From the NCBI GenBank assembly GCA_030248195.1, contig JASAND010018185.1:1-64000 (forward strand): a stretch of DNA of 64,000 bases, read 5' to 3'. Made by a program: the position numbers and the translations under genes. Positions 1-64,000 of the stretch are shown in pieces; the stretch's first letter is position 1, and every line of letters starts with the position of its first letter. The stretch is from Trissonchulus latispiculum. Its lineage: Eukaryota; Nematoda; Enoplea; Enoplida; Ironidae. Under the pieces are notes generated by a model that saw only the letters and a program-made list of their open reading frames with translations, had not been told where the DNA came from and did no database searches.

Positions 1-850
1 AATGGTGTACTCAAAATATTTTGATAGACGCACAAGACCCAGTCAACGAAAACATAAATGGCCGTAGTAGACGCGTGATTACTACGTAGTCTGGGAAGCA
101 GACGGCTTCCAAGACTGAGAAGAAAGGACTTTTAAGAAGTTAAGATGAAGGTTAAAGGAGGCCAAATTTGTGGCACTCCTTGTTAGAGGGTTAAGATTAC
201 GAAATAAAAAGTAATCTTCCAAAAACCATTTTAGCCCGTAACTTTCTTAATATTGGAAGTTAAGACGTCGGGTTTGGATATTCAGAATTAGAAAAGAATT
301 GCTTTCCAATAAAGTAAGTCATATTTTCGACCAAAATTAACTAATTATCACCTATAATCACTAATAAAGCCTAATTAATATGTATTAACATTAACCATCA
401 TCATCCTACGTACTTCTCTAGCAATTAATAATATTTTTAATAAACCACATTCCAATATGTGCTTATCAACTGCATACAATTTCTCTTTTGATGGGATTTT
501 CAGACTAATTGTGCAATATTGTTCTCACTTTCAGAGCAATATTTTTCTTTCTTGATTTCTTAACTTGCTTAGATTGGAATTTAAGAGTACTTCTTAACTA
601 ATGAGTAAGTGAACGGAGGTCTTATTCAAGAGCATGGGAAGAACGACCCCTCCTTATTAGCTTAAATGTTTAATTAATTCTTATTTAGATGCGTTCTACT
701 GGATGTTCCATTTATTCTAAGAGACCAAAATTAGTTAAAGGCGTAATTTCTAGCTTTTAGCTTTATTTCTGTCAACAATCGAACCTATGTCCCTATCTTG
801 AGTTTGCTGAGTATTCCAAATTGGCTGGCAACTCTGATACCACTACGATA
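1..850 (-). mobile_element. Truncated copy D of the hairpin-rich repeat
   Basis: This stretch aligns with positions about 54830-55640 of copy B, in the same orientation. Shared landmarks are the 'ataactttc..aatattgg.agtta' block near 235, the 'gggaagaacgacccctcc' block near 636, the 'cctatgtccctat' block near 785 and the terminal 'tggcaactctg' near 829. It keeps a hairpin at 88-116 (AGTCTGGGAAG, 7-nt loop, CTTCCAAGACT) where copies A and C have a 10-bp GGGAGG/CCTCCC stem. A second hairpin, CGTAGTA/TACTACG, lies near 63-86. No coding potential is visible. It is older or more diverged than A, B and C and is cut by the window edge. Confidence 0.7.
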
Positions 851-1020
851 ATCATTCTATACAACAACTGTTTGGACGCTCAGATACTCCATTTCAGATT
901 CTGATTAACACATTCCATAAGGTATAGGAACTGGTATTCCAACTGAAGATCACAACCCATAACATATTGAAATTTTTTGCACATTTTCGACTTCATTATG
1001 AGTTTTACATTGCACATTGC

Positions 1021-1353
1021 CAGAAATGTATGCAAATAAATTGTTTTTTGCATGCGCGATTGGGTTGGAAAACCGAAGAATTAATTGCCCAAAGTTTTGC
1101 GGTCGGCTCAGTTGACGACCTTTTTCTTCGATATATTGCCAGATTCGAAAGAAATTATCATAAGCCGACATTTGCTTATGCAGCTAAAAATCAAGAGGCC
1201 ATATTCAAGCTGAAAGGTCTGAATTTGCTACAGTTGCAGGATATTTTTGGTTTTGGCGTGGCTGCTTTGGGTCTGGCAACCGTTTTGCTTATCCTAGAAA
1301 TATCTTATCACATGCATATAAAATTGTATGTAAAATTCCGTTGGAATAAATGA
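1021..1353 (+). CDS. C-terminal exon of an ionotropic receptor (IR)-like gene, partial
   Basis: The frame encodes about 110 residues ending in TGA at 1351. The order is the end of an S2-type ligand-binding lobe (ARLGWKTEELIAQSF.. then RYIARFERNY), a linker with LNLLQLQDIFGFG, and a final membrane segment (VAALGLATVLLILEISYHM). This is the usual end of arthropod IRs: a helix before 'L.L..+.G.F', then M4 and a short tail. The frame is open from 928; an AG acceptor at 1019-1020 (cattgccag) is the likely exon start, but an earlier start cannot be excluded. A polyadenylation signal AATAAA overlaps the stop codon (TGG AAT AAA TGA). The remaining exons are not found upstream, where repeat D lies, so the gene may be truncated or have distant exons. 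Family call by pattern, not by search. Confidence 0.55.
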   Translation, partial: QKCMQINCFLHARLGWKTEELIAQSFAVGSVDDLFLRYIARFERNYHKPTFAYAAKNQEAIFKLKGLNLLQLQDIFGFGVAALGLATVLLILEISYHMHIKLYVKFRWNK

Positions 1354-1810
1354 ACATATGTTTGTTAGTGAGTTAGGTGCCACAATGAGATGTCAATCCA
1401 AAGTGATAGTTACTGGTTAGGAGAGCTTTCAGTTAAAGGCAAGACAAGTACAAACGTAGTGGTGGTGGTGGTTTTTGTCGTGTGTGGTTTTAGCTTCTCT
1501 AGGGTAGTGTTGGGTTTGGCCGAAGTTGGCCTGTCCAACAGCCAACGGCCAACTGGTTGGCCTGTGGCTGTTTGTTTTCCTTTGGTTGTTGGCTGGTCAA
1601 TAGCCGTGGGGTGTTGAAATTTTTCATTACGATGTCTTTTGGCCTGTTCTGCCTTTGGCTCTGTCTTCGACTTGCATCCCTTTCTGACAGTAACCTTAGA
1701 TGAACTGAACTGGGCAGCACAAACTAAATATCTGGCAATGTTATTTATATTGACAGCAAGTTAAGAGGCAACAGCTTGCAACAATTACCGCAAACAGTGC
1801 TTCAAAAATT

Positions 1811-1855
1811 GATCAAGCCGGGAATCGAACCAGTGACCTTGTGATCTAACCTAAC
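1811..1855 (-). repeat. tRNA-like (SINE-type) B-box remnant
   Basis: On the minus strand 1817-1831 reads GGTTCGATTCCCGGC, a consensus Pol III B box / T arm, followed by degenerate tRNA-like sequence. No complete cloverleaf can be drawn. A weaker B-box-like sequence of the same orientation lies at 2565-2579. Most likely remnants of tRNA-derived SINEs. Confidence 0.45.
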
Positions 1856-2857
1856 TTATTCTCCACCTTTCGGAGTCGCTTTCCCAGCAAAACTTTTCAG
1901 TTTTCGATTTCTCTCCAACTTACGTGACTCATAAGTTTTGAGTTGACTGGCATCATTACAGCAGACTCAGTAGTTTTTCAAATTCTTTATAACTTATCGA
2001 AAACTAGCAAAAAACGAAACTTTCAACTAAATACTTGTGAGAGATCTGGTAAAAACAGGATGCAACTAGTTTACTATGAAAAATGTTTACTGATGTCGAA
2101 ACCTGTATTTAGTTGTTGCAACTTGTTTCTAGTCACAAAAAGGTTTACAACAGAACACTTTACATTTACTTCAAAGTTAGTGCAATCGTTTCACTAATTT
2201 GCACCATAATCACACTTTAACATTGCAATTTGGCATGGAAATTTTATAAACGGCTGCATTAAACTAATTACATGTGACAAAGTTCGTTGTTTATTTAAAC
2301 GAAACCTGTTTCACTGATAATGCACTGTGGTATGTGCAACTTTCTGGGCATTGTTAAAAACTGAAAGTCGGATTTTTATAGTCTGCCATCAAGTGGTTGT
2401 TTCATATGTTCAGTTTGTTTGCTCTTTTCTGCTTATTTTCCAGTCCACATTTCGTCAAATATTCCCACGCTTTCACTTGCTCGTAAGTACCCGACAACCT
2501 GCCAAACGTTTTTGCCGTTGTTGTGAAACTTAGGCTTATAAGAACCAGACAGAAAAGTGTCCAGTCCGGAGATCGAACCTGCGTGAGACCGCGTGACAAC
2601 GGAAAATATGGAGATGAGGCCGAGTTGGGCGGGCAGGACTGATTCACAAAAAGCTTAATTGTGCAAAAATACATAACACTTTTAGGCTGTTGTCTCGCTT
2701 AACCACCAATCCCACAAATTTTTAAAACTTGACCAATTGAGCTAAAATGTGGTGTGTCTTCGTTTTCGACCACAATTTCTTTGACTTCGGTTTTCTCTTC
2801 TTATCTTATATTAGACTTTTCTTATTAAGTAAGAAATACGTTTAAAAAATACAAAAA

Positions 2858-2952
2858 TACAAGAAGCTCCTCTAGTGACTGGCCGCGCATCAGCACTTTT
2901 GTAGAAGACTACAAAAATTCCTGTAATTTCTACAGGAGTTGGTTTAAGAGTG
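2858..2952 (+). repeat. Right-end fragment of the CCTGTAG foldback MITE
   Basis: The stretch holds 'cacttttgtagaa', 'cctgtaatttctacagg' and the terminal 'aagagtg' seen at the right ends of the full copies at 4509-5106 and 27255-27985. It shares 'gctcctctagtgactggccgc' with 'gtcagtcactagcggagc' in the second copy in reverse. Only one end is present. Confidence 0.55.
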
Positions 2953-3128
2953 TGGAATCACGCTGGAAAAAGTGCGGATATGACATGACCATTTTTATTA
3001 AAATACTAAAATATTAAAAGTATTAAATATTAAAATAAAATAAAGCTGACAGTCTACTTGACCCTTCGGAAGGACAGCTCTGGTCCTTCCTTAAGATTCA
3101 GATAACGTCTCTATTTTACCAATTTTAG

Positions 3129-4057
3129 TGCCAAATGTTCCGCGGAAACGGATAAAGACTTAACGTGCTTGAACTCAACAAGGGAATATTTTGAGTCCCA
3201 AGTGGCGGATGCAGTTGATGGGTACCTGAGAGTTTTGGTCAACACTAGAACCTGGTATGAAAGACATGGACAGGAGAATCAGAATTTATCCACATCCGAT
3301 TTAGCTAAAAGCCTAGTTGGCAAGTTGCCAGAAGGATCTATTCTGGATGCCAGTGACGTTGAGTCTATGGTTGACACGATCGTTTCCAGAGTAAGCACAA
3401 TATATCCTTACAAGATTGTATTAAGATTGTATTGAATTTGAAATGAATTAACTGGATTAACATGGATTAACTTAGATTTAAGACTACTGCATGAATTGCA
3501 TACAGCTGAAATCCTTTGTATCCTTTGTATCGAATATATTTTTCAATGCAGAGATTTGCGAAATATAACCAAATATTAGGATTAACCGAGCAGCTGTTAA
3601 GCATGAGATATGTAGACATCCTGATTCAAATCGGTAACGTTAGGAATTAAACATCTTGAACAACTTAAATACAATTCAAAACTTTGGGTCTGAACTGAAG
3701 CCAGCATGCATTTTGGACATTGTTTCTGTTTCACTAAATTGAATCTGGCACTGATTTAGTTTTCCCATGTTTTAGGCAATGGACAAATCGACCTCACTCG
3801 ATCCTCCGCCCCCAGTAAAATGTCCCATTCCACCCAGCTATGATAGCAGTCGGCTTTGGGAAATCGTAGCGATCGCTTCCCTGGTTCTAAATGTGATCAT
3901 TGCAGCTCTTGTGATTCCTTTCGTTCTTCAGAATTGCGTTCAGCAGAAGAATCTGAAGGATGCCTATCAGACTTTGGTTCGCAGCACATCCGATCTCAGT
4001 GCGGTCAACAGTAATCGATCCACAAAAACGTCACTTCAGGACTGCAACACCGCGTAG
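3129..4057 (+). CDS. Last two exons of an unrecognised single-pass membrane protein
   Basis: Two exons fit together. The first (3129-3390) follows a TTTTAG acceptor, is open for 87 codons and ends at a strong donor, AGA|GTAAGC. The second (3776-4057) follows ATGTTTTAG and continues in phase 0 to a TAG stop. The encoded part has a polar region with two cysteines and a possible N-glycosylation site (CLNSTREYF), a charged segment rich in acidic residues, a proline-rich link (SLDPPPPVKCPIPPSY), one hydrophobic segment (EIVAIASLVLNVIIAALVIPFVL) and a short Ser/Thr-rich tail ending DCNTA. This is the layout of a type I membrane protein with a small cytosolic tail. Upstream exons are not identified and the family is not recognised. 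Phase agreement and both splice consensus sites make it a likely real gene. Confidence 0.55.
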
Positions 4058-4508
4058 CCTGACTGACTCATATTTGTTTTTCATACTTGTCTGTATTGTT
4101 ATTTATTGTATGCTGTTTTACATAATAATTTCAACTCTATGCGTTCATTGCTTTCGGCAAACATAACAAACTGAACAGCCATTTGCTTTTCTGCCGGAGA
4201 ATGTAAAATCTGTTTAGGGACCAATGTGCATATTTTATTACTAAATTGTTTAACTTCAAACTAAGCACTTTTTCTAAAAAAGCATCACTGGTTTTGCTTA
4301 GAACCTTCACATATGAGAAACTTCAAGCTGATCCATTGATGCTGAGTGATATCACTTAGAACAGGAATTTTGCTCAAGGCTAACAATCCCCAACCATTAT
4401 TATATTATAGTGTGTGCAAGACAGGTCTAATTTATCAGTAGGAATAAACGTTTAATGGTTTTTTGCTTTAAAGGACGGGCGACAAATTTTTTTGGCAAAT
4501 TTCTCCTG

Positions 4509-5106
4509 CACTCTTAAAAAGACTTAAAATTTCCTGTAGAAAATACTAAAGAAACCTGTAGTTTTAATTGCAGTAGTTTCCTGTAGAAAATACTAAAGAA
4601 ACCTGTAGTTTTGTTCGACTTTTTTGGCAATCCTAAATCAGATACCAAACCTGTAGTTTTTACAAGACAAAACCTGTAAATTTTACTGGAGCGACCTGCT
4701 AACGGAAAAGGGGGGCAGATGTGGGGGGCTGCCGCTCACAAAATATTTCCGACAGGGAGCGGCCGTTACAAAAAATCACCCACGGGGTGTTGAAAGACTG
4801 AAAATTTGAAAATATTCAAAATATTTCAGTCTTCAAAAATTATGACCTTATGACCAGTTTGTGTTATCAGCGTATCGAGTACTTTCCTGTAGAGTAAACC
4901 TGTAAACCAGTGAAAACTATTAGTTTCATTTGTATTGAATATTGGTCTAACTTGTAATCCATTCTACCAAAGTATATCCGGTAAATACTACCAAGGATGA
5001 CCTGTAGAAATTACAAGAGTTAACCTGTATTTTCTACAAAAGCGTTTGTATTTACCATCTACAAAAGTAAATTCCTGTAGTTTTTACTGGAACATTTCTA
5101 AGCGTG
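4509..5106. mobile_element. Foldback MITE filled with CCTGTAG/CTACAGG motifs, copy 1
   Basis: The ends are inverted: CACTCTTAAAAAGAC on the left and, read backwards, CACACGCTTAGAAATG on the right. The interior repeats the heptamer CCTGTAG and its reverse complement many times in both halves around a non-repetitive centre (AAAGGGGGGCAG, GAGCGGCCGTTAC, CACGGGGTGTTGAAAGACTG). The centre and most motifs recur in the copy at 27255-27985. There is no ORF of note, so it is non-autonomous. Confidence 0.75.
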
Positions 5107-5134
5107 TGGTCTGTGTTATTTCGCGTGATGATAA

Positions 5135-5180
5135 GTATGATATGATATGATATGATATGATATGATGATATGATATGATA
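5135..5180. repeat. (ATGAT)n microsatellite
   Basis: Tandem ATGAT/ATATG pentamers with one slip (gatgat) near the middle. A simple repeat with no associated gene. Confidence 0.9.
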
Positions 5181-6296
5181 ACGCCAAAATGGATCTTGAT
5201 AGCTGGTTCCTAATTGGCTCCCAAAAGCTCCCTGTCTACCAATTTTGAGGAAGATAATGAAAATAGGTTTTAACAACGTTTCAGTCAGTTTCCAACATCA
5301 TAAATCGATTAGGTAATAAAATGTCTTGAACCAGAGGTATCGAATCGAATTCCGCTTAAAATTCTAGGATAAATCTTAACTTAAAGGATGTTCACTTTTT
5401 GGCTAGTTTTCTCGGCAATCTCTGAGTTTACTAAATTTGAATTATTTTATAGACCACGTGAGATGTTCACAGTACTGACTCCAGAGTCCTCTATAAACTG
5501 AAATTAGAGGTTAGCATAGGAAAACTTAATTTTCTAAAGTTGGGGAATTATCAAAAATTAAAAAAACATGGCGTCCATGAATCATCAATCCCCTAGCATA
5601 CTGCCTGGAACTAAACCGTGCACGAATACAAAACCGCAATATATTGATTAATTAAACTAGTTAAAGGGACGATTCATTGTTAGCAGCCGAAAGTTCGTGC
5701 ACAACGGTGACGATTTGTATCGACGGTTGCTAGAATCGCTTGGTTTTTCAGGTAACTGTTCATGTCCAGGGTTGCAGTATATATTAAGAGTTGTTCGTTG
5801 GCAACATAAACCTAAACTGTTTCTATGCGAAGGCAGGAATTGAAGTTTTGAAATTGAAATTGGAATCAATGTCTTTGACACTGTTTGAGTTCTGAGTTTT
5901 AAGTCTGATTTGGCTAGCTAGGTCTGCAGCGTTTTGGATCTTGATATAATTTTGTTATTTTGTGACGGATCTTTATTACTGACAATGGTACATATTTGTG
6001 TACTTTTTGATCTGGAATTGTTGATTTGGGGATGAGTTGGATGTCTGGGTTTGTGGTCTTTGTTACTAAGAGTTTTTGTAATCTGGTTCTGGACTGGAAA
6101 GCAAAGATTTTCCATTGTTGAATTTTCCAAATTGCATAATTTGTTTCTGTTTGTTGCCACCGCCAGCCAGTTTAACTCTGTCCGGCCAACAACACAGACT
6201 CAATCCAAATTCCAAAAGTCTATACAGCTACTATGGCAAATGATATATATAAGTGGGGATAATTTCAACTTTGTTAGACTGTAAATTTCATTTCTA
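5181..6296. other. Stretch without recognisable genes
   Basis: Short open frames exist on both strands, including a polar Asn/Ser/Lys-rich one on the minus strand at 5918-6160 that lies just 3' of the Gypsy integrase remnant and might be its degraded tail. None shows a domain, splice consensus or codon pattern that supports a gene. No long terminal repeat was recognised. Confidence 0.4.
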
Positions 6297-7741
6297 TTAT
6301 TTGTCATAAAGCTCTTGTTTCCGCAGGCGAACAGCCGTACAATAACGGAATTGAAGGGTTTTCTGTTTCAGATTGGATTGTGTAACCCCATTCTTTCGTA
6401 AGTAATTCTTGAATGTTCGGACCATTCTTTCGGCAATACCATTTGATTCAGGATTGTAAGGTGGGCTGAAAATGTGACGGACTCCATTTCTTTTGCAAAA
6501 ATCCTGTAGTTTTTCTGACGGAAACGGGGGCCCGTTGCCAGAAACCAGAATCTCGGGAAAACCAAAACGAGCGAATACGATCGCCAGTGCTATTATTGTA
6601 GATTCTGCTGAAGTCGACGACATCGGTAGAATCTCAACCCGTCTGCTGCCACCGTCTACCAGGACCAAATGAGACTGGCCGTGGCTGTAAGCAAAGTCGA
6701 TGTGTAAGCGTTCCCAAGCATAGGACTTTGGCCAACTAGCGTATGTGCGTGGTGGACGCTGAGCAGCTTCAGCACAATTTTGACAGGACTTCACCAATGA
6801 CTCAATTTGGCTCGACAACCCTGGCCACCAAAATAAAGGCTTGGCAACAGCCCTCATTTTCGCTGTTCCAGGGTGACCTTCATGCAGCAACTTTAGTAGA
6901 TTTTCTCGCAAACTGACTGGAATAAGGACAGCGCTTCGCCAAGTTATGAGGTCATCGCATATGCTCAAATCTTGCCGAGTCGGTAGATATGGTTTCATGT
7001 CACCGTGGTTCCAGTCAGCATGGCCAGTTGTGATATACTTTTTAAGTTTCAGGAATGTTGCATCTTCAACTTGCGCCTTTCTCAATTCGTCGGAAGACAA
7101 CGGCATTTCCAGATAGTGCCATATAATATACATCACTGAGCTGATCTTCCTGCTGTGCTTCAACAGTACAAAAAGGCGGTTTTGACATGGCATCTGCATT
7201 CCCATTTTGTTGACCTGACTTGTACACCAAGTCGTAGTCGAACCCAGCAAGAAAAGTAGCCCATCTTTGCATGCGAGACGCTGTAATTACGGGATCTCTT
7301 TCTTTGGCCCAAAAAGAGCTGTCAATGGTTTGTGGTCTGTGAACAAGGTAAACTTCCGACCGTACAAGTACTGAAAGAATTTCGTGACACCATACACAAT
7401 AGCCAAAGCTTCTTTTCGACTTGGCTGTAGTTCCTCTCGACTTGGGATAAAGTTCGAAAAGCGAAGGCAACAGGCTTTTCTTGACCATCTATTTGATGAG
7501 ATAAGACAGCTCCAACTCCGACAGGTGAGGCATTGCATGCCAAAAACAATGGATGAGTTGGCGGAAAATGGGTCAAACAACTGCTGGAAAGCAAGCAGTC
7601 ACGGATCTCTTTGATTGCTTTGATGCAGTCTTCATCCATGTGAAACTTGACTCCTTTTCTAAGCAAGGCATTAAGAGGCGCAGTTTTAGTCGCCAGCGCA
7701 GGGACAAATTTACCGTAGTAATTGATCAAGCCCAAATATGA
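6297..7741 (-). pseudogene. Ty3/Gypsy retrotransposon pol remnant (RNase H and integrase)
   Basis: Read from 7741 downwards, the pieces follow pol order. First comes the end of reverse transcriptase (GLINYYGKFVPALA), then RNase H (catalytic motif seen as [16 protein letters not shown], Asp replaced by Asn; later [12 protein letters not shown]), then 'SGQQNGNADAMS', then integrase with an H2C2 zinc motif (HEGHPG.. SCQNCAE) and a DDE core. In the core, HIDFAY keeps the first acid, VSGNGPPF has Gly where Asp is expected, and NPESNGIAE keeps the Glu. The reading frame changes at least three times between 7066 and 7735, so the copy is dead. It belongs with the K02A2.6-like Gypsy group commonly seen in invertebrates. 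No LTRs were found. Confidence 0.85.
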
Positions 7742-8517
7742 CCTGAGCTCTGATGCTGATCACAAAAGTTACAGCTTTATATTTCCAGATAATACGATAA
7801 CTAGACTGTATAGGATAGAATCTTGTATATTTCATAGTTTTTCAGTCATACGCAAACCCTGCAACGTACAACTCAATTAGCAGGTGCTTGCTGCTTAATA
7901 AACAGGTGCACAGTAAACTGGCTTAATGAATCAGACTAAGACCCCATACCTGGAAGCAGGAATGTACGGTTGTCTGGTATAGGAGCTTGACCCTCTGTTC
8001 CAAGGGTCTAAGCTCATAACACAGAGGAGCATTCACCCTGTTCATCCACAAGAGTCCTGGTTTTCCAGGTTTGAGACACATTTATTGCAAAAACACCGAA
8101 AATCTAGTTTTCAGTTCACCTTATTTTTCAGCCCAGGATTTCGCCTCCTGAATATATAAGGTTCGGGATTCCATTCATGACACTCAGGCAACCCTTTCAT
8201 CCATGACTGCAACATCTATTTGGGACAGATATTTTGGGATTTCCAGCATCTACTGTAGAGCATTGGGATCGACCTAGTTCTAGCTGATAATCACAGCTGT
8301 TTGCCAGATTGATTTTGCGGATAGCATATTCCGTCTCAGAATCGTCTCTTGCAGAAAAGATTAACTTGATTTCATACATCAGCCAAATTTTATACTCTGC
8401 TCAAAGTTGATAAGTCCTACCCTTTATGGTGCATCAAGATCGCAATACCCTCCACAAGGTAACACAAAGGAACAGACTGCTAAAACATAACACATTTTAA
8501 AAGTGTTCAAAGAGTTT
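7742..8517. other. Spacer inside the Gypsy remnant; reverse transcriptase missing
   Basis: Between the gag and RNase H pieces a protease and most of reverse transcriptase are expected, about 1.5 kb. Only 776 bp are present and no RT motif is readable in any frame. The segment was probably deleted or replaced after insertion. Confidence 0.4.
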
Positions 8518-8943
8518 CTAAAATTTTATGCTATAATAAGTTAGTTCTTCTTCTTCGGCTCTTTCTAGTTCATCTTGGGACGTAGCCTGGATCCATTTGA
8601 TAGTAGTAGCTGATGGACAAACTCGCCGGAAATAACCACGCCCTCCACAATTGTTGCAGTTAGCCTTCAGAGCAGGACAGATATGAGAGCCAGAACGATA
8701 GGAGTTTCCACAGCTAGCACAGACCTTACTTTTTCCTGCCGACCCTTCCAGCTGTTTTCTATCTTGCTGTGTCCTACAGGAGATCTCAGCTCCCTGGAAC
8801 GCAGCGTCGTTCCTTTCTCGCTCTTCCTTCTGCTTGATGGCATAAACAAGCAAATCTCGCTGATTCTTTAGTGAAGGTGTCGGAGGTGGTATCCCGAAGC
8901 TGGATGCGTAGGCCATGGGGTACGAGATAATCACAGATCCCAA
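8518..8943 (-). pseudogene. Ty3/Gypsy gag remnant with zinc knuckles
   Basis: The minus-strand frame of 141 residues contains a charged segment (LLVYAIKQKEERERNDAAF) followed by cysteine motifs CASCGNSYRSGSHIC and CNNCGGRGYFRRVC. The second resembles a CX2CX4HX4C zinc knuckle with Tyr in place of His. It lies upstream of the pol remnant on the same strand, as expected for gag. An in-frame acidic end and loss of the zinc-binding His indicate decay. Confidence 0.7.
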
Positions 8944-9152
8944 CCCGTCGCCAAAGTGTTGCGTTTTCTACTCAAAAGGTGACATTAACCCATCATACAA
9001 TCCTTTATATAGGCGATAAGTTCTACCGTTGAATGATCTGATCCCGTGTACATCGAGGATCAGCTCTAGTTACTACAACTACTTCTTGCCAAGATTCTCC
9101 GCAACGGCTGAGTCAAACATACAAAGCCACCCCCTACCGTCTGGGGCTGTGT

Positions 9153-9367
9153 TATCAAAACCGGGTTGCGTTTAATCCGGGTTGAACCCACTTTTGGGGT
9201 CAGCCCTAAAATTTTATGGTTGGCTAAACCCCAATACTCAACCCAATGTTGTCATATATTTTGGGGCTGACTTACCTTTGCCAGCGTAAATTCGTTTCCT
9301 ACTCAACCCCAATTTCAGACTCAACCCTTGTTTTCTCAGCCCTTGTTAATTCAACCCGGTTTTGATA
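9153..9367. mobile_element. 215-bp inverted-repeat element with AACCCGG/CCGGGTT motifs
   Basis: The termini are exact inverted repeats: TATCAAAACCGGGTTG at 9153-9168 and CAACCCGGTTTTGATA at 9352-9367. The interior is built from AACCC/GGGTT-type blocks such as TTTTGGGGTCAGCCC, AACCCCAATACTCAACCC and TTTTGGGGCTGAC. It has no coding potential. Superfamily undetermined; no clear target duplication beyond a possible TA. Confidence 0.7.
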
Positions 9368-9836
9368 AACGGTCAAAGTTTTCAACCCCATCTTAACCCG
9401 GGCTGGGTTTCAACTCGGGATGAGATGCTTGATAACATCGACCACATGACAGCGCCTTCAGTGACGTTGCTCAGCTGATACTAGCCAGACCAGACGCGCC
9501 TGCCGGACCTACCTCTGGAAACCTGGAATCCTGTTCGGAACCGCCGACATCCGTTGACTTTGAATCCCGCGTCCAACGATGGGTTCTTTCGTTCATTAGA
9601 ACATTTTAAAGGGGAAGAAGTGTAATATATAAACGCAAGAAGCCTAAGGAAATCTTGATAATAAGTTATATCTGTTCCTATGTTATATCATGTATAAGTT
9701 ATAGTCACAAGTTGTAGTAACTAACTGCAAGGTGAACCAACTATACATACCTTTCTGAATACCAAACTGGTCGAATGCTACATTTTGAGCTAAAATGTTT
9801 CTAAATATAGATAGAAGTCAGTTTCAATGTTTTCAG

Positions 9837-10083
9837 ATGCTGGCCTCACTTATGACAGGATTTATTATGTCAAAAGTTGGTATTACTGAGAAGGAAGGAA
9901 GGAAGGCTTTTTGATGTTTTCAGTTGTTCGAGAAAATGATACAAAAGATGCCAAAATAAATGCGACGGAATATATAACCTATCCATGGACCGGAAATTTA
10001 CTCATGAATTTGCGATTAGACTGGAGGTACGAATACGGATTGCAAAGTATGCTACTTGGGCTGGACCTTACCGATGATATTTA
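9837..10083 (+). CDS. Possible two-exon 3' end of an unknown gene
   Basis: An AG acceptor (gttttcag) at 9922-9923 precedes an open frame to TAA at 10083 with 52 residues, containing NATEYITYPWTGNLLMN and DWRYEYGLQSMLLG. The composition (Trp, Tyr, Asp, balanced hydrophobics) looks like protein rather than AT-rich noise. A preceding mini-exon 9837-9879 (MLASLMTGFIMSKV), flanked by the same 'atgttttcag' acceptor and a GTATTA donor, would join in phase across a 44-bp intron. No family is recognised. The small exon and very short intron keep confidence low. Confidence 0.3.
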
Positions 10084-11214
10084 ACCTTGTTCTCTTTCGC
10101 GAAAATCACATACTTTTACTGCTTATTGTTGATAGTTTCATTATCACAGACGAAAAATGTTAATTTTAAATCATCCTGGACTGTGTGATGTGGTATTGCA
10201 GACTGTAGACTGCATTGCTGTGCTGAGTATATGCTGGTCAACTGACCAGTAAACATAAAGTTTAGTTTTTCATCTAACTGTTCAGCCTACCTGAAGTATT
10301 TACCTGGGAGAAACAAAAGTTTGAAAGCCTCGAGTTATCATTTCGGGTGGGACTAGTGGTCTCCACTGAGATCTTGAAACCAAAAACTGGCTGTAAAATG
10401 AAGAATAAGATCTGAAGTGAAGATATTGGTTCGCTTTTACTTTTTGGTATAGGCTGACTCATTGAATCCGTTTGAGATTAACGTCAATCAACAACAACAA
10501 CAACAAGAACAGCAAACAACTGGACTTCTGAAAAAAGAAGATTGATTAGTTCATTCATAGCATTTAAGTCTATGTTCAACTGTCGGCATTATTTTCAGTG
10601 GTATATACAAACTCTGATATCCAATTTAACATGACATTTAACTATGAATGATTGAGTCATCATTTAGTAGGTGTTCATGCCTCTGCCTCGAAGCATTGTT
10701 GGTCCATTACGCACTGTTAGCTTGGAATTATGTTATCTGGAGGCACTATAAGCGATGGAATGAAGTTTTGAGGAGGTCGTATATACAGTCAAATATTGCA
10801 CCTGTCCTAATGAAACAACTTTGCCAGTTAATTTTCAGTTGCGTAAGCAATTGTTGTAAATCCAATTCAATTGTATTAGACATTGGCTGTCTGAGCAAAT
10901 TCTGCTCAACAGAAAATGGTTCTTTCTACTATATTTAATGCAGACTTCCTCACCCCTGTTGGCGCTGTCATCTAGATTAAGTGTATTCAAGAATCGCAAA
11001 AATGCTGGTTAATCTCATTCCGATAGAGCTCTGGTGCAATTTATTGGGCTGCATACCTTATGGTGCCGGTTTATTTATTATGTAATAAGAGTTTTAATCA
11101 AATTTATATTGCAGTAAAAGGTACAACAAACAGCTGACTTTGCCATTTTTATTCTATACTCATTTTCTCTTGGCTCCATGTAGATCTACCCTAATATGAG
11201 CTTTGAACTTAGCC
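10084..11214. other. Stretch without recognisable genes
   Basis: An open frame of 96 codons at 10648-10938 on the plus strand has no recognisable domain and an irregular composition. A short (CAA)n run sits near 10490. Nothing else is supported. Confidence 0.35.
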
Positions 11215-12155
11215 TAAAATTTTGGAGGATTTTTTGATAAATTGAAAATTTACGCCTAATCGTTTTCAAATCTCCATTCCTACTTACGCCTACTTCTTTT
11301 TGTCAAAACTCGCATTTCTACTTAAGCCTAAAGAATCTTTGCTCAAAACTTGGATTCCTACTTACGCCTAAAATTACAGTATCTACTTTCTTAATTTGTT
11401 CCTGAAGTTGTTTCAATTTTTCTTAGGATGGATTTGCCTTATCTGATCTAGATAGCAAATTTGCGACTAAAATTTTTTAAAGCACATCTTAAATGTTTTT
11501 AAATTTTAAAGTAAGGGTATGTTTTTCAGGATCAAGCGAACAATTCGGATGGTGGAGTTCGGTTTCTTGAAGCTAACTTCAGCACAACTTAACCAATTTG
11601 GCTCAAATTTGTATGCATGCTTTTCCACTGTTTTCTGATTGATTGGCAATAAAATTTTAAATTTTTAAGTATATATTTAAACTTTGAAGGGGGACCTTAT
11701 CTTAAGCTTACAACTTTAGCTTTTCTGAATTAAATAAACGCTGAACCGCAAAATTAACTGCAAATTGTACAGAAAACCTCTATGTACAATTTTTCAGCAA
11801 GATCGATTTTCGGTTCCCCTTGGCCTTTAAGGTTAGATTAATACACAGCTAACGAAAGACTGTTTGTCTAATGTTATATTGAATTTTAAATGAAGATTTT
11901 AAAATAGATCATTAATTCACGCATTACTTACATTGTGACATTGTATAACATCTATACGGTAAAGACATACAAGTAGACTACGGTAGAGCTTTCGTTTCAG
12001 GTGTAAGTAGGAATGTGAATTTTGCAAGGAAATATTTTCGGCATAAAGTAGGAATTTCAGTTTTGGTCTTTAGGCGTAAGTAGAATTTTGAGTTTTGTTA
12101 TCTCTAGGCGGAAACGTCAAACGTTAGGCGTAAATATAATAGGTGCAAGTAGTGT
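11215..12155. mobile_element. Foldback element with TACTTACGCCTA arrays, nested inverted-repeat core
   Basis: On the left (11250-11375) the motif CTACTTACGCCTA recurs three to four times; on the right (12000-12150) its reverse complement TAGGCGTAAGTAG recurs several times, so the flanks are inverted. The middle (about 11540-11850) resembles one diverged copy of the palindrome at 13815-14425: 'aacttaaccaatttggctcaaatttg', 'aattttaaatttttaag', 'gggggacc', 'aagcttacaactttagc' and 'ttcagc.agatcgattttcgg' occur in the same order. There is no ORF. Outer termini are not precisely defined. Confidence 0.6.
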
Positions 12156-13088
12156 ACACGTTACTGTTAAATATTATAAAAGGATTAAATTTACAATTAG
12201 GTACGATTTGCAAAATGAGCATATTTCATATGAGTTTCAAAGTGTCACGCTAGCATAGGAAGTACTATTTATAAGAATATTACCTTTGTAGTAGAACCTG
12301 TGCTCTGCGTTGCAATGCAAATAGCGTCCTTACATTGTCTGTCAGGTACATTTTGCGTGGCTGAGCAGTAGATCTCTCAGTCTAACTTTGTCAGTTTCTG
12401 TTTTATAGGTATGCTCCAACTTAATCAGTTTCTGTTGTTGATAGTTTCCCCTTATTTTATCTTGTAGGTAACTGTGTAAAATGATCATCAGCTGATAACA
12501 ACAAGGGATTGCATGTATAAACTGAAAAAGAAAAGGGAAATACCTAGAACCATTTTAACACGTTTCATGGTAAAGAGTATCCTCAAGTGGTGTCAAACAG
12601 ACTGCTCATATAGTCTGGTCTAGTCTAATCTTAACTGAATTTCGAGTTAAGAGAAAGCTAAACTACTGCTTCAATTTTAGTACATTGATTTTAGCATTGC
12701 AAGAGAGGGCATTGAACAGTATAATTTCCAGTTTTTTGGTTTACATAGATTAATCTGAGTGGAAAAAGTAGTACAGCAGCACAAAGCAATTTACTGAAAT
12801 CTATGATTTCTTTAAGAGTTTTAAACTCAATTTTTAAACTTTGACGAGCCTGGGTATCCCAAATCGGGCTGAATGAAAGAGCACCTTAAACGAACATGAA
12901 ACACGACAATGGATAGATCGTCAAAATTTATATAATAAATTAAGTCATTGAACAATCTGTGTTTCCTTTATCCGCCTTGCTGCGTGATAACCTTCACCTT
13001 GCTGTGGTATAGTAAGAAAGAGCACATTCCTCCAAACAGCTCCTGCCAATAAATCAAAAACATAAACATCAACCTGGTATCGGTTTTA
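12156..13088. other. Stretch without recognisable genes
   Basis: AT-rich single-copy-looking sequence. No exon with paired splice sites, no tRNA and no repeat unit was recognised. Confidence 0.35.
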
Positions 13089-13274
13089 TGGATTACTGAA
13101 AATTTTGGTATAGGTTTCATGGATTACGGCCCATTTGTGTTGCGGCGTCGTGGATTATGCGAGTTTTCTGTCTGAGCGCAGTGGATTACTGACTGAATTG
13201 TTCTGGTTGTTGTGGATTACTGTTGTATGTGGTTTGAGAGCTAAGGATTACTATCCAGATTAGGGTTGTTGTTT
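13089..13274 (+). repeat. Diverged minisatellite with exact 31-bp period
   Basis: The octamer TGGATTAC (last copy AGGATTAC, third TGGATTAT) starts at 13089, 13120, 13151, 13182, 13213 and 13244, always 31 bp apart. The 23 bp between copies are diverged but keep a G/T-rich pattern. A related 'ggtatcggttttatggattac' precedes the first unit. The period is not a multiple of three, so a protein repeat is unlikely. Confidence 0.75.
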
Positions 13275-13362
13275 TAGTGGCATATAAATTCTTTTGAGTA
13301 ATTTGTTGAAGATAAATTCTTTAGTTAAAAAATTAAATGAAGGCTTCGACTTAGGCATTGGA

Positions 13363-13560
13363 TTAGGCTAGGCTTTGGCTTAGCCTTAGGCTTAGGCTTA
13401 GGCTTAGGCTTAGTCTCATTGCTGACACTATTTTACTCTATTTGCATATAATTAACTTATACGCGTTAGGGTGACGGTCACCACTGTCTTTGAATAAAAT
13501 TTGGCTTAGATTTGGGCTTAGGCTTGGGCTTAGGCTTAGGCTTACGATCAGTGTTAGGCC
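13363..13560 (+). repeat. Interstitial TTAGGC arrays
   Basis: Two blocks (about 13363-13417 and 13500-13547) consist of TTAGGC hexamers with variants TTTGGC and TTGGGC, separated by 80 bp of ordinary sequence. The motif equals the nematode telomere repeat and extends the arthropod TTAGG by one base, but the arrays are short, internal and degenerate. Confidence 0.8.
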
Positions 13561-13814
13561 TTAGTTTAGTATTAGTTTAGTTAGCTTAATTTAGTTTCGG
13601 TGGTTTAGTATTCGGGTCTTTCCCATGCGTTTCATGTCAGCTTTTAATTTGAGACAGTTCCCTACGTCACGTTGTGACGTCATATTGTCAGTACTGTCGG
13701 TTTAGGTGGTATATATACAGTTTTATCGAAATTTTGTACTAGTCGTCATGGATTACTTACTTCAAAAAGTGGCAACTAAAGTAGACAGACAAAAGACACA
13801 CACTATTGTAACTA

Positions 13815-14425
13815 GACAATTTGGCGATACTAAGGCAGACGCACACCTGAGCGTAACTTTCGAAAAACTTAACCGATTTAGTTCAAATTTGGCACGGATG
13901 CAATTGAACGCATTTCTGATCGACCGGCAGCAAAATTTTAAAATTTTAAAAATTTTAAATTTTTAAGTTTTCCAAGGGGGACCAAAGGGAACCAAAAAAT
14001 TTTTTGTCTCCGATTTCGCTGAAAAGTTGCATATAGGAGTTGTCTGGATTGCTTAACACGAATCTGAAAACCGTTTTTGGATCCGGCTTTTCGTTAGTTA
14101 GAAATAAGCTAAAGTTGTAAGCTTAGCGTTTAAGCTTATATTTAGCTAACGAAAAGCTGGATCGAAAAACGGTTTTCAGATTCGTGTTCAGCGACCAAGA
14201 TAACCCCTATACGCAACTTTTCAGCGAAATCGGAGACAAAAATTTTTTGGTTCCCCGTCCCCCCTTGGAAAACTAAAAAACTTAAAATTCTTAAAATTTT
14301 AAAATTTTGCTGCAGATCTATCAGAAATGTGCACAAATGCATCCATACCAAATTTGAACTAAATCAGTTAAGTTTTGCGAAAGTTACGCTCAGGTGTGTG
14401 TATGCCTTAGTATCGCCGACAATTT
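13815..14425. mobile_element. Near-perfect 0.6-kb palindrome (foldback element)
   Basis: Arms 13815-14110 and 14125-14425 are inverted copies. Left-arm landmarks such as 'ggcgatactaaggca', 'acctgagcgtaactttcg', 'tctccgatttcgctgaaaagttgc' and 'gaatctgaaaaccgttttt' all recur reversed on the right. The centre is AAGCTTAG..TTTAAGCTTA. Fragments of open frame across it are artefacts of the symmetry. Diverged relatives are at 11540-11850 and 36060-36600. Confidence 0.9.
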
Positions 14426-15493
14426 CATTCCTTTTAATTAATAATCCTTGAATGCAAAACCCCATAAACGGTCAAAACAATGTCTTTTTTGCATTTAAAC
14501 ATTTTTTCTTTTAGCAATTCGCATTTTCTCTTTTATTTCAATATTCCGAAGAAGCTTTTGAAATCTGTACAATTTGTTTTGATTTTTATTTTTTATATTA
14601 CGTATACTATGAGAAGAGTTAAGAAAGAGCTATTATCTCGAAATCAAGTACAGTCGTTGGCGCTTATTGTTCCACTTTTCCATAGCTCAATCCTTGTGAT
14701 TCTTGAGATTATGTACCCAAATTTAACACGTCACACCCTAAACAAATTAAATTTACACACATCCGCGATTTTAGCATTTCGATATCTCGAACAGTTGCAT
14801 ATCTGAGCTGAGCATGTCTGAACTATTTAACAACACAGCATAAGAAGTCGTTCTTCTAGTTTTCTACGTACATGTTTAGTTACCATTACTTGTCCAGCAT
14901 TTGCAGTAACTCACATTTGCTTTGCCTGTGCTCTACATTTTCGTATTTAAACTTTTGGGAAGCTCCGGGAGATTGGCTTTTGTTGTTGTCTTGCTCTACA
15001 ACTCCTTTATGTAATAAATACAGTAGCTGTTCCTACATGTCATTCTATCATTTTATTGGTTTCCAATTAGGGTAGCCATCCTACGAAATATGAAGCCAGC
15101 AATGTACGAAAGCAATAAAAGAAACTGAAGAATGTTGCTTTTGAAATAATTTTCTTGAGCACAAAAGCTGAAAAGGCCCTGTTTACAAACGGTACATTAT
15201 TAATGAAAAGTGTTCATTACTGCTTGTGGGTCAATTAGGGCTCGACAAACATGCCCACCACAAAATGGGGTCGCGCGCAGGCTGTTCCCCCTTGAAATGG
15301 GAGGGAACGTTTGATAAATTAAAATTAATAGCTTGTGTTAATTTTGTAATATACCAATTCTGCGTCCGCACTACAACAATATCATACCTAATTAATAACT
15401 AACTAATTAAAATTTATATTAATGCTTCCACTTGTTTTAGCAGACAGAATTTGTTCAAGTTCACCCTTTACCAGATTTTTTGTTTATTTGCAG
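14426..15493. other. Intergenic region 5' of the neuropeptide gene
   Basis: Frames at 14480-14806 and 14872-15075 are open but rich in Phe, Leu, Ile and Ser as expected from AT-rich noise, and lack splice context. The segment 'tgtttatttgcag' ending at 15493 is a good 3' splice site and may open the exon that carries the neuropeptide start codon. Core promoter not identified. Confidence 0.35.
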
Positions 15494-15590
15494 GCTGCGC
15501 CTCGGCAGACACTGTTAACTATTTGTGAGGTCAAATTCCAGGATTCCACCTTTTTATTAGAGGTTGTTGGTTGAGTGTTTCGTTTTTGCA

Positions 15591-16118
15591 ATGGCCCAAT
15601 TTTGCCTTATTCTGTTGGTGTCCGCTTTAGTTGGAGTTTCAGTTGCAGCTAAATCTGATAAAGGAATTTCCTCTGATCCATCCTACAAACGATCGTGGCA
15701 GGAGGCAAGTCGACTTTGGGGTAAGCGGGCCTTACAGGGTGCTGGCACTTACTGGAGTAACAACTGGTTCGGCAAAAGGGACCAACCGACTAAATCTGAA
15801 TACAATGTGCGAGCCAAGCGAGCGTCCTGGCAGGAAGGTAATGGTATGTGGGGTAAGCGGGCACGAGCGCTACCTTCCTTTGTGATGCCAGGATACAATC
15901 AAGAGGTACCCGCTGCCACATCCTACAAACGCTGGCAACATAGCATGGGTATGTGGGGAAAGCGTTCGGATCTCATGGATTCGGACTACGCCAAACGCTG
16001 GCAAGAAGCCAACGGCATGTGGGGCAAAAGAAGCCTAAGTGACTTTTACTATCAGAAGCTGCAGGAATCACCGGAGAACAAACGCCAGTGGCAACATGCT
16101 AACGGAGTTTGGGGTTAA
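15591..16118 (+). CDS. MIP: Myoinhibitory peptide / allatostatin-B (W(X6)W-amide) precursor
   Basis: The 175-residue prepropeptide starts at ATG 15591 with a typical signal sequence (AQFCLILLVSALVGVSVAA). Dibasic KR sites, with a preceding Gly as amide donor, release SWQEASRLW-amide, ALQGAGTYWSNNWF-amide, ASWQEGNGMW-amide, WQHSMGMW-amide, WQEANGMW-amide and QWQHANGVW-amide. Five have two Trp exactly six residues apart, the MIP/AST-B hallmark; the second is atypical (W-SNN-WF). Acidic spacers end in KR. The last peptide ends at Gly and then the stop codon, with no dibasic site, so amidation needs no carboxypeptidase trimming. A splice acceptor at 15492-15493 suggests a 5'UTR intron, and AATAAA at 16313 may end the transcript. 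In arthropods MIPs inhibit gut and other visceral muscle and signal through the sex-peptide/MIP receptor. The codon run is intact. Confidence 0.93.
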   Translation: MAQFCLILLVSALVGVSVAAKSDKGISSDPSYKRSWQEASRLWGKRALQGAGTYWSNNWFGKRDQPTKSEYNVRAKRASWQEGNGMWGKRARALPSFVMPGYNQEVPAATSYKRWQHSMGMWGKRSDLMDSDYAKRWQEANGMWGKRSLSDFYYQKLQESPENKRQWQHANGVWG

Positions 16119-16312
16119 CTTTCATGGCCATGCATTCATAATTGTGTAAATTACTAGGTTGTGAATTATATATAGCTTCGTTATGTACTGTCTAAGCTTC
16201 TATTTTTCGTGACTGTGACATACTACAATTAAAGACGGGCACGTTGCCAAGTCACTATTTGAATTTTGAATATTGAATGTTGTTGAAAAATTTGGCAATT
16301 CCGTTATAAAAC

Positions 16313-16318
16313 AATAAA
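16313..16318 (+). promoter_or_regulatory. Candidate polyadenylation signal of the neuropeptide gene
   Basis: AATAAA lies 195 bp after the stop codon in AT-rich sequence. It is the first canonical signal on this strand downstream of the gene. Confidence 0.4.
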
Positions 16319-16503
16319 TTTACCTTTCAGTTAAACATTAATATACATAAAATCAGAAACAATGCTGCTTGCATTGGCATTCAGTCGTACATGTCATACT
16401 TAACTTGGCTATGCCCAGGCAGATCTGAAACTTTTAAATCCGATTTATGATTTTGATGTAATCACCTAAGACCAACAAAGTGACAAAGGCTTATCTTTTG
16501 TTG

Positions 16504-17688
16504 TCAGAAAAAGATTTCAATCTTTTGCCACATCTGCACAACATGTTCAACCACGAAGCAATAAACAGAAAAAGCAAATCCCGCTCCTAAGATCCAACAG
16601 TATTCCGATACCTGCATCAGGGCACCAAATGGTGCTGGGTTAAACTCAACTGGGTGATAGTTAGCCATGTAATCCAGATTGAGTTTTCGCTGTATCACAG
16701 GAATAACTCTGCTTATAATCAGTTGGCTAAATACTTTAGCATATTTCGACCCTTTTGGGAAAATATATCCTCCCATGACATATGGGAACAAGTTTAACTT
16801 AATTTCTCTTAGGTAACAACGATGAACAAATTGGTTAATTTCTTGCTCAATTAAAGCAAGTCTAGGATGGCTCAACATATGCTCACAAACGTCCTCAAGA
16901 GTATTAACTATGACTGGTGGGTATTTCAGCAAGGCTGCTTTCAGTAACTGAATATCCAGTCTTCTGCGATTCTGTAAAATTGAATCCACAAAGTCTTTTT
17001 GTGATGTGTAAATGATAAGTTTATATTTCTGTCGATCCACCAAATCCGCCAATTCAGTTACGCTTTCGAATGGTGGATCATTGATGCCCAACAAGGAGAG
17101 CATGTCCGAAACTTTTCCGTCATAAAAATTCATAGTAAAAAAGATGCTGAGAGCTGGAACAGAGTACAAACAAAGTCTGCAAATTCTGACCGTTTTCAGG
17201 TGTTGAACAGTGAAACGCTTCAGGATAATAGGCTCTACTATTGATAAAATGATTAGGTAACCAAACGCACACCCAATCAGCCATTTGATAGTGGAAGAGA
17301 ATAGAATTGGCATCAACATCAACTTATCGTGCACTTCACCCTTCAGTTGTGAAGCATCAGCTTGCAGAACGTAGACATTGGTTGCAGAAAAATGAAGGGG
17401 ATAGGAGTAGTCCAACAGCTTGTACCGATCGTAGTTCATGAGGCAGAATTTAGCCTCCGTCTGAACGGTGCCGGATCGAATACCACCAAATAAGCCTGTG
17501 CTATTCGCTAAATCGCCCTGGGAAGTAAATCCGATATATACTGGTTTTAAACAAATTGAAGTCAAAATCTCATGCAACAACGGTATGTTCCCGAACAAAC
17601 ATCGATGAAATAAGACGGGTACCTCACACTCATGCGGTAAAATACCCTTTACATACCCAATATTAATTACTGAATGATTTGAACACAT
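16504..17688 (-). CDS. Divergent ionotropic receptor (IR)-like protein
   Basis: From ATG 17688 the protein has 394 residues. Residues 50-115 resemble the S1 lobe (GFTSQGDLANSTGLFGGI, then NYDRYKLLDYSYPLHFSATNVYVL, the 'R...DFS.P' element in altered form). Residues 134-156 form M1; 171-200 form the segment corresponding to M2/M3. S2 follows with PPFESVTELADLVDRQKYKLIIYTS (206-230), and M4 spans 363-383. This order is typical of arthropod IRs, ligand-gated cation channels of chemosensory neurons. The pore segment between M1 and M3 is short and the glutamate-contact residues are not evident, as in divergent, ligand-tuned IRs. The frame is open to a TGA about 12 codons further 5', without another ATG; an upstream exon with the amino-terminal domain may exist but was not found. 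IRs of 500-700 residues are usual, so the model is probably N-terminally incomplete. Confidence 0.75.
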   Translation of the reverse strand: MCSNHSVINIGYVKGILPHECEVPVLFHRCLFGNIPLLHEILTSICLKPVYIGFTSQGDLANSTGLFGGIRSGTVQTEAKFCLMNYDRYKLLDYSYPLHFSATNVYVLQADASQLKGEVHDKLMLMPILFSSTIKWLIGCAFGYLIILSIVEPIILKRFTVQHLKTVRICRLCLYSVPALSIFFTMNFYDGKVSDMLSLLGINDPPFESVTELADLVDRQKYKLIIYTSQKDFVDSILQNRRRLDIQLLKAALLKYPPVIVNTLEDVCEHMLSHPRLALIEQEINQFVHRCYLREIKLNLFPYVMGGYIFPKGSKYAKVFSQLIISRVIPVIQRKLNLDYMANYHPVEFNPAPFGALMQVSEYCWILGAGFAFSVYCFVVEHVVQMWQKIEIFF

Positions 17689-18127
17689 GGTTTTCACCCA
17701 GCAGTGGTTGCCCTTTTCCAACTCTCACACGGCAGCCCATTAAGTGATTAAAGTAACCTGAAACGACGTTACTTATTTTGTTTCACGTTACATGCTACTA
17801 AAATCTTTCCACAATCTTCCAGCTCCAAGTTTTCTTTCCCTCAATTTATGCTTTAAAATTGGCTGTTTGAAATCTAAGACTGCCTTCATCAAGCGTTCGT
17901 GCACAGAAAACCTCAATTCCTACTGAGCTTACTTTAGAAAGATACACAGAAAGATGAAACTGTAGCAATAGAACTGTCGATTGACGATCTCCTATATTGA
18001 ATAGACACTTAAAATTTACTCATATCTTGCAACTGTTACATAAAATAACTTCTCACAAGAGAATTCGACAAATTTGAAACTCGGCTTGCAACGATTTCTT
18101 ATACATTATGTCCGATAATATATTTAT

Positions 18128-18292
18128 TCATTCGTGTTTTGGTTTTACAAGCTGCCAGTGGTTATGTGCATCCATTTGTGCTATTACAAAATTATCAAAA
18201 TCTAAGAGACAATATCCAGTAAAAGGCTGTCCCTGGAGATACGAAAGGCGATCTTCAATTTGCTGTCTTAAATTAGCACCGCCTGGTCGTTC
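18128..18292 (-). CDS. Terminal exon of an unrecognised gene
   Basis: On the minus strand a CACTAG acceptor, preceded by a TTTACTAAG branch-point-like sequence, opens an exon at 18292. It codes for 54 residues (ERPGGANLRQQIEDRLSYL.. FTGYCLLDFDNFVIAQMDAH.. LVKPKHE) and ends in TGA at 18128, directly followed by AATAAATA. The composition and terminator-plus-polyA layout look like a genuine last exon. The protein family is not recognised. Preceding exons should lie at higher coordinates on the minus strand; the micropeptide ORF at 18394-18570 ends in its own stop and does not join it in frame. Confidence 0.5.
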   Translation of the reverse strand, partial: ERPGGANLRQQIEDRLSYLQGQPFTGYCLLDFDNFVIAQMDAHNHWQLVKPKHE

Positions 18293-18393
18293 CTAGTGAA
18301 TTTGTGCAAACATCTTAGTAAACATCAAGATTACTGTCTAAAGTTCAAATTCAAATTCAACAGAAATGCATCCGCTGTTTCTCAATTTCTAAT

Positions 18394-18570
18394 TTAACCG
18401 GCAAACTGGGCGGTCTTCAGCATCATCCACAGCATGAACAGCAAAACCATCAGGATGGCAAAGTTTATGAACAGGCTTAAAGAGTTGTTTGTTACTTTCA
18501 ACTCTAATTTAGTAGAATCCGCTTCCTTATGTGGACTTCTGCCGTAGTGTTGTCGCTGATACTTATCCAT
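18394..18570 (-). CDS. Phospholamban/sarcolamban-like micropeptide, 58 residues
   Basis: An intact minus-strand ORF starts with ATG at 18570 in good context (GGT ATG G) and ends at TAA 18394. It encodes a basic, soluble N-terminus (MDKYQRQHYGRSPHKEAD), a linker (TKLELKVTNN) and one transmembrane helix beginning LSLFINFAILMVLLFMLW with a short tail (KTAQFAG). The LFINF start of the helix and the Leu/Ile/Met-rich register match phospholamban, sarcolipin and arthropod sarcolamban, single-pass regulators that bind the SERCA calcium pump in sarcoplasmic reticulum. The N-terminal M(D/E)K.Q is also reminiscent of phospholamban; the RRxST phosphorylation motif is absent, with GRS the nearest site. 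Length (58) is near phospholamban (52) and longer than fly sarcolambans (28-29). A TATA-like CTTATATAC lies about 30 bp upstream. Assignment by motif only. Confidence 0.65.
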   Translation of the reverse strand: MDKYQRQHYGRSPHKEADSTKLELKVTNNSLSLFINFAILMVLLFMLWMMLKTAQFAG

Positions 18571-18959
18571 ACCAATTTCAAGATAGAAATCGAACTAGGT
18601 ATATAAGGCGTTTTCAATATGATTTCTGACTGGTGCAATAGATCTGATAGAAACTAAAATACATTACCAAATATACATTACAGCAATTATATAGACTTAG
18701 CTCAAATAAGTCCAAGCGTACCGTACACACAGTGGCAGGCTGGAGTGAACTTATCGTGTGACCTTTTGGCTCCGGGTACTCTTGATGGTACTGAATCCCA
18801 GGAATGGTTGCTTTTCTGCCTGGAACTCAGTGCCCTTATCTTATCAATCAGCGGATTATGGTTCTTTAGCGCAGCTGTTCCCAGTAAGGAAGGACCAGCA
18901 ATGTTTCTGAGCTATGTTTCTGAGCTGAACTGTGTTTCTCGCTCAGGGAAGCAATGTAG

Positions 18960-19046
18960 CGTCATTACGGCAAAGGCAGGGTTCGAATATCGGACCATTC
19001 GATCATAAGCTGACCGCATTAACCATTCCGCTACACGGTCACAAAT
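18960..19046 (-). repeat. tRNA-derived SINE head
   Basis: The minus strand reads GACCGTGTAGCGGAATGG (A-box-like) and later a T-arm-like GATATTCGAACCCTG, with an intervening anticodon-arm-like stretch. The cloverleaf is imperfect. The sequence upstream on the plus strand (18740-18960) may be the SINE body. Confidence 0.5.
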
Positions 19047-19273
19047 GGTTTCTCATCATTGTATAGTATAGTCAAATGTAAAGAATTTCTTTTTACCAAA
19101 GTAATTTTGCAAGCCATCAAACTTGCCCAACGTCTAAATTGCTGCTAAACCGTCACTACTGAAACTCAACTAAAGTAGTTGTTGCTGCAAGCGACTATTT
19201 TGGACTAAATATTATGTTATGACAAGAGTCAACGTTATGTTAGCTGTTATAACAGTCGTAACAAGTCAGACTA

Positions 19274-19534
19274 CTAAGCGTTTATAGAGGTAGTCGAATG
19301 AGCTACAGTTTGGCTGATGTTGGTCAAAGGAACGTTCGTTAGTGCCTTGAATGGTTGATTTCCTATAGATGCAATTTGCGAAAACGCATTATCTATATCT
19401 GCCACGATTACAACTTTAGGCTTACGGAATAGCAACAAATGACCAACCAAATTCTTGAGGCAATCCTCTCCGATATTTGTCCCAGTTGGGGAGGGGCGAG
19501 TCATCAAAAGAAAATCAGATTGCAGTATTCCCAT
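19274..19534 (-). pseudogene. BEL/Pao-type reverse transcriptase fragment
   Basis: The minus-strand frame includes GEDCLKNLVGHLLLFRKPKV followed by VIVADIDNAFSQIA, matching the 'LL.FR...+..ADI+.AF.QI' region (the first catalytic Asp) of BEL/Pao reverse transcriptases. The frame ends soon afterwards in unrelated sequence. It is a short, isolated relic. Confidence 0.55.
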
Positions 19535-19851
19535 CCCCGTATGGTAGATATGGGCTGCAGCGTAGATGATTACTGTAGTCGCAGCTCATTTCCCGTTTGA
19601 GGGAGGTCCCCAGCGCCCAACCAACAGCATCTAAACTCAGCCTGTTTGGGCGACCCCTCCTCCAAACAGATGGGGACCAGTTTTAGCGACGACCCCCACC
19701 AGAAGAGGAGAGCATTTGCGTTGTAGAACCGATCGACCGCCCCCAACAGGAGGAACGTTTGCGTATTGTGGTCGGAGCACCGATAAGCGATGCAATGAAG
19801 AAAAGTCCTCTAGTAGCTTACTCTTCTTAATAATAATGAAATTATGCACTG
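19535..19851. mobile_element. CCAAACGGGG-type MITE, decayed copy
   Basis: The right half keeps 'gtttgcgtattgtggtcggagcaccg', 'cctctagtagcttactcttctt' and a terminal 'aattatgcactg', as in the intact copies at 33456-34111 and 37721-38439. The left half is degenerate and the left terminus uncertain. Confidence 0.55.
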
Positions 19852-20651
19852 TCGGGGATGTGGTAACTCGATTAATGAGACAGCTTTGATCGTCAACTGG
19901 AACAGCATTGTCGCCTTTGTTCCGCAGTTGATACTGAGCCTCTAAAATTTATTACAATAAAGCACAAAATGTTCTTCGTGCCGTCGAACAACGACTGGCC
20001 AGATCTTATTTGTATCAAATTTTCAAATGACTATCGGGTAGGATTGTTGGCTGAACTTTGTCAAAGGGGTTGGCCAGCGGCCTGACATCATAAAGAAGAG
20101 CCAAACCGGCTTAGCTGGCCGGCCGATTGAACCAGGTCAATACGTGAAAGGATCTATTTGATCCAATTATACAATCCAATCCAATACATATATACTGTAC
20201 TGATATTTCAATACAATCATTTTGTGCTATAACTTTTGCTAAATATATAAACCAAAAATAGTGCTAAACTTGTATCGACCGGTCGGCCTCTTTCCATCAA
20301 CCGACGTCAGTCTGTCGGGTTTCCAAATCTCTTGCCGGTCGAACACAAACAACGTCCGGTCAACAACACTACTGTTATGACCTTATTTTTTAACAAATCT
20401 TGAAGTATCACTTCCCCATTTAGCAAATGTGGCTAAGAAAGAAGAAGCAAAAACAAATGACGGTTTGTCCAAATTATAAACCAAATTGAACTGAATTGAA
20501 CAAACATTCGTGAACATAGTAAAATTTCAATCTATAAAGATAGACAGCGTCAAAAATTAGGGTTAAAGTTCCTCGGCCACCTGAAATTGTCTGGTACTTG
20601 GCCATCCGGGTCAGGTAGTTTTTTCAATACCCGCATAGAGCTTCGGCTAAT
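19852..20651. other. Stretch without recognisable genes
   Basis: Low-information AT-rich sequence with a few GGCC-type blocks (20080-20130, 20280-20360: 'ggccagcggcc', 'ggccggccg', 'ccggtcggcc') that may be a decayed GC-motif MITE. No gene supported. Confidence 0.3.
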
Positions 20652-20959
20652 CAAAAGTCCGTGATTTTTTCTATATATTAGAAGCAGAGTAACTCACTAG
20701 AGGGCTCCTCTTCTTGGCAGCGGTGCTCCGACCACAATACGCAAATGTTCCCCGGTTTGGGGGGGGCAGCAGCAAGTAGTCCTCGTTTGGAGGGGGGTAG
20801 CCAAAATTGGTCCTTTGGGGGGATCGATGAAAGAGGTCCCCCGTTTGGGTGGGGGGTAGCTCAAAAGAAGAGGAGCCCTCTAGTGGCTTACTCTTCTTCT
20901 TAATAATGCAATTATTGCAATTGCAATGTGCAATGTGCATGTGCAATTATACACTCTTG
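20652..20959. mobile_element. CCAAACGGGG-type MITE, short copy
   Basis: Left end CAAAAGTCCGTGATT, right end AATTATACACTCTTG. Subterminal 'cactagagggctcctcttctt' and its inverse 'aagaagaggagccctctagtg' are present, as are 'gcggtgctccgaccacaatacgc' and GTTTGGGGGG motifs. It is an internally deleted relative of the 33456-34111 element. No target duplication is visible. Confidence 0.75.
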
Positions 20960-21271
20960 CTCATACGTTCCGTCTGCATCGATTTTAGCAACCAACCTGT
21001 GTTTCAAGAATAGAATTAAAACTGTTATATCAGTCATCTTACCTGAGCAATATGTACACGCAAGGTGTTAGCTCTATGATGTAATGCAGACGAACTTAAG
21101 GCAACAAACCAACTTTAACATTAAGAAGTAAACACTGAGTTTATTCAAATTTTAGAGTGGCCAGAAACTAAACAACAGCAGCTTAGTCAAGAGGGTTTTC
21201 CTGGCACTGTTGTTTTAGCTCATGTTAAAAAACTTGAGCACTTGAAAATTTCGAACTTTCACTGCTCCAGT

Positions 21272-21803
21272 TAGTGTTTGAGGCCGGCCGGCCTAAGCCG
21301 GCCGGCGGCCGGCCGCCGGCCGACGACTTTTGCTCGCCGGCCGGCCGCCGGCTACCGGCCGGCCGCCGGCTACCGGCCGGCCGGCCGGCCGGCGGCCGGT
21401 GAGGCCGGCCGGCTAACGGCCGACCGGCCGGCCGGCCGGCCGCCGGCTGGGATACAAATCTCCAATCAGAAATTTACAAAATAGAGAAACTAACCGTAAA
21501 ATGAACTCCAAATCTAGTTATCTAGTTATCTAGCTAATTTTCTATGCTATGCTGTGCTATTTTTCTAAGATAACATTCGAAAATAAATATCTTACAAGTT
21601 ATACTACTGCACTGCAAATTGCTTTAGGCCGGCAGCCGGCCGGCCGGCCGGCTACCGGCCGGCCTACGGGCTCACCGGCCGCCGGCCGGCCGGCCGGCTC
21701 ACCGGCCGGCCGGCCGATGGGCTCGGCCGGGCCGGCCGGCGATCGGCCGGCCGGCAGCCGGCCGGCGGCCGGCCGGTGAAACCCCGGCCGGCCTCAAACA
21801 CTA
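21272..21803. mobile_element. hAT-like MITE with CCGG/GGCC-saturated ends and exact 8-bp target duplication
   Basis: The termini are TAGTGTTTGAGGCCGGCCG and its inverse. They are flanked by GCTCCAGT at 21264-21271 and again at 21804-21811, an exact 8-bp duplication. TIR start TAGTG plus 8-bp duplication is the hAT signature. About 170 bp at each end is almost pure GGCC/CCGG palindromes; the centre (21450-21620) is AT-rich. Open frames through the arrays (Arg/Pro/Ala/Gly) are artefacts. Confidence 0.9.
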
Positions 21804-21811
21804 GCTCCAGT

Positions 21812-23668
21812 TACATAGCTTTGTTTCTATTCTGTGATTCAGCTTAGTAAGGCAAAACACTGTAGAACTTTTCAACAGGCTGTTCAGTACAAATTGTGGT
21901 CACTAGTGCACCAGAAATCCCCTCGTAACGATACATATACTGCATAACACAACATAGACCATATTGAGAATGATAGTTGGTTGGTAAGTATTGCAACATA
22001 GTCCAGTTGATACTGAATACAAGCAACAAGGCAACAGAAGTAGCCGCATTTTGAAGCTAAGTTTGCACTTAATTTCTTAATTTCTAATTTCTAAATCTAA
22101 AACTTGTGGGTGTTGGGATTGGGACATACTTCAGTTTAAAATAAATGACTAAACAAAAGTTACCGAAGAGTAGGAGTCAGTCGAACTATTACAAGCTTCC
22201 ATTTTGGTAGATACACTTCTATTTGAAATCATTATAATGAATTTTAAAATGTTAGTAACGAGCATGTATCTGAAGGCCTTACTTCGCAGTATGCTCACGT
22301 CACATGCATGTAACTTTGACTTCTAGTTGAAATTGTCTGAGGCCAGCTCTTGAAAAGTCGAAGATTGCGAGCCAATAAGATCAAATGACTTATTGAACCG
22401 ACATACTGACATGCCCACGCTATATTTGTACTTTGTCACGCGGGAGATGAGGCACCTCTGACTATCGCACACAGGGGAGTCTGCAATACGCGGACTCCTG
22501 TGCCTGCAAAGATGAAATAGTCTGATAACAACTAACAACGACTGTACCGTACAGCATATCTAGATAAGTCTTGATTTTTACTAGGAAAACATTGAATGTG
22601 CCGTTTCGGCCACTAACATTTCTTAATCATAACAAACATTTTGGTTCTGACCTGGATTAAGTGGTTCTTGGCTAAACAATAATTTACATACCGTTATTCA
22701 ATTGTGCTTTGAATATACTAGTATTATGAACTACCACGTAAGCATTATGCCAACAGAAGAACCATATACTGAAAGGGCTGGCTCAGTAGACGCTTTAACT
22801 AATAAAGTTTATACTGCATTCATAGTCAGCAACATTAATTAAATTAAATTAAATTAATAAACACACAGCTGGTCAGCAAATGCGTTTAATGTTCTTGCAG
22901 CACGAGCAAGCAACAAAAACTACTCGGTAAAAGAAACTATTGCTTTGCCAGTCTGCTGAAGTTTTAATGCTTAGGCAGCATTCCAAACTGGCAATTCTTT
23001 CGAACATTTTGAATTTTAGTGCTCCTTGCAGACCGCAATTTTTCTTACTATCCTATCTAAGTGCTCGTCCACACCTCCATTCCCTTTCTGCAGCCTCTGT
23101 TTTTTCCCTTTCCTGCCTAACGAGCAGGCATTCTAGTTTTCAGCCTACTTAGTTGCTATTGCCAAGCGGGGGCAACTGCATTCGGTAGAACGAATGTAGC
23201 TGCCTTGGGAGTGACTGAAATAACCGTACGGTAGTCGGTAGCTTGCTCGGGGATCACGTTTTCTGTCCGTGATCTTCTTCTCTCCGCCTCTTGACTGCGG
23301 TCTGTGGAGAGGACCATTTACGGGCCACTAGGTGTGCCTAACAATGGTGGGCCAGAAGCAAAAAAAGAAGCAACAAGGCAACACTATTCACACGTTAAGA
23401 TATTAAATTTAGAGAAATGGGTGGCTTGGCTGAATAATGAAACTTTTCCTGTATTAAGAGAACAATAAGTAGAAAACAAACAATAAGCAAAAAATCTTTC
23501 ATTGCGGTTATTACTTGACATAATAATATAATATAATTATTGTACGTTGTAGTTTTCTGTTCCATCATTTTACTTACCCAAACAAGTTGTAAAACATTTC
23601 AAAATCAAAATAGCCAATTAGAAATACCCCTATGTAAGGTTTCAGTAGTTAAACTCAAAAACAATTAT
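21812..23668. other. Intergenic region with a hairpin cluster
   Basis: No coding exon is supported. Notable are a hairpin at 22470-22502 (CACAGG..GAGTC against GACTCCTGTG) and an ATTAA tract near 22838. A cluster of hairpins follows at 23171-23311: GGCAACTGCATTCG / CGAATGTAGCTGCC, then GATCACG / CGTGATC, then CTCTCC / GGAGAG. Confidence 0.4.
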
Positions 23669-25638
23669 TTACAATTGTGAAATGTGGTTGCAATTTTCGT
23701 CTTCTGCAATTACAATTCCATTAATAAAGGGAGCTGTTAGGTATGAGTTTTCAAATAGCTGAACTTCCGTCAGCACCCTTGGTAGTCTTGAAAGAGTCAT
23801 CTCAGGTGGTCGTGGAATTGGCTGCGATGCGGATTGAGGAAGACGGCATAATTTTTCATCACTATCATCTACCAGTTTGTAATCAGGAAACTTCATTGAT
23901 AAAGGATTTCGTTGACAATAGCGACAATGCCAGCAGACCAGGTTAATCTGGTGTCTTAGACGTCTGTTGCAGGCGTAGTAGAGTGGTAGTCTTATAGCAG
24001 TTGTCAAGATTACCATGAAGCTGCTAACATCCGAAGCTAGTGTGTAGAATGTGAAATTGTCCTGCAAAATATTTGCTACATGAGCAATAGTAAGCCAGAC
24101 TGTTTATCTAAACTTTACTTTAGAACGACTGATTTTATTTTGTACGTAATATAAATAAATCAAAGTAATTGTTTAATATAAATTTAAAGTAATTGAATCA
24201 GAGAACTTTATAATCTTGACATACACCGTGGCACTAGACAACGACGTAATCAAACATAAGTGACCGAAAAGGGATGAACAATGACTAATACAAGAATTTG
24301 TTTTTCGAATGGGGTCAAAAGAATCTTACTCACTTGTGTCTGCCTGTTTGGTGTTGCTCTTGCCCACGTTTTCCTACATTTGGAGAACTTGGATAACTAA
24401 ACCTATGCGGATTAACCTTAACTTCATCCTCATGTGTATGACCTCGTGCGCTTGCAGTAAGTTAACAGAGTAATGGCCTGTGATCGCGGTGTGCTTTCTG
24501 TTGCGAGCGAGCATTTCTTACGTAGAAAAAGTCTTCTTCTTTTGTTTGCTCCAAAAACTTGACTCCAAGGTCCAGTGCATTGGCAACTAGGTAGCAAGTC
24601 ACTATTGCCACTGTCGTTAGAGTTGCATCTCGCAGTTGAAGTCTTTCTGACCGTCCTTTGTTGACAGCAGCAAAACGCTTAGTTTTCATGAGTCCCACAA
24701 TAGCAATGTTCAAAAGGAGCAACGCAATGAACGGCACATAAACCTGAAATGCAAACTAAAGCTAACTGAACATAATGCATTAGTAGCAGATTAGTTTAGA
24801 CTAGATTAGATCAGGTTAGATTCGTTAGTAGTGTCTTCAAAGTCTTGAAAAAGTCTTCAAATGTCTTTGTAACAACATAATCAACCTGTCAGCGTGCTGC
24901 CTACAGATTGGGTTGCACTGACGGTCATTTTCGAGACTAAATTAATTAGTATATATTAACCTGAAATATTGGTGCAATCCAAAAGTTGTACCACCGATAT
25001 TCCTGAATTTTGAGTAATCCTCCAACGGAGACTAGCACTTTGGCAAATCCAGTGCATTCCTCAAAATAGTACACTTTGACTTCCCAGAAACTGGTTCCTT
25101 TAAGAAAAACAGCCAGTAGGACAGCTGCTAATGCAGTGAATTGTCTCTGTCGCTTGGATAAGGCGTGTTCACAGGCAATCCCAGTCGCCCTGCGTTGCTG
25201 CATTACAGTCAGAAAGCGCTCGATTGTAGCAGCCATAATAAGGAAGGTTTGCGCCAACTGAGTAATGCGGCCAAACGCGAACATTGGTCTGACATAGGCA
25301 TGCCACAATTCATGAAGAAAAATAGAGTCATAGTAGTCCTTAGCCAAGCCCATGCTAATTAAAATGATATAATTAAGGCAAATTGCAATATCGAAACAAG
25401 CCAATGCCGAGAGATATACCATGCTAGAATTTTTCATTGCTTTGTTAGTCAAAATTTTAAGTAGTAGTATGGAACCAGCAATACCCATCAGTGCCACAAT
25501 ATCACCCATGATCACCACAAAAGGAAATCTTTCTTCAAGCATGAATCGCGATAAATTAACCGCTCTTTCGTTGGCAATGCACTCATAATAGCTTATATTA
25601 ACTACTGTATTTGAAAAATTGTGTGACCAATCCTCCAT
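23669..25638 (-). CDS. Class A neuropeptide-type GPCR (FMRFamide-receptor-like), three exons
   Basis: Exons 25638-24961, 24743-24522 and 24061-23669 join in phase 0 at CAG|GTTAAT..TTTCAG and TAC|GTAAGA..TTGCAG, giving 430 residues. Exon 1 holds three N-glycosylation sites (residues 7, 14, 28), TM1 (39-63), TM2 (SSMVYLSALACFDIAICL), TM3 ending AATIERF (the E/DRY motif as ERF, 140-142), TM4 and most of TM5. Exon 2 completes TM5 and carries TM6. Exon 3 has TM7 (YTLASDVSSFMVILTTAIRL then PLYYACNRRLRHQ, NPxxY altered) and a cytosolic tail. 'NSSMVYLSALACFD' and the absence of the usual TM3 cysteine fit the FMRFamide/myosuppressin receptor group. Coupling and ligand are unknown. ATG 25638 is the first Met in frame. 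The peptide gene at 15591 is nearby, but proximity is not evidence of pairing. Confidence 0.8.
24309..24473 (+). CDS. Possible small secreted-peptide exon antisense in GPCR intron 2
   Basis: A 54-codon plus-strand frame contains two hydrophobic stretches (SLVSACLVLLLPTFSYIW and INLNFILMCMTSCAC). It is followed, or interrupted, by a strong donor TTGCA|GTAAGTT near 24457. The second Met could begin a signal peptide encoded by a first exon. No downstream exon or family was identified; chance is a real alternative. Confidence 0.15.
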   Translation: MGSKESYSLVSACLVLLLPTFSYIWRTWITKPMRINLNFILMCMTSCACSKLTE

Positions 25639-26311
25639 AATTGACTTATTTGGAGTACCAAGCAAGCAGGATTATAACAAATTATGCACTATAAATATCT
25701 CCAATGAATAAAATCAGTCATTTAAGGCTCCATTTATTTAAATGGCATAATCAGATTTAGAGCTGTCTTTGACTCCTAAGTTATTAAATCAACTAAAATT
25801 CCCCTTCAACCTTGCTCATTAGCGAGGACAGATGAAATGGATTTAGACTAAATGGCTGAACATAAACCTATGTTCCGGCTAAATGACATAAACATTTATC
25901 AGACTGAAGCTCTCTCTTTTTCTCTTCTTAGCCAAATCTTCTTAGATCGTGGTGTGCTTCAGCTTTGATATTTTTTGACAAACCTTTGTGAAAAAGGTTT
26001 TGAAAAAATTAATCGTCTCAGCATAGCCATAAATTGCTTAGGGGAATGTTGCTTCTTTTAAATGCTTCTTTGTATTTTCTCTAAATCTTTGTGCTATGCC
26101 TTCTTCAAAACCATTCAGAAAAAATCAGCAATGCCTAATCTGAGTTTACTATTAGTACATACATGCTGATAGTTTAAAAGGAATCATATCAATAATTTCG
26201 TTCCGACCATTTTTAGATTAATTACCAAATTTAGTACATTTACCCTTTTGAAAGCAAATCCAATTGTGGTGTACAGAGAGCACATTGATATAGAAGTTAT
26301 GTACTCTTCTC
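25639..26311. other. 5' flank of the GPCR gene; nothing recognised
   Basis: AT-rich sequence including a CT-rich run near 25910. The promoter of the GPCR gene would lie here, but no core element is convincing. Confidence 0.3.
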
Positions 26312-26384
26312 TCCTAGCTCAGTGGTGCAGTGGTTGCACGTCTGACTGTACGGGAAGTCCGTGGTTCGATTCCCGGCAGTTCCA
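26312..26384 (+). repeat. tRNA-like SINE head
   Basis: CTAGCTCAGTGGTGCAGTGG (A box) and GTGGTTCGATTCCCGGC (B box) are well preserved, but the anticodon stem does not pair and acceptor ends do not match. Most likely a tRNA-derived SINE rather than a working tRNA. Confidence 0.55.
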
Positions 26385-26704
26385 AATCTTTACAGTGATA
26401 GTCACTCATGCTAGAAGTTATAGAAGTTCAGGAATACCAAACACGAGAACTAGTCAGAAGACTTGCGTCAGAGACGGCTAACACGTCACAGCTACCGAGG
26501 AATAAATCCGAACTCTACTATATAATGGCTACCGTAGTGGAATTTCCTTCAGGCTAAGACTAATTTCGCGGCTGTCTGGACCTAACGAAACGTTTATGAA
26601 AAATGTTGACTCCGCATTTTTAGGGAAAATCGAAGTATGTTACCGGTTTGCTAATAAAGTTAATTGTTTCTGATTCCTCACGTAATCTAATTTTGATGCA
26701 AAGT

Positions 26705-26885
26705 CATTGTGTAGCGCTTCTACCCGGGTGGGAATCGTACCCACGAAATCCAGGACCTGGAGAGAGAATGTGGAACCTGCCATGTTCTCTTCATCCCATT
26801 GAAAGTAGCGGTTTGTTTGGAAATCGAACCACGGCCCTTCTTTTAGAGTCAGACATGTTAACCACTACATCTGTGGAACATACTA
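26705..26885 (-). repeat. Diverged minus-strand copy of the Arg-tRNA-like SINE
   Basis: It contains the reverse complement of landmarks of the copies at 55853 and 56349: 'gtagcgcttctac', 'gtacccacgaaatccaggacc' and 'gaaccacggcccttcttttagagtcagacatg.taacca'. The order is the same as in those copies read backwards. Confidence 0.7.
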
Positions 26886-27254
26886 GCTGAACTCCCATGG
26901 CAGTTTTATCAAACTTTCCTTGGACAATCTTACAATTGTTTCAAAAATCCAACTTGGAATGGGAATGTGGTCTGTCATTTCTTAGCGGTTTGTTAGTAAA
27001 TTCGCTATTGAATGGAAATCAACTGATGTTGTATTTGCAAACATAAAACCTGACTTTGGAGTGTTTTCTGGTGTATTTCTTTATTGAGTTTAAACTTGAT
27101 TATTGAATTTGTGAAATTTCTGGAAATTATTGAACGAGATTCGAGAAAAGTTACTTTGACTTAGGCTGGTTTCATATTGGTTGGTTGGTTGGCTGTGTAT
27201 GAGTTCTCTGACTCCGTGAGGATCTACTGCATCTTCCACTCTGGAGAGAATCTA

Positions 27255-27985
27255 CACTCATAAAAAGACTCCTGTCGAAATTACAAAAATTTTTGTAGTT
27301 TTCTACAAAAGTGCTCATGTGCGGTCAGTCACTAGCGGAGCTTCCTCTATTTTCCACAAAAGTAACTTTTCAAAAATTTTATTCGCCTTTCCAATAGTAA
27401 ACATTGTGGAGTTTCTTAAACAATTTAAGAAAACCTTTTGCAATTCAGCAGCTTTTCTGTGGAAAATACTAAACAAACCTGGAGTTTTGATCAAATTTTT
27501 AGACAATCTGAAATCAGAATCCAAACCTGTAGATTTTACAAGACAAAACTTGTAATTTTCACTGGAGCGACCTGCTAATAGAAAGGGGGTGGCAGGTGCG
27601 GCGGGGGCGACAGCCCCCAAAATATTTTCGGAAGGGAGCGGCCGTTACAAGAAATCATCCACGGGGTGTTGAAAGACTGAAAATTTGAAAAAATTCAAAA
27701 ACTTTCTGTCTGCTAAAACTATGATCACTGTCGTTAAATACTCAGTTTGCGTTATCAGCGTATCGAGTACTTTCCTATATACTAAACCTGTAAACCAGTG
27801 AAAACTACAGGTTTCATTTGTATGGAATACTAATCTAACTTGTAGCCAATTCTTACGAAGGTAGTCCGGTAAAAACTACCAACGATGTCCTGTAGACTTG
27901 ACCTGTATTGTCTACAAAAGCTTTTGTATTTATCATCTACAAAAGTGATTCCTGTGGTTTCTACAGGAACATTTCTATAAGAGTG
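27255..27985. mobile_element. Foldback MITE filled with CCTGTAG motifs, copy 2
   Basis: Ends CACTCATAAAAAGAC and, reversed, CACTCTTATAGAAATG. The centre (gagcggccgttacaagaaatca, cacggggtgttgaaagactg) matches the copy at 4509-5106 closely. The same CCTGTAG/CTACAGG motifs recur on both sides. No coding capacity. Confidence 0.8.
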
Positions 27986-28200
27986 TGTATCCAGAAAAGA
28001 TCGCAAAATGATTAAGGAGGCTAAGTTATTCAATGTATTGCCGTATTACTCGTTTTCAGCTTGAGACAAACAAACATTTGCCAAATTCTAGCCAGAGTCA
28101 AATTGAGCCTCCGTGTTGGTTTCACACTCGCGAAACACATCGAGTATTTCGGATGGCAATCAATCCGTGTCAGTGTCAGTTGTAGGTACCACCTCCCCTG

Positions 28201-28936
28201 CAGAGCTAGAAGTGGGTCAAAATATTTGACCCGCACCCGACCCGCGACCTGCTCACCCTTGACCCTACCAACCTGACATCTCCGTGACCCGCCAAAAATT
28301 ATATGACCCGCATGACCCACTTTTGTTAATGATGCTCTAAGGCAAAATCTTGGTCAAAAACAAAATAATGGAAATATTTAGCTGTTACATAAAACTGTTT
28401 CAACATGAATGCAATTTAATGAAAAGCAACTGACTTGAATATTTGGAATCCTATATAATTTTGGAAATTAAAATAAAAGAAAGGAAAACAAAAAATAAGG
28501 CATAATTACGAAGATTATTCGGGAGCAGACTTAGCAGGCGGTCGTAGTTGTCTAATGTATCTATCTAAAAATTCGCTAGGAAAAATCTTGAGGACGGTTC
28601 TTACATTCTAACTTGTACATATTTTGTTATGAATCTACTATTTACAGAAATCATTCATTGCTAGATGTGAAACGTTGTCATTGTTCAAAATATTGACATT
28701 ACTTTACGGAAGCTGTGATAATTTTTTCCAGATCTTACGGAAAATCTAAAAACAGACAATACTAGAATTCGGTGATTCCGAGAATTATTTAAAATTTTAG
28801 TGCCAAAATGTGGATTTTGGAGCCTGCACTGACCTAAGTTTTACCCACCTTTGACCCGCGGGTCACACGTCTTGACCCACACCCTACCTGACCCACACCC
28901 TACCTGACCCGCACCCGTGACCCACTTCCAGCTCTG
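28201..28936. mobile_element. hAT-like MITE with GACCCGCACCC-type ends
   Basis: TIRs CAGAGCTAGAAGTGGGTCA and its near-exact inverse end the element. Flanks are CTCCCCTG (28193-28200) and CTCCCCAG (28937-28944), 7 of 8 matching. The outer ~120 bp on each side repeat GACCCGC/GACCCAC; the centre is AT-rich with no ORF. TIR start CAGAG and the 8-bp duplication fit hAT. Confidence 0.85.
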
Positions 28937-28944
28937 CTCCCCAG

Positions 28945-30098
28945 CAATCAAAACAAGCAAACACGTACTACTAAACTGACATTACTCCGATTCTTCCTAA
29001 ACGGTGCAAGACCAACCGTAGTTAAGCGTATACCTACCGAAAAAACTTGAAGTTGAAAATGCTTTTTCGCTAGTTACTTGCGGTATAATTAGTAGAATGA
29101 AAAGCGGAAACAGAATTTGGCTTTTGTAGTATAATTAATAGTATGAAAAGCAGAATCAGAATCTGATTATGTACCAGTTCTGGCACTAAGACCGTACTAA
29201 TTAAACTTCCTTATTTTCATCAGGATGAATGAACAGATTTTTCTTAGCCAAGTTTGCAATAATGTTTTATAGAATTTAAGTTCTGCTGAAAAATAATTCA
29301 ATTGTCAACCAACATAAGAAACGACTCAGACAAATGTTGTCTGCTCTAGAAGCAGGAGTGCTTTGGATTAGCTGACGGATCAAAATTTTTGAGGAATAAC
29401 AGCGGCAATTTTCATACGTCAAAACCTTTTGACATGTCAGGTGTCACAGCAAACACAAAGCCAAAACATATTCTTTTTTTCTCCGTGCATGCTCTTATTA
29501 TATGATAAATGTTCGTTGCGGAAGTGGATACTGATGAATGTCATTAACGAAGTCTTGCGCTGACTTTCTTGATAATCATGTAAAATCAGAAGACAAAAGT
29601 CTTGAGGTGGAGCTTTCTAAACAATTTAAAGGAGTGAGAAGTTGCGGTGTACGAACGATAATAAAATTATTAGTTATTTAAATGGAAACTTCACTCAATT
29701 TCTCCATGTTTTAGTTTTAATTTCCATTTCAGTTTCAATTAATTTCTAAAAGGATTCGCAATCCGCGTCGTTCTTATTTGAATGCTTCTGGTCTTCTGGC
29801 ATCAGTTGGTAAAATTCACATTTTTGTGAGCATAAGGACATGCAAAAATATAATAAAAAAATTTCTAACTAGGACGTTACATCCCGTAAAAGTGTAGGAC
29901 TTCATTTATATCAAGATCTGTAAGCGTTATAGGCGATGGCACAGATTCGCGGTGGGAGTCTCAGGTGGCGCTTTTCGAAAATTTCTGAGTCCTAAAAAGT
30001 TTGCAAGGAAGCAGAAGAGGTCAAGATGATACATATTCTAGCTAAGTTTCGGTCGCTCTTCAAGAAGAAGGCTATTAAAATCCTAGATCCTCATGCAG
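28945..30098. other. Stretch without recognisable genes
   Basis: AT-rich sequence with a small local duplication ('gtataattaatagtatgaaaagcagaa' after 'gtataattagtagaatgaaaagcggaa', 29080-29160). No gene supported. Confidence 0.3.
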
Positions 30099-30380
30099 GT
30101 AGCTTATCCCGAAAGGGTGGCAGAAGTAGGCAGCGTCACCCGAGACAGTCACCCACCGTTTTCGCTTTGCCAAGACCTAATCTTGGAATCAGAAGTGAAG
30201 AAAGGAGCCGAATTCAAGCTATTTTGGACGTTCATAGGAAGCAACCTAGCGAAAATTGATCAGGCAAATGCATTGGCTTGGACAACTGCTAGCAAAAATT
30301 ACAACCAACGTCCAACACTGGTCATATCTGTGTTTGAATCAGAAACAACACATCAATATCAATTCATAATTATCTTGTAG
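30099..30380 (+). CDS. Possible terminal exon of an unknown gene
   Basis: After a CTCATGCAG acceptor a frame is open for 93 residues to TAG, with ERVAEVGSVTRDSHPPFSL, then ILESEVKKGAEFKLFWTFIG and IDQANALAWTTASKNYNQ. The composition is protein-like, but an overlapping second frame is also open, no family is recognised, and no upstream exon was found. Confidence 0.22.
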   Translation, partial: VAYPERVAEVGSVTRDSHPPFSLCQDLILESEVKKGAEFKLFWTFIGSNLAKIDQANALAWTTASKNYNQRPTLVISVFESETTHQYQFIIIL

Positions 30381-30556
30381 GCTCTTATCTGCCGTTTGAA
30401 TGTCTTTAAGTATTCTATAACGTATACCTGTTGAACATTTTCTTTGTTAGCAGTTAAACTAAATATCTATTCAATAATACCTAGGGCACAATTATTGAAT
30501 GCCAAATTACCTGTGAAGATGACAACAACAAAAACCATGCATGATGCCAGTATTAC

Positions 30557-31890
30557 CAAGAGTACATAATGTATAAGAGTATGACAAGCGCCACACTCTG
30601 TGCAGTTAGAGCCAAAACTATGTTATGTTCGCTATCGCCTTACCCCCTCCACAAATTGACCCCCTCTCACTCCGCCCTTAAGGGGGGGGGGCGCTTTTTT
30701 GCAAATTTTTCGACCATCTCCGATTTTGCTCATTTTCACATATTTTGTAGTCCCCATGGGTTCGCGAAACAAGACAAGAGCGTTTTGCGAAACATTGCTT
30801 CTATGTCGTACACCTCAAAGGTACTCGAATGTGTACTCAGTTAATATGTTTGCACCAAAATTTTTCGCTGTATGCAAGATACCTCGCGGTGTAACTGCGA
30901 TGTACATCTTAATCACATTCAGCTGAGTGCAAACTTAACCCTTCTGATATCTATCTGTGTTGAGTGTGGGATTTTTTGCGATCTAAGTCTAAATTATCGA
31001 CACTTGTACCCTTTATTTTTGGAAATGGACAGCAAAACATGATCGCCTCTCCTGCACGATTAGTGATCCCAGAACACTTCAGTTATTTTGCAGACAAAAT
31101 TTTTCGGAGTATTATTATATATATTGTAGTGCTCCTGTGATTTGATCCACTATCTTCAATGATAGCCTTCAGCTCAGTGTTAACTCTTATAATAACTTCG
31201 CTCGGAGTTAACTTCGAAAGATTAACTTAATCTTCAGCTAATGCTGAATGAGGATGATTGGACACAATGAATAAGAAACCGATTCTGATTGGTTAAATTC
31301 ACAAAAGTCAAACCCTGAGCTGAAGCTCAGAGTATTTGGTATTCTTGACATGACCTAGAGTATTGCAACGGAATAGAACTTTACCTCTAAGCTGAAGCTC
31401 AGTTAAAGAATAACTAACACGGAGTTAACTCAGTTCACAAGTTAACAATGTACTGTTAACGAATGGATAGATATCCCGGAGTCGTTTTTGGTACAATATT
31501 AGCGCAACCCAGAGTACATAATGTATAAGAGTATGACAAGCGCCACACTATGTGCAGTTAGAGCCAAAACTATGCTATGTTCGCTATCGCCTTACCCCCT
31601 CCACAAATTTACCCCCTCTCACTCCGCCCCTAAATGGGCACGGGGTCCAAACGGGGGTACACTCACTCATTCTATGTTTATGTGCTTAAGCTCAAAAACA
31701 CAAGCAGTGCGTAAATATAATTATAATTTATGTCTGTTTCGAACTTTAGAACACAAACATGCGGGCGAAATTGCTTTGCTCACTGGGGTCCAATTTGGGA
31801 AGGGGGTAGGCCGTTAGCGAACAGAGCATAGTTTTTGCTCTGATAACAGAGAGCTTGCCAGTTGTCACACTCTTATATTATGCACTCTTG
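30557..31890. mobile_element. CAAGAGTNCATAAT-type element with exact 7-bp target duplication
   Basis: It starts CAAGAGTACATAATGTATAA and ends with the inverse of CAAGAGTGCATAATATAAG. GTATTAC flanks it at 30550-30556 and 31891-31897. The left terminal ~110 bp recur as a direct repeat at 31510-31620, so a second copy or an internal duplication lies inside. The inverse of the end appears at 31790-31890. No transposase was recognised inside. Confidence 0.85.
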
Positions 31891-31897
31891 GTATTAC

Positions 31898-33448
31898 GTT
31901 ATTGTAGCCTAGGCTGTTTGCTGTTTGCTGCTTAATTATTCCAAGCCAAACATGAGTGGCTCACCAAAAGGAAACAGCCTACGTCTCTTGATTGCAAAGG
32001 GTGGCGCTAATTCCCCTGAAGATCAGGGGTCTGTTGCATAAAACAATCAGTAATCCATCACTAATCAGATGAAGATATGTAATTATGTACAACTACAGAG
32101 GAAAATAAAGTTGCAACAAAGGTTATTGAGACAGTTCGTGCTTTGCTACCAAAACATAAACTGGAGGCTCATTACATTTTACAAAACTTTTTCCAGTCTG
32201 CCTTCAACTTCCAAGCCTGCATTCTGCAATAATTATATACTGACTGCTTAACTTATTGTTTATATTTTTCACCTTGCCCTGTTCGAAAGTTTCTGGGCGT
32301 TTCATCAATAGAGATAAATTGCAATCATTCGGAAAATTGTTTCTAACCTAAACAGCTGAAGGCAACAGTAATAATTTTTCTGTTATTCACGATATACCTA
32401 AAGTAAGGGAGAAAAATAAAGCAATAAATGGCTTTTTCTTAATGGCTCAAGCAAGAAAATAGAATTTATATTTTAGAAAACATACAAAGATATTCTACAT
32501 AACTAGCAATATATTCGTTAACATTGAATTTCGAAATACATCTTACATAGTTTTACACGCTTCAAAATAAAGTGTCACTCCAGCAGTTGTTTTGTTTCGG
32601 CAGTTCATTAAAATTCGAAACTTTACTGTAATCTAAAGAATGATCAAGAGAGAGAGAAAATTGGCTGTTTGATAGAGGTGTCGCCAGTTGAACAGGCTAT
32701 ATTAACCTACATTGGCTCACAACTGAGCCGAGACAATTTGGCCTCCAATGCCTGAGAGACATTTCTGCTTACTCTTATTAAATGGCTATATTAGCTGGTT
32801 GGTTTTGTAGTTTACAGGATAGATTATTGCTTCCAGATGGTTAGGCAATCTCTTCTCAACAAATGAAAGACTCAAACCAAACGTTTGTGGTAAAGAATTG
32901 CTGAATGGGGAAAACCATTACAAGGGCACCAAAGAAAACTACTAGAAGATTGACAAGTTGCTACGTATTAGCTTAGAAAGTAAAACTTTAAAAGCTGCAG
33001 ACACAACGTTAAACCGTTGAAACTATGTTTATCAATTTAAGTTTAAGTTTAAGATCTTTTTAGAAACAGTTTACAAGTTCTTGTCTCGATCCAAATAATG
33101 AAGAAATAGGAAGATCAGGAAACAGTTCATTCAAATGAGATTTCTAATTAATGTCTCTGGTTGTCCACATTCTGAGTAGGTACATGCCATCTTCCACGTG
33201 AAATCTACGTCAGGTCTAAGTACAGATAATTATTAACCTACTGGAATGTTGATCAAAGCCCAGACTTAATGTATGTAGCAGCCGGTGATACACAGCACAC
33301 CTTACAAAACTAAGGGTATACTGTAAAACGCTGTACTCTGGAAGGCTCACACTCTATAAATAGTAATTTCTTGTCGTCGTTAATATGTACTAAACTGCTG
33401 GCGCAAACACTTACGTATGCATTAACAATTATGAAGTAATGTCATTAG
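31898..33448. other. Stretch without recognisable genes
   Basis: AT-rich sequence with scattered short open frames that lack domains and splice context. No RNA gene or repeat recognised. Confidence 0.3.
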
Positions 33449-33455
33449 GTATGAT

Positions 33456-34111
33456 CAAGAATCCATAATTCCCTTATATTATAGAAGAAGAGTAAGCCAC
33501 TAGAGGCCTTCTCTTCCTGGCATTGCGTAACGGTGCTCCGCCCACAATACGCGAATGTTCCTCCGTTTGGGGGGGCGACCAAATCGACAGCGCATACTCC
33601 CCCCTCCGTTTGGTTGGGGGGGGGGGTAGCCAAAAAGAGGTCCCCGTATGGTGGGGGGGTAGTTAACATCAAATCAGATTGCAGAAACCTCCCTCCGTTT
33701 GGTGGGGGGAGGAGTTAGAGTAAAGGATTACGGTAGTTTTTGTTCTATTCGAAAATGGGTCCCCGTTTGGGGGGGTCACAAAAGGTGGTCCCCGTTGCGG
33801 GGGGGGCGTCGCCAACAGCCAATCATAATGAGCCAAACCTTAGCCTGCTTGAGCGATCCCCCCCAACGGGGACCTCGTTCAGGGACCCCCCAAACGGGGA
33901 CCACTTTTGGCTACCCCCCCCCACCAAACGGGGACCACTTTCGGCTACCCCCACCACCAAACGGAGGGGGTTATGCTTGCCGACCCCCACCCCCAAACGG
34001 GGGAACATTCGCGTATTGTGGTCGGAGCACCGTTACGCAATGCCAAGAAGAGGAGCCCTCTACTGGCTTACTCTTCTTCTATAATATAAGGGAAATTATT
34101 ATGGACTCTTG
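33456..34111. mobile_element. CCAAACGGGG-saturated MITE with exact 7-bp target duplication
   Basis: TIR CAAGAATCCATAATTCCC continues for about 110 bp through 'agaagaagagtaagccactagagg', 'ggcattgcgtaacggtgctccg' and 'cacaatacgcgaatgttc', then a dense series of CCCCGTTTGGGGG / CCCCCAAACGGGG blocks. The inverse follows to 34111. GTATGAT flanks it on both sides (33449-33455, 34112-34118). The many open frames of Pro/Gly/Thr repeats are produced by the array. Confidence 0.9.
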
Positions 34112-34376
34112 GTATGATTTAATTACAGGTTAAACATATTCATAAACATATGTAACATGCAATAACATACCTTAACGTATATTAACAAACATGAAAAAGC
34201 AACGTAAACTAAAGTCAGTTCAAACGATAGGGAATTGAATTTCGATTGAATTGAATTCGAAATAAATAAAGTCCATGAAAGGGGTTTTCTTATGGCAAGC
34301 AAGCCAAGAGTAAGCAGCCAAATATCCAGCCAGCAGGTGACCGCGGACGCCTCTTTTTCACAGAGAAGTTTCGTCT

Positions 34377-34652
34377 TCAGTGCGTCACAGTAATGCGCTG
34401 AGTGTTGGCTCCGGTGCCGGGATCCACAAAATTTTGGGTATGGTTAACAGTTCGGTGCTGATACTGACCCCAAGTCGGAATCCCAGTGTAGGCGCGCCAT
34501 TCCTTGCTGATTATGGTGGTTCCAGCTGCAATATGTTGCTGAATGAGAGGACGAGTGGTGGCCACGTTCCGGCGTAAAGCTGGAGAAAGTCGAACTTGTT
34601 GGTCGCAGTTTGAATCTTTCCAGAGCATTCCGAAAATCCAAGGACCAACCAC
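34377..34652 (-). pseudogene. Merlin/ISXO2-type DDE transposase fragment
   Basis: The minus-strand frame reads VVGPWIFGMLWKDSNCDQQV, then RPLIQQHIAAGTTIISKEWR followed by AYTGI, then HRTVNHTQNFVDPGTGANTQ followed by RI. This matches the core of ISXO2-like (Merlin superfamily) transposases, in which the usual motif is 'I.SDEWRAY' and 'HxTVNHS.NFVDP.TGAHTQ.IE'. The catalytic Asp of SDEW is Lys here, and the frame stops right after TQRI. An inactive relic; no terminal repeats were identified. Confidence 0.75.
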
Positions 34653-34660
34653 ATTATTTC

Positions 34661-35806
34661 CTTAGATGGCATGAGCGGGCTCGACGCGGCTGTCAGCCAT
34701 CAGCCTTCCTCGGTTCTATTTTCTTCGACCACGAAGGTAACTTTCATCGATCTAGAATAAATAATAAAATATAATTAACAAGTCACTGGGATTTTGAAAA
34801 TTTAATCCAAATTTTGAAATCTAGTTATATTTAATTTAATTTAATTTAAATTTGGAATTTATATATTGAAATTTTATTTGATTTAATTAATAATTTATAA
34901 TTTAATTGGATTCACCTGCACAACTTGTCCTGGTCCACCGACTGGAGGGGCTGTCCGCATAGCCGCAAGGTCAAGGCACACTTTTCTGCAATAATAACCA
35001 GTCAGATATGCAGTCGTTGCTGAACTTACCTTTCCAATAGATTTGTGTTACATAAATCTTTTGTATATAGTTCCGACAACTACATCTACACCTGCTTGTC
35101 ATGATGCGGTGATTAATTAATTTGTAACAGCTGTGTAATTTTAGTGTGCAATCAGTTTAGTGCATATTTGTAAGGTGTGCGCCTTCCCGAGCAGAGCGTT
35201 TCTGACAATTGCGAAAAATTGTAAGGGGTGCGCGCCTAACGGAGAATCACCGTAGCAGCCTATCCTGCACAAATACTGTGTGGGCTTTTCATGGTCTCGA
35301 TAATGCTGCAGAGTGCAGACTCGTCCAATAATAAAATTTGGCAAATAGCCAGTAGATTAGCAACAGAATCGTAATATGCTAAACAGTCCTTCGTTTGATG
35401 ATAACAGAACACAGTGCTTATATATACACACAAACACCCAGCATCATTTGATGTGATTTGTTTTACTTTATAAAACTGGTAGATTTGTCAGCTAAAATGA
35501 TTAATAGACTGCATTAAAAATATTACATTTATCAAAGCACAAGAGCTCTCAGAAGAGCTGTTTTATTTTTTGGTAATTAATGTTTGGATGAAGAAGCTGT
35601 GCCTGCTAAATGAAATCAGTTTTATCTGTGAAAACGGTCACACACAGCTACACTGGTTGTGTATGTAAATCCATGGATTTATTGTTTGTCTATCGCGACA
35701 ATTTTGTATCTTGCCAAGGAATTCAATTTGAGTCTTATAAAAAAACTCGCCTGTGTAGACGCATAGAATTCAGTGGTTTTCAACCAAGTGTTTCTGGAGA
35801 TTCGTA
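34661..35806. other. Stretch without recognisable genes
   Basis: TTTAA-rich sequence near 34820-34905, a hypothetical frame at 35141-35344, and nothing with recognisable homology. Confidence 0.3.
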
Positions 35807-36059
35807 CTGCAGATCAGAGTTGGACGCGGGCCGCGGGTACCCGCGGGGCGGGGCGGGTACCCGCGGGGCGGGCCGGGGCGGGCCGAAATTTACTACCCGC
35901 AGCGGCCCGCGCGGGCCGATGCGGGCCGATTTTTATTGTGACAGTATAACTTTTTAAACTTAAATTTAAAAACTTTACACAATATTTTTAACTTTGAAAT
36001 AAGAAAACCTACACTGAATTAACGGATCCTTTCTCGATTACCCATACCACCACTCAAAA

Positions 36060-36600
36060 TTCTTAACCTTGTCCAATTGAGTTAAAATTTGGAATGCGCA
36101 TGTTTTCGAGCACACTGAGTTCACACATTGCAAAATTTGTCGATTTCTCAAAATTCGTTTCTTTCGATTTGAAGAGGCTACTGAAACATTTTGGTCTTTG
36201 ATTTTGCTGAAAAGTTGAATATGAAGGGAAGGTTATCTGGATCGCAGAACGCGAATATGGAGATTTTCGATTCAGCATTTTGCTAGCTCAATGCAAGCTT
36301 ACATCTTAAGCTTACATACAACTTTACCTTAGACCGAACTATAACAAATACTAGAAACGAAAAAGGACTTCAGGTTCGTGTTCTACTATCCAGAAGCCCT
36401 CTGCGTGCAACTATTCAACAAAATTTGAGACAAAAAATTTTCGGTTTCCTTTGGTTCACCCCTCCCTTGCGAATCGCAAAGCAAGCATTTTGCGAAACAG
36501 GAAACTTTTGATTTGAACTTTATATTTGAACTCAGCATCGAAAACTTGCCCATGCCAAATTGTCGCTCAATTGTGTAAGTTTTAAGAATTTTGAGAGATA
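36060..36600. mobile_element. Diverged relative of the 13.8-kb palindrome
   Basis: It shares, in order, 'ccaattgagttaaaatttgg', 'tttgctgaaaagttgaatat', 'tctggatcgc.gaacgcgaat', 'aagcttacatcttaagcttac', 'ttcgtgtt' and 'caactattcaac.aaattgagacaaaaaattttcgg' with the palindrome at 13815-14425. Inverted symmetry is still visible around 36300. Confidence 0.65.
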
Positions 36601-36651
36601 GAGACAAGACCCGAATTAACTACTAATTGTACATTTTACAATGACCACGAC

Positions 36652-36706
36652 TAGAGATGCACCGGTGCCGGGGCCGGGGTCAGAGCCAGGCCCCAGTGCA
36701 TCGCTA
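36652..36706. mobile_element. 55-bp minimal inverted-repeat element
   Basis: TAGAGATGCACCGG at the left and CCAGTGCATCGCTA at the right are inverted, with GCCGGGGCCGGGG-type sequence between. The TAGAG start matches the hAT end consensus, but flanking octamers do not match, so the assignment is tentative. Confidence 0.45.
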
Positions 36707-36754
36707 ACTGCTACCTAAAAATGTGCAAATTTTGTGTATTGTTAAATGCATAGG

Positions 36755-37125
36755 ATAACGTGGGGGGGGAATGGGGGGGGTGCAGACCCCCCCCCAGACC
36801 GACAAAAAACGGGTAGACCCCCTCAGCGAAAAGGAAAAAAGGGCAGACCCTCACGTCCAAAAAGAAAAACAGCGTAGACCCCTTAGCGATTTTTACCAAA
36901 AATAGGTAATTTTTTAGTAAATTTTAGCGATTTTTTAAAAAAAATCCGTAAAAATCACTAAAAATTGTCATTTTTTACTAATTTTTGGTCAAAAACGTTA
37001 AAAATTCGCAATTTTTGTTAACTTTGGGACAGACCCCCTTACAATTTTGGAATTTTTCAGGGGTAGACCCCTCGCCAAGGTCGGGGTAGACCCCCCCCAG
37101 AATCGGACCCCGTGTTAATGTATGG
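36755..37125. repeat. GTAGACCCC / AAAAATTACT array
   Basis: Seven blocks of the form (G)GGTAGACCCC or GCAGACCCC flank a centre of repeated 'tttagcgatttttta' and 'aaaaattgtcattttttact' units. Another short-motif-filled element; ends were not resolved. Confidence 0.55.
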
Positions 37126-37720
37126 TTAAATGTACTATTAAAACTATTAATTAAGTTCGAAACTAATTATTTGAATATTCAGGGAGGCAACAGGTTGCCT
37201 CCCTGTTGCCTGGAAGAGGCCTTCAAATCGAAGGCCCCTCAATTTCCAAATTTCTGAGCTTGTCGTAAGAAATAACTGCAAAATGCTCTATTGAAGTGTT
37301 CATTCATGCATGTGAACTTTCCCCCGTCCAAGTTAGCTTCTCAGTCGGCAGCAAAGTTTCAAGCAGGTTACAGATTTAGAGAAATAACTAAATGACATGT
37401 TGATTAAGATTAAATTGCGAAGCATTTCTGTAAAAGTACGGAGAGTCGAGAGTAGCAAAGTATTCACAATTGTGGCAACTAAAAATGCAACTTTTTATAA
37501 ACATTAAATAGTATTTACAACATAAAATAATCGCAATTATTGTGCGGGCCTTTGCGGGCCGAAAATTGGGGTGTGGGTAAAAACCAGCCCCAGCTCCAGC
37601 CCCAGCCCCAGCCTCGCACCAGCCTAAGAAAAACCAGCCCCTTCTCTCGCTGACCACTGTACACTTTAAACTAAGGACTTTAACACATAATTACGCATAT
37701 GCATGTAGACAGTATATAAG

Positions 37721-38439
37721 CAAGAGTTCATAATTCTATTATATATTAGAAGAAGAGTGAGCCACTAGAGGGCTCCTCTTCTTGGCATTGCGTAACGGTG
37801 CTCCGACCACAATACGCGAATGTTCCCCCGTTTGGGGGGGGGTCGACAGGCATACCCCTCCCCGTTTGGTGGGGGGGTAGCAAAGGGTCCCCGGTGGGGG
37901 GGGGTAGCCAAAGAGGTCCCCGTTTGGTGGGGGGGTAGGCAGAAAAGGGTCCCCGTGTGGGGGGGGGGTCGTCAAGACAGGCAGAGATTGGCTGAATCTG
38001 ATTGGCTGTTAGTGACCCCCCCCAAACGGGGACCCCTTGCATACCCCCCACCAAACGGGGACCTCTTTGTACCCCCCCACCAAACGGGGACCTCTGCTAC
38101 CCCCACCAAACGGGGACCTCTTTTGGCTACCCCCACCAAACGGGGACCCGTTTTTGAATAGAACAAAAACTACCGTAATCCTCTGCTATCCCCCACCAAA
38201 CGGAGGGGGGGTTTCTGCAATCTGATTGGCTGTTGGCTACCCCCCCCACCAAACGGACCTCTTCTCGGCTACCCCCCCCACCAAACGGAGGGGGGTATGC
38301 TTTGTCGAACAGAGCTACCCCCCACCAAACGGGGGAACATTCGCGTATTGTGGGCGGAGCACCGTTACGCAATGCCAAGAAGAGAAGCCCTCTAGTGGCT
38401 TACTCTTCTTCTAATATATAGTGCAATTATGCACTCTTG
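37721..38439. mobile_element. CCAAACGGGG-saturated MITE with 7-bp target duplication and internal empty site
   Basis: It starts CAAGAGTTCATAATTC and ends AATTATGCACTCTTG, with ATATAAG at 37714-37720 and 38440-38446. It interrupts the left arm of the palindrome 37555-39370. The uninterrupted right arm carries one ATATAAG (inverse at 39209-39215), which is the pre-insertion sequence. The interior matches 33456-34111. Confidence 0.95.
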
Positions 38440-39660
38440 ATATAAGGGTATGCGCTGTCCATATGTGTTAATCGTGCTCTACAGTCACATAAAATATATA
38501 GGAGTATTACACGTTATATCTATATGATTTTGTACAATCCAGGGAGGTCAAAGAAATTTAGTCACCATTCATTAGAGAACTTATATAAATTATAGAAATT
38601 AAAATGTTAGAAGTTAATTGTTACAAGTACATACCCATAGTGTTTTGAAATCGTTCTGATGTAAAGGAATATAGTTTGGGAAGTTCAAAATTAAAAAGCT
38701 TAGCAATTAAACTTTTGAAAGATGTGGAAATAGAGCTTAATGTGAGACTGAAATTATTCTGGGGTGCGTTCAAAGCGATATTTATGTAATCTTTAATATG
38801 AAATTTAAAAAATTCCAAAAATATGTATATACCGTAAGATTTACCTCCACAAATAATAAATAAATTTAACTCAATTTAATTTTAACATTTAGATGCAGAC
38901 TGAGGGTTTTGGAGTTTAGAATTTTTAGAGAAAGTTCAAATATATAATAATATATATAATATATATAAACGAAAATAATTAAAATGACATGAAATGATGT
39001 TGTGCGTGTATTACAAATTTTGTGATCAGATTAACAATTAACTTCAAACACTTTAATTTCTATTCTTTAAGTTCTCTAATGAATGGTGACTAAACTTCTT
39101 TGACCTCCCTGGATTGTACAAAATCATATAGATATAACGTGTAATACTCCTATATATTTTATATGACTGTATATAGAGCACGATTAACACATATGGACAG
39201 CGCACATCCTTATATACTGTCAACATGCATATGCGTAATTATGTGTTAAAGTCCTTAGTTTAAAGTGTACATTGGTCAGCGAGAGAAGGGGCTGGTTTTT
39301 CTTAGGCTAGTGCGAGGCTGGGGCTGGGGCTGGAGCTGGGGCTGGTTTTTACCCACACCCGAAAATTGTAGTTGCGGGCCGCGGGCCGGACCTGCGCGGG
39401 CCGAAAATTTGAGTGCGGGCTGCGGGGCGGGTGTGGGCCGCTTATTTCGGCCCGCGTCCAACTCTGCTGCAGATCCTAGGTACCCTCTTTCGGCTGGCCA
39501 AAGAATGAAGGTTCCCGGTGAAAGCAATTTAATTTTTCTGAGTCCACTGTACAGTTTTGCTGTTCTATATTTCCATGGAAAATCTCCCATGAGGCTGGAA
39601 TATGGCTAGCCTTAACTATGAAGTTTCGCACATCTATTACATATGAAACATGGCTGTTGT

Positions 39661-39764
39661 TAGTGTTGTGCCGTTACTAAATTTTCCGGGCCGGGCCCGG
39701 GGCTAATTACATCACCGGGCCGAAGGCCTCTTCCAAAATCCGGGCTGGCCCGGTCACAACTCTA
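39661..39764. mobile_element. 104-bp hAT-like mini-element with CCGGGCC motifs
   Basis: TAGTGTTGTGCCG and the inverse of TAGAGTTGTGACCG form its ends; CCGGGCCGGGCCCGGGG and related blocks fill it. Flanking octamers GCTGTTGT and GCTGTCTT match at 6 of 8 positions. Confidence 0.6.
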
Positions 39765-39832
39765 GCTGTCTTACTCTACATTTTACGGGAACAGAAACCC
39801 CTGCGGTTCCGTTAATATTTGCCTTTTTTCCA

Positions 39833-40442
39833 TTAAGTCAAAACTCAGAGACCACAGAGAACTGAGAAGGGTAGGTCAAAGCCAATGACCTCAACGACAG
39901 TCCCCGTAAAATAAATAGGAGAGTAAATTCTGTCCCTGCAGACTGAATGGACTTTTTGAAAATGATATTTTGAAACAGGAACTGGGAAATGAACGTATAT
40001 GATACCTAACTTACATTAACTTACATAAGCCCATAACCTTAACAAACACTAAAACTGTTTGTATAAGTCAAATCAAATCAAAACTTTATATCATCACATT
40101 TCCAAGGTCAAAGCAACTGAAACAGTAACTGTTTCTCATTGTATTACAAACATTATATATTGGTTAAAATTAAATAATCATTTAATATCGACCATTTTTA
40201 AAATTATTTCAGATAAACTTTCAAATTAAGACTTTGCTTAAAATATAAAACTCTGAAATCACTTTAAAGATATAAATTTGTCATTAAATTAAGTGTTGAA
40301 AAACTAAATTAACTTTCCTTAAAGTCCATTTAGTCGGCGGTACCAGATTTACTATCCTATTCATTTTATGGGGACAGTCGCTGAGGTCATTGGCTTTGAC
40401 CTACCATTCTCAGTTCTCTATTGTCTCTGAATTTTGACTTAA
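39833..40442. mobile_element. Foldback MITE with about 110-bp terminal inverted repeats
   Basis: TTAAGTCAAAACTCAGAGAC, 'agagaactgagaagggtaggtcaaagccaatgacctcaacgacagtcccc' and 'ataaatagga' on the left all recur inverted on the right (40360-40442). The centre is AT-rich and non-coding. Confidence 0.85.
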
Positions 40443-41559
40443 GGTGGTGATTCCCTTTGGTCACATAAAGTTTGCACCATGATTACTCATTCATTACTTG
40501 GAGTTAAGAAGCCATTTTTGTATCAAAATGCAGCTTGACATTTTCTCTTATTAATGCATACCATCAAACTAATGTTGCTTTTCTAAAATATTTTTAACAC
40601 ATTTTAGAAGAAGTATAATTTTCCAGAATTTTTGCAGACTCAAGTAAATTTTTTCGCGAGACATCGGTTATATCATTCGATACCTCCATCAAATAGCTGG
40701 GGACGATTTTTTATTCATTGTGAAATCGCTCTCCGTTATAGAGAAATAAGCTGAAATGTGTGCGTAACCTGGATTTTGCCTACTTTTTCCAAATTTGTCA
40801 AGCGATTACTTTAGCTAGAAAGCAGCAATCGGAGCAACTAAAAAATCGTCCCTGGGTATATTTGTGCAGAACACATTTGTTCAGTAGCAGCCCTCCAGCT
40901 TGCATGGTGAATGCTCCACAATCTTTGGAAAAAAATTGGTCATGTTTTTGCAAAAACTACATTTTTTATGATAGCAGCCTCCAGGGTAGCAGTTGGAAGA
41001 CGATCATGCGTCGGATAATTTGTCGCTGTGAGACCTTCAGGTCGACGCCCTTAGTTTGATTTTACGGCTTGCGTAGTTGAAGAAATGTTGGATTATTTGA
41101 TTTCTGCAAAAATGACAAGTTTGACAAGACAAGACAACAAGAAAATCGGCTATATCTCACGGTAGAGAAAAGCTAGAACGTTGCTTTAAAAAGCAAAAAT
41201 ATGAAGCTCAACGAGAGCTTTCCAATGAATATAGTCATAAGTGTATACCTGCTGCAAAACTTTCAGAAATTGGGAAAAACCGCCCTGACCGGAAATCTCG
41301 AATTTTTGAATCGGGTTGCGGGGGGGGTTAGAAGGTGAAAAAAGTTTGTGGGGATTTTAAATTTATTGTTGGGCAATGTGGCGGCCCTGAGGGTGGTGGA
41401 GTTTGGGGAGGAAGGAATAATTGAAAAGAGGAGTGGGGGCTGACAGTTACCCCTTTTAATGGAGGGGGCGGAGTTTTTGGGGGGGTTTGTGGGGGAAACA
41501 AAAAAAAAAATTAAAAGAAATGAAGAAAAAAGAAAGAGGAAAAAAAAAAGTGTAATGGA
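40443..41559. other. Stretch without recognisable genes
   Basis: An open frame at 40760-41059 has no domain. 41400-41555 is a purine-rich, G-then-A tract. Nothing else recognised. Confidence 0.3.
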
Positions 41560-44500
41560 ATTAGTAAAATAGGGTGTTTAATACAATCAAAAATGGTCTA
41601 AAAAGTGTTCTAAAATAATCAATCTGCAAGGAAGAATTCATGTACCATGGATCGGTGAAGAAAAGCGAAGATCATCAATATGTAATGTATTCAGCACTCA
41701 ATGTCCAAGCAATAATTGTACAAGTTATTTCATGTTTGCCTAGCTAGAGTTGCCAGTATCCAGTGAAAATCAAGAAATCTATCAATAAGGGTCAAGGTTA
41801 ACACTCAATTAGGACATGAATTCGAGTCTTAATTACGGTCTTAGGCACAATTAGGTCCTACTAACGTGTGTTTTATTAACAATACTAATCCAGGAATTGC
41901 GTAAAAGGAGGGTATTCCGGCCTTAATCCCTTTAGTAAGTGGAGTTGTTACTCCCACACGAAGATAGAGTCAACATTTGATCTTTACTTAGATGAATGAG
42001 TGAATATCGTCCATTACCCGAGTCGAGTAAGGCCTTCCCCGCAATTTAGTAAATCACTAGTGTTTGAATATCAGCTAGCAGGAAGTCATAAAACCAAAAT
42101 GTGAAGTTTATGTGCGTAATTAGACCGAAAATTAGTCGTAAAATGTCTATAAAATGGAAATCTGCGCTTAAAACAGCAAAATATTGGAAGATGGTTCACT
42201 ATTAGGTAAGAAATAGTTAAGTACGTACTTAGATAGGGTTAATTAGTGATAATTAGGTGTTAATTATGTAATAATTAGTTAATTTTATTAATTTTGGTCG
42301 AAACATGACTTGGGTTCATATGAAAGAGAATTTAATTCTGATTTGAAAAATCCAAACCCGGTTTTCTAACTCCCAAAAATAAGAAAGTTACAGCCTAAAA
42401 TGTCTTTTAAAAATAGTTTTTTATTTCCTAATCCCAACACTCTAAAAAGGAGTGTTCTAAAAAGGTTTTTTTCTAGGTTTGACTTAAGTCAAACCTTTCT
42501 CTCTTTTTATTGTCTGGGAGGTTGTCTACCTCCCAGACTACACACCTCACGGGTGTGGCTTTCCTTTCTTCTTCTCTTTCTGCTAGGCCTCTTTCTTCCA
42601 AGGCCTAGCAGTTGTCCTCGCCTGAACTTTTGGCCGAGGACAAGACTTGCAAAGAAAATAGCATTATAAGCCCAAGACATGTAGCTTAGAGGGGGATAAT
42701 CTCCCTTAAAAAGTAATATGAATAATAAAGTAAGTAGGTAGATGTACGTAGGTAGGTACGTAGTTTATTATGATGTAATTTTTAAGTCATGTAAAATTGT
42801 ATATCTGTTGTAATAATTCTGCAAAGTTAGGAAATTTTGTAAAGTTTTCCCTTTGGTTACGTTTATGTGTTAGCAAAAGTTTCGCAAAATTTCGCCAAGT
42901 TTCGGCCCCCAAAATATATCAAAATTGGGTCAGTTGGAGGGCAATAAATCCAAAATCTCATTAATTCCCCCCCCAACGGCCAGCTGGGTCAGCCCGCTGC
43001 AGCGCAGCACACGAAAAAGGTGGCAAGCTTCTAGAAGGTTCTAGAATCTTCTAGAAGCTTTGCCTTAAAATCAAAGAAGAAGCGAGCTCCAGGTCTCGCT
43101 AATGACCTGTCACCGAGCTGTCAGCAAAACTGTCAGCTCGGTCCCAAAAATTTTCTTCTAGTCAGTGTTCACTTGAGAGCAACCGAAAGCGGTTGCTTCC
43201 CCCCTCCCTTTGTGCGTTCCCTAGTGCAGTTGTTACCTGCATGGGGAGTACAACGCACCTCCCCGGTTAGGCCAAAATAATAGGACTTTTCTGGCCTTCG
43301 GGCCAGAAAAGATTTTGAGAAAAATCCAGTGAACACTTACCAGTTAGGGCCATATAGGCGTATTATGCCTGGCCACAAAATGAGAAGAAAAATCCTAGGA
43401 TTTAAAGGCCCTTTTTGGCCATTTTTATTGTATTTTTGAGGCCTTAGGGCCACTTTTTTATGTCCAATTTTAGGCCTTGGGCCATTTTTTATATACTTTA
43501 TGAGGCCAATGGGCCATCACTTTATACACATTTTTTGGGCCTGAGAGCTCCATTTTTTCAGTATATTTTGGGCCTGAGGCCAATTTTCAGTTATGATAGC
43601 ATGCGTGGGCCTTGAGCCACTCTTTATTTCTTTTAATTTAATTTCTTATTCATATTATTTTATTATTTCTATAAAAGGGGCAGCTCATGTAAACTCCTCC
43701 TGTTTGATGGAGGTCTTGAGAATTGCCCCTGTCTTCAGTTTTTCTGTTTTTTGTGCCGACACTCTCTGTATACCGAGGTTCGCTGACCTCCACCTCCGAT
43801 TATTCCATTTATTTATTTAGTTATCTTTTAGTTGTACTTTTCTGGTCAAGCCACGACCATGTTTTTGCCTTTTTGCAAGGTCCTTTTGACCTAAAATCGG
43901 GGTTTTAAAAGTAGAATATGGGATATTTGAATGGGGACCCAATCCCTAAGCTTGAGTTAGAGGGTTTCTTTGTTACGACCCTATTTTTTATTGAGCTAGT
44001 TAATAGGAATACTTACCCCACAGCCGGCAACTAGGAGTTGCCGGCCATATTGTTTTAATCGCAGGCTTTGTTAAGCCTTAAAAATTATTGTTTGTATTCT
44101 GTAATTGTTGTTGTAGGTCGGTATCTAAAAGCAGTAGGTTATTAAAACACGAGAGAAACTTTTAAATCAAATCTTAAAAGTAATCACTTATTTTAAATAT
44201 TATTAATAATCAAGCCTTTCACGGGGAATGACCGGCTTCCCCATTAATTAATTTAATTATTGCAGTAGTTTTGTTTAATAGTAGTTTGTTTAGTAATGAT
44301 TGCTTAGCAATCATTACTCACATGGCTTTCACAAAATCTCAAACTTCTCAAAATCACTAAAGTTCTGCGCTATAAATTGAGTTTTAGATACCTAAAACTC
44401 TTAACAAACTCTCGTTAAAATTTAGTTATTTCAGTATGTTTGAAATAATAGCTAGTAGCGTAGGTCATAAGTAGAGTTAGATTTTGTTTAGACTGTTTGT

Positions 44501-47500
44501 AATTATGTCTGTTTTTAGGATTAGTTAGATAAGTGTTTACCTAAGAAATTGAATGGTTGTGTATGTGAGAATTGTACGAATGGCATTGTATATTGGTTTT
44601 TTACGACTGCATGTGCGTTGACTCGCGGAAACTCCTTCTGTTCGATGAAGGTTGTGAGCATCGCTGGAGTGATTAAGACTCAGATCATAAGCAGGAATGA
44701 AGAGTATGTGTGATTTGTATGAATGATCGCATTTCTGTGGATATGGGTGTGTTCTAGTCTAATTGTTACGTAAGTGGTTATTAGTTTAAGTGTTGTATAA
44801 CTGTTGTCTGATTGTGTTTAATTAGTTAATAGGGTTACGTAATTCAATACTAGATTACCTAAGGTCTTTGTATGTATGCTGTATGTAATGTGATTGTCCA
44901 AAGGGTTAATGATTCCTTGTGTGCGTGATACGTATGAAATACCAATATTATGCTAGGACTCCTATAGTATGCAGGAAATAGTAATAAATGATGTAGTTTT
45001 AGGTTGCAAATTTTGTATGCATATCTGGAAATCTGTGAACATGTGGTTATGTAGGAAATTTAGGTTTAGGCACAGTTTAACAAATATGCAAATGAGGATA
45101 AGGCTATAGGACCTAGAGTCACGGGGACTCCGTATTGGGTCCTCATCAGTTTAAATCAGGATATCCTCGATTCGTCCGCGTAAGCCACTCTTTGTCAAGA
45201 GTGCGGACGAATCGCAAGAAAGGAATCCACCAAATGGTCAGTCTCACTACCAAATCAATACAGACCAAGTCGTAATAAACGTAGGTTGTAATTATATTTG
45301 TTGTGTCCTTGTTTCCGATGTCGTAACACACTGTTATTGCCATTCTTAATCGAACTCGTCCTGTCTGATCCATGTTTTATTCCTAATAATGACCGCAACT
45401 GCGGTTTAACACCATTTCATATCGGTGTTCATGTGTGGTAAACAAAGCTTGTGAAACCCCATTATATAAAGGTTAGCGAGGTTGAAAGATCAACCTCGCC
45501 TTTTCGGTAATTAATGTGAAACTCACCTGTGACGATTATCGGCAAATGGCAATAATGGCTGTCAACAATCTGGTAATTTTAGTTAATACTAGGTAGTGAT
45601 TGATAATATACTTGTAATAAGCAGATTAATAATGAGTTACGTAAGTATTAGGGATAGGACACTAGAACCATCTTCTAAAAAAACGCTAAACTCACCAATT
45701 TTATGAATTTATCTAGTTTTCAATATTCAACATTTTCCAAAATGGGGAGTTGTTACCTTCCCTAGGTAGAATTTAGTAAGAACAGAAATTCTACATTAAA
45801 TTATGACGTTTCATTGAAATTGTGCGTTAACTTTCTTTTAACTCGCTAATACTCATTAAGAACAGGAAGTTGTTACCTTCCTTATTTAGGAACTGTGAAA
45901 TTAAAAGCTCTCAAGTTCAAATATTGCGTTTTCCTCAAATCTGCGTGTTAGTCAATACGTGTTGAAAATAGGAAGTTGTTACCTTCCTTGCTAGGACTTG
46001 GAAAACAAAAGTCCTAGATTCGATCACTTTAATCAAATTAATATCTCTCGAGTCGGTCTAGTGAACGGGTTCTTATCTGCTGTTAGAAGGGCCCAAAAGT
46101 GTATCAATTTCGAATAATAGATTCTAATCATACGGAAGCAGACCGTATAAAGGGAAATCAAGTTGAAATTATAGTTCCACATTGAAAGTGCAATTTCTTG
46201 CACAAGAATGCAAGAAATTGCCTCAAAAACTAACATTTTGCTCGAAATCAATTTTAAATAATGTAATCTTGCTCAAACCGTTCAGAACTTGCGTTATTCT
46301 GCGTAAGTCTCGAATTTTTGTAACAGTTTCGATTTGTGCAAGTTTATTCTGAACTCAGAAAGCCAAAACGTGAGTAATGGTTGCTGGGTTCGAATCCCGC
46401 ACCTATAACTTGTACTAATGGGTTTTAACCCATTTGATTCAGGTGCGGAAGTCCCGACTGATCCTGCCGGAATCATACTTAGAACGTCAGTATTCAGAGC
46501 CACAGTGGTATTATTCTTGGTCAGATATTTGATTTGATTGCGATAGTCAGTCCGGAGAAGGACATAATTAGTGGATCATTAGTTGGATTGGAATCAGCCG
46601 ATTAAGGTACATTGAGGATCAGAACAGACCTTTTGAGGAACGATTAAGGCAGTGACAATTTGGAAGTGCACCGGATCATTTGAGGGAACCAAAAACCAAT
46701 CACGAACTTTGTTAGCGACGTTCACACCTTGAACCTTTTTGTTTGAAAATACGGTACTCTATTATTTCTAATTGAAAATGGGTTTTATCATTCGATCTCT
46801 CTCCATGGAAATCGGGGTTGTCACCCCCGTATCTCTGGCCTAAGCCGCCTGTCTGTTAGTAGTGATTTGATATAGAAGACAAAAGAAAAGCTTAAATAAA
46901 ACAGTCTACTAACCCCATAACCGGACCAGGCTACCCCCGACCGGACCCCCCTTGTGTTTATCCCTTGGCGACCGTATAGCATCCGAAAGTGCTATTGTTA
47001 CTAGCATTTCGGGCTCACCCACAGACCGGAACCTTGTACTACTAACATCGTTAATTTAGTTAATTTAAACTGTTCAGTAGCTTGTTTCATTGATAATATA
47101 TTGTCCTTGGTAAGGAGGACGGAGGAAGAGTCATAATATAATTAATAACACGAACACAAGCATATAGGGACTGCACGATAGAGTTTAGTAATAGGTCTAA
47201 TATTTGGTTAGTTAGTTAGTTAAGAAAGGAAGGAAAGGAAGAGGAATATAACTGAACTGAGTCTAGTAATCGGAACCTTGTCCCTAACAACAATTAATAA
47301 CTTGGGTAATTTAGATACTGGCAACTCTGGCAAGCTATCTTTGTTTTGTCTAACTGTTCATATAGTATACCATTTGTAACTCATAATTTGTCTTTCTCCT
47401 TATACGCATTGTAATAATTACTCTTGTAGTTTGTTGTCATAATTCCCGCTGTTAACATCATAATTATCATTATTAAACTGTTGTATCCTAATACAGCATC

Positions 47501-47875
47501 CATTTACTAGGACATAAGGTTCAAATCTGGATTTGGAGTCACAGCCCTTGCACAAGTAAGTGTTTAAATTAAACCCTTGGTCCCGACAAAGACATCGCCA
47601 TCATCATTCCTGAATCTTGATTTGGCAATCAAGATCTGCTCAATCAGTGTTCTTTGATACAGACCTGATTCACCCTATCCAGAAACGGCAAGTGTCGACC
47701 CCGCTTGCCTTTGGTATCCATTGAACCCCTGTCTTCATCAAACGAACTCACACCTAGACCCCGTCCAGGTTGACCGCAAGGAATCTTTGGTTCTGGACAA
47801 ATCACCTTCCGAAGATCCTGTGCCTAAGTTTATCCTCACCGATAAACGCGTCAGCCTTCCGTGTACTCGAAGTGG
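41560..47875 (+). mobile_element. Hairpin-rich non-coding repeat, copy A
   Basis: The copy aligns end to end with copy C (offset about 16.3 kb falling to 16.1 kb) and, in reverse, with copy B. AGAGTTGCCAGTAT at 41745 and its inverse near 47322 frame the central part; matching 'aaggtt'/'aacctt' blocks lie just inside. There is no ORF above 100 codons. More than 25 short perfect hairpins are visible. Examples: GTCTGGGAGG/CCTCCCAGAC (42512-42538), AAGCTTCTAGAA/TTCTAGAAGCTT (43025-43060), CTTTTCTGGCC-TTCG-GGCCAGAAAAG (43286-43311), GCCGGCAACT/AGTTGCCGGC (44023-44045), AGTAATGATTGC/GCAATCATTACT (44292-44318), GCGAGGTTGA/TCAACCTCGC (45476-45499). A tRNA T-arm-like GGGTTCGAATCCC is at 46388-46400. 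Near the 3' end ACAA|GTAAGTG (about 47548) is a donor-like site. Confidence 0.85.
43390..43620 (+). repeat. Tandem T-rich units with GGCC-N3-GGCC mini-hairpins (copy A)
   Basis: Five to six units of about 40 bp alternate T-rich spacer with GGCCTTAGGGCC, GGCCTTGGGCC, GGCCAATGGGCC and GGGCCTGAGGCC. Copy C has the same at 59690-59885; copy B keeps two to three at 53700-53790. Confidence 0.75.
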
Positions 47876-49284
47876 TTGATATCCCAAGAGTCAGTAGTCG
47901 TGACAGACTGCAACGGAATTTTGGAATCCCAATCCTACCCACTTCATTACACTTTCCTTTGATCCCCAGATTTTAATCGGCTGTACCGGACGAAGCATAC
48001 ATTTTCAGAAGTTGGTGCAATGATAAACAAGCGTCTATTCTCGCCGGCAAAATTGAAAAACTTGAATTTCAAAATTTTTAAAATATTAAGATTTTTGTAG
48101 TCAGGAAGCCTCCAGCACTCTACCCTTTATATATATTTCAACAAAATAACTTGAGCTGTTAACTATTTGTGGAATGGGAGTTATTGCAGAAAAGATCCAC
48201 AACAAATTCGTGCCTTTATAAATTATCGTAAACAAAAACATCTTACTTTATTCAAGCAGGTATTAGAACCACTTAGTTCCACATTTCACGTTGGAAAGAA
48301 AACAGTAATAGTCTGTTAAATTCATTTAATGTAACTTTTTCCAGTGTCTGACGTTTTGACCTTGTCCAACTGCTACGGTCAATAGTATATAATTCGTAGC
48401 CTTTGCACACAGGCGTAATTATCATGTGAAATATCGTATAGTAAAATATCCTGCTGTGGCTAGCTCATAGTCGGCACAATGACATAGCTAGTGCATTGTC
48501 CGGACAGACTAGTACTCTGTCTGCGCTAGCTCTTTGTCCGTGACATACTCAGGCATAAAACATATCTGCAAAATTTGGTCAAGTTTATTTGAAGCAGTAA
48601 CGAGAAAATCAAAAACAAAGATTTTGTAACTTTCATGGTTTGCTTTGGTTTTGGGATTTTACGAAGGTTTCAACCAGCTGAATAGTGTTTTCTGTTAAAT
48701 GAAACACATGATGAACACAATGACTACCTCTAAAAATTAATAGACTTAATCTTTGGATGATAAGCTGCTTTTCCTTTGCATTGAGTGTGCAAGCGGTCAA
48801 CGTAACTCAGCCATATGGCCGGGGCGCGCAGTAAGGGCGTTAGGGCGCCTGTAGAGTCCGCTAGGGCGCCTGAATATTTTCTCTATAATAAAGTGTTATT
48901 ATGAATAAGGTGCTGTTGAAAGTGTTGTTATAAAGGAATTATTAGGAAACAACGTGTTTAAAGGCTTTAAATCAATATCTTTATGGCAATACGGACATGC
49001 ACCCCACCCAACCCGGACAAGGCATAAGCCCTTACACGGACACTAACCGATTTTCAACGTCCGCAATTGTTCGAAGTCCGCAATCTAAAACTTTACAGAT
49101 TTCAAAATTTTAATTTACATACAATTAAATTTTTAAAAAGTTGCAAGGGAGAACAAAACTGAGTCATTTACGCATATTTGTTTCCCAATTTAGAAACGGA
49201 AATAATATATATGTAATGAAGTTGCTAGGATCCGGAGTCAAAAATCGCTCTGCTCTCCGGTCTAGTGTCAGAAGTCGCTCTGCA
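47876..49284. other. Spacer between repeat copies A and B
   Basis: No gene. Short inverted repeats occur near 48475-48540 (CACAATG/CATTGT, CAGAC/GTCTG) and a repeated 'tagggcgcctg' near 48835-48875. It may contain the decayed 3' end of copy A or unrelated elements. Confidence 0.35.
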
Positions 49285-52200
49285 CTTGATTACACGGAAG
49301 GTCAGCACGTCCACTTATCGAAGTAGACTTAGGCACCGGATCTCCGAAAGGTGGTGTTCCAAAATCAGAGATTCCCTGCAGCTAACCTTTGTAGGGGTCT
49401 TCCTTGTGAGTTCGTTTAGTGCACTGGATTCCAGCTGATCAGCAAGAGGGGTCAGCACTTGCTTTGACTTGATCGCTGGATTGACGATGAGTCTTTCGAT
49501 TCCTGACCAGAACTTACCTTGAGTAGTCCTGATCCGTCCGAACCTTGGGCTGTGAGTTCTTTGAGTGGCTATCGAGCCTGGCTTTCAGAGACAATCGCGC
49601 CTCTCTGTTCAACTCTGAGACACTAAGTCTGACACACCAATTATTTATTACAATTCGTACAATTATGATGGGTACACCTTTTAAACAGACTGGCAAGTTA
49701 CAATACAACAACAAGTGTTACTACTAGGGGTCGTTACAAGCTATGCCAAAACAACAGATACAAACTACAGGTCCGTACAGTGTTCAATTTACTGTACCAG
49801 AGTTGCCAGTTACCGTCTTTAGTTTATTATTAATATTATCCTAATTTAGGATAATATTACCCAATTTGTGTATAGTTTAGGGACAAGGTTCGGTGGTACC
49901 TCTTCTTCTTCCTTTTCTCAAACTCTATCTTTACTACCTAATTATTACACTGTCTCCAACACTCTGCTAACTAACTACCTATATGCTTTCTCGTGCGCCT
50001 ATATGCTTGTGCTGTGCGACTCTTTATTCGTCCTTACAAAACGGACTATCAAACTACAAATCAGTAAACTACAAACAAACAATTATTAACTGAAATAAAC
50101 CTGGGGTCGGTCTATGGGTGAGTCCCCGAATGTTGGACACTGCTTTCCCGAAGGTCCGCTCCAACACCTAGACAGGGTTACTGTACGGAAATGTCTTTTT
50201 TGTGGAAATAGAGAAAATGGGGAGTTTTCCTGGTTCTGCCTTACTTATTCCTGGTTAACGAAAATTAAACAACTACAAAGTTCAACGAATCTACGGCTTC
50301 TTCTTCTTCACTGACGGGGGTTTGGCGGTTAGGCCAGAGACATGGGAGAAACGCCTCCCGACATAAAATTGATGGCGAAAACGGTTGAATTCATGATGTG
50401 ATTGAAAAGAGAGATAGTGTTTTAGTCCTTTTTCCAAGAATCAGATTTTAGCCTTTTGGCGGTTTCAGGTTTAGCCTTCCACTTTGATCAGGCAGTGCTA
50501 CGCTCGCTGTCTCTGTCTTAATCCACTACTCGGCAATACAGGCCGTCTATGTACCTTCCAAAATGACTGATCCCGATTATCTGACTGACTGACTGATACA
50601 ACTGATCGGGACTTCTGCGGTCCAATAAATGAGCAACTGACTACGACTATCTGTCGAGAGACACACGACTAATGATCCACGGGCAGTTCAGATTCGGATA
50701 GAGCAGCGTAGCTTCGTCTCCGCACCTGAATCATATGGGTTAAAGCCCATTAGTACAAGATTATGGTGCGGGAATCGAACCCAGCAACCATTACTCGTTC
50801 CTTTGCTTTTCAGGCCCAAAATGTGCATTTTGGGCCCCATTTGAACTTGTGAATTAAAGAATTGACTGAAAATCGTTGGCTATTGCCTCTTTGACAATGT
50901 TAACCGTTTCTGGTGACTTCTTGTCACCAAATGGTCCTTTCTGGCCATTGCTAGAGTGTACTTTCAGAATTTTGGTTAAACTTGCCGTGATTTCTGGTTT
51001 GGATGAAATGATTCGTAAGGTTTCCACCTTTGGCCCGGCTGGGCCTAACTGAACTTGTAGCTAGACGAGATGTTCTTTAAAAATGTACGAAAAGTGCGCT
51101 CTTTGCGACCCATATTCAGACTTCGTTTGCTTTGTCCTTTCCTTGCACAGACCGGCCTTCTAGGGCCATTTTGAAGTGAAATGCACTAATTCTGATTTCG
51201 CACAATCTTCAGAGCAAACAATAATACTGACCAATGTTAACGTGTTTTGACCTGTGTCAGGCCTGATTTTGTTGATTTGTCACGGGAAATGGGTTCATTT
51301 CCCGTGACCAATAGATTAGGTCAATTATATGCTTACGAAACTGGACATTCGCAGTGCATTTCTGATATTGGAAGATGGTCAATTACTAAATACTTATATT
51401 AATGGCCTTAACTAATGCCTACCTACTTACTTATGCTAACTAACTAAAGCCTATGTGATATTAAAGTTAACTTAAAACTACCTGGTGATTTAATGTGAAA
51501 TCCCTATTAATTATTTATTTGCCGGTTTGGGAGTGAACTAATTAACTTAAATTAAAACTAACTAGTTGATTTTGAGTGAGTTTTTGCATGTAATTAATTT
51601 TCGTCAGTTTAAGCAAAAATGCAAAAACTCACTCACTCACTGTCTCAGCAGCCATTCTACGCAGTCCCTACTTACCGACCTACCGACCTAGCCGAACTAA
51701 ATAACTAACTACTTTCCACATAACTACCTAAGAAGCTCGGGGAACCGTACCGAACCGCTATTCGATCCGGCGCTGGCAACCCTGGCAGCCAGCCGAGTGA
51801 TAGACGCGCAATCTACCACCCTTTCACTTGAGCTTGTTTAAATTTGTGCAAAACTTTCATATAATTCAGAGGAATTTCGAAGAACACGAATTTGAGTAAA
51901 AGTTATATATTCTTGTAGGGCTTGAAAAACTGAACATTTTTTGTGCTTACAGCACCAAAAAATGTTAAGTAATTAGTGAGAAAAACATAATTAAAGTTTG
52001 CTTCCACATATGCATAATTTGCACATATAATGTACTAATTGAACTGCACACGTGCTGGGTTGCTAAATTGCTTTCTTATATAGGCTAGCTTGAACTTGTT
52101 CTAATTGTAACCCGTGTAGCTCAATGGATGAGCACTGGACTGACTAATCCAGAGAATCTGAGTTCGAATCTCAGCACGGGTCTACTTCTTTTCTTTTAGG

Positions 52201-55200
52201 TTGGCTCATCTTTTGGCCTTTGACATGGGAAGTTAAATGCTTACGGTAACGACCGTGAGCCCATGATAATTTTAGGCCAAGACCCTGAATACCCCTATCC
52301 TAACTAGACCTAACTATACTGATCAGTTGTTTCCCAATTATTAAGAACTCCAGTTAATTAGTACAACAGGACTGCAAAAGTTTTCTTACCTAGAACTAAC
52401 TAAACTACGAGTCCGCTAATCGGATATCTAACACACAAAACTAGACTTTTGGATTAATTTCGCAGTAATTTAAATCATTCTGTCATAGTCCTGATTCGGC
52501 TATTTCTGGATTCCATGAATGCGGCTCATCCATCCCCTAATCGCAGGACAACCTACATGGATGACCGGAAATCCAACAGAATGGGCAGACCTAATTCGGG
52601 GTCCCCGTGACCCTAGGCTGCAAAACCTGCTCAAATCGCCGAAGATACCCACATTTCTATGCCAATTTCATACGATTTTCACCCCAAAATTAGCACTTTC
52701 ACAGCGATTACACATCCAACCAATAACTATTACTGAATTTTAATTTATCTATGTTTTGGGCCCAAATTGCTAGTCAATTTGGCCCCATTTTTCCTGCCTA
52801 ATATCTGAGCATTTTACTCATTCATTCTGGCAGTCCCAATACCCTTATCAGACAAAGGGGGTTTACATGGTATGCCCTCACTCACACTCACAATCACACA
52901 CCTTTGGCTCATACTTCACACTCTACAAAAGGGGCTAACCTTGGAACCTCCCACTCCAGGAGGGGTTTACCCAAGGAGCCACTTACGTAAATTTGGGGGG
53001 TCTCATTCACACTACAAATTACTACAATATTTACACATACGATTATATGAACACAATACATCCTAACTACTCCTTAACAAGACCTACCTACTTATAGTAT
53101 GCATATTTTTGCCCTAATTCTAAAGTAAATTTGATTTACATCTTCCAGTATTTTACTTTAAACTTTGGAACTTTATAAATTTTGTTAAAAGAAAATTTTT
53201 GTTGGATTTTTGAAACTTTGGCAGTTTAAGGAAAGCTGAACGAGTAATAATTGCTTAGGCAATTATTACTAAAAAACAGATTACAGACACATTTCCGCTA
53301 AGGACAGCTTCTCGTTAATTAAATTAACAGCGGGGAAGTCGGCCATTCCCCTCAGAATAACTTGATAATTAATAATTAGAAAATAGTTCTGAGTTTTAAT
53401 TCCTACTGATTTTTTAGGTAAGCCGACCTACACAAGACAGGACAACAATTCAGAAACACAGACAATAATGTTAACTTCAGTAGCGCCTATTTTGCGATTA
53501 CGGCCGGCAATTCCTAATTGCCGGCTGTGGGGAGAAACAATCCTTAAATTAGCTCAGTTCTGAATATGAGGTCGTAACCAAGGGACCTCCTATCTCAACT
53601 CAGGGGTGGGTCTCCACTCAGAATCCCAATTCCGTTACAAACTCCAACAAGAATGATTACACACAAAAATGTTTTGGGCGTACGCCCCTACAGAAACTGA
53701 GGCCATTCAGGCCGTGGCTTGGTTGACAAACATTATTTTAATTAAGGCCCGAAGGCCACAAAAAGTAAATTTTTAGGCCAAGAGGGCCTTTGAAAAAACC
53801 CTAAAGATGCGTTCCTGGTGTGTAGTTTCTGGCCGAGCATAGTGCGCTCATTTGGCCCTCATCGTGTGGTGTTCGTCGTGTAAGCTCAGTTCATCCCTTC
53901 TGACCAGTGTGGGTCAGAAGGGGCCCCTAACTCGAGTCCTAACCGGGGAAAGCACGTCTTTTATTCCCGGCCAAAACGCTGGCACAACGGGAAGACGTGC
54001 TAATAATGGGGGGGGGAGAAACCGACCGCTCTCGGCCGAGACTTAGACGAACACTGGTGAAAATTTGAAATTTTCCAGTGAGCTGACAGGAGTCTGACAG
54101 CTCACTGGTGTTTGCTTTTCGGGCGGAATTTCTTTGATTTTATTGGAGTTTCCAGAACTTTCTGGAAGCTCCCTATCTTAATACATGTGCCAGACATGGG
54201 CTGGCGAGGCGGCTGGTCCGTTGGAGGGGAAATTAACGAGAGAAAGAAATTATGACCCTCCAACTGACCCCTTTTTGATGGATTTCCCAAGCTGAATTTT
54301 GGGAAACTTTGCAGACTTTTTGGTTACCACGTAAAGGTTTAAGGACTTTAGAATTTAAGTTACGAAAATTAAAAAAAGAAGTTATACAAAATGAAGGCCT
54401 CTCGGGGCCGATTATGAGAAAATAAATATTAAGTGCCACTTTGGCCGTGTTATTTAGTAAACTTTATATGTATTATTTTCCGGGCGCTTCCTTGTCTCCA
54501 AGCCCCTTTCTCTCCTTTTGGGCGTGACCTTTCGGCCACAGACAAGGGAAGCCGCCCGTTAATCCTAGCAACAATTGTTCTTCCTCGCCAAGACTCTATG
54601 TATCACTGCAAAAGAAGCGGAAGGGCAATTGTTGCGTAAAAAATATGCATACTAACAACTACGCAATTTTCGACAAGATAGAAACTAAATATTATTATTC
54701 TACGTAACTACCTAAGACTACTAATTTATGTTTTATTTTAAATTATTTGGGAGGGAGTTAAGCCCCCTCCGAACGTATTACTACACTATAAGGTGTGTGT
54801 TAAGTCCTTCTCTGCTAGGCAAGTCTCTGCTGGGAGAGAGCCAACAGAGGCTCAAGGGAATGAATGAAAACATGAATGGGCGTAACCACACACAACTGTT
54901 ACGCATTATTGTAAGGTCACCTAAGGCCAATATTACAAAATTAAAATGTAACTAATCAAAACTTCTTTTACTTATAACTTTCGCAATATTGGGAGTTAGG
55001 TGACCCGGTTTGGAGTTTTGGAATCAGCAGAGAATTGCCTTTCAGATAAACCCAACTTGTATTTTGACCAAAAATTTGACAAATTAACTAATGATCGCCT
55101 AACTAATGCAAATTATGCCTAATTAACACCTATGAACACCAATTAACATTATTCCATGCTACTAATGGACAAATTATGACCTTATTTTGACCCATCTTCC

Positions 55201-55700
55201 AATATTTGCACTTGTAAACTGCGTAAAACGTTTTAAACTCGAAGTTTCTTGTTGGATTGTCGGTTATTCAACAATTTCTTTCTTTGGATTCGTTTTCCTC
55301 GATAATTTTCAGCTATTTTAATCAGTTTTTAATTGACTTCTTGACAATGTGAGGCCTTATTCGTGGCCTGGGAAGAGTAACGACTCCTCCATCATACAGG
55401 AAAACCATGTTGGGGCCTATTACTGACCCGGGAAGGGTAACGACCCCTCCATTATTGACTGGTAGCCTACCGAAACTTCCTTAGACTACATTCCACTGAG
55501 GTTCCATTCCATTTTCGTGTCATTTGCGTGAGAGTAATGCTACTTCTAGTCTTATTCTTCCTACCTACACTAGAACCTATGTCCCTGATGATGAGTTTCT
55601 GGGGGGTTTCACACTGACTGGCAACTCTGGTAATTACATGACAATTACTTTATACCTTGGACGTTTCATAGTTCACATCAAGATTTCACAGGCACGCCAC
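49285..55700 (-). mobile_element. Hairpin-rich non-coding repeat, copy B (inverted)
   Basis: Read on the minus strand this is collinear with copy A from the TIR-like 'ggcaactctgg' (55618) to 'gaccttccgtgta' (49290-49305). Homologous hairpins differ in sequence but stay paired: GCCGGCAATT/AATTGCCGGC (53503-53525), AGTAATAATTGC/GCAATTATTACT (53243-53270), CCCTTCTGACC/GGTCAGAAGGG (53895-53922), CCAGTGAGCTG/CAGCTCACTGG (54075-54108). Copy-specific hairpins include a 27-bp palindrome around 49845, GGCCCAAAAT/ATTTTGGGCC near 50812 and GTCACGGGAAAT/ATTTCCCGTGAC near 51280. A tRNA-like gene lies at 52110-52181. No long ORF. Confidence 0.85.
52110..52181 (+). tRNA. tRNA-like gene with 8-nt anticodon loop
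   Basis: All four stems pair perfectly: acceptor ACCCGTG/CACGGGT, D stem GCTC/GAGC, anticodon stem CTGGA/TCCAG, T stem CTGAG/CTCAG with loop TTCGAAT. A box TAGCTCAATGG and B box fit Pol III promoters. The anticodon loop CTGACTAA has eight nucleotides instead of seven, so identity is unclear (GAC or a four-base GACT). It sits inside repeat copy B; no counterpart is seen in A or C. It could be a tRNA-derived insertion, a pseudogene or an unusual tRNA. Confidence 0.45.
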
Positions 55701-55852
55701 TCATCAAAAAATCGCAATCTACGACAAACTGAGCTCTTCTTGGTCATTTTTAAGTTTTATTTTGCCTTTTCCATTACAAATGCCTTACGTTGTTGCTGGA
55801 TTTATGAGGGACTGCCTAAACCGAACTATATAATTTTTCCAGCATGTACATC

Positions 55853-56142
55853 TGTAAGGGAAGCAGGCATAGGAAAGATTGATAAGCCTGCAATGGGAGT
55901 TCAGCTGATGGCCCTGTGGTGTAGTTGGTTAGCATGTCTGCTCCGGAGTCAGAAGGGCCGTGGTTCGAAACCCGGCTGGGCCAATTCTTTATTTTCAATG
56001 GTGAGTGAAAAGCTGAACCTCCCTCTTTCCTTCTCTCTTCTAGGTCCTGGTTTCGTGGGTACAAGGGTGCCTGACGCCTCTCAGTCGGGCTTGTCCTTGG
56101 TTTCTTCCTGGTCCACCAGCCCTTGTGGAAGCGCTACATGTG
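55853..56142 (+). repeat. Arg-tRNA-like SINE, copy 1
   Basis: A tRNA-like head (GGCCCTGTGGTGTAGTTGG, anticodon-arm region TCTGCTCCGGAGTCAGA, T arm GTGGTTCGAAACCCGGC, then GGGCC) is preceded by 'tgtaagggaagcaggcatagg' and followed by a body ending 'aagcgctaca'. Loop position suggests CCG (Arg) with one stem mismatch. An open frame runs through it but is not a gene. A further tRNA-like B box (CTCGGTTCGATTCTGAG) lies between this and the next copy near 56288. Confidence 0.8.
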
Positions 56143-56348
56143 TCGAGGCTGCCCCAGGACCCGGATTGGACCCCTGTCTCCGGTCCCCCTGTAGTTGCTT
56201 CTGGTTGGTGGGATCTAAAGGGGTCTGGAACGTGTGTCGGGGGAGCACGGATCCATTGGGCTCAGAATGCCCTGCGCTGGATACGCTCTCGGTTCGATTC
56301 TGAGTTGAGTAAGCCGCGGGACGCGTCTTAATTGAAACCCGAGGGAAA

Positions 56349-56640
56349 TGTAAGGGAAGTAGGCATAGGAAAATTGATAAGCCTGCAATGGGAGTTCAGC
56401 TGATGGCCCTATGGTTTAGTTGGTTAGCATGTCTGCTCCGGAGTCATAAGGGCCATGGTTCGAACCCCGGCTGGGCCAATTCTTTACTTTCAATAGTGAG
56501 TGAAAAGCTGAACCTCCCTCTTTCCTTCTCTCTTCTAGGTCCTGGTTTCGTGGGTACAAAGGTGCTTGACGCCTCCCGTTCGGGCTTGTCCTTGGTTTCT
56601 TCTTGGTCCACCAGCCCTGGTAGAAGCGCTACACATCTGC
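56349..56640 (+). repeat. Arg-tRNA-like SINE, copy 2
   Basis: Nearly identical to the preceding copy, from 'tgtaagggaagtaggcatagg' through the tRNA-like head to 'gtagaagcgctacac'. Same orientation, about 496 bp downstream. Together with the reversed copy at 26705-26885 this shows an active or recently active SINE family. Confidence 0.85.
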
Positions 56641-56976
56641 TCATTAGTTGTGTATATAAACTAAATAACATGCATATAAAAGCTTAAATTGCTATTTCAT
56701 AATATTATTACCCAAAGTATACGAAAGTACTAACTGTAACCACCTGCGGCTAGCGTCTGTTTAAACTGACACTAGCAATATTGCTGTAGCTCCAGAATCA
56801 CGTACCCGAGAGAAAGTTGCTTCAATGCATCTGAGAACTAACACATAACTGCATATTTTAAACATTAAAAATATCTGATACCTATTAATTTTTTATAAGT
56901 TTTGCTTTGATGAACCAAACCAACCACATTCTATTATGAAGACCAATATATAGAGCGAAGTTATAGGCTGGAGCGC

Positions 56977-56978
<2 letters not shown>

Positions 56979-57027
<49 letters not shown>

Positions 57028-57052
57028 TATATATATATACATATATATATAT

Positions 57053-57092
<40 letters not shown>

Positions 57093-57093
57093 C
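56979..57093. repeat. (TA)n microsatellite
   Basis: About 115 bp of TA dinucleotides with a few interruptions (taaata, tacata, tgta). Confidence 0.95.
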
Positions 57094-57859
57094 ATTTTTT
57101 TCAGGGTGGGTTGTTTTCCCCGCATATATATGGGTTTTATCTTCCCGCCGATGGTTATTTTGTCCCGCCAGTTTGGGACATTGTTTCGCAATAACGCCAC
57201 GCGATAGAAAGGCGTCCTATAGGTCATAAAAAAGCTTACGACTAGACCTAGCTGCATATATAATCAGTATTTCGATATCACAAACCAGTAAAAAGGTCTG
57301 TCCAAAAATCAAAAAAGTGGGTTCTTGTTTCCCGCTTGACTATATAAATCGGTTGTAATACTGCTAGGTTTAGGTTGTAAATAGCCCTTTCTTAGCAAAA
57401 ATTGAAATTTTTTCTTTTTTGACGAAACCTTTTACTCCCTCCTCCAGTATAGGTTTTTCCGGACCCAACCCCACCCACTCTCATTTCGGCTATGCCCACA
57501 ACTAACTTCAAGGTACACCTATGGGGAGGGTAAGTCAAAACTTCTGGGAGGCAAAGGGGATCAGAAATTCTGCCAGCCCGATTGGCATTATCGTATGCAA
57601 AAATTTCTGGGGAGGAGGAAGCATAGGTGGCACAAATTTCTGTGGGGCAGGGCAAATGTAATCGAAAAGTGCTTAAATATATATCATATAGCTATTTTTG
57701 CTGCTAAAGCATTTTTGCAAAGGACCAAGGGTTGGAGCTTGAGCTCCAAAACCTACCAGCAGAAATACCCCCCCCCTTAGGTGTCCCCGTCTAGGTGTAG
57801 CAGAGCTGCTCAGTTTGGATAAAGGTGCAACTTGTTACACATAAATGAAAAACACGTAA
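57094..57859. other. Spacer between SINEs and repeat copy C
   Basis: No gene recognised. Short open frames on the minus strand (57392-57655 and within 56961-57257) lack any domain. Confidence 0.3.
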
Positions 57860-60800
57860 ATTTGTAATGGAATTAATAAAACAAGAAGTTGAAAATAACA
57901 GAAATTGGTCTAAAAGTATCCCAAAATAGTTAGTCTACAAGGGAGAATTCTTATGCCATGGATCCGTAAAGAAGAGCGAAGATCATCTACATGGAATGTA
58001 TTTATCAAATAGTGTCCAAGCAATAATTGTATAGATTATCTTATGTTTGTCTAGCTAGAGTTGCCAGTATTCAGTAGAAACCAAGAAGTTTATCAACAGG
58101 GCCCAAGGTTGATACTCGATTAGGACATAAATTTCAGTCTTAATTATGATTTTAGGCTTAATTAAGTCCTACTAACGTGTGTTTTATTAACAATACTAAT
58201 CCAGGAATTGTGTAAAAGGAGTATTTCGGTCTTAATCCCTTTAGTAAGTGGAGTTGTTACTCCCACACGGAGACAAAATCGACACTTAAACTAAACTTAG
58301 ACGAATTAGTGAGTGCCGTCCATAATTTTAGTCAAGTACAGCCTCCCTCATAAAGTAGTACAATCACTAGTGCTCGTATACTAGTTAGCAGGAAATCATA
58401 AACCCAAAACATGAAGTTTATGTGCATAATTAAGGCAAAAATTAGTCGTAAAATCGCTTATAAACTGAAAACTTGCACCTAAAACAACAAATATTGGAAG
58501 ATGGTTCACAATTGGGTATAAAATAGCTAAGTACGTAGTTAGGTAGGGTTAATTAGTGATAATTAGGTGTTAATTAGGTAATAATTAGTTAGTTTTAATA
58601 TTTTTGGTTAGAAAATGACTTGGGCTAATATGAAAGAGAATTTGATTCTGATTCTAAAAAGCCAAACCCGACTTTTCAACTCCCAATAATATGAAAGTTA
58701 TAAAGGAAAATGTTTTTATGAGATTACTTCTTGTGTCGTAATCTTACCACTCCAAAAAGGAGTGTTCTAAAATTGGTTTTCTTTTAGGTTTGACTTAAGT
58801 CAAATCTTTTTTCCTTTCCATTGTCTGGGAGGTTGTCTACCTCCCAGACTACACCTCAGTCAGGTGTTGTTTTCCTTTTCTCCCTCTCTGCTAGGCCACT
58901 TTCTCCAAAGGCCTAGCAGTTGTCCTCACCTGAAATTTTGGCCGAGGACAAGGCCAACAAAGAGGAAACAAAGAAAACAGTAGTATTAGCCCAAGACATG
59001 TAGGTTAGAGGGGGCTAATTCCCCTTATTAATAATACAAATATTAAAATAAGTAGGTAGATATACGTAGATAAGTACGTAGTTAATTATGATGTAATTTT
59101 TAATTCATGGAAAATTGTATATCTGTTGCAACAATTCTATAAAGTTATGAAATTTCACGAAGATTTCCCTTTGGTTATGTTTATGTGTTAAGGAAAATTT
59201 CGCAAAGTTTCGCCAAGTTTCGGCACTGGAAATATATCAAAAATGGGTCAGTTGGGGGGCAATAATTTCAAAATCTCATTAATTTCGACCACTAATGGCC
59301 AGCTGGCTCAGCCCGCCGCTGCGCCTCACATACAAAAGATGACAAGCTTCTAGAGGTTCTAGAACCTTCTAGAAGCTTTGCCTTAAAGTCAAAGCAAAGT
59401 CCCAAATTCGCTAATGACCTGTCACCGAGCTGTCAGCAAACCTGTCAGCTCGGTCCCAAAATTTTATTTTCAAATCAGTGTTCGTTGAGTTGCAGCCAAA
59501 GTAGGTTGCTTTTTCATCTCCATTCGGTGCGTTCCCTAGTGCAGTTGCTACCTGCATAGGGAATTCAGCGCACCCTCCCAGGTTAGGACGCATAGGGACT
59601 TTTTCTCTGACCCACAGTGGTCAGCAAAAAGACATTGAGTCTTTTAACACGAACACTACCTTCATTTTAGGGGCCTTTTGGTTTTGTTATACCCGTCCAA
59701 ATCAGCATTTTTTCGGCCCTTTTGTGGCCCTATTTTTGGTGGCCTAAGGGCCAATTTTTTCCGTATTCTGGATGCCATTGGGCCAGCTTTTTTTATACGA
59801 TTTTGGGCCATGAAGCCCCACTTTTATTCAACATTTGGGCCTGAGGCCGTATTTTAGTTATGATAGCATGTGTGGGCCTTCAGCCACTTTTATTTTATTT
59901 TATTTCATTTTTTCCTCTTCTTTATTATTATTTTACTATTTTAAGAAAAAAAAGGGCAGCTCATGTAAACCCCTCCTGTTCGATGGACGTCTTGAGAATT
60001 GCCCCTACTTTTATTTTTCTGTTTTTCTACACCAACACTCTCTTACTATTGAGGTTTGCTGACCTCCGCCTTCCACTATTCTATTTTTATTTTATTATTC
60101 CTTTCAGTTACACTTTTCTGTCAAGCCACGACCATGTTTTTACCTTTTTAGTAAGGTCCTTTTGGCCTAAAATTGGGGTTTTAAAGTAGAATATGGGATT
60201 ATTAAGTAGGGACCCAACCCCTAAGCCTGAGCTAGAGAGTCCTTTTATTACGACTCTATTTTTACTGAGTTAATCAGTAGAGATGTTCACCCCACAGCCG
60301 GCAACTAGGAGTTGCCGGCCATATTGTTTTAATCTTAGGCTTTGTTAAGCCATAAAATCACTGTTTGTACTTTGCACTGTTTGTCGTAGGTCGGTAATTA
60401 AAAATAATAGGTTATCAAAAACGCGCGAACAAGTTTTAAAACAAAATTCTAAAGTAATCTTTTATTCCTTCTAAATAATTATTATCAAGCGTTTCACGGG
60501 GAATGACCGGCTTCCCCATTAATAAATTTAATTGTTGTCAGTAATTTTGTTTAATAATAATAATTTTGGTTAGTAATGATTGCTTGGCAATCATTACTCA
60601 CATGGCTTTCTCCAAGTTTTAAGTCTTCCAAATCTTACCAAAATTCCGCGCTATAAACTGAGTTTTTAGATACCTAAAACTCATAAACAAAATTCTCGTT
60701 AAAATTCAGTTAATTTAGTACGTTTAAAATAATAGCTAGGAGCATAGGTCACTTAGTATTAATTAGAGTTAGATTTCATTTAGATTGTTTTTAATTATGT

Positions 60801-63800
60801 CTGTTTTTAGGATTAGTTAGATAAGTACTTACCTAAGAAATTGTGTGTTTGTGTATGCATGAATTGTATGAATGGCATTGTATATTGACCTTTATGACTG
60901 TATACGCGTTGACTTGCGGAAACTCCTTCTGTTCGAAGAAGGTTGTGAGCATCGCTGGAGTATCAAGACTCAGACCTTAGGCAGGAATGAAGTGCATGTG
61001 TGATTTGTATGACTGATTGGATTTCTGTCAATATGAGTGTATTCTAGTCTAAACGTTGCATAAGTGGGGCATAAGTGGTTATTAATTTAAGTATTGTATA
61101 AATGTTGCTTAATTGTGTTTAAATAGCAAATAGGGTTACGTAGTTCAATATTAAGTTCAATATTAGATTACCTAGGATCTTTGTATGAATGTTTCATGTA
61201 ATGTAGTTGTCAGTTATAGTTGAGCAAGTGGCCGTCTAAATGGTTAATGATTCTCTGTGTGTATGACTCGTATGAAGTACCAATATCATGCTAGGATTCC
61301 TAAAGTACGCAGGAAATGGTAATAAATAATGTAGTTTTAGGTTGCAAGTCTTGTATGTGTGTTCGGAAGTTTGTGAATACATGGTTACGTAGGAAATCTA
61401 GGTTTAGGCTCAGTTTAGTAAATATGCAAATGAGGTTAGGGCTATAGGATCTAGAGTCACGGGGACTCCGTATTAGGTCCTCATCAGTATGAATCTGGAT
61501 GCCCTCGATTCGTCCGCGTAAGCCACTCTTTGTCAAGAGTGCGGACGAATCGCAAGGAAAGGGATCCGCCAAATAATCGATCTCAGAGCCCAAATTAATG
61601 CATCAGAATTCTCGCCCAAAAGGTATACTGACATTACGTAAGAGGCTGTAATGATTGTAGCTTTTAGTTCTATTCATTATGTCATTGTTTTTAATGCTAG
61701 AACACACCATTATTGCCGTTCTTAGTTAAATTAACCATGTCTGATGCACATTTCATTCCTAATATTGACCGCAACCGCGGTCTAACACCATTTCATGTCG
61801 GTGTTCATGTTCAAAGGCAATAAACTAACAAAAACCCCGTTAAGTAAAGGTTAGCAAGTTTAAAAAATCAAACTTGCTCATTTTTGAATAATATGAAGCT
61901 CATCCATGATAATTATCCATAAATGGCAATAATAGGTTTCAACAATCTGGTAATTTTAACTAATATCAAGCAATAATCAATACCATACCTGAAATAAGTA
62001 AATTAACCATTAGTTACGTAAGTATTATGGATAGGGTACCAGAACCATCTTCTGATAAAGGTTAAAATCATCAGTTTTATGAATTTATCTAGTTTTCAAT
62101 ATTCGATACTCGCAAAATAGGAAGTTGTTACCTTCCTTACTTAAACCCGCGAAACTAAAAGTTCTACATTCAAGTATTGTGTTTTCACCAAACTCATGTG
62201 CAAATCGTTTTTTAATTAAGCAACATGTATCACAGATAGGAAGTTGTTACCTTCCTTGCTAGGACTCGGAAAACAAAGGTCCTAGATTTGATCATACAAA
62301 GAGAAATCAAGTTGAAATCATAGTTTCACATTGAAAGTACAATTTCTTGCACAAGAACGCAAGAAATTGCCCTAAAATTAGCGTTTTGCTTAAAACCGAT
62401 TTTAAGTATTGTGATCTTACTCAAATCATTCAGAGCTTGTGTTAATCCACTTAAATCTCAAACTTTCACAACAATTTCGACTTGTACAAATTTATTCCAA
62501 GCTCATAAAGCCAAAATGTGAGTAATGGTTGCTGGGTTCGAATCCCGCACCTATAACTTGTATTAATGGGTTTTAACCCATTTGATTCAGGTGCGGAAGC
62601 AAACGTGGTCCTGCCGGAATCAAGCCTAGACAGTCAGTATTTCGGAGGTCTCAGGAATCTATATGATCATAATTATTGGTAGTCAGTCCGGAGAAGGGCA
62701 TACGGATATTGGACAGTTATTTTGATCATATTCAGTTTTGTAAGGTATATTGAGGAAGTCGGATCAGACTTTTGTGGAACGGTTAAGGCAGAGACTATCC
62801 GTGAAGTCAAGCACCAGAATCGAATACGGGACCTAAAACCTAAATCAACGAATTTGACAATCATCCTTTTACAGTACTTCAAATTGAACTTTATTCTTTC
62901 AATTCAAAAGATGAATCTTTTCGAGCTAATCATCAGCCTTATCGAAGGGGTTGTCACCCCCTGTCTTTGGTCTAACTAGTTCAGTGGTTTATTTTCCAGT
63001 CAGTCGGAAGTAGAAGACTTAACGAAGAGATTAAATCAAACCATACTTGTACTAACCCCATAAACGGACCAGGAAACTCCCAACCGGACCCCCCCCCTTG
63101 TGTTTGTCCCTTGGCGACCGTATAGCATCCGAAAGTGCTATTGTTACTAGCATTTCAGGCTCACCCAAAGACCGGAAATCTTGCACTACTAACTCCCTTA
63201 ATCTAGTTAATTTAAACTGTTCAGTAGCATTTGTTATTAGTATTATATGGTCCTTGGTAAGGAGGACGGAAAAAGAGTCTTAACTTAACAACACGAACAC
63301 AAGCATATAGGGATTGCACGATAGAGTTTAGTAATAGGTCAAATATTTTGTTAGTCAGTTAGAAAGGAAAGAAAGAGGAATAGAGTAGAACAGAGTTTAG
63401 ATATCAGAACCTTGTCCCTATCATCAATAAATATCTCGGGTAAACCTAATACTGGCAACTCTGGCAAACTACTTTTGTTTGTCAAATTGTTCATACAACA
63501 TACAGTTTGTGATTTGTAGCCTGTCTTACTCATTGTACGCACTGTAATAATCCCTCTTGTTGTTTATTGTCATCATTATCACTGTTAATACTATAATTAT
63601 CATTATTAAATTGTTGTGTCCTAATACTGAATCCCATCTACTAGGACATAAGGTTCAGGTCAAGATTTGGATCCATAGCCCCAGCACAAGTAAGTGACTA
63701 AACTTGAACCCTTGGTCCTGACAAAGACATCATCATCATCGTTCCAGAATCTTGATTTGGCAATCAAGATTCTCAATCAGTGTTCTTTGATACAGACCTG

Positions 63801-64000
63801 ATTCATCTATTCAGAAACGGCAAGTGTCGACCCCGCTTGCTATTGATATCCCTTGGATCCCTGCCCTCTTCAAACGAACTCACGCCTAGACCCCATCCAG
63901 GTTGACCGCAAGGAATCTTTGGTTCTGGACAAATCACCTTCCGAAGATCCTGTGCCTAAGTTTATCCTCACCGATAAACGAGTCGACCTTCCGTGTACTC
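57860..64000 (+). mobile_element. Hairpin-rich non-coding repeat, copy C (runs off the window)
   Basis: Collinear with copy A from 'gtaatggaattaataaaac' to the window end. Hairpins kept include GTCTGGGAGG/CCTCCCAGAC (58823-58849), ACCGAGCTG/CAGCTCGGT (59424-59454), GGTGCGTT/AGCGCACC (59526-59574) and AGCAAGTTT/AAACTTGCT (61853-61878). Two AGGAAG-TTGTTAC-CTTCCT hairpins (62119-62137, 62238-62256) and TGCTA-TTGTTAC-TAGCA (63136-63152) are also present. The last ~100 bp are almost identical to copy A (47769-47868), closer than the rest of the copy. Confidence 0.85.
59690..59885 (+). repeat. Tandem T-rich units with GGCC mini-hairpins (copy C)
   Basis: Five units of GGCC-N3-GGCC (GGCCTAAGGGCC, GCCATTGGGCC, GGGCCATGAAGCCC, GGGCCTGAGGCC, GGGCCTTCAGCC) separated by T-rich spacers, homologous to 43390-43620. 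Confidence 0.75.

Follow-up and report, generated by a model that had tools for sequence, protein, structure and literature searches.

Hairpin-rich repeats in the nematode Trissonchulus latispiculum are probably long terminal repeats of giant Ty3/gypsy-type retrotransposons

What kind of element is built as a chain of hairpins over more than 6 kb and encodes no long protein? The question is raised by the window (the whole stretch of 64,000 nucleotides analysed, positions 1 to 64,000 of contig JASAND010018185.1), in which three long related copies (A, B and C) and one fragment (D) had been predicted. All four were present, with termini shifted slightly from those first drawn (Table 1). Identity of aligned bases was 81% between A and C, 52% between A and B, and 59% between B and D. 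The absence of a long open reading frame was also confirmed for A, B and C, in which the longest closed stop-to-stop frames were 99, 89 and 114 codons, respectively.

Table 1. Coordinates of the repeats, hairpins and framing sites in the window (LTR assignments are probable)
Feature	Position	Strand	Remarks
Copy A, LTR	41551..47951	+	6401 bp; flanks AAAG / CTTT, without target duplication; termini as in 19 fetched copies
Copy B, LTR of a different lineage	49212..55778	-	6567 bp; flanks CATT / TATA, without target duplication
Copy C, LTR	57863..64000	+	ends at contig position 64077, 77 bp beyond the window; 6215 bp in total
Left target duplication of C, AATT	57859..57862	+	right partner AATT at contig 64078-64081
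Fragment D, 5' portion of an LTR from yet another lineage	~890-1	-	truncated by contig start; from nhmmer and alignments
5' framing site of A, AGAGTTGCCAGT type	41745..41757	+	pairs with 47317-47329
3' framing site of A, inverted	47317..47329	-	
Framing pair of B	55617-55629 with 49798-49810		
Framing pair of C	58056-58068 with 63451-63463		
Three neighbouring hairpins of A	42512-42538, 42580-42611, 42612-42643	+	region 42505-42650 folds at z -8.3
Hairpin of A	43112..43142	+	B homologue 54075-54108, two double changes
Hairpin of A	43286..43311	+	B 53895-53922, three double changes; further variants in L041 and L040
Hairpin of A, GCCGGCAACT-agg-AGTTGCCGGC	44023..44045	+	B and L040, one double change
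Hairpin of A	44292..44318	+	B 53243-53270, one double change
Hairpin of A	45168..45214	+	B, three double changes
Two T[TC]GT[TC]A-apex hairpins of A (AGGAAG-ttgttac-CTTCCT)	45864..45987	+	
Best conserved LTR block among A, B and C	46368..46452	+	fold unexceptional, z -1.7

We then searched the host assembly for further copies, which gave 79 matches from the 40 scored of 3079 first-look candidates. The copies were spread over many contigs with unrelated flanks and were 6.2-6.6 kb long. Delimiting their ends from many copies and looking for target duplications, as had been proposed, revealed common termini of the TG...CA type: the start TGTAATGG was found in 18 of the 19 fetched copies and the end CTTCATTACA in 15 of them. 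An exact 4-bp target duplication flanked 6 of the 17 two-ended copies, namely copy C of the window and 5 of the 14 fetched ones. Duplications of AATG, CATA, CAAA, AATT and TATG were seen. The exact duplication was absent from the other 11, including A and B. Three of these 11 were LTRs attached to internal sequence; the other eight need duplication loss or recombination between different insertions and are unexplained.

The junctions of the LTRs with neighbouring DNA were of different kinds, as some LTRs led into a putative primer-binding site (PBS) and gag, and others were preceded by a polypurine tract behind a NADAR-bearing internal region. At one locus (C14649, ~27 kb, read in pieces), we found a 5' LTR, a PBS-like stretch, gag, a NADAR gene, a polypurine tract and a 3' LTR. 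The LTR pieces at this locus, at ~21.6-28.1 kb and 42.3-48.8 kb, had the same orientation and were 92.3% identical over 326 bp and 95.7% identical over 585 bp; the left end of the 5' LTR merged into a poly-A stretch. In both C14649 and a second locus (L026), the PBS-like TGGAGCCCCCAGTGAGG lay 17 bp past the LTR and was followed by gag, the frame of which started no more than about 200 bp from the LTR. The stretch common to the two loci at this position was TTTTTGGAGCCCCCAGTGAGG, and the PBS was called from position and TGG alone. The gag of L026 matched Retrotrans_gag (3.8e-8) and zf-CCHC (1.1e-4).

At the other end of the element, the sequence upstream of the 3' LTR was common to L016 and L021 up to ATTTGTGGAGGT, which abutted TGTAATGG; L017 shared the last bases only. 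The polypurine tract TTTGTGGAGGT preceded TGTAATG in L016, L017, L021 and L037, and the corresponding tract was GTGGAGGT in L040 and GGAGGT in L041, where the available stretch begins. L040 is a B-like LTR that directly follows the polypurine tract behind a NADAR gene. NADAR matches upstream of the 3' LTRs scored 3.2e-13 and 2.1e-12. When an LTR start was predicted behind diverged NADAR genes, it was found at both of the two places tried, 3.6-3.8 kb downstream. A purine run precedes copy A (41510-41550), and since this run is not the tract of the family, A was not read as a 3' LTR.

The coding part is probably that of a gypsy-type retroelement. A piece of C17124 ending at the integrase matched aspartyl protease (4.7e-10), RVT_1 (2.1e-39) and RNase H (RT_RNaseH, 1.5e-40). 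The integrase H2C2 match was 1.7e-20. At a locus other than C14649, protease, reverse transcriptase and RNase H lie upstream of the integrase in a single frame. Open frames with this order reach near 3,800 codons, the order being put together from pieces at different loci, and NADAR is a separate frame downstream of the integrase. The accessory proteins of different lineages were only about 54% identical. Protein searches returned no match at E 0.001 for the NADAR frame of L031 (7995 candidates scored) or for the window frame 16504-17724 (1838 candidates scored), and a PDB search with the NADAR frame of L030 returned none at E 0.01.

Taken from sequence, these observations indicate, with a probability of roughly 0.93, that all four repeats are LTRs and come from several lineages of giant Ty3/gypsy-type retrotransposons. 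A, B and C are most likely solo LTRs, left by recombination between two LTRs, which would account for their lack of genes. The original prediction had offered the long leader of a retroelement with its coding part beyond the window, which came close. A coding part does exist elsewhere in the same genome, but the repeats appear to be whole LTRs. The alternative of a giant non-autonomous element fails as worded, since related copies are joined to gag and pol as well as to accessory genes. The family thus has a coding partner, although we found no description of this LTR family in the available parts of the open-licence literature on giant, long or hairpin-rich LTRs, LARDs, large non-coding transposons and NADAR retroelements.

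Inside the LTRs, sequences resembling terminal inverted repeats had been noted as a frame around the central part. With up to 2 mismatches, CAGAGTTGCCAGT occurred at 9 sites in the window, against a shuffle mean of 1.36 and a shuffle maximum of 5. Six of the nine formed the framing pairs of A, B and C, and the remaining sites were one in D, one extra in B and one outside the repeats. Framing sites stood at equivalent places in nearly all LTRs read, 151-197 bp inward from the 5' end and 574-650 bp inward from the 3' end. The sites are above shuffles, but they are not the LTR termini, which are TGTAATGG and CTTCATTACA. A hAT reading of the sites was rejected, as they are well internal to the LTR ends.

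To describe the hairpin chain, we counted perfect stems with loops of 3-20. Stems of at least 8 bp numbered 18, 10 and 13 in A, B and C (2.81, 1.52 and 2.12 per kb; shuffles, 0.24-0.32), and those of at least 10 bp numbered 8, 8 and 7 (1.25, 1.22 and 1.14 per kb; shuffles, 0.00-0.02). The predicted chain of short perfect hairpins was thus present at a density far over that of shuffled sequence. The remaining window DNA held 0.79 and 0.93 stems per kb of at least 8 bp and 0.16 and 0.47 of at least 10 bp, which exceeded its own shuffles and was below the LTRs. Among the LTRs as a whole, 163 perfect stems of at least 10 bp were found in 129.5 kb (1.26 per kb), whereas the coding DNA of the element had 1 in 11.7 kb (0.09 per kb) and its 3' UTR none in 3.8 kb. 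The hairpin chain is a feature of the LTR and is absent from the remainder of the element. Each LTR has ~26-29 stable short hairpins.

Pairing in the stems is maintained between diverged LTR lineages. Watson-Crick pairing was kept in 52% of the cells with between-lineage double changes, compared with 23-26% in controls, and 12 hairpins matched by hand had 20 double and 4 single changes. The suggestion of a structured non-coding RNA locus was thus upheld as to conserved pairing, but most of the RNA-strand tests were negative and that reading is unproven. Single changes carried no G-U excess (125 G-U, 124 A-C). The Rfam search at the gathering threshold returned two tRNAs only, and relaxing the cut-off to E 5 brought no other family to its gathering score. 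Exact patterns from the conserved blocks had no match in viral or prokaryote contigs, and blastn of 46100-48000 had none in phage and plasmid records.

How might the hairpins act? The RNA of the element would include LTR transcript at one end or at both, a step much less certain than the identity of the LTR. The stems could then make up a long structured RNA leader or tail that serves packaging, dimerisation or the control of translation, and the sense-oriented T[TC]GT[TC]A apex would be a candidate loop for protein binding. We regard this RNA role as possible, at somewhat less than even odds. More tentatively, the LTR may be a ~6-kb hairpin architecture kept by selection for pairing, with its framing pair and recurrent T[TC]GT[TC]A loop, and may act as a distributed signal for packaging, assembly or translation. 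We know of no mobile element with a distributed signal of such kind and size.

Almost as likely as the RNA leader or tail is a role of the same stems as DNA, in which the LTR would be mostly a promoter and enhancer region and the perfect inverted repeats would be protein sites or extrude as cruciforms. The stems are nearly all Watson-Crick (the pairs common to A and C were 238 Watson-Crick, 3 G-U and 2 A-C), few double changes involve G-U (10, compared with 160 Watson-Crick), and the mean folding z was equal for the sense and antisense strands, all of which would suit DNA. Protein sites, however, would conserve sequence, whereas both arms of the stems differ from one lineage to another. The apex motif also has a single orientation in A (8 sense, 0 antisense) and C (7 sense, 1 antisense), although in B it was found in 2 of 30 short hairpins, and the sense-strand MFE was slightly lower in A (-1.58 +/- 0.65 kcal/mol) and B (-1.48 +/- 0.75 kcal/mol), but not in C.

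It is unlikely that the hairpins are useless products of template switching in reverse transcription or DNA replication, which would perfect quasi-palindromes and keep the arms alike. Such a process is reported in one study (PMC8794818), and the excess of double over single changes in the hand-matched hairpins is what it would leave. The entire element is reverse transcribed, yet its long stems are concentrated in the LTRs, and the recurrent loop motif and the framing sites are conserved.

LTRs are typically short modules for promoter and polyadenylation. In the present element of ~27 kb, the LTR pair accounts for about half of the length, and the hairpin chain is confined to the LTRs; its pairing is conserved, and several lineages within a single genome have it. 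Comparison and experiment could ask what leads some retroelements to giant LTRs and what purpose base pairing has inside an LTR. The LARDs of barley (large retrotransposon derivatives) likewise have long LTRs and conserved non-coding sequence, but lack coding partners in the family, whereas gag and NADAR lie between LTRs of the same family here. Ogre elements carry an extra gene between the 5' LTR and gag; the short distance from LTR to gag in the nematode element leaves no room for one, and the host is an animal. To our knowledge, a hairpin-chain LTR is not known in Ogre.

The Ogre elements, plant Ty3/gypsy giants, resemble the present element in long LTRs (up to 6.5 kb) and giant size (16-25 kb in total) (PMC6431247). 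The same report describes Burro of planarians, also a giant gypsy-like element of an animal, whose polyprotein is very long and includes accessory domains (PMC6431247). Burro has BIR, MATH and ankyrin (apoptosis and ubiquitin) domains. The nematode frames of about 3,800 codons, scanned in pieces, include the integrase, and the NADAR gene is separate. In a Gypsy lineage of Ectocarpus, NADAR is again within a Gypsy element but at the N-terminus of Pol (PMC12477816), unlike the downstream frame found here. Few retroelements have been reported to carry NADAR, and the NADAR gene of this animal gypsy-type element extends that short list.

It is very improbable that the repeats are a large Ginger-like DNA transposon, non-autonomous and bounded by terminal inverted repeats. 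The inverted ends TGTAATG / CATTACA and the 4-bp duplications would fit it, and Ginger1 shares a Gypsy-type integrase with OTU, TGT ends and 4-bp duplications (PMC2836005). However, the inverted ends of Ginger1 are short (40-270 bp), its duplications are CCGG or CCGT, unlike those seen here, and it has a transposase only, with no reverse transcriptase, whereas the present unit is a long direct repeat flanking an internal region at C14649 and its family carries gag, reverse transcriptase and RNase H. Least probable of all is a host gene family encoding a long structured RNA (an estimate that does not extend to a domesticated single copy), which would account for three non-coding copies in 22 kb with conserved structure, but not for the many contigs and unrelated flanks, the exact target duplications and the attachment to gag and pol.

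The window also contains a gypsy remnant on the minus strand (6297-8967), which belongs to another element and is 26% identical to the integrase of the LTR family.

Self-comparison recovered the four related stretches claimed for the window, A to D, with slightly shifted ends (see table). A was 81% identical to C and matched B at 52% of aligned bases, and no recognisable similarity of A and C was found upstream of their starts. The claimed absence of a long ORF was also borne out, as the longest closed stop-to-stop frames were 99 (A), 89 (B) and 114 (C) codons. On the opposite strand of B lies a tRNA-like gene (52110-52182, +) that Rfam scores at 59.9 bits; its stems are intact, and its anticodon loop of 8 nt has an anticodon reported with four letters, 'gact'.

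Positions of repeats, LTRs and NADAR genes in the window, in contig C14649 and in L030 and L031, two stretches fetched from the host assembly
Feature	Sequence	Position	Strand	Remark
Repeat A	window	41551-47951	+	self-comparison
Repeat B	window	49212-55778	-	self-comparison
Repeat C	window	57863 to window end	+	self-comparison; right end read in next contig bases
Fragment D	window	about 890-1	-	self-comparison
5' LTR	C14649	ends at 28,119		
NADAR	C14649	36,683-38,287		
3' LTR	C14649	42,265-48,779		preceded by TTTGTGGAGGT
NADAR-domain gene	L030	5995-7605		
NADAR-domain gene	L031	5943-7532		

The host assembly comprises 21,732 contigs totalling 733.8 Mb, and the window corresponds to C12373:1-64000 in it. 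A 2-kb piece of A gave at least 79 matches there, with the best 40 of 3079 first-look candidates scored. Among 19 fetched copies, 18 start with TGTAATGG and 15 end with CTTCATTACA; the remainder are truncated at the end in question. An exact 4-bp duplication flanked 5 of 14 two-ended fetched copies (AATG, CATA, CAAA, AATT and TATG) and copy C (AATT), making 6 of 17 two-ended copies overall; the flanks of A (AAAG/CTTT) and B (CATT/TATA) showed none. Three of the 11 copies without duplication (L016, L021 and L026) adjoin internal sequence, and the eight unexplained ones (L019, L022, L023, L025, L027, L028, A and B) would need either to have lost it or to have recombined with another insertion. 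C is firmly placed as a solo LTR, and A and B are likely solo LTRs. A variant 3' end (AATCACTTCATTACA or similar) was seen in L022, L023, L025, L027 and L028, with a target duplication in 0 of 5. The TIR-like framing sequences of the original prediction do recur in nearly all LTRs but lie well inside the LTR ends: 17 of 19 full-length and both partial LTRs have AGAGTTGCC 151-197 bp in from the 5' end, and all 19, together with the fetched stretch L036, have GGCAACTCT 574-650 bp in from the 3' end. The diverged piece in L031 is without GGCAACTCT.

The giant LTRs have gypsy-type coding elements behind them. In L016 and L021, a common upstream sequence ending in ATTTGTGGAGGT lies immediately 5' of TGTAATGG, and its last 12-13 bases are also present in L017, another copy. 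Further upstream, L016 and L021 share two homologous open frames, one carrying NADAR (3.2e-13 and 2.1e-12), the other about 500 aa long and assigned to no family. On the L016 contig there is also a frame weakly matching OTU (0.0046, short of the curated cut-off), and a gypsy integrase (H2C2, 1.7e-20; rve, 2.5e-10) lies where the contig begins. In L026 and C14649, TGGAGCCCCCAGTGAGG stands 17 bp past the LTR and is followed by a gag frame (in L026, Retrotrans_gag 3.8e-8 and zf-CCHC 1.1e-4). Contig C14649, read in pieces, has the order 5' LTR, TGGAGCCCCCAGTGAGG junction, gag, NADAR, TTTGTGGAGGT and 3' LTR. Where both LTRs were read, their identity is 92.3% over 326 bp and 95.7% over 585 bp; the left end of the 5' LTR merges into a poly-A stretch. 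A 3.2-kb piece before an integrase of contig C17124 carries aspartyl protease, RT and RNase H in a single frame.

An integrase search of the assembly gave at least 17 matches in open frames of 3,592-3,841 codons, with the best 73 of 6277 candidates scored; for NADAR, the best 82 of 567 candidates were scored. Match tables compared by eye placed NADAR 1.7-4.1 kb downstream of the integrase on the same strand in at least 17 contigs, and 8.3 kb from it in contig C11656. The NADAR frame downstream of the integrase is open in many of the at least 82 scored places. In C11656, about 6.5 kb (L035 ~1750 to L030 ~4280) separates the integrase frame from the OTU-like frame, and translation of the two ends of this stretch, one on each strand, yields similar strings, as though an element with inverted ends occupied the site. 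In contig C5520 (L032 and L017 upstream), a 1.5-kb stretch occurs three times before one LTR, 99% identical and about 2.3 kb apart.

By structure, the element is a Ty3/gypsy-type LTR retrotransposon. Against the kinds described in excerpts of PMC6431247, its LTRs are as long as the longest of Ogre, and its long polyprotein is reminiscent of Burro. Passages of PMC12477816 report NADAR in oyster Tx1 elements and in Gypsy Pol of Ectocarpus, where it is N-terminal, whereas here it is a separate gene. Integrase together with OTU is reported for Ginger1 in part of PMC2836005, but the element here lacks the short inverted ends of Ginger1.

If B is an LTR from a different lineage, one would expect to find, downstream of NADAR genes that have diverged, a polypurine tract and an LTR that has itself diverged, at a distance close to the 3.9-4.0 kb of L016 and C14649. 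We picked two diverged NADAR genes (54% and 59% identity), and in both of the two tried an LTR start was found, 3.8 and 3.6 kb past the gene. In one (L040), GTGGAGGT precedes TGTAATG and the closest LTR is B (66%); the other stretch (L041) starts at GGAGGT and is closest to A (61%). The LTR piece of L031 is a further lineage.

The predicted chain of hairpins in A, B and C proved denser than in shuffled sequence. Perfect stems (loops 3-20) of at least 8 bp numbered 18, 10 and 13, and those of at least 10 bp 8, 8 and 7, against shuffle backgrounds of 0.24-0.32 and 0.00-0.02 stems per kb; other DNA of the window had 0.79-0.93 and 0.16-0.47 per kb. Folding z ranged from -4.7 to -8.3 in four of five folded regions of A and was only -1.7 in the best conserved block (46375-46455). 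An Rfam search gave no family for these hairpins. Within the element, hairpins are confined to the LTR: 21 LTRs or LTR parts (129.5 kb) held 305 stems of at least 8 bp and 163 of at least 10 bp, coding DNA (11.7 kb) 6 and 1, the 3' UTR (3.8 kb) 0 and 0, and LTR flanks (11.8 kb) 6 and 1. Coding constraint could explain the scarcity in coding DNA but not that in the 3' UTR.

The pairing of the LTR hairpins is conserved. In 12 hand-matched hairpins (104 pairs), a sample biased because they were picked for being present in both copies, 78 pairs were unchanged Watson-Crick and 20 had changes in both partners that preserved Watson-Crick pairing; the rest were one double change with G-U, two single G-U, two single mismatches and one shared non-pair. 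Without hand-picking, 160 of 309 both-side-changed cells (52%) in the 5' half of five lineages were Watson-Crick, these cells not being independent since each lineage pair was counted in both directions; sliding the partner by 1-3 bases gave 23-26%. Double changes in 21 copies compared with A were Watson-Crick in 52% (slid, 18-38%). The effect was weaker in A, B and C alone, with 44-47% for A-B and C-B against slid controls that mostly gave 16-33%, two of them reaching 40% and 47%; A-C, with 11 and 6 double changes, gave too few to judge. Hairpin positions coincided in 18 of 26 cases for A-C (null 1.6), 8 of 29 for A-B (null 1.85; largest of 5000, 7) and 6 of 29 for C-B (null 1.65; reached in 0.08%).

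The stems may act in RNA of the element, a reading to which we would assign a probability of about 0.4. One strand-specific sign is a T[TC]GT[TC] apex, found in the sense direction in 8 of 39 short hairpins of A and 7 of 39 of C, and in antisense in 0 and 1; in B it occurs in only 2 of 30. The tests expected to favour an RNA strand were mostly negative. Single changes in 20 copies compared with A gave 125 G-U and 124 A-C, an equality that dead copies would also yield; between lineages they gave 135 and 96, and slid controls lean likewise. The stems that A shares with C comprise 238 Watson-Crick, 3 G-U and 2 A-C pairs. The same finder at 6, 7 and 8 bp gave 9, 7 and 5 G-U and 4, 0 and 0 A-C in E. 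coli 16S and 23S rRNA, and 34, 29 and 16 G-U and 23, 21 and 19 A-C in A, B and C together. Mean folding z (sense/antisense) was -1.05/-1.02 for A, -0.81/-0.76 for B and -0.62/-0.85 for C, and mean MFE was lower in sense by 1.6 (A) and 1.5 (B) kcal/mol, about 2 standard errors, but not in C. That the stems act as DNA is a tentative alternative, almost as probable as the RNA reading. That they are mainly a by-product of copying is unlikely given their concentration in the LTR and absence from the 3' UTR, although template switching may still contribute to the likeness of the arms (excerpts of PMC8794818).

The window also contains two copies of one SINE-like repeat (55853-56138 and 56349-56633; 94% identical), the first with a tRNA-Pro-like stretch. 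The frame at 15561-16118 (+) has repeated W-x6-W-GKR units and no Pfam match; we take it to resemble a myoinhibitory-peptide (allatostatin B) precursor. The window as a whole is nuclear DNA of a eukaryote, and its sequences for neuropeptides and receptors may point to an arthropod or close ally. Related repeats at 20648-20859, 33450-34115 and 37715-38443, in both orientations, carry tandem CCAAACGGGGACC units inside inverted ends and are perhaps a foldback-type element. Two GGCC-rich arrays (21282-21447 and 21627-21776) are mutually inverted in AT-rich surroundings.
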